Shown here: piece after piece, positions 1 through 64,000 of the stretch | How the letters are laid out: each line of letters opens with the position of its first letter | Numbering within the stretch: position 1 is the stretch's first letter | Assembly (NCBI GenBank): GCA_002189035.1 | Contig: NEEC01000012.1 | Location: 2,108,001 to 2,172,000, forward strand | Direction: 5' to 3' | Length of the DNA stretch: 64,000 bases | DNA from: Utricularia gibba | Taxonomy: Eukaryota; Streptophyta; Magnoliopsida; Lamiales; Lentibulariaceae | The notes under the pieces: generated by a model | The model's input: only the letters and a program-made list of their open reading frames with translations | Databases searched by the model: none | What the model was told of the DNA's origin: nothing | Position numbers and translations under genes: made by a program

Positions 1-502
1 ACATGTCTCTTCTGCATTTTGTTAGTTTGATATTAAAATTCATTTCATGAACAAGGTTTTGAACTTGCAATTCGATGAAAACTGAAGATTGGATTTTTTA
101 CACAGATAATGTGAATAATTCTGATATTTTGTTGCTGTCTGAAAGTTTATGGGCTGTGAAGTAACGATAAGCATGCTCGGATCAGTATAAGCAGATCTTG
201 TTTCTTATCTTTAACTTTTAATGATCCACTTGCAAACTCTGTGAAACATTATTGTAGTTGCTGATTGTTCTGTGTGTTTCTCTTTGAGATAGCATTTCAT
301 ATTTCATCAATTTCTGTTGCTTTCAGATTATCTTTAAAATATATATAAGTTGATGTAATTAAAACTAGCAGGGTGTCTGGAAATGCCAATCCTTTAGGTG
401 GGGTTTGAGTTACATTTTACCTTATGCATCATTGAAGAAGCGTTTGAGAGTGCTAGTGTTTGATATTGCATTTGGTCCTGATATCCAGGCTTGTCTCCAA
501 GA
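1..502. other. Unique left flank, no gene recognised
   Basis: AT-rich sequence with no convincing coding exon on either strand. It is not repeated elsewhere in the window: homology with unit 3 of the array begins near 503, so the left breakpoint of the duplicated unit lies there. A pyrimidine-rich stretch ending in CAG near 326 could be a splice acceptor of a 5' leader intron of the ALP1-like gene, but this cannot be shown from sequence alone. Confidence 0.5.
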
Positions 503-593
503 TCTATCTCTCCTAGTTGCACTTTCTGTGTTGCTCTTTTTGCATTCTTCTGAAGCAATGGTCCATTTTGGCAGCTGACAGGGTTTTGAACTC

Positions 594-2039
594 ATGGGGC
601 CTATCAGGAATAACAAGAAAAGGAAAATGGAGAAGAAAGTGGATGATAATTCTCTAGTTTCCGGGTCCTCGGAGGAGGATTTTACACAGTGGTGGGAAAC
701 TCTTTCAAAAACAGTTGCAGGTAATACATAAAATGTCTGTTTGCATGACAGCTCTGTACATGGCAGTCATCTATATCCATGTTCCTACTTATCCTGTTAT
801 GCCTCTGTTCTGTGATGGCTGCATTCCTGATCTGGAAAAATGAACAGGTTAGAATAGTATGGTTGCTTCTGTCTCGTTTTCCACATCAGTTGCATTTTCT
901 CCTTGCTCTAGCGGCTGCATGAGAAATGGATCCGAGTTGCATTCTGTCTTCCCCATTTACCTGAACTTCACTGCTCTGAAGTTCATTTCTTGCATTCTTG
1001 CAGGCGATCCATCGTGTTCACGGCCATTGGACCAGTTCAAAAACACCTTCCGGATGTCGAAAAAATGCTTCGATTACATCTGCTCACTGGTGAGGGATCA
1101 CATGATGGTTAAGACACACTTTGCCTTCTCAAACGGGAAGCTCATGTCACTGTATGATCAAGTGGCTTTAGCTCTCACACGCCTTGCTTCTGGTAACTCA
1201 TTGATCTCGATCGGCGACTCGTTCGGCGCGCACCATTCGACGGTGTCGCAGATCACTTGGCGCTTCGTTGAAGGCATAGAAGAGAACGGCCTCCGCCACC
1301 TCCAGTGGCCGTCATCGGAGCATGAAATGAGCAGAATAAAGCAGAAGTTTGAGAAAATCAGGGGCTTCCCAACTGCTGTGGTGCAATAGACACTACTCAT
1401 GTAACGATGCTGCTGACCTCTTCAGACCAAGAATCTGAAACCTGGCTGGATGAGATGCAGAACCACAGCATGATACTGCAGGCCATCGTTGGCCCTGATA
1501 TGAGATTCCTGAGTGTTGTCACTGGCTGGCCGGGAAAACTGAACGACTCCTCCGTCCTGCAGAACTCCAACTTCTTCAAACTCTGCGAAAACAGGCGGAA
1601 GCTCGACGGCCGGAAGATGCATCTGTCCCAGGAAACAGAGCTGGGAGAGTACATAATCGGGGACTCAGGGTTCCCACTCCTGCCATGGCTCCTCACCCCA
1701 TACCAAGGCAAGGATCTCTCCGAAAACGAAGCAGAATTCAACAAGAGGCTCCTCGCAACTCATGCCGTCTCCCAGAAAGCTCTAGTGAGGCTCAAGGACG
1801 TGTGGAGGATGATCCATGGCGAAATGTGGCGACCAGACAAGCATAAGCTTCCCAGATTCATCCTCGTCTGCTGCATTCTTCACAACATCGTCATCGAAAT
1901 GGATGGCGGAGATGACTTTCTCCCAGCACAGCAGCAGCAGCCGCAGCATGATCCTGGATACAGACAACAAGTGTGTGAAACCGTTGATAAAGCTGCGTTG
2001 CTTGTGAGGGACAAGCTGTGTATGTATTTTTCAGGATAA
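594..2039 (+). pseudogene. ALP1-like Harbinger-derived nuclease-fold gene, copy 1 (one-base frame break)
   Basis: Two exons, 594-720 and 1004-2039, joined by a GT-AG intron in phase 1. The protein begins MGPIRNNKKRKMEKK, a basic start typical of plant ALP1-like proteins, followed by a DDE_4 (Harbinger/HARBI1 class) core. The IDTTH motif carries the first acidic residue and the WPGKLNDSS region the second. Where active Harbinger transposases have their catalytic Glu, the sequence reads VSQKALVRLK, so Glu appears replaced by Gln. This matches domesticated ALP1-type proteins, which act with Polycomb-linked chromatin factors rather than as nucleases (family knowledge). The reading frame breaks at 1361-1364, where four G stand in place of the five at 15010-15014 in copy 2. 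With that base the length would be 387 residues, as in copy 2. The break may be a sequencing error. No terminal inverted repeats were found. Confidence 0.8.
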
Positions 2040-5000
2040 TGCAGCTCCCCACATCACAGTTCGAACATGGTTTTCAAAATTTTTACCAACAAATATTCGT
2101 TTTTTTTCAAAACGGTCGGGTCACCAGATGGTATGAACAAGAAAAATAGGAATTTTCAAATTTCAGATTATATTTAAAAGCCGAAATTTCAAAAACATAA
2201 GAAAATAATCTATAGTTTTTTATTTTTAAATATATTTATCCGTAATTACAAAATTTGAATATTACTTATTCTATATAATTTTTCAAAATATTTAATGGAT
2301 TGATTATTCATGCATAGAGTTGTACATGGATACTTGTCAACTCAAATATTTGTCGAGTTAACTTGTCATAAGTCTGACTCATTACCTCTAATCATAAAAA
2401 ATGGATATGGGATGGATTCATAATATACGAGTATGGATAGACTCGACGAATTAGACAAATTAGGCTGGAAATATAGTTAAACAACAAAAAAATGTATTTT
2501 TTTTATTAAATGAGTTGGATAATTCAATCAATTGATCAAGAACTTATGAATTAAATTTAATTTATGTTAGTATATATAAATTATATAGTGATCCGGATCA
2601 ACATGTTAGACCCATTGATCCGTATTTACCAAATCGAACTTATGCCCATCTCTAATTCATACATATTAATTTTTGGGCCCGAGGCCCAATACCATGTCAC
2701 TTAATTGTCGTTGCATCAAGTCCTAATGACCGAAAATCAGGGAATCAAGTTTCTCCTTCACTCGCTCTCACTTTTCGCAATCGAACATGGCGATCAAGCG
2801 AGGTTTACGTTTTTAAATTCTTCTGCATCTGATATTGAGGTTTTTTTGTTTGAATTTTTTTTCTATGATCTTGGGGCATGGATTATTTTGTTTTCCATTT
2901 TGTTAATTGTGATTGCTAATTTTTTATCGTCGTGTGAGGTCCTGTCGCATGCCAAGACGGCACCTGTGTCCCCTACGTCCGACGAAAAAGAAGTGAAACA
3001 TTTCCTGTTGTTATGATATCCAGTGTTATAATTTTGTTTCCGACATGTTTATCGGAGGAAGTGGGTCAGGCGAATTGCGACCCATGTCGCACACCAAGAG
3101 TATCTCCAAGGGCTGTATCTGTTGGGTGCTGAAATGTTTCCAGCAAGTTGGAAGTATAATTGTGTCGGGCCTGTGCTGTTGCTTGGTGAACCTAATGGTC
3201 ATGCGGTCTAGACAGGAGGCAGTTGAACCGAATCAGTTGTGGTATTGATATAGCAACGCCTGTGAGATCACTAGAAAGGGTGGGTGGGGATGGAAATTAT
3301 GTCTGAGTATAACCTCTGGTATTTTTCTGTGCAAGTTTTGCAGGTGTATGTGCAGTGTCACATACCAGAGGTTTGTATCTGTTTGGTGTTGAGGGAGAGT
3401 ATTGCACCTGGTTGCATACTCACAGTGAATTTCTTGAGAAATCTCAAGCTCATGAACTTTCCAATTTTCTTGATTTCACCTAGTAAATCTTTGCAGATGT
3501 TTGCTACATACTATACACACATTACACTTGTCTAAACACTACCATGTTTACACACCAGAAGGGCACAGGCGCCTTGGTCTCCAAGGACTTCAGCCATAAG
3601 GAATGCTCCCCTTTCCTCCTGAGATCGCATGCAACTCTTCCTAAGGAAGAGAGGTTGGTAAATCACACATCAAGATTGCAAATTTTACAGTTATGATTAA
3701 TCTCTTATATTTCAATATTGGATCCAAAATGTTACCCAAAATTCATACCAATGATATATAAATCTACTCCGCCCTCACCCCATTGATTCAATTCGTAAAG
3801 AATATTGTGTTTTTACAACTATTTTAAGAAATTATACCAAAAATATGCTGCAGCGAGGTGATTTGATTTGTACTGTAGGGGGACAGACAAAATTTACACA
3901 TGCCAAAATGAAATTAAAAAAAAACGTTTCACATGGTTTGTAAATAAAATTAGTTTAAAATTATACAACTCTTCTTATATTATAGCATTTAATATATTAT
4001 ATTATTATATAAAATATTATGATATAAATATGCTTTCAATATAAATTAAAAAATAATATAGCAAATACATCATTAAGTAAATTAATATATATTCAACATA
4101 CATCTAATTTCTAAAATGGATAACATTTGAGTGTATAAATGAAAGTGGTTGGATGCGACGTTTTACCGAACGGCCGGAAAAGGCCTCCCATCGACCCTCA
4201 TAAAAAACTTACCACTTGTGAATTCGGACACGTACACTTCATTACAATTAAATAAACCACAAATCCTTGTCAATGATTCATGTCTACCTTGTCCACATGC
4301 GACTTGTCCATTATTGCAATTATTTCAAATAAAATTTGTTTTTAATTGTCACACACACACAAAAATAAAATAAAATAAAAAACAGGGCGTACGCCACAGC
4401 CACTGATTACAACTCATTTTGTTGCACTAAAGTCCATCTTGCTTTTTTATCACAATAAAAATTTATCATTAGGATGAGTAAAATTATTACGATGAAATTG
4501 CGTCAAAAAATCCTGATATTTAATATTTTTATTGTTTTTAATATGAATAATGTATTTCATCCCAATTGATAAAATAGATCTTTGAAATATTGTGTATCGG
4601 GTATAATTAATTTCTAAATTTTTTGTCTTTAGTCATCACTGTTTGAATCCGAACATAACTAACCCCAATTATTCAATAAATTAAATTAAAATTAGTTGAG
4701 AACCAATTTTATCAAAATTTTAAAATAATTTAGGACTATTTATGTCGACTATTTCAAATATTGAAGACTAATTATATTAAAATAATAGATATTAAATTAT
4801 TTGAGACCAAATTTCTAAATCAAGAAGATCAATTTTTTAGTATTTTGAAATATTAAGGATTAATTATACTAAATTTTTAAATAATGGAAATAATAGTAAA
4901 GATAATTGTGTAAATTTTACAAATATTGGATATCAATGGATAACCCAAGTTATTACACATGAAAAGATGATCGATTAATTTTCTAAATTTCTTTCATTAT

Positions 5001-7888
5001 CATGAATACACTAATCAATATTAAGTTGAGCGCTAATTTGATATAAATTCCCACCATAGTCATTAATTAGAGTTTGTGTCATTATCATGATTACACTAAT
5101 CAATGTTAGTTGGGTTTTAAAACATTAATCATTCATTCTTAATTTTATGTGGGTTATGTTACAACCCCCAATCTCTATCTCCTCCTTTCAATTAAAATTA
5201 TATAGAAAATATTAGTTGGTATATTAAAATTTCACGTTTACTAAATGAGAAGAGATTTATTAAGGATTCGGATTTACCTAGTGTTTATATATCCTAATTC
5301 TACTTTAATATTTTTATGTTTCACTACTTCACTTTTTATTTATAATGTATAATGCAATTCTTCAAATAAAAAGTACTTGATCAATCAGATATTAAGTTTA
5401 AAATGAAGCAATCTTTTAAAGAAATAAAATTAGTCCGCAATGAATCAATATCTTTGCAATCCAATCTATAGAAATGATGTCATGCTTACAAAACAAAAAT
5501 AAAATGAAGGTGATAAATTATATTAAATACTATAATCAAATCTTGATTATTCTAAAATTTTTCTAAAACTCAAAGTAATAATATTATTCTTAAAATACAT
5601 TGCAACTATAATATTTATTAACTAGAATACTACTCTTCTCATATAGGTAGTGAGATAAATCTATTTAAAAGAAAATAATTATAATAAAAAATAGAAATTA
5701 TGGCTCAATTTTACTTTTTTTGGTCCATTATAAATAGATTGAACTCAATAGTATTCAAAGGCCAAATGAAATAAACGCCTCATATTCGAGAAAAAAATAC
5801 CTGGTGCATTACTCAAAATCTAATTTTTCAATAGATCAAACTTGATTCCTTAGTTACATGACCCGAAGATCTATGATATTACATCGTAGATCGAGGGTTT
5901 CAAATTCCTCAATACTTGAGTCTCATGTTTGTATATGTGGATTTAAAACAAGTTAATAAAATAATATATTATACATATAAGAGTATATTAGAGAATTCAT
6001 TTTTATATGTGGAATCTATACATAAACAATTCTAACAAACATATAAAATTGATAATTCTATATAATTGAACCCTATCTCCAAACATATATCTCATTCTAA
6101 ACCATTGTTTACATGATACAATAAAACTAAAATAATCTAAACCATTTTTATTTAAATCTACCTAACAAACATGGCCTAAGAATCTTATGATTCTTTAATA
6201 TTATTCATCTAGTGATGAGATCAAGTAAAATTAAAAAGTATCACTAGTCTTATTTGTGTGATCCTCATTCTCATTATCTTTTCTATCCGTATTCTCATTA
6301 TCCCTATTACAATATGAATAACATATTCAAATTGGACAAGCAAACACACAAAGTATCCATTGAATTAATAAAATTAGATATAAAAAAGAATCATTTATAA
6401 AATTTTCATCTATTGTTCTTATCTCAAACACTCCATCAAACGCTTTTTTTAATGGCAAGATTTTCATTAGTCTTTAAATAATATGTACAAATGAAAATGA
6501 TATGTTTAAAAAAAGAAAAATAAAAATGAAAGATTGTGAATGTGGATAATAATAGGAATTTTGTCTCAATGGTAAAAAATGGTTCAAATAATCGTATCAT
6601 TTACAAAAATGGCCACTTATACATCTTATCTCATATATTAAATTAAAAAATTTATATCATAAATAACCAATTCTTTCGCACAATATTTGAGATGAAACTT
6701 TTAATTCATTCTCAAATAATCACCTATATATGCACGTGTATTTCCCTTCATCAATTTTTGCATTCAATGAAACAATTATAATTGAACTGGTGTTATAAGA
6801 ATATTCATCTCCAAACACTAAATCAAATGCTAGTATAATGTTTCATGATTTCGTATTTATTATTAAAATAGGATTTAGAGGTAACATTAACGCATTAAAA
6901 CCATGACGTTGAGACAGCTGGACAACATAGGGGCAGATGGGAGTTAGAGGCTTTCCCATTAGCATTTAAAGTCAAATCGTGATGCATGCGCGCCAACACC
7001 TAACTACCTCCGTCTGTTGACTTTTTTTCTTTTTCTTTTTATTTACAAAAATAAGTGAAAACAAATTTTCATTTTTTTTTAATTTAAGCCGTTAATTTAT
7101 TTCACTATTTTCAAAATTAGTCAACAAATAGTAACAAGATAGGCTCTTTTCCTTATTATTTCGGTGATAATTTCGATTTATTGTTTTTATATTCTTTTTC
7201 TTTTTGGAAAAATATTGAGTCATTTTTATTTGAATTTTTCAAATGAGATCGATTGATGTGGGGGGGGGGGGGGGATAAAGAACTGGTCACAAATGTAGAC
7301 AATAATTCCAATTAAAATTGAGTTGAGGGCAAGAGATCCAAATATAAGATTGAAAAAATTACGTAGATAATCCATATTATTTTCTTAAATAACATACTAT
7401 TTTTAGTGTGTGATAAAACTAATCGTCGTATCTGTAAAAAGTTAATATTAATATGTGAGAGAGAAAGTCACCATGGTTAATTTTCTAAATGGTCCCATAA
7501 TTTATACTCAACAAATTATATTTATTTCTATTCAAATAGTGGGGATTACAAATATTGAAAAATAATGTTAAATTTTAAAAATTAAATATATTTATTGTAT
7601 TAAATAGTGAAAATTAATTATATGAACGAATATAAAGGTATAATTTTGATAAATAGTAAGAATGTTTGGCGCATTATTTTTGGAATAATGTGAAAATATA
7701 ATATAAATTATTGGGATTTATTATTCGGTTTTATGGCGCATCCGTAGCTCCATCGTGGACACTGTCGCTGCTTACAAATAAGCGCTCTTCAAACTTGCAT
7801 TTGCGTACCTCACGGCGGTGTTGGTCGTCTTCTACTTCTACCGCCGTCTCCTTCTTCTTCTTCTTCTGGGGAAAAGAAGATCGTGAAC
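2040..7888. other. AT-rich spacer between ALP1-like and KCS in unit 1
   Basis: No gene recognised. Segment 2719-3660 is conserved in all three units (near 9693-10545 and 16425-17480). It looks like the start of a former gene: a pyrimidine-rich leader, then ATGGCGATCAAGCGAG followed by GT, then GC-richer blocks encoding a short Cys-containing open stretch. I do not recognise the product. Segment near 4140-4400 (shared with 11020-11270 and 18300-18560) is another conserved block. The rest is AT-rich, with the KCS upstream region from about 6900. A 15-G run lies at 7260-7274. Confidence 0.55.
7260..7274 (+). repeat. Mononucleotide G15 tract upstream of KCS copy 1
   Basis: Fifteen consecutive G, about 615 bp upstream of the KCS start. 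The aligned position in unit 3 (near 21437-21442) has six G, so the run has expanded in unit 1 or contracted in unit 3 since the duplication. Long G runs are also prone to assembly error. Confidence 0.85.
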
Positions 7889-9501
7889 ATGGAGTTTCCA
7901 ATTGTTTTCGTTTACTCCATCGCTGCACTGCCCTTGCTTTATCTTGTATACAGATACTTCCACCGGAAAAGCGGTCGGAATTGTTACATACTTGACTACG
8001 AATGTCACAAACCGACGCCGGACAGGAAAGTGAGCTCCAAATTCTCGGGGGAAGTGATCCGCCGGAATAAACATCTCGGCATATACGAGTACAAATTCCT
8101 GTTGAAAGCTATCGTTAGCTCCGGCATCGGCGAAGAGACGTACTCGCCGCGGATGATGTTCGAGGGACGGGAGGCATCGGCGGAACTCGCCGACGCGTTA
8201 TGGGAGATGGACGAGTTCTTCCTGGACAGTATCGGGAAACTGTTAGACCGTACCGGGATCCCGGCGGCGGAAATCGACGTCTTGGTTGTTAACATCTCAA
8301 TGCTGGCGGTGATGCCATCGTTATCGGCAAGGATAATCAATTTCTACAAAATGAGACACGATGTGAAGGTGTATAATCTCACTGGAATGGGATGCAGCGC
8401 GAGCTTAATCTCGATTAACCTCGTGGAGAGCATTTTCAAGAATTTGGAAAACGTGAATGCTCTGATCGTGGCCTCTGAATCCCTATCCCTGGGATGGTAC
8501 TCCGGCTGCGACAGATCCATGCTTCTGTGTAACTGCCTTTTCCGATCCGGCGGATGCGCGATTCTTCTGACGAACAAACCGTCTCTCAAATCGAAAGCTA
8601 TGTTCAAATTGAGAAACCTAGTCAGAACTCACCACGGCGCCAGAGACGAATCCTACAATTGCTGCTTGCAATGCGAGGACGATAATGGAGCCACCGGATT
8701 TCATCTCGGAAAAGATCTTCCCAATGCGGCGACCAGAGCTTTCATCCACAATCTCAAAGAAATGGCCCCCAAAATCCTTCCCATCTCCGAACTAGTCCGT
8801 TTCATCCTCCTCCGATTACTCCACAAACGCAACAGCTGCGCCCCCAAACCCAAAATCAACTTCAAAACCGGAGTCGACCACTTCTGCCTCCATACTGGAG
8901 GAAAAGCCGTCATCGACGCCGTCGCCGAGAACCTATCCTTGACGGAATCCGACGTCGAACCCGCTCGAATGACGCTTCACAGGTTCGACAACATTCGGAT
9001 CCCATTTACAAGTGCTTATACTTCTATTTGTCGGTAAACCGGTTTGCAAAATAAAAAAAAAAAACCGCGAGATGATCATTTCATGGGTTCACCGCCGGCA
9101 ACTCACTCGTCGGAAGTTACTTGGATTACAGGTTCGGGAACACATCCGCCAGTAGCCTGTGGTACGTCCTCTCCTACATGCAAGCCAAAAAGAGGCTGAA
9201 AAAAGGCGACACGGTGCTGATGATCAGCTTCGGAGCTGGGTTCAAGTGCAACAGCTGTGCCTGGGAGGTGGTTCGGGATCTGGATGGGGAGAACACCGTC
9301 TGGAAAGAGTTCATAGACGAGTACCCGAAGCATGACCTGGGTGTCAACAACGCCTTCATTAGGAAATATGGGTGGATCAAGGATGAGGATCCGGATAGCT
9401 TCTGGTTCCCGGATGACATTGAGATCCCTGAGGATGACCAAGAAATCCCTGCGATCGTGGAGCACATCAAATCCTTGAGATCCAAAGCAAATCACCTGTA
9501 A
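7889..9501 (+). CDS. 3-ketoacyl-CoA synthase (KCS3/12/19-like), copy 1
   Basis: Condensing enzyme of the ER fatty-acid elongase, joining malonyl-CoA to long-chain acyl-CoA for waxes, suberin or sphingolipids. Exons 7889-8982 and 9132-9501 give 487 residues. ATG at 7889 is chosen because a hydrophobic anchor (residues 4-24) follows at once. The FAE1_CUT1_RppA domain follows with the triad Cys169 (GMGCSA), His335 (FCLHTGG) and Asn368 (HRFGNTS). His-Asn spacing is 33 residues, as in FAE1. Motifs such as [13 protein letters not shown] and [10 protein letters not shown] resemble the Arabidopsis KCS3/KCS12/KCS19 group. The 149-bp intron (8983-9131) splits the codon just before FGNTS, so the catalytic Asn is read only after splicing; read-through meets a stop at 9037. 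This is the intact copy of the pair. Exact substrate cannot be inferred. Confidence 0.9.
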
Positions 9502-12500
9502 GGTTTGTATGCTGACCTATGTACTTGTATATGTTGATTGTGGTTGGGCATTGGATGCAGTTGTTTCGGCAAGAACAAACTCTCTGCATTTGAAAAGAAG
9601 TACGAATGAATTTGCAAAACACAAAGTGGGAGGCCAAGATCTCGCATTTAGAATCTACTGGAAGCAATACGAGCCAGGATTAGATAGGTCAAACCCTAAT
9701 AACCGAAAATCAGGGAATCAAGTTTCTCCTTCACTCGCTCTCACTTTTCGCAATCGAACATGGCGATCAAGCGAGGTTTACGTTTTGAAATTCTTCTGCA
9801 TCTGATATTGAGGTTTTTTGTTTGAATTGTTTTTCTATGATCTTGCAGCATTGATAATCTTGTTTTCCATTTTGTTAATTGTGATTGCTAATTTTTTATC
9901 GTCGTGTGAGGTCCTGTCGCATGCCAAGAAGAAATGGAACATTTCTTGTTGTTATGATATCCAGTGTTATAATTTTGTTGATGACATGTTTATCTGAGGA
10001 AGTGGGTCAGGCGAATTGCGACCCATGTCGCACACCAAGAGTATCTCCAAGGGCTGTATCTGTTGGGTGCTGATTTGTTTCCAGCAAGTTGGAAGTATAA
10101 TTGTGTCGGGCCTGTGTTGCTGCTTGGTGAACCTAATGGCCATGCAATCTAGACAGGAGACAGTTGTGGTATTGATATAGAAACGCCTGTGAGATCAGAA
10201 AAGGTGGGTATGGGAATTATGTCTGAGGATAACCTCTGGTATTTTTCTGTGCAAGTTTTGCTTGTGAATGTGCAGTGTCGCATACAAGAGTTTTGTATCT
10301 GATTGGTTTTGAGGGAGAGTATTGTGCCTGGTTGCATACTCACAGTGAATTTCTTGAGAAATCTCAAGCTCATGAAGTTTCCAATTTTCTATACACACAT
10401 GACACACCAGAAGGGTTCACAGGCGCCCCTAGCCACCCGGGTTCAGTCTGGCCTGGTCTCCAAGCACTTCAGCCATCGGGAATGCTCCCCTTTCCTCCTG
10501 AGCTCGCATGCAACTCTCCCTAAGAAAGAAAGGTAAATCACACATCAAGATTGCAAATTTTACAGTTATGAATCTCTTATATTTCAACATGGTATCTAAA
10601 ATGTTACCCGAAATTCCATACCACTGATTTATCAATCAACTCCACCCTCACCCCTGACCCTACTTGTAAAGAGCATGTTGGCAAATGAAAACGATATGTG
10701 AAAAATAGTGTGTTTTACAGCTATTTTAAGAAATTATACCAAAAATATGCTGCAGCGAGGTTATTTGATTTGCGCTGAAAAAATTTACATGGTTTGAATC
10801 CCAATTGCCAAGTATTGTTTAGGATTGATTATAATGTTTTGTTTTGTACTTTGAATATAAAATAATTTACATTATGTAGAATAATAGAATGTGAGATTAT
10901 GCTAATAATATAAATAAAATAAATAAATAAATATATCAAATACATCATTAAGTAAATTAATATATATTCAACATGCATATAATTACTAGAATGGATAACA
11001 TTTGGGTGTATAAGTGAAAGTGGTTGGATGGATGTTTTATCAAACGGCCGGACAAGGCCTCCGGTGGGCGGCCACCCCCATCGACCCTCATAAAAATCTT
11101 ACCACTTGTGAATTCGGACACGTGCAGCTCATTACCAATTAAATAAAGCACAACGCCTTGTCAATGATTCATACCTGCCTTGTCCACATGCGACTTGTCC
11201 ATTATTGCAATTATTTCAAATAAAATTTGTTTTTAATTGTCACACACACAACAAATAAAAAATAAAAAAAAACAGGGCGTACGCCACAGCCACTGGTTAC
11301 AACTCATTTTGTTGCACTAATATTTAATTACCGTTTTTAATTACGTGTTTTATCCCAACTGATAAAATAGATCTTCGAAATATTTTGTATCGGTTATAAT
11401 TAATTTATAAATTTTTTGTCTTTATTCATCACTGTTGTTACCGAACATAATTAACCACAATTATTCAATAAATTGAATTAAAATTAGTTGAGAACCAATT
11501 TTATCAAAATTTTAAAATAATTTAGGACTATTTATGTCGACTATTTCAAATATTGAAGACTAATTATATTAAAATAATAGATATTAAATTATTTGAGACC
11601 AAATTTCTAAATCAAGAAGATCAATTTTATTATTATTTTGAAATATTAAGGATTAATTACGGATATAATAGTAAAGATAATTTTGTAAATTTTACAAATA
11701 TTGAATATCAAAGGATAACCCAAGTTATTACACATGAAAAGATGATCAATTTTCTAAATTTCTGTCATTATCATGAATAAACTAACCAATATTAAGTGGA
11801 GTGCTAATTTGATATAAATCTACCACCATAGTCATTAATTAGACTTGTGTCATTATCATGATTACACTAATCAATGTTAGTTGGGTGTTAAAACATTAAT
11901 CGTTCATTCTTAATTTCAGACTGAATTGATACTCCATCATTTTATTAATAGGATCCATTAATAATGTGGGTTATGTTACAACCCCAATCTCTATTTGCTC
12001 CTTTCAATTAATTTTTTTTTTTACAAATTAGATAGAAAATATTAGTTGATATATTAAAATTTCACGTTTACTAAATGAGAAGAGATTTATTAAGGATTCG
12101 GATTAAGACTTGATATGCTTCAATTTTGAAACATCTACACCTAGGGTTTATATATCCTAATTCTTCTTTAATATTTTTATGTTTCACTACTTCACTTTTT
12201 ATTTATAATATATAATACAATTCTTCAAATAAAAAAGTGCTTGATCAATCAAATCTTGAGTTTCAAATGAAGAAATCTTTTAAAGAAATAGAATTAGTTC
12301 TCAATAATCAACATATTTGCAATCTGATCTATGGAAATGATGTCATATTTGATAAGTCACATTAAATGCCACAATCAAATCTTGATAAGTCTAAAGTTTT
12401 TCTAAAACTCAAAATAATAGTATTGTTTTGAAAATACATTACAGCTATAATATTTATTAACTAGAATAAGATTCTTCTTATGTATGTAGTGAGATAAATC

Positions 12501-13002
12501 TATTTAAAAAAAATTATAATAAAAAATAGAAATTAAAAAAAATTTACTTTTTTTGATTCATTATAAATAAATTGAACTTAATCTCATATGTTTTATATTT
12601 TTTGATTGATGTATAATTCCTTAAGAATTTTCTGATTCGTTAATATTATTCATCTAGTGATGAGATCAAGTGAAATTAAAAAGTATTACTAGTTTTGTTT
12701 GTCCCATCTTCATTCTCCTTATCTTTCCTATCCATACTCTCGTTATCTCTATTACAATATTAATAACATATCCAAATTGGACAACCAAACACACACTCAA
12801 AGTATTTCACTAAGTGCCACCAAATTTGTTGGGATTTCTGGCATATCCAAATTTGTATGTAGTGAAACAATGGTCCATTTTGGCAGCTGACAGGGTTTTG
12901 AACTCATGGGTCCTATCTCTCCTAGTTGCACTTTCTGTGTTGCTCTTTTTGCATTCTTCTGAAACAATGGTTCATTTTGGCAGCTGACAGGGTTTTGAAC
13001 TC
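9502..13002. other. Unit 1 KCS 3' flank, partial unit B and ALP1-like leader
   Basis: 9502-9676 is the KCS 3' flank shared with unit 3. From 9693 the sequence switches directly to the spacer equivalent of 2722 onward, skipping the ALP1-like gene, and runs as spacer to about 12840. From about 12863 the ALP1-like leader of unit 3 begins. Reading frames in this stretch are short and none resembles a known protein. The conserved segment starting with ATGGCGATCAAGCGAG recurs here near 9760, but with an internal deletion relative to unit 1. Confidence 0.6.
9693..12862. repeat. Partial duplication unit B (spacer only)
   Basis: Third, incomplete copy of the spacer, homologous to about 2722-6355 of unit 1 and 16430-20140 of unit 3, containing neither the ALP1-like gene nor KCS. 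It shares with unit 3 the stretch around 12790-12835 (CACCAAATTTGTTGG) that unit 1 has lost, so it did not arise from unit 1 in its present form. It lies between the two full units in the same orientation, as expected from unequal exchange followed by deletion. Confidence 0.75.
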
Positions 13003-13008
13003 ATGGGG
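12863..13008 (+). repeat. 98-bp-offset direct repeat of the ALP1-like leader
   Basis: The stretch from GAAACAATGG to ACTCATGGG occurs at 12863-12910 and again at 12961-13008, offset by 98 bp. Unit 1 has it only once (near 553-599). The first copy carries a spare ATG at 12905, out of frame with the gene start at 13003. It marks the joint where unit B was fused to unit 3. Confidence 0.8.
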
Positions 13009-15689
13009 CCTGTCAGGGATAACAAGAAAAGGAAAATGGAGAAGAAAGTGGATGATAATTCTCTAGTTTCCGGGTCCTCGGAGGAGGATTTTACACAGTG
13101 GTGGGAAACTCTTTCAAAAACAGTTGCAGGTAATACATAAAATGTCTGTTTGCATGACAGCTCTGTACATGGCAATCATCTATATCCATGTTCTTACTTA
13201 TACTGTTATGCCTCTGTTCTGTGATGGCTGCATTCCTGATCTGGAAAAATGAACAGGTTAGAATAGTATGGTTGCTTCTGTCTCGTTTTCCACATCAGTT
13301 GCATTTTCTCCTTGCTCTAGCGGGTGCATGAAAAATGGATACCAGTTGCATTCTGTCTTCCCCATTTACCTGAACTTTACTTTCTCTGAAGTTCATTTCT
13401 TGCATTCCTGCAGGCGATCCATCGTGTTCACGGCCATTGGATCTGTAATACCCCAGCTCTGGCCTCACGGTAGTATGGCAAGGGAGAAGGTGCTAGTTGG
13501 CGTGTGACATGACTAAACAGGTAATTGAGACCAGCAGGACCGAATTAGGGGCTATGGGGTATTCGGGCTAGGCCCGTCGGGCTTAAGTAGAGCACGCTAG
13601 GTCTAAGTAGGGTTTAACTAGTGCAAGGAAACCCTTGGGGGCGAGAGATCAGTGTCTTGGAAGGAAGGAGACGCACGCCCAAGGGAGGAAGGAGAGATCT
13701 TGCGCCAAGGAAGAGGAAAATCGTGCAAAGGTAAGGGCTTTATGGTAGAACTGTGTGGCGGGACAGATTTGGTGGAAGCTAACTTCGTGTGCGTAGATAC
13801 GGTCTTGATCTAGAAGTCCTCGTTGTGTGATCGAGGCACCTCGCTGTGTGATCGAGGGATAGTGAGCTACGGCGGGATTGGGGAGTGCACTCCCAATGGC
13901 AACGCGGCGAGGCCGCGGATGGTGATGCCATGTGAGCAATAAGCGGGGCCATCGAACTACGGTCATGACAGCAACACTGAGCACTTGTGCTCTGTGGGAA
14001 AGATGCCAAACCTGTGGGATTCTGTGTGGATAGATGCTTGGACTGATTACGAGAACAACGGAGATGCCTTGGATGGGCAGCACGTCGATACGAGAAGTTA
14101 CGGAGATGCCTCGCGGGGCAGCGTGTGGATAGTGTAGCGATACTTCGTGTGGATGGGAAACTTTGTGAATATGTGTAGTCTAGACTTAGGGAGGGAGCCG
14201 CGTGACATATGATTGACTCCCCTTACTCTTTCCTGTGTAGTCGAGGCGGGTGCAGCAGAGGCGGATGAGGAGTGAGGCGAGATCGATAGGAAGTGGGCTG
14301 ATAGCTGTGTGGCGAGGCTTGCTGCCTTATTTTCCCTTTTCGTGACTTAGTATTAGTTCCTTGCTGGTTGTGCTCGTTTTTCCCTTATGTTGTGACGCCG
14401 TGCGCCTAGGCTTGCTGCCTGATGTGGAACCTTGTTTTTGTGGCTTAATAAAATCTCTATTTCACTACTTGTGCTGTGTGATGAGTCTTGGCGAGGGGAC
14501 CTGGCGAGGGATGCCGCCAGGGATCGTCAGGTGCCAGGAGTGGCGGTGAGGTGAAGGAGCAATGCATCCTTAAACACGTTCCTAACCCACCCCATGATGA
14601 TCGGGACACCAAGGTTGAGTTGTTAGGTGTCGGTAATGACCTTAGCGTTTAGGGTGCAGGTCGCGGATCGTTACATTGGACCAGTTCAAAAACACCTTCC
14701 GGATGTCGAAAAAATGCTTCGATTACATCTGCTCACTGGTGAGGGATCACATGATGGTTAAGACACACTTTGCCTTCTCAAACGGGAAGCTCATGTCACT
14801 GTATGATCAAGTGGCTTTAGCTCTCACACGCCTTGCTTCTGGTAACTCATTGATCTCGATCGGCGACTCGTTCAGCGCGCACCATTCGACGGTGTCGCAG
14901 ATCACTTGGCGCTTCGTTGAAGGCATAGAAGAGAACGGCCTCCGCCACCTCCAGTGGCCGTCATCGGAGCATGAAATGAGCAGAATAAAGCAGAAGTTTG
15001 AGAAAATCAGGGGGCTTCCCAACTGCTGTGGCGCAATAGACACTACTCATGTAACGATGCAGCTGACCTCTTCAGACCAAGAATCTGAAACCTGGCTGGA
15101 TGAGATGCAGAACCACAGCATGATACTGCAGGCCATCGTTGGCCCTGATATGAGATTCCTGAGTGTTGTCACTGGCTGGCCGGGAAAACTGAACGACTCC
15201 TCCGTCCTGCAGAACTCCAACTTCTTCAAACTCTGCGAAAACAGGCGGAAGCTCGACGGCCGGAAGATGCATCTGTCCCAGGAAACAGAGCTGGGAGAGT
15301 ACATAATCGGGGACTCAGGGTTCCCACTCCTGCCATGGCTCCTCACCCCATACCAAGGCAAGGATCTCTCCGAAAACGAAGCAGAATTCAACAAGAGGCT
15401 CCTCGCAACTCATGCCGTCTCCCAGAAAGCTCTAGTGAGGCTCAAGGACGTGTGGAGGATGATCCATGGCGAAATGTGGCGACCAGACAAGCATAAGCTT
15501 CCCAGATTCATCCTCGTCTGCTGCATTCTTCACAACATCGTCATCGAAATGGATGGCGGAGATGACTTTCTCCCAGCACAGCAGCAGCAGCCGCAGCATG
15601 ATCCTGGATACAGACAACAAGTGTGTGAAACCGTTGATAAAGCTGCGTTGCTTGTGAGGGACAAGCTGTGTATGTATTTTTCAGGATAA
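13003..15689 (+). pseudogene. ALP1-like gene, copy 2, split by a solo LTR
   Basis: Same gene as 594-2039. Exon 1 is 13003-13129 and exon 2 starts at 13414, but after 28 bases it is interrupted by the LTR element at 13442-14675; coding resumes after the duplicated TTGGA. With the insertion removed, 127 + 28 + 1009 nt is a whole number of codons (387 residues), and the five-G run at 15010-15014 keeps the frame that copy 1 loses. The DDE_4 core is complete, with IDTTH, WPGKLNDSS, GEYIIGDSGFPLLPW and Gln in place of the last catalytic Glu. The insertion falls about 50 codons into the protein, so a full product is not expected; a shorter protein from a promoter in the LTR is conceivable but unsupported. 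Confidence 0.8.
13442..14675 (+). mobile_element. Solo LTR of a retrotransposon inside ALP1-like copy 2
   Basis: A 1.23-kb GC-richer block present here and absent from the empty site in unit 1 (near 1029). It is flanked by TTGGA on both sides (13437-13441 and 14676-14680), a 5-bp target-site duplication. The LTR body begins TGTAATACCCC (13444) and ends GATCGTTACA, giving the TG...CA ends and the TGTAA/TTACA short inverted repeat common in plant Gypsy-type LTRs. Two extra bases (TC) lie between the target duplication and TG. AATAAA at 14447-14452 may be the LTR polyadenylation signal. No gag, protease or polymerase coding is present, hence solo LTR. The Gypsy assignment is inference from the ends only. 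Confidence 0.8.
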
Positions 15690-18600
15690 TGCAGCTCCCC
15701 ACATCACAGTTCGAACATAGTTTTCAAAATTTTTACCAACAAATATTCGTTTTTTTTCAAAACGGTCGGGTCACCAGATGGTATGAACAAGAAAAATAGG
15801 AATTTTTAAATTTCAGATTATATTTAAAAGCCGAAATTACAAAAACATAAGAAAATAATCTATAGTTTTTTTATTTTTAAATATAGAATATATTTATCCA
15901 TAATTAAAAATTTAAATGTTGTTTATTCTACATAATTTTTTCAAATATTTAATGAATTGATTATTCATACATAGAGATGAGTAGAATACATATCAACTCA
16001 AATATCTGTCAAGGTGATCTATCACAAATCGGATCCGTTATTCGTAATTATGAAAAACGGGTATGGGATGTGTCCATATTACATGATTACGGGTGAACTC
16101 GATGGGTTAAATGGATTGGGCCTGAAATATAATCTAATAATAGAAAAATGTATTTTTTATTAAATTAGTTAGACATTTAATTTGATTCAAAAATTATAAA
16201 TTAAATCCAATTTATGTTAATATATATCAATTATGTAATAATTCGGGTCAACTCGTAGTCTTGGATGGGTCTAATATATCGATACATCGAATCATAATTT
16301 TTTTTGTTGACTCGCTGTGTTCGATCCGTAACTCGTTGAATTAGACTTGTATCCATTTCTAATTCATTCAAATTAATTTTGGGCCTGAGGCCCAATATCA
16401 CTTAATTGTCGTTGCATCAAGTCCTAATGACTGGAAATTAGGGAATCAAGTTTCCCCTTAACTCGCTCTCAGAAATCGCAATCGAACTTGGCGATCAAGC
16501 GAGGTTTACGTTTCTAAATTCTTCTGCATCTGATATTGAGGTTTTTTGTTTGGATTGTTTTTCTGTGATCTTCAGGCATTGATGATTTTGTCAATTGTGA
16601 TTGCTATATTTTTTTTTTTTTATCGTCGTGTGATGTCGATTCGCACGCCAAGACGGCACCTGGGTCCCGACGAAAAGGAAATGAAACATTTCCTGTTATG
16701 ATATCCAGTGTTATAATTTTGTTTGCGACATGTTTATCGTAGGAAGTGGGTCAGGCGAATTGCGACCCATGCCGTGCACCAAGAGTATCTCCAAAGGCTC
16801 TCCTGCTGGTTGCTGATGTGTTTCTATCAAGTTGGAAGTTCGGGGCTGGTGCTTGGTGAACCGAATTGGTCATGCAGTTTAGACAGGAGGCAGTTGCACA
16901 GAATCAGTTGTGGTATTGATATAGCAACGATCAACAGAAAGGCTAGGCTAGGTGGATATGTAAATTATAAGTGTGTTTGATATCGTTTCAAAAAATAACT
17001 TCAAAAAAAATGATTTTAGAAATGTTTAATTCTTTTTGAAGCAATAGTACCTTAATTTCTAAACAAATCGAAGCATTTCATTATTTTAATTCTATTTAAA
17101 ATAGAAGCATCATGTATTTTGTTTAATAATAGCTTCTAAAAATACTTTTACTGAAACAGTTATACGAAACAGATTCTATGTCTGAGGATAACCTCTGGTA
17201 TTTTTCTGTGCGAGTTTTGCATGTGTATGTGCAGTGTCACATACCAGAGGTTTGTATCTGTTTGGTGTTGAGGGAGAGTATTGTGCCTGGTTGCATACTC
17301 ACAGTGAATTTCTTGAGAAATCTCAAGCTCATGAAGTTTCAATTTTTCTAGATTTTGCCAAGGAAATCTTTGCAGATGTTTGGTAGATACTATACACACA
17401 TAACACTTGTCCAAACACCAACATTTTGACACAGCAACTCCACCCTCACCCGCTGACCCGACCCGTAAAGAACACACAGGCCAAGAAAAAACAATACCCG
17501 AAGAAAACTGTGTTTTGACAACTATTTTTAGAAATTATACCAAAAAGATGCTACAGGGAGGTGATTTGATTTGTACCGTTGGGGACAGACAAAATTTATG
17601 CATGCAAATATGAATTTTTTTTTTAAAAAAGTTTCACATGGTTTGCATCCCAACTGCGCATCTTGGGATTGTTCAGGATTGATTATAATGTTCTATTTTG
17701 TATTTTGAATGTCATACGGGTTATATAAAATATAATCAGCTTTGAAATTATGTGATAAAATCAGTTTAAAATTATAAAATTACTTTGTATTATAATATAA
17801 AGTTATATTATAAAATTTAATAAAAAATTATATATTATATAATTTAATATTATGATATAAATATATTTTTAAAGTAAATGAAAATTGAATAATACAATTT
17901 TCTAATTATTTTTTATTTATACACTAAAACATAAATTTAAAAAATTTAATAATTTTTGAAATTAATTACGTAATTTAAATTTCTGATTTTATTATAAAAC
18001 TTTTTAAAATTAAATATAATCAATTTTAAAAAATTATATTTACAGAACACATCCTAAAAATTACGTTTATTTTATATTACGTATTATTAAATACGCATGT
18101 GATTTGTCAAAAAATTGCATAATCTTTTCAACCACGGAAAAATTCTTTTTCTCACCAGAGTTTTTTTCTATTTATTTTAACCACATGTCATTTTAAACAT
18201 ATAATATAAAATCAATATATCAAAACTATTTTTAATTCGAACCATAATAATACATGTTTATCCAAATACATAATTAATTAAATCAATACGTAACTTATGG
18301 CGCATAAATGAAAGTGGTTGGATGTGGCGTTTTATCGAGGGGCCGGACGAGTCCTCCCGGTGGGCGCCCACCCCATCGACACCCATAAAAAACTTGTCAC
18401 TTGTGAATTCGGACACGTACATCTCATTACCAATTAAATAAAGCAAAACTCCTTGTCAATGGGTCATTACAGCCTTGTCCACATGCGAGTGGTCCATTAT
18501 TGCAATTATTTCAAATAAAATTTGTTTTTAATTGTCAAACATATAAAAAAATAAAATAAAAGAAGGCGTACGCCAACCAATTTTTTTAATACTCATTTCG

Positions 18601-21600
18601 TTGCACTAAAATCCATCTTGCTTTTTCTACAATAAAAATTTATCATTAGGGTGATTAAAATTATTACGATGAAATTGCGTGAAAAATCCTAATATTTAAT
18701 ATTTTTTTATCGTTTTTAATATGAATCGCGTATTTCATCCCAACTGATAAAATAGATCATTGAAATATTTTGTATCGGATATTATTAATTTCTATATTTT
18801 TTGTTTTTATTCATCACTATTTGAATACCGAACATAATTAACGCCAATTATTCAATAAATTAAATTAAAATTGGTTGAGAACCAATTTGATCAAAATTTT
18901 TGAATAATATAGGACTATTTATGTCAATTATTTCAAATATTGAAGATTAATTATATTAAAATAATAGATATTGAATTATTTGAGACCAAATTTCTAAATC
19001 AAGAAGATCAATTTTATTATTATTTTGAAATATTAAGAATTATACTAAATTTTTAAATAATGGAAATAATAGTAAAGATAATTTTGTAAATTTTACAATT
19101 ATTGGAGATCAAAGGATAAAGATGATCAAATTTCTAAATTTCCGTCATTTTCAAGAATACACTAATCAATACTAAGTTGAGTGCTAATTTGATATAAATC
19201 TCCCACCATAGTCACTAATTAGAGTTGTGTCGTTATCATGATTACACTAATCACTTTTAGTTAGGTTTTAAAACATTAATCATTCATTCTTAATTTCAAA
19301 CTGAATTGATACTCCATCATTTTATTAATAGGATCCATTAATAATGTGGGTTATGTTACAACCCCCATATTGCTCCTTTCAATTAAAATTTATTTTTATG
19401 AAAATTTTGTTTAGTAGATGAATTAGATAGAAAATGTTTACCAAATGAGAAAAGATTTATTAAGGATTCGGATTAAGACTTGATATACTTCAATTTTGAA
19501 CCATCTATACCTAGAGTTCACATATCCTAATTGTCATTTAATATTTTTATGTTTCACTACTTCACTTTTTATTTATAATATATAATGTAATTCTTCAAAT
19601 AAAAAAGTGCTTGATCAATCAGATCTTAAGTTTCAAATGAAACAATGTTTTAAAGAAATATAATTAATCCTCAATGAATCAATATCTTTGCAATCCAATC
19701 TATAAAAATAATATCAAACTTACAACACAAAAAAATAAAGGTGATAAATCACATTAAATACTACGATCAAATTTTTATAAGTCTAAAGTTTTTCTAAAAC
19801 TCAAATTAATAGTATTTTTCTTAAAATACATTACAATTATAATATTTATTAATTAGAATAAGATTCTTCTTATATAGGTAATGAGATAAATTTATTTTAA
19901 AAAATAATTATAATAAAAAATAGAAATTATGTTTCAATTTTACTTTTTTTGATCCATTATAAATAGATTGAACTCAATGTCATATATTTTATACTTTTTT
20001 TGATTGATCTATAATCCTCTAAGAATCTTCTAATTCTTTAATATTTTTCATCTAGTGATAATTAAAAAGTATTACGAGAGTAACATATCCAAATTGGACA
20101 ACCAAACACACTCAAAGTATTTCATTAAATGCCACCAAATTTGTTGGTATTTCCTCACATTTTCTTATGTACACTATTCTATATTAAATCATATATATAA
20201 CTTACCCTATGTAAAAGCTAAATTCAATAAAAAAATATTTCGTACTTACTCGAAAAAATTAATTTTGTATTAATATAAAAATATGAAAGGTACGTTTCCT
20301 TAGTTTTCCACCACATTTTATATTCCAATATCATATACAATTATTTCATGTGGTACCATTTGAAAACAAGTTTTTATTTTTGCTTTAAATATAGAATAAA
20401 ATATTATTTTTTAATAATATCTTCCTCTACTTAGGACTTGGAATGCATGTTTTCATGATGCAAATTATTTCTAAGTCAAATACGAGCATGGTGTTATGAG
20501 TTTCATGAGTAAAATAAGATTTAGGATGAGAAAAAATTAAATCCATTGAATTAATAAAATTCGATATAAAAAATGAATCATTTATAAAATTATCATCTAT
20601 TGTTCTTATCTCAAACACTCAATCAAATGCTTTTTTTAATGGCAAGATTATCATTAGTCTTTAAATAATATGTACAAATGAAAATGATATGTTTAAAAAA
20701 AGAAAAAAAGACAAAATGAAAGATTGTGAATGTGGATAATAATAGGAATTTTGTGGAATGGTCAAAAATGGTTCAAATGGTCATTTACAAAAATTACCAC
20801 TTGTACATTTTCTTTCACACATTAAGTTAAAAAATTTATACTATAAATAACCAATTTTTTCACACAATATTTGAGATGAAATTTTTAATTCATTCTCAAA
20901 TAATCACCTGTAGATGCACGTGTATTCCCCTTCATTAATTTTTGCATTCAATGAAACAATTATAATTGAACTCGTTTTATAAGAATATTCATCGCCAAAC
21001 ACTAATCAGATGCTAGCATAATGTTATATGATTTCGTATTTATTATTAAAATATGATTTAGTTGGTAACATTAACGCATTAAAACCATGGGCTTGAGACA
21101 GGTGGACAACATAGGGGCAGATGGGAGTTAAGAGGCTCTCCGAATGGCATTTAAAGTCAAATCGTGATGCATGAGGGCCAACACCGAACTACCTCCGTGT
21201 GTTGACTTTTTCTTTTTCTTTTTTTTTCTTTTTTTATAAAAAAAAATCAGTGAAAATTAATACTCATATTTTAATTTAAGCCTTTAATTTATTTCACTAT
21301 TTTCAACAAATACTAACGAGATAGTCTCTTTTCCTGATTATTTCGGTGATAATTTCGATTTTTTGTTTTTATATTCTATTTTTTGGAAAAATATTGAGTC
21401 ATTTTCATTTGAATTTTTCAAATGAGGTTGATTGATGGGGGGATAAAGAAGTGGTCAACAATGTCGACAATAATTACATAAATATTGAAAATTACATAAA
21501 TACCTTCTACTATTTTCTTAAATGACATAGTATTTTTAATGTGTGAAAAAATAATCATCTTATATTTAAAAAATTAATATTAGTACGTGAGACCGAAATC

Positions 21601-22025
21601 GGTTACTTTTCTGAATAATCTTATAATTTATAATCAATAAATTATTATTTATTTCTATTGAAATTAATAGTGGGGACCAAAAATGCTGAAAAATAATTTT
21701 AAATTTTTTAAAAAATTAAATATATTTATTTTATTAAATAGTGAAATTATATGAGCGAATAATAAAGTAGTAAGAATGTTTGGCGCATTATTTTTGTAAT
21801 AATGTAAAAATATAAATTATTGGGTGCGATTATTCGGTTTTATGGCGCATCCCTAGCCCCATCTATTTAGCCCTCGCCAACGGTCGGACTCGTGGACACC
21901 GCGTCGCTGCTTACAAATAAGCGCTCTTGAAACTTGCCTTTGCGTACCCCACGGCCGGTGTCGGTCGTCTTCTACTTCTACCGCCGTCTCTTTCTTCTTT
22001 TCCTGGGGAAAAGAAGAACGTGAAT
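15690..22025. other. AT-rich spacer of unit 3
   Basis: Homologous to 2040-7888. The conserved blocks recur at about 16425-17480 and 18300-18560. 16969-17176 is an insertion absent from units 1 and B. 20119-20533 is present here and partly in unit B but missing in unit 1. From about 21070 it becomes the KCS upstream region, which parallels unit 1 from about 6890. No coding gene recognised. Confidence 0.6.
16969..17176. mobile_element. MITE-like insertion specific to unit 3
   Basis: About 208 bp interrupting a sequence that is continuous in unit 1 (near 3296) and unit B (near 10216). The left edge reads AAGTGTGTTTGATATCG and the right edge ends ACGAAACAGATTC; the left end and the reverse complement of the right end share an imperfect TGTTT...GTTTC pattern. 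TAT lies on both sides and may be a 3-bp target duplication. It is AT-rich and non-coding. The family is not assigned. Confidence 0.45.
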
Positions 22026-23637
22026 ATGGAGTTTCCAATTGTTTTCGTCTACTCCATCGCTGCTCTGCCCTTGCTTTATCTCGTGTTCAGATACTTCCAC
22101 CGGAAAAGCGGTCGGAATTGTTACATACTTGACTACGAATGTCACAAACCGACGCCGGACAGGAAAGTGAGCTCCAAATTCTCGGGGGAAGTGATCCGCC
22201 GGAATAAACATCTCGGCATATACGAGTACAAATTCCTGTTGAAAGCTATCGTTAGCTCCGGCATCGGCGAAGAGACGTACTCGCCGCGGATGATGTTCGA
22301 GGGACGGGAGGCATCGGCGGAACTCGCCGACGCCTTATGGGAGATGGACGAGTTCTTCCTGGACAGTATCGGGAAACTTTTAGACCGTACCGGGATCCCG
22401 GCGGCGGAAATCGATGTCTTGGTTGTTAACATCTCAATGCTGGCGGTGATGCCATCGTTATCGTCGAGGATAATCAATTTCTACAAACTGAGACACGATG
22501 TGAAGGTGTATAATCTCACCGCAATGGGATGCAGTGCGAGCTTGATCTCGATTAACCTCGTGGAGAGCATTTTCAAGAATTTGGAAAACGTGAATGCTCT
22601 GGTCGTGGCCTCTGAATCCCTATCCCTGGGATGGTACTCCGGCTGCGACAGATCCATGCTTCTGTGTAACTGCCTTTTCCGATCCGGCGGATGCGCGATT
22701 CTTCTGACGAACAAACCGTCTCTCAAATCGAAAGCGATGTTCAAATTGAGAAACCTTGTCAGAACTCACCACGGCGCCAGAGACGAATCCTACAATTGCT
22801 GCGTGCAACGCGAAGACGATAAAGGAATCATCGGAATTAATCTCGGAAAAGATCTTCCCAAGGCGGCGACCAGAGCTTTCATCCACAATCTCAAAGAAAT
22901 GGCCCCAAAATCCTTCCCATCTCCGAACTAGTCCGTTTCATCCTCCTCCGATTACTCCACAAACGCAACAGCTGCGCCCCCAAACCCAAAATCAACTTCA
23001 AAACCGGAGTCGACCACTTCTGCCTCCATACTGGAGGAAAAGCCGTCATCGACGCCGTCGCCGAGAACCTATCCTTGACGGAATCCGACGTCGAACCCGC
23101 TCGAATGACGCTTCACAGGTTCGACAACATTCGGATCCCATTTACAAGTGCTTATACTTCTATTTGTCGGTAAACCGGTTTGCAAAATAAAAAAAAAAAA
23201 CCGCGAGATGATCATTTCATGGGTTCACCGCCGGCAACTCACTCGTCGGAAGTTACTTGGATTACAGGTTCGGGAACACATCCGCCAGTAGCCTGTGGTA
23301 CGTCCTCTCCTACATGCAAGCCAAAAAGAGGCTGAAAAAAGGGGACACGGTGCTGATGATCAGCTTCGGAGCTGGGTTCAAGTGCAACAGCTGTGTCTGG
23401 GAGGTGGTTCGGGATCTGGATGGGGAGAACACCGTCTGGAAAGAGTTCATAGACGAGTACCCGAAGCATGACCTGGGTGTCAACAACGCCTTCATTAGGA
23501 AATATGGGTGGATCAAGGATGAGGATCCGGATAGCTTCTGGGTGCCGGATGACATTGAGATCCCTGAGGATGACCAAGAAATCCCTGCGATCGTGGAGCA
23601 CATCAAATCCTTGAGATCCAAAGCAAATCACCTGTAA
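22026..23637 (+). pseudogene. 3-ketoacyl-CoA synthase (KCS3/12/19-like), copy 2 (one-base frame break)
   Basis: Nearly identical to copy 1. ATG at 22026, exon 1 to 23118, the same 149-bp intron (23119-23267), exon 2 to 23637. Exon 1 is one base shorter (1093 versus 1094): at 22903-22906 there are four C where copy 1 has five, and the frame then ends at 22931 after about 300 residues, before the catalytic His and Asn. Downstream coding sequence, including exon 2, is still well conserved, so the lesion is very young or a consensus error. Cys is present in AMGCSA (copy 1 has GMGCSA). Other differences cluster around the THHGAR-SYNCC region. If the missing C is an artefact this is a second working KCS of 487 residues. 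Confidence 0.85.
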
Positions 23638-23904
23638 GGTTTGTATGCTGACCTATGTAATTGTATATGTTGATTGTGGTTGGGCATTGGATGCTGTTGT
23701 TGGGCTGGAACAAACTCTCTGCATTTGAAAAGAAGTACGAATGAATTTGCAAGGATGATGAGAAAAAGCTTAGAAAAAGCACCACTTGTCGTAGCCTACA
23801 CAGTAGGCACACAATGGCGGTAGCAGTAACACAGAAGTGGGAGGCCAAGATCTCGCATTTAGAATCTACTGGAAGCATTACGAGCCAGGATGGCAACATT
23901 ATAG

Positions 23905-28918
<5,014 letters not shown>

Positions 28919-30364
28919 TGTGTTGGGGCTTTCGGTTTCCCAGTTGAACCTACATTCCACACTAGTGAACTTGCTCTGGCTTTGTATCTTCTCTAAGTGT
29001 TCAGAGAAACTCAAGTGCTGAATAAATCCTCCGCAGTACCCCTACGTTCAGTTCAAAAAATTCAGCTCTCAAACTGTGATTGTTAGATTCCATGCAAGCA
29101 GAGGAGCTTGAGCACAAAAAACATGCTTCACTTGCCGATGGAGCGGAATGGGAAAGTGCGAGCTCATTCCTCTTGTTATCAATCGACTCATTTCTCCAAG
29201 AGGTTTGAAGAACTCACCCGTTGGCTGAAATGCAGTAGTTTTGGGAGCTGAGCTCTCGCCACCAGCTTTCACGGGAGGGAGGTGCAATGCTCATTTCATG
29301 ATAAGATGATTCCTGTTTGGCTGAATAATCTCATCAGAACAAGTTCATGCTGTTGGTGAATAAGACAAGGAGAAAAACCGCACAGGTTTTGCAGTTGCTC
29401 TCAATCGCCAAATCTATTGGAACTTCAACTCCCATACAACTCATGATCCTAAAGCAACCAGCAAATAGAAAGTCTAAAGAAAGGCAAGAGTTCCATGAGA
29501 TTTTCATAAACTTCTCTTCAACTTCCCTCCGACATATAAAAAATGCCGATCAATCAATAACCCAGATTGAAAATGCAGGTTTTTTCTTTATCGAAAATCA
29601 AGCAAAACACGGAATCCCGTAACGCGAATTAGTTCAAAATTGTAGGGGCGAAAGCGATGGGTGAGAATTCGAGGAGTACATGTATAATTGCAGCGCTGCT
29701 GGACCTCTTGGATGGCATTCTGGGCGGCGAGCATGGAGGAGGAGGAGCCATTCCCTATTCCATTTCAATCAGAAAATTACCAAATGATAAAAACAATATG
29801 CCGGACTACAGAGCGCAGATGCCGCTGTTTCCTGCTTCAGTGAACCGGGTATATATCAATGGATAGGTGTAGCTGATTTTTATTTTAATTTTTTACATCT
29901 TGCTTCCTCCGCCTCCAGTCTGCATCTCCATTCTCCACCATCTGCTTGAAAGGCTGAATCTTCCCTGGTTTACGATCGGTATCTAGGTACTTTCCTTTTT
30001 TCTAGTCTTTTCCCTGTTCACAAAGATATGCTTTTGATATTTCTTGTATCATATTTCATCATAACACTACCACCAAGTAAGTATTTTTATTTAGAAGGAA
30101 CTCCAAGGAAGAAAACCGAGGTTTTTGTTGTTGAAACTATCAATGTTTACACTGTTTCGTCTGCTTAGGACTTGAAAGCAAGCAACTTTGGGGTTTGTTT
30201 TTACATGATTTTTTGGAGATCGACCTTTAACTTCTCCCACAGCTAAAAAGATCAGCTTTTGAATTGTTGATGAAGGTTAGAAGAAGGGGTGGGACATAAT
30301 CAGAACTACGTTTTGATATTTTATATGTCAATTTTTTTCTCCTTCGCCTTTTCAGCCCCATGCT
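28919..30364. other. Intergenic between SCPL and HCS1; weak minus-strand open stretch
   Basis: Mostly 3' flank of the carboxypeptidase and 5' flank of HCS1. A minus-strand open stretch at 29069-29287 (containing KAGGESSAPKTTAFQPTGEF) has coding-like composition but no recognised homology or clear partner exons. A second stretch near 29650-29750 could encode MAPPPPCSPPRMPSKRSSS. I could not join them into a gene model. Confidence 0.35.
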
Positions 30365-32370
30365 ATGTGCATCGCCCACACCCATAGCCTTCTCTCTCTA
30401 AGAAGTTCCCTCCATTCTATTCGAAGCCTCTGCATTGCCTCCAAGAGCATCCGCTGTTCAGCGAGTAAAGCTTTTAAAATTCGTCTGTTGTGGTTTTCTT
30501 CAATTGTATGATTGCAGTTTTATTTCTGTTGTAGAAATGGAGCCAAAATCATTGACGAAGCTCTTGCTTTGCGGAAAATCAAGTGAGGAAAGAGAAGTGG
30601 CTCGATTCATGAAGACCAGCAACTCATTCAAACTCTCAGATGGTTCTGCAATTGACTTTGTTCTGTATCAGGAGAACGAAAACCAAGAAAACATTGATAG
30701 TGACGATGCTTTTGTGATAAAATTGTACATGGATCGTTTATCATCATCTGTTTTTGGAAAGTTTCTCCTTTATGCTCCCAAGTTACCTTCCACACAGGAT
30801 GTTGTTTCAAAGTAGGATTTTTTTTCTCAAACATTCATTATTTCTCAAGATGAAGTTTGCTAGATACATAATACTATTGCTTGAGTCTGATCATTTCTTG
30901 CTCTTCTGATATTTTTATTTGGGTAGTAATTTTGATGGGTTGCCCGTCGGTGCTGTTTGTGTTACTGACGTGCAGTTTAATGGAAGAGGTATTAGAATAA
31001 GCATATTTTTCTTCTGGATTGCTATGTTTCTTTCAGTTATTTCACCTTGTCCATATCTTGGTGTTTCAAGGTCGGACAGGAAATGCTTGGGAATCTCCAA
31101 AGGGATGCCTTATGTTTTCCTTCACAATGCAGATGGAGGATGGCCGAGCCGTCCCCTTTGTTCAGTACGTAGTTAGTTTAGCTATGACCGAGGCACTTAA
31201 TGATCTTTGTCAAGAAAAAGTAGGTCTTGCAATGGCATTCATATGTGAAACTTGACTATTTTTGAAACTCATATTTGATCCTCTGCACGATATTTCAGGG
31301 GGCGGCCCCCTTAATGTTAGAATAAAGTGGCCAAACGATCTTTACCTTGATGGCTTGAAAGTTGGTGGGATTCTGTGCACATCTACATACAGGTCTAAGA
31401 AGTTCAACGTTAGTGTTGGTAAGGGATGAAGACATGTCTCAGTTGTCTGAGCAATGCTTGCTTCTAAGCTTTGGGATGTTTCTTCTTGTTTATGGCACCA
31501 ACCTAGGAATTGGCTTGAATGTGGATAATCAAATGCCCACGGTATGCTTAAATGGTTCTCTGGAACGGGCTGGTGCTACTTGCAGATTACGACGTGAAGA
31601 TATCATGGCTGCTTTTTTCAACAAATTTGGACAGTTGCATGATGTATTCATAAATCAAGGTGATGTTTTCCTTCACTAAGCCGGGCATGCCCGTTCCTTT
31701 GCGATAAGACTCTCCTCAAAGTTAGTTGTTCTTGACAGCAGGTTTTCAGGCACTGGAAACTCTGTACTGTGGGACTTGGCTACACAGGTGAGAAATTTGT
31801 TTTGTTTTGTAGTAAGAATACTCTCCTGAAGGACCACATGTTGTAATGTCAAGAAAAGATTCGTTGGTTTAGCAATGAAGAGTGTGATATCTGGTCACGT
31901 ACAACTCTGTGGTTTAGACAAGTTTCATCACCGTTATGCAGTGGACAACGAGTTATCATAGAGGAGAAGGATGAGAATCTGGGAGAAATTTCTCATAATG
32001 TGGTCACAATCCAAGTAAATGACTGCAACCAAAACTGCCTCTTGGTTCTTCCCTGGAGGTGTTAATGATGAAAGGCCTTTTGTGTGCTTACAGGGATTGA
32101 CTGCATCAGGTTTTCTCTTGGCTGTTGGTGAAGATGGTCAGGCGTTTGAACTTCACCCTGATGGAAACAGGTACTTGCAAGTGCTGCTGATCTCCCAGTG
32201 ACTCAAATCTTAGCATCGTTATGTAATTCCTTAACACATGGTGATGAAACAATTCGACAGGAGAGACATAGAGAACTACTCTCTGCTAATGCTGATGAAT
32301 AAGTGCTGCTTTATGTGATTTCAGGTTTGATTTCTTCCAAGGACTGATCAGAAGAAAGGTTCCCTTGTAA
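30365..32370 (+). CDS. HCS1: Biotin-protein ligase / holocarboxylase synthetase
   Basis: Attaches biotin to carboxylases such as plastid acetyl-CoA carboxylase and mitochondrial methylcrotonyl-CoA carboxylase. Ten exons: 30365-30464, 30535-30811, 30927-30988, 31071-31219, 31299-31418, 31507-31659, 31742-31787, 31942-32014, 32094-32170, 32325-32370. The start at 30365 gives an Arg/Ser-rich organelle presequence; a second ATG at 30538, inside exon 2, could make a cytosolic form. Seen motifs: GRGRTGNAWESPKGCLM (biotinyl-AMP loop), KWPNDLYLDGLKVGGIL (catalytic core), GIGLNVDN, and the C-terminal GLTASGFLLAVGEDG. Exon 4 ends in phase 0 but exon 5 starts with GGGGCGGCCCCC one base short of frame. 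With one more G the total is 367 residues, as in the Arabidopsis protein from memory. Everything else is intact, so I read this as a probable consensus error and keep it as a gene. Confidence 0.88.
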
Positions 32371-32689
32371 CACGGTGGATGCTGCGAGATTCAGCCTTGT
32401 GGATTATTTGGGCACACTGCTAGCAAGAAGAAGTTGGTGAAAGGACAAGCATTTTATAACTGTCATCTCCTTGTCGAAATTTTTATCTTGATCAACAACA
32501 TGATGTTTGAATCTTTCATACAGTTGGTAGGAAATCTCTGAACTGCAGCAGCATGTATAAGTTCAAAAGTTACAGTGCGATCTTCTTCTAAAGCATGCTG
32601 ATAAACCTTAAATATTGAATTCTTATTCAAGCTGAGGACCAACCTTCGAATGACAGATCACCAGCCCACGTTTGATTTGGGCGAATCCA

Positions 32690-33059
32690 CTGTCTCCAGA
32701 AATCAACCGTGCTCTTAGCCATGTTTAAGGAAGACACGATGTCTTCCTTAAAAGGGTGCTTGTTTTGGTTCGTTGAGAAGGGGTGAATGAGAAACCAGGT
32801 ATGATGCTAAGAAATGAGAGCACCTGCAATCTGCTGAAGATTGATTCCAATTCCATCTGTAACAAGAATTCAAAGGGGAGTGCAATTAGCGAGATATAAA
32901 CCTCTGAAACTCCTACTCTCATCAACTTTCTTAATGCTACAACTATGGAACTCCACTCACTGTTGGTGATGATGGCGCTAGTCTGTGGAAGCACCTTGAA
33001 TTCCCCCGCAGTGAATGGTGCTGCCCTCGGAAAGGTTAACAGCAAATTAAGGTCCATCG
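32690..33059 (-). pseudogene. UFM1 (ubiquitin-fold modifier 1) pseudogene
   Basis: Minus-strand reading finds, in order, AAPFTA joined to GEFKVLPQTSAIITN (33057 down to about 32962), then after an intron with GT...AG ends NGIGINLQQIAG (near 32860-32830), then VFLKHG (near 32730-32745). These are the core blocks of UFM1, a ubiquitin-like modifier. The six residues normally between PFTA and EEFKV are missing, the N-terminal strand is replaced by unrelated sequence, and a stop follows VFLKHG, removing the end with the conjugating Gly. Introns are retained, so it is a decayed duplicate rather than a retrocopy. It lies head to head with the TMN7-like gene and tail to tail with HCS1. Confidence 0.75.
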
Positions 33060-33814
33060 TCTAGGAGGAAGGCAACAGAAATACAGTACAGATACAAGGA
33101 AAGGTTAAAACTTACTGTTTGTAATACATGAGCCGAATTACAAAATCAGAAAACTGTAGTATCATGGAATGAATCCACCGAAATCAAATCACAGTCGATC
33201 AGCAAACCAAGATGCAGCACATCCCAAATCGTCGGAGCTCATGAACTAAGAAACAAAAACCCAGAACACATGAAAATAAAAAACGTGAAGCAGGGAAAGA
33301 GATGAAGCGTGAGCCAGCCAATGAACATTAAACGAAGAACGAGAGAGCAGATTCAGCCTTCCGCAGACGGTGAAAGCTGGAGATTCCGGCGGGAAATACA
33401 AAAACGACGACGAGCTTGCCAGTATAAAACTATTAAATCTTTAATTTTGTCGAAATATTCTAAAAATAGAATATTTTGAGCGGCTTGCAGCTTAGGCTTG
33501 GCTCGAGTCGGTGGCTGGTAAAGAAGTTTGCTGTCGGCTTGATGAAGAAACTGTGGGAAGGTAAAACGAACATCAGCCGTCGATTACCTCCGCATACGAA
33601 TCTTACGGTTAAGGGATCCGTTTGCCGTTGCATTTTGCAGAATAAGCACGCTAATCTACATCCCGAGTCTCCATCTGGGCGTGGGATAGTTAGGTAAAGT
33701 GTACGTCTTGTTGCCTGTAAGGACTGCGAAAGATTTTTTTATTATTTGGGTTCTTGGATCTAGATCTTAGATTCCTGATCTCGTAGTTCGTGGGTGTTCG
33801 TGATTGAGAGCAGA
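33060..33814. other. Intergenic / 5' region of the TMN7-like gene
   Basis: Short intergenic stretch between divergent UFM1 pseudogene and TMN7-like gene. About 33470-33814 is GC-richer and is probably the 5' leader of the TMN7-like mRNA. No separate gene seen. Confidence 0.5.
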
Positions 33815-36661
33815 ATGGATTTCCTGGGGAATAGGCGTCACGCAGTTGGGTTATGGGTGTGCTTGACGCTGTTTCTCTTCTTCGGCTGTGGTTTCTGCTT
33901 TTACCTTCCTGGGGTTGCTCCTCAAGATTTCGGAAAGGTATTTCCATTGCCGTTGACTGTTCCCATTGAGTTAAATTTTTAGTTATTAGGCGCTGTTATG
34001 TCGAAAATGGTTTACTCGATTTGGCTGCGTGTGATCAGTGAAGGAGTTTTATTTGTTGAAGAGCTTATGGGGATCTTCCATCTCGAGAAATGTTTGATTT
34101 AGTTAATTATGATTAGCTTTCATGTTTTCTTTCGTGAACCCGGGATTCAAGCGCTTTTTTTTTCATTTATAATTTATGTAAACATGTAACTCTGCTGCAA
34201 GATTCCTGCAGCCGTGTTTTGAAAACCAGTTTTCTTTGATAAATGGAATTACCATTTCGTTAGATACAGTGTAGAGCTTCTTTTGTAGTGGATTTGATTA
34301 GCCTGGACTGTGTTGGTTGTTTGTAGTTAGTTCACGGTGTATCAATATAACTAATTACCTTTAGCGTTTTACTTCAGGGTGATGTGATGAAGGTTAAAGT
34401 CAACAAGCTAACATCTGTGAAAACTCAACTTCCATACTCGTACTATACACTTCCTTACTGTAGGCCAGAGAAAATTTTTGACAGTGCGGAGAATCTTGGT
34501 GAAGTTCTTCGTGGAGATCGTATTGAAAACTCTCCATATGTGGTGCGTTCTCTTGTTCCCTTATTCAGCTTTTTTATCAGTTGTTGATCTGATCTCCACT
34601 ATTGTTGGCTCAACAAATGAACCCAATATTCGGTGATTTTGGTTGACCTAGGAAATCAAAATTTGATTCATGTTTCATTGTTGTAGTTTAAGATGCAAGA
34701 ACCACATATATGCAATGTCCTTTGCCGAGTAACACTTGATGCTAAAGGGGCAAAAAGTTTGAAGGAAAAGATTGATGATGAATATCGAGTGAACATGTAA
34801 GTCTTACCCTTGGAGAATTTTTTTATGTTCTTTTTCCGGTGTTGATCTTGTTCGGTTTATTACAGGATTTTGGACAACCTTCCTCTAGTGATATCTTTTA
34901 AAAGAGATGGTATGGACACAATCATTTATGAGAACGGTTTCCCTGTCGGTTTGAAAGGACAGTACGCTGGAGTAAGTATTTCATTTTTGCATGATGCTGG
35001 AAGTTAGTTTTCTTCTTGCTATTTAGATCTTGATTTATTTTATTTGAAATGATTAGAAAGCAGAGAAAAAGTATTTCATATATAATCACTTGAAATTCCT
35101 CATCAAGTATCATAAGCATGAAGAAACTGGTGCTGCAAGAATAGTTGGATTTGAAGTAAAACCATTCAGGTAGTTTTGGTGGCGATGCCTGTTTGTATGA
35201 TTTATTACATCATAACAGCTCTTATTTATTTTTTCTGCTGCTGTTTTTTTTTTTATATAAATTTAGTGTCAAGCATGGGTATGAGGGAAAATGGGATGAG
35301 AAAAAGCGTTTGACAACTTGTGATCCACAAACAAAGCGCACAATAACAACTTCAGATTCACCACAGGAAGTTGAAGATAAGACTGAAATCATCTTTACAT
35401 ATGATTATGAGTTTCAGGTAATATATTCCCCCTCTTTTGATGGGTCAACAAGGCCTTAATACGTTCGAATAGATTTCTGTTTCACATTGATATTGCTGTG
35501 CAGGAAAGTGATGTGAAGTGGGCTTCAAGATGGGATGCATATCTCTTCATGGCTGACGATAAAATACATTGGTTCTCTATTGTGAATTCCTTAATGATTG
35601 TTCTTTTCCTATCGGGAATGGTTGCTATGATCATGTTACGGACTCTCTACCGTGATATCTCTAAGTACAACCAGTTGGAAACCCAAGAAGAAGCTCAAGA
35701 GGAAACTGGCTGGAAATTGATTCATGGTGATGTTTTCAGGCCGCCTGTACACTCAGATTTGCTGTGCGTTTATGTTGGAACAGGAGTTCAGTTCTTTGGA
35801 ATGATACTAGTGACAATGATTTTTGCTGCTCTGGGGTTCTTATCACCAGCTAACCGAGGAGGTTTGATGACAGCTATGCTTTTTCTCTGGGTCGTCATGG
35901 GGATTTCTGCTGGATATACCTCAGGCCGCCTATACAAGATGCTCAAGGGTACAGAATGGAAGAAAGTCACTCTTAAAACAGCTTTTATGTTCCCGGGGAT
36001 CATCTTTGCAGTGTTCTTTGTGTTGAACGCCCTGATTTGGGGTCAAGAGTCTTCAGGTGCTGTGCCTTTTGGCACTATGTTCGTATTAGTGCTCCTGTGG
36101 TTCGGGATTTCAGTTCCACTGGTGTTTCTTGGCAGTTATGTCGGCTTCAGAAAACCAGCTATTGAGCATCCAGTGAAAACAAACAAAATCCCCCGGCAAA
36201 TCCCTGAGCAAGCATGGTACATGAACCCTGTAACGTCTATCTTGATTGGAGGCATTCTCCCATTTGGTGCAGTGTTCATCGAGCTTTTCTTCATCCTTAC
36301 ATCTATTTGGATGAACCAGTTTTACTATCTTTTTGGATTCCTCTTCCTCGTCTTCATCATACTGCTTGTGACATGTGCCGAGATCACTGTTGTGCTATGC
36401 TATTTCCAACTATGCGGTGAGGACTACTTATGGTGGTGGAGATCCTACCTTACATCTGGATCTTCCGCCTTGTACCTTTTTCTCTACGCGACATTCTACT
36501 TCTTTGCAAAGCTCAACATCACAAAAATGGTATCCGGTGTCCTGTACTTCGGGTACACCCTCATCGGTACGTATGCTTTCTTCGTGCTGACTGGTACAAT
36601 CGGCTTCCTAGCATGTTTCGTGTTCACAAGGCTCATTTACAGTTCTGTTAAGATCGACTGA
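33815..36661 (+). CDS. TMN7: Transmembrane 9 superfamily member (EMP70 / TMN7-like)
   Basis: Golgi/endosomal multispanning protein of the EMP70 family. Seven exons: 33815-33937, 34378-34542, 34687-34796, 34866-34971, 35057-35169, 35267-35417 and a long last exon 35504-36661; all joints keep frame, giving 641 residues. An N-terminal signal peptide (through GCGFC) precedes [11 protein letters not shown], the conserved lumenal start of the family. The lumenal domain keeps [24 protein letters not shown] and [19 protein letters not shown]. Nine membrane segments follow, with WLLxPY-like breaks and the motif [11 protein letters not shown]. The C-terminus ends VKID, a K-x-D signal for COPI binding and Golgi retention. 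Convergent with the CNGC gene, 243 bp apart. No lesion seen. The symbol is by similarity. Confidence 0.93.
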
Positions 36662-36904
36662 ATGGTGGGGTTCATTCAGCAACTGCTCCCCATCTGCTTA
36701 TAGAATGTGCTACATAATGCGTAGGATGGATTGCTTGTAGTAGTATCTTGATATACTGTTGAGGCTTTGCATTTCTGTTACATGTTACACATATCAATTG
36801 CAAATTCATATGATGCAAGTTGTGAGGATGAACTGAGTGAGGTTAATACAGAAACCCAGTGCATTGCCAACAAAATACACACTTGTGGATTACATACGAT
36901 TGCA

Positions 36905-39900
36905 TCAATACTCTGCATCGGCTGTGAAATCTGGCTCTGGTGGCTTCTGAAGTTTTACCAGCTCCCTTGCACTCTTGAGATTCCGGTTCCGGTGAACTCC
37001 ACGGAGGGCGTTTGCCGCAAACTTGGATGCAAGGAAAGCAGCTCCGATGCTATAGGAACCTCCACCGATATTGCTACTGGACCAGACAAGTCCTCTCCTT
37101 CCTCCTCCCTCCGCCGCATTGTAAAGAGTTTCCGTTTAACATACCGTCTCCAAGCAGCTTGGATGAAGCATGCTGCCCAAGTTCGCCATTGTTGTGAGTA
37201 AAACCGGAATGTGTGCTGCACCTGTCGACTGTGCAGCCGCCTGAATTGCCCAGCAACAAACTTGAGCTCGTCTGCTGTGAGAGCGAAGGCCTCCACCTCT
37301 GTTGGGGCCTTCACTGTTCGAGTAGAAGATGGGAGGCTTGCACCAGATTTGGGATCTAGAGCCCACGTAAGAAGCTCTTCTCCACAGAAGTCACCTTCCT
37401 TCAGCAGGCTGCGGTTGAAGAAACCACTTCTTCCACCGTCTGTTGTCACACTCTCAAGCCGACCACGTATTAAGAATATCATTTCGTCGACCGGATCACC
37501 TTCCCGGACGAGATAAGTGTTCTCTGTAAACAGGCAAGGCTTGAGCCGTTCACATATAGCATCAAGCAACCGCTCATCCATGTTCTCAAAGAGTGGTACC
37601 TGAAAAACCAGTGAGCACAAGGACTCAACTCAAGTTCCTAAAACAGGACTGTTCACAAGGTTGCCATTACTGTTTCAGAGATGGAAAGGAATACATAACA
37701 TGGCCTGTATCAAACTTCACCACCAAGTTCAGAACAAGAAGAAAAAGTGAGCAAGCGAAGCAGAGCAATTACCCTCTTGACCAGAGCCAAACAGAGATGG
37801 CGCTTTATGTCTCTCCGTAGATCCTTAGGCAGACTCTGGACTATGCTTTGCTCGTCAACTCCACGCGTTTCTAACCACTTATACTGGTCATAGCGCCTAA
37901 CACGGTCCCTAAGTTCTGAAGGAAGTAAGCGATGGTGCATCCATTGCTCAGAGTCACGCCTCTTAACTCTCATCTCTTCAAGTCGAATTGTTAACGACTG
38001 AAGGTAAGTCTGTAGCATCAGTAATAAAGAGCAAGTTACTTAGCAAGGCCATGCTCATCAAGGATATCCCCTCCTCAAAAGAAGAAATAAAATAAAATAA
38101 TCACATTCAGAAATGAATGAGGTGACAATAGGTCTCATTCATCATTTTAGGTTGGGAGATGAGGCTGTGCAGCTGGCAGAGCCACCACGTCGATCATTAG
38201 TCTTGTTGGAGTTTTACGATAGTTTATAGTTATCTATCTATCTGGTGTATTTAGAGACACAAACAATGGCTAACTTTCTAGAAAAGTTATGTCGATTGTT
38301 TCTATACTACATAGATTACTTCTCAGTTACCTGCATATTTCCAATCAAGAGAGCAAACAGAATAAGACCAACGATTGCGAGTGCAATGCTGAACAGAGTC
38401 TCTCCGACAAAAGTGCTGGTCTGAAGTCCTTGCCCAAGAGTACTGGAGGGGAAAAGGGTTCAAGGAACGTCTTAACTTTCAAGAGGTTAGTGGAATGGTC
38501 ATACAGCACTCGAATATAGTGAGATGGGAGTGAAGGGAAGAACGATGGTGAAAGAAATCAATGCTGATAGAGTACCTTAGATTCTGAAGCCCCCACCAAA
38601 GGCAATAACAGTACTTGGACAAAAAGATTCTGGATGAAACTACGCCAGATGACAATGCCTGTTTGAAGATGCCAAAATTAAATGGCAGGTTATCATCGCC
38701 ATTCACAGGACAAGCTGAAGATATAACAGAATCGCTAATGTTGCTCCAGATATTGTAGCCATCTATATTTTGATTTCCGCAATATAAGAAGTCTGTGCGG
38801 CAGCTTTGATTGCGTTCACAAGCTTTCTGCCAACAATAGTCATTACGCTCCACGGATAACAAGTACCAAAATGCTCCAACTATCTGCACAACACAGCAGA
38901 GATACAGTGTGACTTACGGACAGAACGAATGCAAAAAAAAAAAAAAAAAGGAATCTTAGCGAATTAAAAGTCCTACCAAGAAACTCATACTTGATGGCCT
39001 TTGGATTTGTGTTTTAAGATTTCACAATCATTTTAAAAATATATCTACATTGTGCAATCGCTTTTAAAATTTCTAAATATTTTGCAATCATTTGAAAAAA
39101 AACTTGGAAATAGTTTCAAGTGAGAAAATGAATTCAGAGGAGCGAAGATGAACAATGTACACCTGCAGAACAAGCTAAAAAGAAATGGCCAGAGAAAGCG
39201 AAGCTTACATGACTGGCAAGCATATATAGCAGCAGATAAGACACAGCACCAGCCCATGCGGTTTCAGCAAAAACACCAGAAGTTCTCTTCAGTTCTGATG
39301 AAAGTGGAAATATTCGTGCAAATCTTGGAACATATTGGACCAAAATTATAATCAATAATGCTCGTTTGGTAGCCAGAACATCTGAGCCTCTCGATTCCCT
39401 CAAAAACTTCCAAACAACCATCTGCATGAACAAAAGGTGTCAAACAATGCAGTTGAAAGTTATCAGAGGTTTTTATAAACTTAAGTGATGAATACTAAAC
39501 TGCAAATAAAATTAATTGCCCGAAAAAATGCATAGGAACATAGTAAATATTAAAAGAAGTTCATGTAAGAAAGCACTCATCCCATAGGCAGAAGAGTGAT
39601 GTAACTTGAAAAGGTTTCTCAAACCTGTGGAAGGGGAAGCACCGAGAGGAAATCAATGATGAAATAATATTTCAAGTATCGTTTAGCAATCCGTTTAGGA
39701 TCTATGACGAGTTCCCCTCGACCAAACACCCGAGAAGATGGGGCAATGTAAGCAGTTCGAAACTGGAGGACCATGTGAATAAGGTAAAATGCATCAATAG
39801 CTGTACGGAGGGTTGTGGCTGTGATTGCCAACTTTCTATCAATATCCAGGCAGTGTGATGACTGATCAAAGACAGGAAGATAGAAAAAGAGGGGATCAAC

Positions 39901-40552
39901 AGATACACTGAAGATGCATGACATCACAAAAAGCTTGTTCCACAATGTAAGACTTTTGTCCTGTGGGTCAAAAATCTTCTTCTCAGAAACTTTAAGGTCC
40001 TCAGAAAATACAGCTCTGGAAACACCAAACCCAAGAGATCGACCAATAGATTTTAGCCCTTGAGAGCCCTTACTCATTCCTCTCTGGAATGTTTTTGGTG
40101 AACTTTGAGCTGTAAGGCCTCCACGAGATATGCCATCAAAACTCAAACCACAATTTTTAACCCCAGAATTTGCTGGCGATGAACCTCTTGAATCCCAATC
40201 ATCCAACCTTAAAAAGATTAAGTTTATCAATAATCAGTTACACGTTAAAGCAATCCACAGTCCCCTACGCACACTTTGAAAGAAAGAGAGACACCCTTCT
40301 TGGTACAAGCCCTAAATCCCAATCATTTCATTGATATTATTTCAAGAATCCAACTTTTGACCTATATGTCCCTACCACTTGGCCAGCTCCATGGACACTG
40401 GACCAGAATCAATTTAGAATGAAAAACAGGACCTCCCACTGTTAACGCAAGGAACACTGCTCATTTCTCATACAATAAAATAGAACTGCATACCTTACAA
40501 ACATGTCCCTTTGTTTGGGAATATATTGTGTCTTTGAGCTGCAATCAAACAT
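36905..40552 (-). CDS. Cyclic nucleotide-gated ion channel, group II (CNGC5/6/9-like)
   Basis: Plasma-membrane Ca2+-permeable channel. Coding exons (minus): 40494-40552, 39625-40207, 39209-39421, 38576-38883, 38331-38442, 37773-38009, 36905-37599, about 735 residues. The start MFDCSSKTQY is the group II N-terminus. LKSIGRSLGFGVSRAVF, six membrane segments, the pore helix YCLWWGLQNLSTLGQG, the C-linker RRYDQYKWLETRGVDE, the cyclic-nucleotide-binding domain (PLFENMDERLLDAIC to EGDFCGEELLTWALDP) and the IQ calmodulin site WAACFIQAAWRRY are all present. Near 37074-37076 one base is missing: the given frame runs off at 36955, while the alternative frame restores the family C-terminus (SIGAAFLASKFAANALRG) with a stop at 36905-36907. 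The run here is only two G, so this could be a genuine lesion, but the rest is intact. Further 5' non-coding exons probably lie in 40553-41340. Confidence 0.9.
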
Positions 40553-42316
40553 CTCACCATACACACCTACGCCTGCATGAAAACAGCCTTTTTACTATGA
40601 GAAATGTCTACAATCTAGGCCGCAGGTTATATAAATCAAATCATTAAACCTCCCCTGATAAATGATCTCAATCGAAGTAGGGAAAGACAATACAAGACCA
40701 GCAGTAAATGCATACACAGTAAAACACCTAGCACTAGAGTATGAAAGATTCAAAAATGAAAACAAAAGATACATAAACAAGCAGCAAAACAAGAATACAC
40801 CTGCTTGCTATCGAGAGTAAATCGTGAAAAGTCCATGAACGAAGGAAGCAAAGTCAAAACTAAAACCACATAAGGACTTCTTACATTCTTCCACTGCAAT
40901 GAACGCCAGGTTCATATCTCACAATAAAGTTCAATCCGTACCTACTTTTACTGTCACCCACCTTGTCAAGATTCATTGGGCAAAACTGGGTAAGCATTTC
41001 ATGTAACCAACACCATCCCTATTTCAGTTAAAATTAACTGCAACGGTTAACTTCTCAATCCCGAAAAAGTGAAGACGAGAACCCCACTCAAAACCCAGAA
41101 AATAACGCGAACTTCTCAATGCCCAGAAACCGAAAACGGCAAATGACTTGTTAACCTATTCTACAAATAGAAAAAAACAACAATCTAATTCTTCACGTAC
41201 CCTAGTTTCTCACTGTAGCATCAAAATGAAGTCGCAGAGATGTACCGGAAGGAGGGAACCATCTACAGATCAAACAGCAGAAGTGTTCCGCAGAGGATTC
41301 ACATGTGAAAAGGCGCAGCCTCTGCGTTGACTAAGCTATCCTTTAATGTAGGCGTGGTTAGTCGGAATTCTGCAGAATGACAACGAACACGACGACAAAG
41401 GAAACATATTTTATTTGTTTTGCTAAATACTCCCTACTCCCTCCCCTTCACTATCATCATAACAATAGCAATTATTATTATCAATATTATATTCATATTA
41501 ATTTGCAGAGTAAAAAATCAATAGATTAAGACGACCATCAATTTGGATTGGGCCGCTGTAAAAATCAAGCCCAATATAATAAGATTCTGTTATATTTAAA
41601 TATGAAATTAAATAAAAAATATATATTATTCAACTAAAAATATTCAAAATCACCTTTTTAATAATATAATACTAAGAGTGTGTTTTATAATATAGAATAT
41701 AAGATTTATACTAAAATTTACAAATAAATTATTCTTTAATTACCTAACATATATATTAATCTTGTATGATTATACCACTTATATACTCATTTTTTGAACA
41801 TGTGAATAATATACACAAATGATACAAATATTATTTATATTTATATCATTCATATACTCAAATTTTTATTTTCAGGTATCAAACGTTATATATAATTAAT
41901 TATATACATACTTAATTATATTATAATTAAAGATACTAACATTCTAATATCAAACGATTTCTAAAACATACTTTGGTAGAGTGTTTGAAATTTTAATTAC
42001 ATGATTTAAAATAAAATATAATTTATAAATTTAAATTTAAAATATATTTGATAAATAAATTTAAATATGTTAAATAAATCATATCAAAAATTTAATATAA
42101 AACATATCTTTTATTTTATCTTCAATAAACACATGTAGGACATTTGAATTTATATAAAATTAGTTTTAAATAAAAATTTCAATTTAATTTAAAATTTATT
42201 ATCAAACACTAATATTAAATAAAATGTCTCTAAACTAAACACAATATTAATAAATATATTAAAATTTATGGAAAACAAACACTGTTTATGGTGACTTGTT
42301 ACAAACACCTTCAATT
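40553..42316. other. CNGC leader region and AT-rich intergenic DNA
   Basis: 40553-41340 is moderate in GC and likely holds the 5' leader, with introns, and promoter of the minus-strand CNGC gene. 41400-42290 is very AT-rich with no coding potential. Confidence 0.5.
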
Positions 42317-42624
42317 CTATTTCGCGGGGCGGGTATTTTCCGGCGTGGCGGTGCCGGTGGCGACCCTGGCGACATCCATGGCGGTTGCCTCCGGCTTCTT
42401 CTTCGAATACAACGTCAAATATCCGATTAATCCGGTGAACAAAAACCCGCCGATCGCCAGCCGCGCCGGGCATATGGGAATCCTGCCGCGCTGGTGGAGC
42501 ACCTCCGTGCTGTGCTTCGCCGCGGAAGCGGGCCGTGGCTTTCCCTGGAATCCGCCTTCCGGTTCTCCGGCAGGCCATTCCGACTTCCCCCACCTTGTCC
42601 TTCAACGTTTCCCTGTGCAACCAT
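42317..42624 (-). CDS. Small single-pass membrane protein, plant-specific (unnamed family)
   Basis: Minus strand, single exon, about 102 residues if one base is added to the five-base run at 42587-42591. N-terminal part MVAQGNVEGQGG from ATG 42624-42622, Gly/Pro-rich middle, then STEVLHQRGRIPICPARLA, a hydrophobic segment (AIGGFLFTGLIGYLTLYS) and a C-terminal tail KKPEATAMDVARVATG ending in ENTRPAK. I recall such short proteins with VxHQRGR...KKPEA...DVA..T in many plants but no function. As given, the start frame and the C-terminal frame are not continuous, and the start frame ends early. A TATA box (42681-42688) lies 57 bp upstream of the start, supporting this strand over the overlapping plus-strand open frame. 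Confidence 0.6.
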
Positions 42625-42657
42625 TTTTGGAACAATTGGAAGTTACGATGGCATGGA

Positions 42658-42680
42658 GGGGAGGGGAGGGGAGGTTGGGG
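42658..42680 (+). other. Potential G-quadruplex between TATA box and start of the small gene
   Basis: Four GGGG runs separated by A, A and AGGTT lie directly next to the TATA box of the minus-strand gene, where transcription should start. The G strand is the template strand of that gene. The pattern meets the usual four-tetrad quadruplex rule. Confidence 0.6.
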
Positions 42681-42688
42681 TATATATA
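42681..42688 (-). promoter_or_regulatory. TATA box of the small membrane protein gene
   Basis: TATATATA read on the minus strand, 57 bp upstream of the ATG at 42624. This spacing fits a short leader of about 25-30 nt. Confidence 0.6.
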
Positions 42689-43342
42689 GGTGGCTGAGGT
42701 TAGTTAGTTTGTTGACACGTGGACGAAGGAGCTTGAAAACCGGGTTGAATGTATATTTATGAGAATTTATTGAATACAAAAAATACATTTAATAATAAAT
42801 GTAATTAAAAAATTAATACAGAAAGCGCATTATTTTTATATTTATTTTGAAATTTGTTTGAAAATTTTAATTAGGTCAATATTGAGAAAATTCATGTTTA
42901 ATCTTTTTGAATTTGTAACAATGTTATTGGGCTGAATGATGGGTCCGATACTGTTCAATAATAATGGGCTTTACAGAGGGCCCATTACTTCACGGCCCGT
43001 AACAGCTGTAATTTCATCAGTTCCTTCACTCTTGTGGAGTCACTGAAGCTGCCTTAAACCCTAGAATTTCGCCTATTACTGAAAGTCGTCGTTTCCGGTC
43101 GCTGCTCGGAAGCGATCGAATCTTCCATATGTAAGAATCTATCCCACATTTTTCGTCTTCAGAATTCCTGGTGATTGATCTTTGTTTAGTTTGTCAATTG
43201 ATTTTTTTTTTTTTTGGTGGATGTCGATTTTTTCTCCCCTGAGGTTTTGTTTATGTTTATTTTCTTTCAATCATACATTTGACCAGATAAAAGTGTTGAT
43301 ATACTTGGGGTTCCTGTAGACAGTTCGCAAAAAAAGGCAGCA
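42689..43342. other. Intergenic; VDAC 5' leader
   Basis: AT-rich promoter zone followed from about 43020 by the likely VDAC 5' leader, which contains an intron (GTAAGAATC near 43130 to the acceptor before the start codon). No other gene seen. Confidence 0.5.
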
Positions 43343-45354
43343 ATGAGCAAGGGACCTGGCCCTTTTTCTGAAATTGGGAGGCGTGCAAGAGGTAGCCGTA
43401 AAACTCACCTCGCAGATTTGGCTTAGTTGGGTGGATTTTGTTGAGATTGACGTGAAATTCGTTGTCATTTCTTTAGTTACAAGTTCCTCAGAAATCGAGA
43501 TAAAACATCGGACCATGTAAACTTTTCAAACTAATATTGGTAACAGTTTTCCATCATTTAGTTTACTAAAATCCAAAGATGGAGGAACTGCTTCACTTAA
43601 GAAAAATATGAGTACTTTTGTCCAACAATTTTTTTCCGGCTGTGTAACTATTGGGTTACATTTGCAGCAGCGTAGTTGATTCACAAAAATTGATGTAGCA
43701 TGTGTTTATAAGTTTTAAAATACGTTTTGAAGCTTTTTCCCTGATTTCCTCCCTTTCGTAACGCAGATGTTTTGACAAAGGATTACAATTATGATCAGAA
43801 GTTCTCTGTCTCGATTCCAAGTTCCACTGGCATGGTATTTTGATGCACAGCTTTGTTTCCACCCTGATCTACATAGCCATTATTCCGGCACAATCAATGT
43901 TTTCTGGCATTACACTTTGGCTACTGAATTGCTTCAGTCCATGATGCATTGAGATGTTTTGATGATGATGATAAATGTGTTTCCTTTTGGAGTCCGTTGC
44001 TGATGTCTTTTGCATGTGATTTAACACACACGTTTTAACTATCATAGGGAATTACGGCAACTGGGATAAAGAAGGATCAGATCTTTTTTGGTGACCTGAA
44101 TTTGCAGCACAAGGGTGAGAAAACTACAGTTGATGTTAAAGTTTACACTTACTCCAGTGTAAGGAGCAGTTCTACTATGATTTGATCGCATATTTTACTT
44201 CTTTTTGGGTTTGCTTGCTTTTATTATTCCCTCCTTGACGAATTGTCCTTTTACTTACTCTTTCATGGTATTGTCAAAACTAAATCACTGGTGCCATGGC
44301 CTTTTAGGTTACAACAAAGGTGACTTATGACATTTCGGATGGTGCAAAAGCGGCTGTTAGTTTCACTGTACCTGATCACAAGTCTGGAAAGGTAAATTCG
44401 GATGGAGCTATATAATGAGGTTGTGAATTCTGTGTTTGGTAGTCTAGTATTCTTTCGAGGATTTTTCATTACTTGTATTTTCTCTTTCAGCTTGAGGTGA
44501 ATTATCTTCACCCTCATGCTGCATTCAATTCTTCCATTGGGCTGAATCCAAGTCCTCTCCTCGAAGTTGCTGCTGCAATTGGTTCCAAGGATATGTCCAT
44601 TGGTGGGGAGGTTGGGTTTGATACCTCCAGTTCTTCTTTCACCAAATACAATGCTGGGTTAGGCTTTAACAAGCCAGACTTTTCTGCAGCTCTTATCCTG
44701 TAAGCACCTGTATTCATTCTTTTATACCTTTTTCCCTTCGCAGAAATATCAATTTTAGTAATAAAAAGGTGAAACCCGTAATTATGGAATAAAATCCAAG
44801 CTTTGTTGCTGTGTTTATTCTTTCACTGGCGTATGGCACTTCCATATTGTCTTAAATTTCAATATTATTCTTTAGTCCACTTTAATGCCGATTTCAAAAC
44901 TGTTCCTCCAGTTTCGCCTACAGAAAATTTGTGATTCGGGATGCTTTTACCGGAAGTTGATATATCCATCACCCCTGTATCATCTCCTTCGCCTCCTATT
45001 GCTACTATAGTTGAAGTTAATCATGAAAGACTTGTGCCACTTTTGTAGGAGCGACAGGGGGCAAACACTGAAGGCCTCATATGCCCATTTGATCAACCCC
45101 TCCACTGGAACCGAGGTTGCCGCCGAGATGGTGCACAGGTTATCCAGTTTTGAGAACAGCTTCAGTGTGGGAAGCATTCACAGGGTCGACCCTCGCACCC
45201 TCGTCAAGACCCGATTCTCCGACGACGGCAGGATTGCCGTGTCAAGCCAACACGAATGGCGTCCCCGATCACTTGCAACCTTCTCAGCCGAATACAACAC
45301 CAAGGAGAGCAATGCCGCCCCAAGTTCGGGTTCTCCATTGCTCTGAAGCCCTGA
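43343..45354 (+). CDS. Mitochondrial outer membrane porin (VDAC)
   Basis: Voltage-dependent anion channel, a 19-strand beta-barrel for metabolites and ions in the mitochondrial outer membrane. Six exons: 43343-43391, 43767-43834, 44048-44158, 44308-44391, 44491-44699, 45049-45354; total 275 residues against the usual 276. The start MSKGPGPFSEIGRRARD matches the plant VDAC N-terminal helix; further signatures are LTKDYNYDQKFS, GEKTTVDVKVYTYSS and QHEWRPRSLATFS. At 45318-45321 a four-C run is one base short: the given frame ends at 45346 with PSSGSPLL, while one more C restores KFGFSIALKP, the conserved final beta-strand and sorting region, stopping at 45352-45354. A probable consensus error; otherwise a normal gene. 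Confidence 0.9.
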
Positions 45355-48300
45355 AAAGTGCTTGCTTGTCTCTCTTCTTTCATTGCTTATCCGGCGGCTC
45401 TTTCATATTCAAGGGATCTGCGGGGTTATGCAGGTCAGACAAGGTTTTGTTCTGCATTCACGGCATAAATCCTTCCGCCGAGATTCTTTAGCTCAAGAAT
45501 GGGGTCTTGTTGCAAAATAAATTGGCCAGAATTTGTTGTTTAAAAGAAAAAAAAGCATAGAAATTTGGGTCCTTTTTTGAATAACAAATGAGGGAACGAT
45601 ATAATGGGCCGTAGGATAAAAACATAATGGACTCCATTAGTCCTTAATATGTTCACATTGTTTTTAGAATGGGTACGATTAATTTTCAATATTTGATAAA
45701 AATAGTATAATTAAGTTCTATTCATGTATTTATTTTTCAAATTTTTATTTGAATTATTTTTATTTTTATATTTTGAATAATAGTTATAATTGATTTTTAA
45801 TATTTAAAAATCAGATATATTTGATACATATTGTTTTACAATTTGATAAAATTAGTTTTTTATTTTTTTGATCAACCAATGATCTCTGTCAAACGTGAGA
45901 TAATAATAATAAATATTCTTGAAATTTATCTGAAATTGTAATATTGCGATTCTCTACTTTAGTGTGTATGCTAACTAAATGTGACTAATATGCACCTTCG
46001 AAATCTAAAATCAAAGTGTTTCACAAAGAATAAAATTAATTGTACTCAGTATTAAATTTTCCATATTAATATATGTGAACCATAAATGGAAAATGGTAGA
46101 TTTGTAAATAATCCAGTGGGTATGCATCAATCTGGTTTATTATTATTATCTTCATCCGTACGCGCAGGCATCTCCCATGTTGGAGATAAATAATTACTAT
46201 TTTTATTGTAAAAAAAAACCCTAGACATTTATATGCATCCATTTTTCTCCACATTTATTTCCAAAACACGGCAAGAGGACGGGGTACCCACTTGGAGTGT
46301 AATAATTCAAAACGTGTATTGATAAAATGTATTGATGTCAAAACCCTAATAATTATCTAACCAACCTACCCCATAACATGCATGCACAATATTATAATGT
46401 CAAAACCCTAATTGTGTGTCCTTCCTTAATAATACAATCCTAGGTTTCGCGGTGATTAAGATGGGTGGCACATTTGTCTATTCCTTGTTTGAAATTTTTA
46501 TAATTTATTACTACTTTATAATTTCTCATGAACAATTAGAAAATATTATTTTTATTAGAATAAATAATATCAAATCGGAAAATAAAAATGAAATTATTAA
46601 ATATATAATAGATTGTAAATCATTATTAATCAATTAAGTATAATATTTTTTAATGTAATTTATATTTATTATGTATTTAGATTTTCACGTGTGTTTGTTT
46701 AATCCGTTAGATCTTTAATCTTAATACTTTTTGTTCTGTATTTTGAAAATCACTTTTTGAAATGTAATTTTCAATAAAATATAACCTGGATCTCTATTGC
46801 TTTTTAAAAAAATAGAATTCATTCGTACTTGATAATAAAAATGTTTTGAATCATTCGTATTTCGCCCAATACTTCCTCATGACACAGCTATTTCACCATG
46901 GCAGCACCATGTGTAAGTGATATTAGGACAAGAGTCAAGGGATGGGCACGGGATGGCTCAGAAACACCTCGAACTCGTAAGATGCCGAGTTCGCATTCCG
47001 TCATAACTCATGTGTAGGTCCGAATTCGATGACAATGTTTGAGGAGCAGAATCGACTCGTTTAATCCAATTTGTAATAACTCGTTAATTATCATCAACTC
47101 GTATGTTTGTGACTTGAAAGAACTCAGGCTCGTGGAATTACACTCAAAAACTCGTTATAAATAAAGCGAACATCGAATCATTACTGCATAAAATGTCGAA
47201 TTATGCCATTTTGCAATGAAGTATATATATGTTGTTGTCCTAATACCATAAGAACAAAACCCATGTACAACCTTACAAAGCACTCACATTCTGGGATTAT
47301 ATTTTTATATTCAAGGAAAGCATAGAAAAACTGCCCAGAAGAATTAGGAGCTGTCTCCACGTTGACTTATGGTGCTCATTGGCATGAAATATGATTTGGG
47401 AATCGAAAATGTGGTCAAAGTTTTTCGCGAAGGATCATGCGGATGGATAGTGTGATTAGTCAATCTTCAATTCTAGGGTTCAGGAGTGACGTACGTACAT
47501 GGGTTGTGAAATTTCGGACACAATGGTCGTGCCCTGGGACAAAAACATTAAATCCAACATGTGTCACATCTAAGTCAACACGTGCTCATTAAATCCAACC
47601 AACCACAGGCATAGGACGACAAATATTCAAATTAGCCCCCTCCTCCCCTTCCTCCCACTAGCTGATTTAATGGTTAGAACCGTGGAATGTTTGGAGATCG
47701 GCTCGAACCGGAACGATTCAATTTGATTATTGGTAATTTGTAATTGTTGATGTCGCGTATGAATGTGATCACATTGATACCAAAGATCCTCATTATCATG
47801 ATGAACTAGAATGGAAGTTATCTAATACCTTATATATATTGAAATATGATATTTGGTATCAAAATCAAACCCAATCATGTAACCAATGATAAGAAGAGGG
47901 AGTGAGTATCTAAAAGTGGGGAGAATATAAGGTAAGGAGCCTAATTAGGATATCCTAACATTAGTTACAGACGAAGTAAGAGATGTATTTGAATAGAAGG
48001 ATCATTTTAATCCTGTATGAATTCTTTTTTTCGAAGAAATAAAGTTAAAATCATAAGAATTAGAATGTTAGATGAATAATATCGTATAAAAAGAGGTGGG
48101 TGATGACATGTATAACATATGTTGAAATGAAAATTGGTTTTTATATGAATACGAATACCCATAAACCGATTCTACTCGTTTTAAACCGGCCGGTCTAGGG
48201 TTAGTGGGTGTGGTGGAAATTTCACCCTCTCCGATCCCCATTTCTCATTGCTGGTTTAATGCTGACAGGGCGTCAAAGGTGCCATCTATGGCCTCCCCAC

Positions 48301-48494
48301 TCCATGGATCCATCAAAGTCATGGATCCGAGTAAATTGTCGTCGTGATCGATAGAAAAAAATACGAGGGGATTTGAAACACACATAAAATATTAAAGAAC
48401 ACATGTTGGTCTCCGTCAACGCGTTTGCTTTCCACCTCTTCTTTATAAGCGCTTCGAGAAATTCTCTTCATTTGCTCTTCAAAGGAAGGCGGAG
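45355..48494. other. Long AT-rich intergenic region
   Basis: VDAC 3' end, then about 3 kb without recognisable coding sequence, RNA gene or full transposon. Short open frames (for example near 46416-46637) are AT-driven. 46900-47130 contains several GAACTCG-type short motifs that may be the remnant of a repeat. The last 80 bp are the promoter of the first STIG1 gene. Confidence 0.55.
48444..48449 (+). promoter_or_regulatory. TATA box of STIG1 gene a
   Basis: TATAAG 46 bp before the ATG at 48495, in CTTCTTTATAAGCGC. The position is right for a short leader. Confidence 0.5.
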
Positions 48495-49688
48495 ATGGAG
48501 ATGCCGAAGCTTCTACTAATAATCGCCGTCGTCGCTTCGGTTGTGCAAGCGGTTCCCGCGGCTCGAACAAATAGCAAGTTTCTGCAGAGGCGGAGTCGCT
48601 TTGCTCAGACCATGTTTCAGCAACAACAAGGTGAAGAAAGCAAGGTTTTGCTCGCATCTTTTTTTGGGTGGTCGGGAAAGTTATGTTCGGAATATGAAAG
48701 CCCTTTTTTTTCCTTCTATTTCTATAGTGAAGATAGTCGCACGTAATGACAGATCACGGCCATATTGTTAAAAGCTTGTGGTAAGAATGGATTTCGTTCC
48801 CTCGTATTCCTCGCTCACTGTATCTCATATTTCAACAAAGTGGGTAGTGGGTTTGTCGCGGTTGGAGTCCAGAAGAGTGTCTGTGTCTCTGTGTGTGCTA
48901 GTTGACATGTGTGTTTCTGATCGGATTTTGCTTCATTTCTTCTACTTCAGAAAGCAGTATCCTTCGAAGGCCACTTACGACGGCATCCGTATTGAACTGG
49001 AAATCGGAAACATCAAGAACTCGAAGCCTGATTGATGATGCACAGAGATCTGTACAGAAACCCTACAGAAGTTCCAATCTTTGCCAAGTGGGGCTCACGC
49101 AGGGGATTCTTTGCAACGACGAATGCGTCAACACGACATCAAATAACCTCCACTGCGGCGCCTGCAACAACGCATGCGATCCTCAATCCATTTGCTGCGA
49201 CGGCGAATGCGTCACGGGTTCCGATTTCAGATATTGCGGTAAATGCTCAAAAACACATGCGACAGTTGCATTTGCGTTATGTACTCGTAAATGACATGTT
49301 CATTCTCGCTGCAGGAAACAGGATTGTCCAAAGGCCGATCACAGAGATGAATCCATGGAAAGGACGGCAAAAGGGTTATAGAAGCCCAAACCCCGCGACA
49401 GAAATACAAAAACCTAAACCCCAAAACGTTCAAAAACCCTATTCAAGCTCCGGCCTTTGCCAAGTTGGCATCACGCAGGGAACCCTATGCGCCGGCGAGT
49501 GCGTCAACACAACCTCCGACACCTTCAACTGCGGCGCCTGCAACAACATCTGCGACTACCAATCGGAATGCTGTGGCGGGCGATGCGTTAACCTTATGAT
49601 GGACGCCGGAAACTGCGGCGCGTGCAACCGGACGTGCAACAGTTGCTTCGGAGGACTTTGCGACTACGCACACAACGGAGGTGCATGA
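48495..49688 (+). CDS. STIG1-type cysteine-rich secreted protein with one and a half domains (gene a)
   Basis: STIG1 proteins are small secreted Cys-rich proteins of stigma exudate and pollen-pistil signalling. Exons 48495-48630, 48951-49238 and 49315-49688 splice in phase 1 to 265 residues. Exon 1 encodes a signal peptide ([19 protein letters not shown]). Exon 2 carries a propeptide-like region and a first STIG1 domain ([18 protein letters not shown]...) with 10 cysteines, ending at YCG. Exon 3 carries a linker and a complete second domain with 14 cysteines ([18 protein letters not shown]... to CDYAHNGGA). The two share VQKPY.SS..LCQVG.TQG. The 76-bp second intron, if translated, aligns with the missing tail of domain 1 with cysteines lost, then a stop. 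Alternatively intron retention gives a one-domain protein ending at 49294. The first intron site is shared with the other two STIG1 genes. Confidence 0.8.
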
Positions 49689-52600
49689 TCCCCGGCGACT
49701 AAGCTTAGGGGCGTGACATGAAAACATAGCTTGCCCCTGGAAATTTTGGAATCACCTTGTAATCTACCGCCAGAACATGACCACTGATTTTTCGTCCCAT
49801 GTTCTGGTCCGAGGCAACTTAGGGCCCCGAATTTCCCATACACAATCCGGAACGGATTCTCTATACATGTAAATCAACACAACTTTCAAGTACAATTCCA
49901 TCCTCTGTGTTTTCCTGTTTCAACTATGATGATGTAAGAATGCTTTTGGCTATTTTAATGGCCAATATCTTCTTATTACAATTTCATAGAATCATCAACT
50001 TAATACTAGTAAATAGTGTTCTTCAAAATTTTTGAGCATCATTTTTACTTTTGAAAAAGTAAAATGTAGAAGTAGAAATTTATCAAAGAAGTAAAAATAG
50101 AAATAACGTGTTCTGGAAAAATTACAAAAATACATATTTTCAAGAATCTAATAGCAAAAATTGAAATGAAAAGTAGAATTAGCTACTTTATTATGTCTAC
50201 TTTTGTCAAAAATAGAAACATAAATAGTAAAAATAGAGGTAATAACAACACTCAGAACATAGTATTATTCAAATTTTTTGTAATGATTTCAACTATACGA
50301 TTTATTGGCATATAGTTCAACACGACATGTATATAAATTCTTAAAATGTTCATTTAAAAATACGATAGAAATATTGCGATTTACGATTTTTCTTCGATGT
50401 ATCTCTACGCTCTCTTCCATATGAATAGTCAATTACCGTAACCGCAGATTGAAATCCGTAGGTGCCCCCGGGCTACTCTACCGTATGAATACCGTTACTT
50501 TGCAAAGAAACATGAACCCTAGACCGGGAGACCTCCTCCATTTGCAATGACTCGCGATCCAGCGAAACGTGAAGGCAAAGTTGTCCGATCCACTTGGGGC
50601 TTATGTTTTAAATGAGATCCCAGAAATCAAGACCTTGCTTTTTTTGTTCTTTGAATGTAGGATCCCAGTTTTAATTCTAATCTATCAGAAATCTTACTTC
50701 AGTTATTAAACTTGAGATTTTGATATTATTGTCCGTAGAATATTAATAATATATATTCATTATTTGTTAGGATGTTTTAATTTACTGGATTTAAAGGTGG
50801 GTAAGATTAATTTACATAAAAATGAATGATTTGAAAAAAATAGAAGTGTGTTTCGTGGAGAGTATATCTTAAGAAATAATTATTTATCGTATATTTGTCA
50901 AAAAAATTGTAATTAAATTTATATAAAATATTACTAAATTGTCTATAATAGATAATTGGAATAAGTACTTTTTTTTCAAATAATAAAGATAATACTCTAC
51001 TTTATCATTAGGTTATTTGATCAACTCAGCTAATAAAGAGATTTGTGTTTTAGCATGAATAAAATCTTAAATAAAAAATTATTTGGATATGGAATTTATG
51101 GTAGTAAATATAAATTCTTACCAAATATGCGATTAGAAGGAATTATTTAACATATAATAGATTTTATATTCTATGAAATGAGTCCTAAATTTCTAAATTT
51201 AAATAAAAAAACAAGAAATATAAATACCAGGTTGCTTAATATTCAATATTAATTATGATTTTACACGATTTAAAAAACAAAAAAAATTACGGTGCACTTC
51301 TACTTCATACGATAAATAGTTCAATTTATTTTTTAAAAAAGATAATTACATTTTCAGCCTCAGATGTAAAATAAAAGAGGCACGTGGACACATTGGGCCA
51401 CCAGCCAGCGCGTGGTGGACACAAAATTGGGCCAAATTGGGGGTTTTGGTGAAAATCCTACCTCCCGTATTTAGAAATGAATTTGAATCAAATCGAATTT
51501 AATAATTTATAATTATATTTGAATAAATCGAATTTAATAATTTTTAATTATATTTCTAAAATATTTATAAAAATTAAAATTCTTGTTTTACAAAAATGAA
51601 ACGCATTCTTCCATTTAATCATGAGATTTTATTAAATCAATAATTTTAAAGTACTGGTTCGAATCCTTACAAGACCCCGTCACTTTCACTTTAAATATAT
51701 ATTTTTATATAAAATAAGAAGCAAATTACATTTAAATAATTTATTAAATTAAAATACGGGCATTTATTAATCTACTTTAGGCAGGCCGCGTTCTTAAACT
51801 TGGTAGCAGTAGTAAGTACTACTGCAAGTACCAATTTATTAATACCACAATTAATGGTTAATTATTCCACTCAGTGTGTGAGTGGGTGTTTTGCTGGGGA
51901 TTATAATATTAAAATTTAATTTGATAACTGATTAATTAAATTGTTAAAAAGGTTAAAAAATGAAATTCAAATGGAGAGCAAATGCGGCAGCTTTCGTTTA
52001 GATAAATTTCATGTCGGTGCTCCGGTGTATATATATATATATCATTATTAAAGATATCACATTGGAAAGTGCTCAAAGTACAGAATTAAAATAGGGTCAG
52101 AGGTAATTAATTAAATGGATTAATTATGGTCACATTAAAGCCTCTTGACTTGGAAGTGAACCCAATCACACGGTATGATACACGTTTGATTGTGATTATA
52201 TTCAAAATTACTTTTCTAGAAATACTTCTGATAGTTTTTTAAAAAAATATATTGGTTTTAGATTTTTATTACATTTGAAATAAAAATGGCATATTTTTTT
52301 ATTACAAAATTGATTCTTAAATAATTTTACCAAAATAGAAATTGTTCTAAACAAATAATTAAGGTCTTGTTTGATATGTTGATTTATGATGAATTTAATA
52401 AAATTATATTATTTAATATGTAGGTATAATTATATCAATTACACAGGTATAATCATTATTATAATAATATATTACCCTCATCTATGTATACTCAAGAGGG
52501 GATATGAGTATTTTTATACTCAAACAAAACCTAAGAGTCGTGAAAATATTTAAATACCCAAATACAAAACACTTAATTTCTACTCTCTTTTTTTTGTAAC

Positions 52601-53224
52601 ATATAATATGAATATATTTCTTGGTACTCTGATAATCAAAATGGCATTACCAAGTACAATTCATACCAAAGCACAAGGATACGTTTTTTTTTTTTTGGAG
52701 CTTTTTTTTGACATTTTTAATAATATAAATGTAACTATATAAAAAAATGAGAAGATCCTTAAGTTCTCACGAAATAGAACCCTAAACACGACTCATTGTA
52801 CTAACGTTTTTATTTTATTTAAATTTATTGATACAACTTGTTGAACTAAAAGTACAAATTTAGATGATCATGTTTTTTATATACACATTGTCATTTAGAC
52901 ACCTTTTTTAAATTTCAATTTTTTTTGAGTAGATGTGTTAGCATAGAAACTTAACTCTGGTAATTATTATGAATCAGGTGTAAAAATTAACGGATTTTTG
53001 TCCAATTTGGTTCATCGATTTTCTCAGTGGTCCGAGTCGGTTCAACACGAAGCTATACTCCCCAGGTGCATACCATCTGATTTTATTGTCTTTTTCTGGA
53101 CGATTATAACCTATTCCTTGTTAGATTTGCTGAGGCTGAAGAATGGTACGCAGTTAATTCCGTATTTAGTGAAGATGTAGAAAAAGTGTGATGGTGTTCA
53201 AGAGTCAATGCTATGCTATCAGGA
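49689..53224. other. AT-rich intergenic region
   Basis: No gene recognised. A GC-richer island at about 50400-50640 has no coherent frame. A pol III B-box-like GGTTCGAATCC at 51656-51666 has no matching A box. A hairpin-forming inverted repeat lies at 51800-51834 and a TA run near 52026-52041. The end is the promoter of STIG1 gene b. Confidence 0.55.
51800..51834. repeat. Short inverted repeat (hairpin)
   Basis: TTGGTA and GCAGTAGTA are followed by their complements TACTACTGC and TACCAA, with two loop bases in the centre and a 3-base bulge on one side. Could be a remnant of a transposon end or a terminator-like fold; no function inferred. Confidence 0.5.
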
Positions 53225-53230
53225 TATAAA
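53225..53230 (+). promoter_or_regulatory. TATA box of STIG1 gene b
   Basis: TATAAA within GATATAAACCTCCTCCCACC, 58 bp before the chosen ATG. A nearly identical block stands before STIG1 gene c. This argues against the upstream in-frame ATG at 53213, which lies before the TATA box. Confidence 0.65.
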
Positions 53231-53287
53231 CCTCCTCCCACCAACCTCAGTTTGATCACAGCTGCAGCCATTATTACATCCAGTAAG

Positions 53288-53901
53288 ATGATGAAGATGG
53301 TCATAATTCTGCTCCTCTTCTCGGGGTTTGCGGCGCTCGTGGTCGTGATTCCGCACCTCAGATCGGAGATTCGAAATCTGCAACGACGCTTCGGAACTGT
53401 CTTTCGGAAAGAACAAGGTGAAAAGGAACACAAGGAGTTGCAAATCCAGGGTATGAAGATGCAGTTTTCCTTGTGTGATTTCCCACGATTCCCACCTTTT
53501 TTTGGTCTTCAAGATGTGTGTTTCTACTAAAAAGAAAACATTTTTTTGTGTTCTTAGAAAAAATTGTGCCTGGAAGTTGGGAGCCTGCGATACGGCTGCC
53601 GGAATCCAGATTCAAAGCGAGGAATGTGACGAAAAGAAGGGAGATCAAAGTCAGCAAGAAGAAAACGCGATGCACACTGCCGGCGGGAAAGGGAATCATC
53701 TGCAGCAACGTATGCGTTAACACGAACTCCGATCCGTCCAACTGCGGAAGCTGCGGCAAGAAGTGCCGGTTCCGGTGGCTCTGCTGCGGTGGTAAGTGCG
53801 TCAACGTTATGAAGGAGACGAAGCACTGCGGCACATGCAATCATACAAAATGCAAGACGTGTGTCTTTGGAATGTGCGATTATGCACATGGAGACGAGTA
53901 G
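53288..53901 (+). CDS. STIG1-like cysteine-rich protein (gene b)
   Basis: Exons 53288-53417 and 53558-53901 join in phase 1 at the same site as gene a and encode 157 residues. MMKMVIILLLFSGFAALVVV is a signal peptide or anchor, followed by a basic stretch with NLQRRF and KVSKKK. The C-terminal STIG1 domain has 14 cysteines: RCTLPAGKGIICSNVCVN, NCGSCGKKC, LCCGGKCVNV, HCGTC, CKTCVFGMCDYAHG. The protein is expected to be secreted. It is closer to gene c than to gene a. An AT-rich intron of 140 bp separates the exons. No lesion seen. Biological role (stigma, exudate or cell-wall signalling) is inferred from the family only. Confidence 0.88.
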
Positions 53902-54776
53902 GGGTAGCATTGTCAATTTAGCGCCTCTAGGGTTAGTATAGTCAATTCAACTACGCATTGATTTTCTTAAATAATATTTCTTAATTATATATAATATAAA
54001 AATTAATATTTAATACTATGAATCATACATTCTAATAATTTTGTTACTTAAAAATGGTAAAATACAATTTTTTCAATAATTTTATTTGTTTATTTTTTTA
54101 ATGAATATTTTCTAGTCTTCTACAAAACTTCTTTTGAATTCTAAAAGAATATAAAATATATCAATTATGCACATTTTCAAATATGATCAATTTATTATAA
54201 AATTTTATTTAATTATGAATATTTCATATAAATTTAATTATTAAACTTCTTTAAGATCATTTTTATTAATATCCAAAAATACTAATGTGGTATTTTCGAA
54301 AATTGAGTTATTGAATTTTCTTTATTAAATTTATTTTACATTTGTATCAATTTTCGAAAATCATAATATTAAAATAATAGTACAAATTATATTTTAAACT
54401 GTTTCTAAAAGAAAATCAAATTTATTTATTTCAATTTTTATAAAAAATGAAAAACAACTGTATTCATTTCCAAAAATATTTTCTCATTTTCGAAAATACT
54501 GATGTGGTATTTCTGGAAATAGGTAGAGATGCTCTAGCAAACATTAGATAATCAATTAATCTATCCAACAAAACACACATTGTTTTCAAAATTTACCAAC
54601 ATTTATTTTTAACTAAATTAAATAGAGAAAAATTATTATTTCAGAAATTACATAGTAACTGCCAGTGCCTTCTGTCCTCGATCCACCTCCACCTAGAACC
54701 AGCAAGCGCAGCAAATCAGACAAGAGAAACACAGAGGGCAGAAACAGAGATAGAAAAAAAAGGGGCGGTGGATTGG
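53902..54776. other. AT-rich intergenic between STIG1 b and tetraspanin 3' end
   Basis: Very AT-rich, with no coding sequence. About 54640-54776 is GC-richer and likely the 3' untranslated region of the minus-strand tetraspanin gene. Confidence 0.5.
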
Positions 54777-56231
54777 TTACCATCGGAAATCCCATCTGGG
54801 CTTGATCTTGGACATCTGGTTGGAGCCATGGGGGTAATCGGTCTCAGCCCTCTTGGCGTTCCGCAGCGCACACCAACCGATGGCGTAAACCCCGATCAGG
54901 AGAAGAATGACGACGATGTTGAGCACCGACACCTTCTGCCAGTCCCTCCGCACCATCTCCATAACCCCGGCTTTGCACGAGGTGCAGTCGTAGCACAGCA
55001 CCGGCATCGTGGGGTTCCACCGGTAGCAGTCGGAGGGGTCCCGTGGCTGCATTTCGTAGTTGCACCAAGCCGGCGGCCTGCAGCATCCCCACTGCAGCAG
55101 AAAATGGATCGGGAGATGGCTCAAACACTCTGTAGCTATAGTGTGAATACTAAAATGGATATACTGATTTATTTCATAACTTTGAATTAAATAAGTAGTT
55201 GTGATTTATGTAATTTATTATTTGTCTACGAGGAAATAAATATGTTTCGATCTCATTCAAATTTAATGTATTGGAGTCAAAGGTATTTGTTGAATAAGTT
55301 GGTAACTTATTTTGATAAGTAAGAGAAATGTAATTTATAAAATAAAGCAGTATTTTTGAAAACTTTTTAAATTTATTTTTTAAAAATTATTTTTAAAAAA
55401 TAATAAATAATAAATAAAAGTAAATTATTTTTTATTTTTTCAAAAATATTTTTATATTATAATTTAAAAAGTATTTTTAATATAATTATTTTTATAAATA
55501 ATAGTATTATAAAATAAGATTATTTTATTTTTAAAAAATAAAAATAGTCTTAAAAAATTTTCAAATACTCAAGTGAAATTTTAAGTAAAGCTATAGATAA
55601 ATTTAAAATATGTAGAAATTAAGTATTAGTTTTAATAAAAATTACTGATAATTAAAAGTCAATTAGTTTGTTATAATTAATTTTAATTTCTAATTTAAAT
55701 TATAAGTTAAAAAATAATTCGTGGGGACTATACCGTAAAAGACACAAACCTGAATAGGCGACATGGTGCTGGTTAGAGAATAGCCATAAGGCATCGTCGT
55801 CATCTTCTTGGCACAAGTATTAGAGCCCACTACGCAGCTTCTGATAGCAGCCCAGTTCCGGTGCACCTTGTTCCTCAACCAAGGTGAATAACTGGTGACG
55901 CGATACTCCCTTCCCGACGGACCATCCACTCCTCCCCCGGGCCCGTCACAACGAACCCGAAAATGGTGAACACGATCAAGGATCCGATGAGCATAATCGT
56001 GATCATGGAGTAAATCCACAGCAACCAGGCTACATGGAAGCACGCCCCGACGAACCCCAAAACGGAGAAGATCAAGATTACGAATCCGATCGCCAGAAGC
56101 GCCGTCTGGAAGAGGCTTTGGCAGCTGGAATCGCTCCTTGTCATCCACAGTCCGACTCCGATCATGGGGATGGAGGCGAGGAGCGTCAGGAGATTGAGGA
56201 ATCCGATCACCGCGTTGCTCAACCTGTACAT
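54777..56231 (-). CDS. Tetraspanin (TET2-like)
   Basis: Four-pass plasma-membrane organiser. Exons (minus) 55750-56231 and 54777-55091, joined in phase 0, give 265 residues. MYRLSNAVIGFLNLLTLLAS opens TM1; TM2 and TM3 contain FVILIFSVLGFVGACFHVAW and a third hydrophobic stretch. The large loop carries WLRNKVHRNWAAIRSCVVGS and the plant signature GCCRPP right after the intron, then further Cys (CYRWN, VLCYDCTSC). TM4 is VLNIVVILLLIGVYAIG. The tail ends KPRWDFRW. The five-C run at 55934-55938 (plus strand) is one base short: the given frame leaves after VVTGPG and stops, while one added base continues PGGGVDGPSGREYRVTSYSPW as in family members. A likely consensus error. It separates STIG1 genes b and c. 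Confidence 0.88.
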
Positions 56232-59200
56232 GGTTGACACAGTGTGTTCGTCTTTTGAAAGAGACCTGGTATATGATGAGGTGCACTTCTTAGGGACTAA
56301 GCAAAGGGGCTTCATTCTGAAGCTAATGAAGAATTTCAGAAAGAATCCACCTTTTGTAATACGGATGGATGGATGCTAATGCAGGAGGATCGATTCGATC
56401 TAATCTTCATCCCCAGATTTAGATAGAAAGCATGTGTTTGGGCACACCAAAGATCATTTTACATATATCTACTCATGTGTTGATACTTTCAGACAGCTTA
56501 TAATTAACAGCATGCTCTAAATAACCAATTAAAATGTGGGTAAATACTAAGGCCATGTTTGGTAGTTGGTATAAGTGAAGATAAATCAAATAATGAAATA
56601 AATAATATGTCTCATGCATACCAAAGCTACTTAAATTTATGTTGACATCATGAATAAATTTATATTGAAATAATATATAACGATAAAGCTATCAAACACA
56701 GTCTAAGACCATGTTTCATTTAAAGTAAGAATGAAATAGTTTAGTTTATTAAGTATTACGTGCGGGTTTAATTGAAATCAAATATTTGTAATCACCTTCC
56801 ATTATATATGGGTTTAAATAAAATCTCATATTTTTATTTTTTTACGTGTTTAATAAAACTTTGTACCAAACCCTAAAATATAATCTCTAACCATTCAAAT
56901 GTGGCCAAACTCATCAACCAAAGCTCTAAGTATCGTTTGATAGGAATGTTTGAATTTATTTCGGGTTTAACGTATTTTTTATATAGGTGATCAAAAAATA
57001 ATTTTCAATAAATATTTCAGGAAAGTTAAATTTTAAAATTTTACAAATATTTAAAAATAAGAAAAGTTTCTAAATTTTCAAATTGTTTTAAAGACGTTCA
57101 AAGGAGAGTCTTTTTTTTTAAATAATTTTCTTGGAGAAGTCAGGTGTCGGTGATCGTGGCGGCCCATGAAAACGCGGTGGAGAACATAGAGGCCACGTCG
57201 ACGTTGGAGGTCCTTTTAGGTGGAATTAAATATTGCATGAGATTGATATTTAATGATTCTGCATTAAATAGTGAATGGTGACGTGGAATTAGAGTGTTGG
57301 GGACAATTAAGTAGATGTCGTTATCATTGCAATAACACTTTTGTTTGAACTAACGCAACCGTAATTAACTACCTTTCCCATTTCTTTTATATCCACGTGC
57401 TCACATAACCAATTTCTAAAGAATTTAGATTTGGATTCTATTACTTAGAAAAGACACGTCTTTCATCGCCACACTTTCGTTTATTTAATGAGAATTAAAC
57501 ATTTAATTCTCATTCTCATTATATAATTAATTCCATATGTCATTTTATGCTTCATAACACCTTGAAGTCATACTTGATTATATCATGTTAAATAGCATCA
57601 TGAGTATAATGAAAATTTATCTAATCACAAATATCATGAGGATTTTGTAGTATTAAGATACTTAATCTTATTATATGATATTATTTATTTTAAATATTTA
57701 ATTTTCATGATTTTACTTTATTTCTTTATAAGTAAAATACTTCGTATAAGATCAGTAATGTTACTTTATTTAAGCATGTTTTCTACTCTTACATTTATGT
57801 ATGAGTTATTGTAAACTACGTTCTTGACAGGAAAAGCACCACTATTCAAAAATATTATAGCTAGGAACTTCAATTATAAAATTTTATATGATAACTAATT
57901 CTTTTTTTAACTAACATCTTATACCAATTTATTTTTATTCTTATGTAAATGAACTCGTAAATATCTAATATTGGATAAATTAATTAAAATATCCTAATTC
58001 CTAATTCTCATTTAGAGAGTGAATTAAAAGTACAAACACACATTTAAACCCTGTAGATGATTTTCATGATTTGGGTCATGTATAAAACTGATCATTCATT
58101 CACTCTTTCATATATACCAAGTTAAAATTTTTAACTGAATATGACTATTTTTTTCACATACTTAATCAAGAATGATCAGATTTGTAACACACAGGCTCAC
58201 TTGATATTTCTATTCCTTTTTTTGTTCAAAAAACCTACTCTATCCTTCATTACTTTACATCCTCCAAGTGAAATTATTCAACTAACAACGGCCCATAGGA
58301 TCACATCGCCTACACAACTGGTGGTTTTCTTTTGTTGAATTAATACGCAGAGAAGCAGCCCCCAGAAACCTCTGCAAAGTCCAACGTCAAGAAGAATTTC
58401 TCTTCTACACAATCCAAGGACCATCGTATCAGACTAAGATCCTACCCCAGAAACCGTACCCACTTGAGGCCGCCTACCGGCGAAGCTCCGGCCCTCCACC
58501 TCCGGGAAACGCCTCCATCCTCATCGCCTGAGCATGCGCACCGTGGCTGCTCTGGTGGAAGAAGCAGCAGCTGCAGCTGGTGCATCCGCCGACAAACGGG
58601 TTGAAGGGGATCGTCAAGATTTGAACAACAGAGAGGAAGTCCAATTTGTCAAACTCCTAAGTCCACTGCAATGAATGCGAAGTGATTATCAGGCAATGAA
58701 ATATCTACAACTGCAGCCAACACTTAAATGATGGAGTGACAGGAAAACCATTGACTTTCTGCCTTAAATTCGCTTTGCGTTTTGGTCTTAAAAACATGAT
58801 TATTCAAATGCTGTTACATGGACGCCCTGGACAGTCTGTTTCCCTTTGCGGTACGGTCTTCCCTGTCTTAACGAATAAATGCATTCCTATCCACGTTGTT
58901 TTTACAGATTTTCAAAAGGAAATGCTAAGTTATTACACACACCGTGTGGAAAATGCTTTCTGTTTTCGTGTTTTTTTTTTCCCATAACACTGATTATTAT
59001 ATTCGTAAATTTTATCCAATACGAATATTGACCCAAGATAGTTTTTATTGACGGATATTTTACTTTTAACTTGAAGCTTTGACAAAAAATTTTTACTTTA
59101 TTTTATGTTGAATAAATTAAAAAAGGAATGTGAGTATTTTATTTTAAATTTATCATGCAGATTTAAATAATTAAATGTAAAGTAAATAAATATATCCAAT

Positions 59201-59731
59201 ACATTAAATCCATGAGGTTCCTTTCATGCCTTAAATTATATCATAATCAAGCTACCACAAACATTTAAAAATGCCTAAACGATATGAAAAATGAGACAAT
59301 GATGTTTCATTCGAATTCGATTCTAGTTTGAAATAACTTTTGTTTTTAGATGAACGTCACAAAAATAGTTTTGTTATAAAACATGAATGACTTCTATTTG
59401 ATAAAAATTTGAAAATCTAAAAGCGTTTATTATTTTTAAGAATATGTTAAGTTATCAAAATCATTTCTCGAAAATTAACTTTCGATAATAGGAATATGTT
59501 GAAGGAAGGTCATCTGTTGAGAGTTGCTAACATCTGCCATAAACAGAACGCGGTTTTGCTGGCCAAAATCAACTCTTTTCGTCTACAACTCTTGATCTTT
59601 AGGTTTCAGAAAGTTTGATGAACTTTGTTGCTACTTAGGGTGTTCCAGTCTTGTCTTGCAATTATATCGTATTTAATAGGCATCTGGAAAAATGGGGTGC
59701 AACATCCAAAGGTCAAAGCTTTCCCTTGTGA
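56232..59731. other. AT-rich intergenic region with two GC-richer islands
   Basis: 56232-56400 is the tetraspanin leader and promoter. 57130-57230 is a GC-richer island with no stable frame. 58340-58660 is another, described separately as a possible minus-strand exon. The rest is AT-rich with no recognised feature. Confidence 0.5.
58474..58656 (-). other. Possible terminal exon of an unrecognised Cys-rich peptide
   Basis: On the minus strand an AG-preceded open stretch of 60 codons starts FDKLDFLSVVQILTIPF, continues NPFVGGCTSCSCCFFH and ends EAFPGGGGPELRR before TAG (58476-58474). The CxxCxCC cluster, Gly-rich end and GC content unlike its surroundings suggest a former or real exon. No start codon, upstream exon or family could be identified, so it may be a remnant. 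Confidence 0.3.
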
Positions 59732-59737
59732 TATAAA
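59732..59737 (+). promoter_or_regulatory. TATA box of STIG1 gene c
   Basis: TATAAA within GATATAAACCCCTCCCACCA, nearly the same as before gene b; the ATG is 74 bp downstream. Confidence 0.65.
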
Positions 59738-59810
59738 CCCCTCCCACCATGCTCTCTGTCAATCCATCTCAGAACACAACAAGCAAACCCTAAGAAGGAA
59801 ACAGCCCACA

Positions 59811-60537
59811 ATGAAGATGCTGCAGGTTCTATTGCTGCTCGTCGCGTTTGCTGCAATCGTCGTTGTGATTCCGCTGCTCGAGAGGGAGTCTCGGCATCTG
59901 CAACGGCACTACAAAGTTGTGGAAACCATGATCCAACATGAACAAGGTTTCTGCCCACCCTTTGATTCTTTCTCTTGGGGCAATCTGCGATTCGATTGCT
60001 CGTTTTGATCCTGGATCGAAGAAGAGTAAGATGGTTTACAAGGGTGAGGAGAATTACTATGGGAATCGATTCCGTTTAATCTCATCCTCTTGTATGCTAT
60101 CTTCCTGTTCTTCATGCGAATCCTTGTGCTGCTTTCCCTTTTCAATCAGAATACAATGCGACCCACATAGACATATTTACAGAAGGAGATGTATGCTAAC
60201 AGTATGCCTCGTAATTTTTCCAGAAAATTTTATGAATGAAGCTCCGGAAGAAGCTGCGAGGGAGCTACTGGAATCGGAAGGAGGACGAAGGATACACAGA
60301 AGGAGGCGATGCAAACTCCACCACGGAGGGAAGGGGACTGTCTGCAGCAACAAATGCGTGGACACCAACTCCGATCGGCTCAACTGCGGCCACTGCGGCA
60401 AGAAGTGCCATCTCCACTGGCTTTGCTGCAAGGGAAAGTGCGTTAACGTGTTGAGAGATACGAAGCACTGCGGCACCTGCAACCGAACAGTTTGCCGCAC
60501 ATGCGTTTTCGGGATGTGTGACTACGCGAAAAGATGA
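59811..60537 (+). CDS. STIG1-like cysteine-rich protein (gene c)
   Basis: Exons 59811-59946 and 60224-60537, phase-1 joint, 149 residues. MKMLQVLLLLVAFAAIVVVI is the signal peptide or anchor, then a basic linker with HLQRHYKVV and RRIHRRRRC. The STIG1 domain has 14 cysteines: CKLHHGGKGTVCSNKCVD, NCGHCGKKC, LCCKGKCVNV, HCGTCNRTVC, CVFGMCDYAKR. Gene b and c share start, intron position, leader and domain wording, so they are a direct duplication, later separated by or spanning the oppositely oriented tetraspanin gene. The 277-bp intron is GC-richer than that of gene b. No lesion seen. Confidence 0.88.
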
Positions 60538-61473
60538 AGCGGCGCGTCAAAATAACGTGTAAATATGATCGGCTGACGAAATGCAACGAAGGGAAAATAA
60601 GTCAACTCTGGTAAGAATCAGGACACCGGAATCGGTGAAGTTGAAGCCTCCGTGTCCGAGAATACTACAGTCGTCGTCGTCTGCGGGTTGTATTAAAAAA
60701 TGGAGATATCGATGTATGTCATTTTTGTTTAAAACAAAGTAGCTAATTTTATTATTAAATATGTTTAATTTATATTACAAAATTACTATAAATGTATAAT
60801 ATTTTATTAGAATCACTTTTTAAAAAAGTAGAATTAAACACACTCAATTGAGACACCATTTGTTGGATGTATTTAACCAATAATTTGAATATAACTTATA
60901 TTAAATAGGTCGAAATTGTATTTAATCTTTTTATTAAATATGTACTGTTATGATAGGATTAAAAAATGATTACCTTATAATATACGAAGAATTAAAGAAA
61001 ATTCTGTCTAAATACTAAGAGACTATTCTGTTTTCATAATTTTTTAAAGTGATTATATTTAATTTTTGAAGATTTAAATATTTAACCATTCGATAGTAAA
61101 ATCAAAATTTATATTCTGTAATTCACTTCAGCAATATTAAATTTATAGTATAATACAAAATAGTTTTATAATCTCAAATTAATTCTATTCACAAAATCAG
61201 AAAATTGATTCTATTTTACATAAATTGAAGTAAAAATTAAAATTACAAAAGAGGCCCTAATTGTGTTATATTAGATAACATTTTTTTATGATTACAAAAA
61301 TTGACATTATTTTTGTTCAACCCACTAGGTCTCAACTAACTAAGCGGGTTGCTTTTGATAGTGTAGAATATGTGCTCGCTATGATGATCCCTATAACGAA
61401 CATACATACGACCAAATCTGGGGAGAAGTCGGCGTCCCTGCATCGGCTAGGTTGAGAAGAGAGGCCTGAGGAA
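60538..61473. other. AT-rich intergenic region
   Basis: 3' flank of STIG1 gene c, then very AT-rich DNA to the 3' end of the J-protein gene. No gene, repeat array or RNA seen. Confidence 0.5.
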
Positions 61474-62551
61474 TCAAGAGCGGTCGCCTTTTGACTTCTC
61501 CAAGCATTCCATGGCTTCTTCGAAGGATTTCTGGAACAGAAGAGCATGCTTAGGAGTAGGAATGAAGGGGATAAATGCAGGGATTTCATCTGGAGCACAT
61601 ACCCCTGGATTCTGCATTTTCCAGAGGGCTGGCCCAGCGGCATCCAGCAAAAATGCTGCCCCTATGACAACACTAGAACGAAGTATGTAAGCAGAAACAC
61701 GAAGGGGAGGAAGAAAGCAAGGCATTTGTAGCTGAAACTGAGATTAAGAGAAAGCAGGTTCAATGTGGCCTCTGTTCTTTTCTGCTGCTCATTAGCAACT
61801 ACAATCGCACAAAAAAACGATCAAGCACTTTTAAATCCTTCAGCGTAAGCATGCATTCAGTTGTAATTCCCAAGTATTGAAAGCATGACTACAAGGGCGG
61901 TGTTGCCAAACAAGCCTAATCATTCTGCATCGAACAGAAGGCCATACGATTGCCATCATTTGAAAATTTCTCAAAGCAATTGAGCTGTTCTAATGCATTC
62001 TTCATATAATTTCAATGTTACTCAGCTCTTTTGACTTCAATTTGGGATGCAAAAACATCGATCCATTTGGAATAAGCATTCCCCAGTCTCAATAAAAAAA
62101 ATAATCAAGCATCAGAAATAGAAGCAAGGAACAATTACCAGGAAAGTGTAGCATTCAACAGAAACGCCTTGGTGGTAACAAATCGAAGACCCATCTCAAT
62201 TTTCGTAAAAATACCGTCAACACCGCCGCCGTAGGCGTTTTTTCTCCCCGACCCACTATACCCATAACCATAACTGTACGAAGAATTAGAAGCGGTTTCA
62301 CCCCTGTAATGAGAAGTACGGCGATTATACGCGGATCTGGCGTGATTGTAATCAGCGCGCTTTACATCATCGATCAGGACCTCATACGCCTCTGATATCC
62401 GTCTAAACCTATGAGCCGCGGATTCGCGTAACTGCTTCGAGGAGTGTGAGTGTTTATCCGGATGGAACTCCATCGCCAATTTTCTGAAAGCCTTTTTAAT
62501 TTCTTCCTTGCTCGCGTTGTTGTTCACACCCAGAGCCCTGTAATGATCCAT
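61474..62551 (-). CDS. J-domain protein, DnaJ72-like (DJC72 type)
   Basis: Hsp70 co-chaperone. Exons (minus) 62139-62551, 61603-61672 and 61474-61530; frame is kept and the product is 179 residues. The J domain begins at the first residue (MDHYRALGVNNNASKEEIKK) with the HPD motif at residues 30-32 (FHPDKH) and RFRRISEAYEVL. A Ser/Tyr/Gly-rich linker (SYSYGYGYSGSG) follows, then a hydrophobic segment (KAFLLNATLS to IGAAFLLDAAG) and a tail ALWKMQNPG joined to KSFEEAMECLEKSK. This layout matches Arabidopsis DnaJ72 from memory. An unspliced second intron would give a different, longer tail through the sequence between 61530 and 61603. Probably membrane-anchored; client unknown. Confidence 0.88.
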
Positions 62552-63027
62552 TTCGGCGATTCTGATCCCGTTCTCCGATAAATCCCCCGCCTAGCTACAA
62601 ATTCGATTCGGCTCCGAGATCAAAAAGCGGCGGTGGGCGGGGACTCTGCTAGTCTGCTGCCGTGGCCATCATTCGGCCGCATGCAATTTCTGGTTCCATT
62701 TTTTTGTTGGTAAGTATATAATTTCTGGTTCCATTTTCATATTTTTTTATAATTTCTAATCAATTTAATAAATTTAAAAATCAATCTGCCTCAAAATTAA
62801 TATCATATTAGACTATAAACTCATGTTAATATTCATATTATGCTTTTGGGTTTTTTATTCTTTGATTATTGCTATAATTAAATATTAACTAGTAAAATGA
62901 ATAATAAAAACATTAAAAATAATTTAATTAATTTTTCTAATAACAATAATTATTTATCGGAATATACTTAATATTTTGAAATATTAACTACTATTTTAGT
63001 TAACATTTTTTATTCATGATATTTAAT
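62552..63027. other. Intergenic between J-protein start and GDSL esterase end
   Basis: 62552-62700 is the GC-richer leader and promoter of the J-protein gene. 62740-63027 is AT-rich with no feature seen. Confidence 0.5.
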
Positions 63028-64000
63028 TTAAAATATAATATTTCCATATAACAGGCTGCAGTCTGCAGCTGCCAAAACGGCCGGTGCGAGAAAATGGAAG
63101 AACCGAGCGTTGGCGGCCTGTGTGAAATGGTAGCCATCCCAGCTGATGTACTGCCCCGGATTAGGGCAAACCGGAACTCCCGGTCCGCCGCAAAATCCGG
63201 GCTTGGTAACGTCGTACTCGTAGGTGCCGCAGCACTGGTGCACGGCAGTGCTCACATTGATCCCTGTCAAAGCAGTTTCGTGTTTAATAATTACTGACGT
63301 TCTCTTTTTTTTACAAGGGAAGAGAGTAATTCTGAGTTACCGTAGAGGGGCGCAGAGAGGAGGAAGAGCTGGAAGGTGTTGTAGTTGTCTAAGTAAGTGA
63401 CCTTGGCATCGGAGAATGCCACGGGCAGTGTTGCAATGGCATGCTGCAGGAGGCTGTTTAGGAGGATTGCAACTCCGTTCACAGCCTCGCTGCACCCGTA
63501 CTTATTGCGTAGGAAAGCGTTGGCACTGGAAGCGGCGCGGGGAGTGCATCCTATCGGAAATAAACCGGGAACTATGATCTTGGATGCCCCAGCGATATCA
63601 GTTCCTGTTCACAGGAAGGTGAATCAGAAGATCAGGCACGGTGGGTTTTCTCGTTTTCAATTCTGGATGCAGAATGCTTATTTATGTTGATGGTTTTCCT
63701 GCAGAAACTTTACCTTGACACCATCAAGGATGGCTTGAACAATGAAAGGAAGCAAAGCTTCAGTCTGTTCCATCGTCTTGTTTGCAAAGACTGCGAAGTT
63801 GATATCGTTCACACCGAATTCACCAAAGTAAAACAAAGAACTTCTCAACTTGTCCCTACACTCTGCAAAGTTGATTCGATATTGTCGAACGTTGTTACTG
63901 GGAATCACAATTGAGAAACATTCTGAATGAAACCTGATTCAGTGGAGCAAAGTGATCCAAGGTGGTCCTTAAACCACCCTAATTGATGGGAGAGGTCTGG
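63028..64000 (-). CDS. GDSL esterase/lipase, 3' part (5' end outside window)
   Basis: Secreted SGNH-fold hydrolase. Visible exons (minus): 63934-64000 (partial), 63714-63862, 63341-63604, 63028-63263. The first holds QLGWFKDHLGSLCSTES, the second FGEFGVNDIN (block III, the GxND motif with the oxyanion Asn), the third IIVPGLFPIGC (block after III) and the last VHQCCGTYEY and SWDGYHFTQAANA (block V, catalytic Asp and His). The Ser of block I lies beyond the window. Exon 63341-63604 needs one extra base at the four-base run 63587-63590 to continue the frame from exon 63714-63862 (giving ELISLGASKIIVPG); as given it hits a stop. A likely consensus error. The sequence resembles acetylajmalan-esterase-type GDSL proteins. 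Substrate unknown. Confidence 0.82.

Follow-up and report, generated by a model that had tools for sequence, protein, structure and literature searches.

Single-base omission at homopolymers has been described in genomes assembled from long reads. In the tal genes of Xanthomonas, a nine-G run was affected by the omission of one base; frameshifts left by Quiver at a G homopolymer mostly disappeared when the consensus was re-run on newer-chemistry data (PMC4853030). For long-read-only assemblies, a further report gives homopolymer-length errors as the commonest residue (PMC8812927). The assembly of Utricularia gibba was made with HGAP from about 88x PacBio and has an N50 of 3.4 Mb (PMC5793159). 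In a literature search, no statement on base errors in this assembly was found.

We analysed a window of 64,000 nucleotides (G000:C244:2108001-2172000) in an assembly of 100.09 Mb and 516 contigs. A preliminary description of the window had reported eight genes that each miss one base, and had ascribed this to consensus error. Around each of the eight sites, the frames of both strands were read and the pieces were matched to Pfam. Paralogs were searched for in the whole genome, using as queries the six sites other than ALP1-like and KCS. Judged from the sequence, the plant almost certainly has intact versions of the broken-looking genes in the window, and the assembly has dropped single G or C bases, which would make the breaks a sequencing artefact rather than biology.

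Frame breaks in the window

Five of the eight genes (ALP1-like, KCS, VDAC, CNGC and tetraspanin) each have a second copy in the genome that keeps the frame and carries one extra base. Their sites and two intact controls are given here in window coordinates:

1361..1364, plus strand: ALP1-like copy 1 (Harbinger-type, DDE_Tnp_4), frame break in a G run
7883..9037, plus strand: KCS copy 1, intact control at the site, a single 384-aa frame spanning it
14676..15689, plus strand: ALP1-like copy 2, intact control, a single 337-aa frame (DDE_Tnp_4, 1.3e-30)
22903..22906, plus strand: KCS copy 2, frame break in a C run
37050..37135, minus strand: CNGC C-terminus, -1 somewhere in the linker, near 37075
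45318..45321, plus strand: VDAC (Porin_3), -1 within the last ten codons
55934..55938, minus strand: tetraspanin, -1 in a coding-strand G run

ALP1-like copy 1 has a run of four G at 1361, and its tandem copy 2 has five at 15010 and is in frame; apart from this run, about two codons differ between them. The KCS pair presents the same picture with C, four in copy 2 at 22903 and five in copy 1 at 8766, which is in frame. The VDAC protein matches Porin_3 up to position 265 of 271, and its homeolog on contig C213 (83%) has one extra base at the site and an unbroken frame ending NAAPKFGFSIALKP. For tetraspanin, the Pfam Tetraspanin match extends to position 103 of 225, after which the frame changes; the paralog on C213 (71%) again has one extra base at the site and remains in frame. 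The CNGC homeolog on C213 (85% identical) has no frame break. For this gene the preliminary description had placed a short G/C run at 37074-37076: the letters there are CTA, the break is not at a G/C run of four or five, and the base that is missing from the window and found in the homeolog adjoins a short GG.

The ALP1-like and KCS pairs belong to a tandem duplication of ~14 kb (window 500-24000), with an identity of 93-97% in coding and 79-95% in non-coding sequence and a third partial copy of some stretches. On C213, the CNGC and VDAC paralogs are neighbours (C213:2056429-2070621). Because they lie close together there, as in the window, the pair suggests a homeologous block from genome duplication.

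For the other three genes, the whole-genome search found no DNA-level paralog:

31299..31303, plus strand: HCS1 (biotin protein ligase), start of exon 5, possible -1
42587..42591, minus strand: small membrane protein, likely -1 just past the start codon, in a coding-strand G run
63587..63590, minus strand: GDSL esterase, -1 in a coding-strand G run

The GDSL esterase has a Lipase_GDSL match downstream of the site. Its canonical donor (AAG/GTAAAG) and acceptor (CAG/GAACTG) lead to ELISLG, followed by ASKIIVPG one base out of frame, and by this anatomy the frame is clearly shifted by -1. The small membrane protein, which has no Pfam match, is encoded by a conserved-looking frame of 94 aa that lacks a start codon after the preceding stop; the nearest ATG lies upstream, behind a TATA-like sequence, one base out of frame, and a -1 break is likely. 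In HCS1, the exons on either side of the site match BPL_LplA_LipB. Splicing at the donor AAAAA/GTAGGT would result in -1, and the break is ambiguous because a second donor a few bases downstream (GTAG/GTCTTG) would preserve the frame at the cost of one residue.

The claim of eight genes at -1 is therefore firm for six, five by their second copy and GDSL by its frame and exon anatomy, while the small membrane protein is likely and HCS1 ambiguous; HCS1 is also counted among the seven breaks that had been assigned to G/C runs of four or five. The minus strand carries four of the genes (CNGC, small membrane protein, tetraspanin and GDSL). STIG1-like genes are also present in the window (48902-49688, 53518-53901 and 59938-60537), one stretch having two tandem STIG1 domains.

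Direction and sequence context across the assembly

A whole-genome search for GRAS genes, which are mostly intronless, returned ~25 loci with a single frame over the full domain and ~16 split between neighbouring frames. In four of the split genes the break falls at one shared conserved motif, every time within or next to a run of C or G. KCS genes have a split-frame pattern like that of GRAS, and intact family members carry longer runs. We aligned 80 loci (46 GRAS and 34 KCS, 90 kb of aligned codons) as DNA to in-genome protein profiles, using a frameshift-aware alignment with equal cost for -1 and +1. The loci were taken from whole-genome family searches, in part picked among the best matches, and three of the GRAS loci represent a single place in the genome. 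Breaks close to an intron or a gap were discarded, as were compensating pairs; close -1/+1 pairs in L062, L082 and L084 were taken as alignment effects and excluded.

The alignments yielded 24 isolated breaks, of which 20 were -1, two were +2 (the same frame class) and two were +1. With 22/24 breaks in the -1 frame class, the direction is one-sidedly that of loss. Locus L067 was scored as +1, and its intact duplicate shows bases missing instead. The KCS locus L059 (profile column 464) has a clean +1 in the context TTCCAAGTG and is the only break not explained by missing bases. When a broken codon was scored as zero instead of by the symmetric -1/+1 score, some breaks were set beside the run rather than inside it, and the direction of the result was unchanged. 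It had been stated that the window holds no gain of a base and no break at an A/T run, and neither was met in the window genes examined. Genome-wide, the absence of gains is not absolute, since the one +1 case at L059 exists, and a few deletions lie outside runs.

In HSP70, UDPGT, S8 and Exo70, where the break class was derived manually from the coordinates, as the difference between starts or between ends modulo 3, all breaks without room for an intron (12/12) were of the -1 class:

HSP70: one each on C304, C451, C496 and C1, and two on C255
UDPGT: two
S8 peptidase: two
Exo70: two

The P450 and UDPGT tables were rejected as a source of breaks; most of their splits were introns of ~60-80 bases, and no more than two UDPGT pairs could be used.

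The 22 breaks of the -1 class were then compared with positions drawn at random from the same coding sequence. Of the 22, 12 had a G/C run of at least four within 9 nt, against 2.0 expected, and seven had a run of at least five within the same distance, against 0.29 expected. None of 3000 random draws matched the observed count at either run length. By contrast with this excess, A/T runs of at least four were found near one break versus 2.8 expected. The breaks are thus concentrated at homopolymers, and more strongly at longer ones, for G/C runs, and their pattern exceeds chance. In the DNA examined, G/C runs of five, six and seven were rarer than under an order-1 model (ratios of 0.79, 0.86 and 0.35), and A/T runs of these lengths showed no such deficit; the G/C deficit fits error and is not proof of it. 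The density is approximately one break per 4 kb of GC-rich coding sequence, a rough figure because the loci are partly best-match picks and three of them are copies of one place.

Pseudogene marks and redundant contigs

If the breaks were real, there would be many young pseudogenes in a plant that has undergone whole-genome duplications and whose mutation spectrum favours deletions, which we consider very unlikely. Small plant genomes are regarded as prone to deletion, real one-base deletions are more numerous than insertions, and the paralogs of VDAC, CNGC and tetraspanin could cover for a lost copy. However, finding 22/24 breaks in one frame class has a probability of 0.012 even if 70% of real indels fell in that class. 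A/T runs, which are commoner and longer, have no excess of breaks, and for three of the window genes (HCS1, GDSL and small membrane protein) the genome has no DNA-level paralog. Stops, moreover, are nearly absent: only 4 in-frame stops occur in the 90 kb of aligned codons versus 24 isolated breaks, and stops have not accumulated as in pseudogenes. In DELLA pairs whose members are both broken at one shared motif or right next to it, dN/dS downstream of the break was 0.19, 0.12 and 0.15, compared with 0.28, 0.12 and 0.06 upstream in the same pairs; selection is not relaxed downstream. Real pseudogenes would have drifted, and the low downstream dN/dS in both pair members speaks against them.

Copies of the same DNA on different contigs disagree by missing bases rather than by substitutions. 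One GRAS locus occurs three times, intact on C422 (L025) and broken at the end of C414 (L067) and the start of C416 (L077). Over 0.9-1.2 kb, the three copies show 0 substitutions and 5 gaps, all of them bases missing from the broken copies; relative to C422, one broken copy has four such events and the second has one. This three-contig comparison is the strongest internal test. Between C316 and C412, 4.1 kb of sequence contains 1 substitution and 10 gaps, every gap being in C316. Since these copies are located at contig ends, close to them or on a small contig, both comparisons reveal the mode of error and not its rate in contig interiors. Coverage may be low at the ends of C414 and C416, where the broken GRAS copies sit, and C316 may be partly an allele of C412, as it is diverged from it elsewhere. 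Beyond the 4.1 kb, C316 and C412 consist in part of repeats at 92% and in part of sequence at 99.4%; this is not one clean duplicate and was left unused.

The presence of the GRAS locus three times at contig ends also implies unmerged overlaps in the assembly and therefore inflated gene counts. Redundant contigs were observed at C241 versus C304 (HSP70) and C376 versus C413 (P450), where small contigs are 100% identical to parts of large ones over 1.7-2.0 kb (L093-L096); being identical, these pairs were uninformative on the breaks.

Origin of the breaks and known systems

Some apparent breaks might represent misread gene structure, namely alternative splice sites, short introns or upstream starts. 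HCS1, with its frame-preserving second donor, is such a candidate, and several loci, since excluded, did show false breaks in the automated alignments because of introns. This explanation could account for HCS1 and perhaps for the small membrane protein, but not for the whole set; ALP1, KCS, VDAC, CNGC and tetraspanin were settled by comparison with in-frame copies, and misread structure is extremely improbable as the answer. We find it scarcely credible that the plant germline truly loses single bases from short G/C runs at a high rate, the genes being expressed via paralogs or RNA-level correction. That the plant itself restores the frames, through programmed ribosomal frameshifting or by inserting a base at G/C runs in the RNA, can be virtually dismissed: a common kind of motif (the G/C run) and a conserved downstream frame are all that speak for it, whereas copies of the same locus occur with and without the missing base at zero substitutions, intact members of the same families have longer runs, and we know of no such process in plant nuclear genes.

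We conclude that the breaks are very probably errors of the assembled consensus, in which a base would be missing at short G/C runs across the assembly from genes that are intact in the plant. The consensus-calling step would undercount short G or C homopolymers and lose one base, more frequently as the run lengthens, and at roughly one site in every 4 kb of GC-rich coding sequence throughout the assembly. The cause may be long-read consensus calling (probably PacBio, with HGAP/Quiver) without short-read polishing. Undercounting at G/C runs would account for the direction, the base, the run-length dependence, the spread over unrelated genes, the conservation of frames past the breaks and the duplicated contigs. 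The preliminary description's reading as consensus error is supported by the one-sided -1 direction, its link with G/C runs, its occurrence across the genome, the lack of pseudogene-like decay and the substitution-free duplicates. Against it stand the ~88x PacBio coverage of U. gibba (PMC5793159), at which errors are usually sparser, at least one +1 break (L059), and the location of the broken GRAS copies at contig ends together with the possibly partly allelic nature of C316.

At least one false-looking break was present in 20/80 GRAS and KCS loci, about a quarter, some of them partial or duplicate. The assembly thus misleads calls of gene loss, pseudogenes, gene counts and selection, and, in a lineage noted for losing genes, claims of gene loss drawn from it should first be backed by reads.

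The breaks resemble processed or fractionated pseudogenes that follow genome duplication in that frame-broken genes have a paralog elsewhere in the genome. They differ from these in lacking stops and relaxed selection, in their one-sided direction and in their bias to G/C runs. With errors of long-read consensus (PacBio CLR with HGAP/Quiver, and nanopore) they share the omission of single homopolymer bases that splits genes into two frames (PMC4853030, PMC8812927; Kastor, PMC12007338). Unlike the usual errors of this kind, the runs in U. gibba are short (four to seven) and almost only of G or C, A/T runs of equal length are spared, and the density is high, at ~1 per 4 kb of GC-rich coding sequence.
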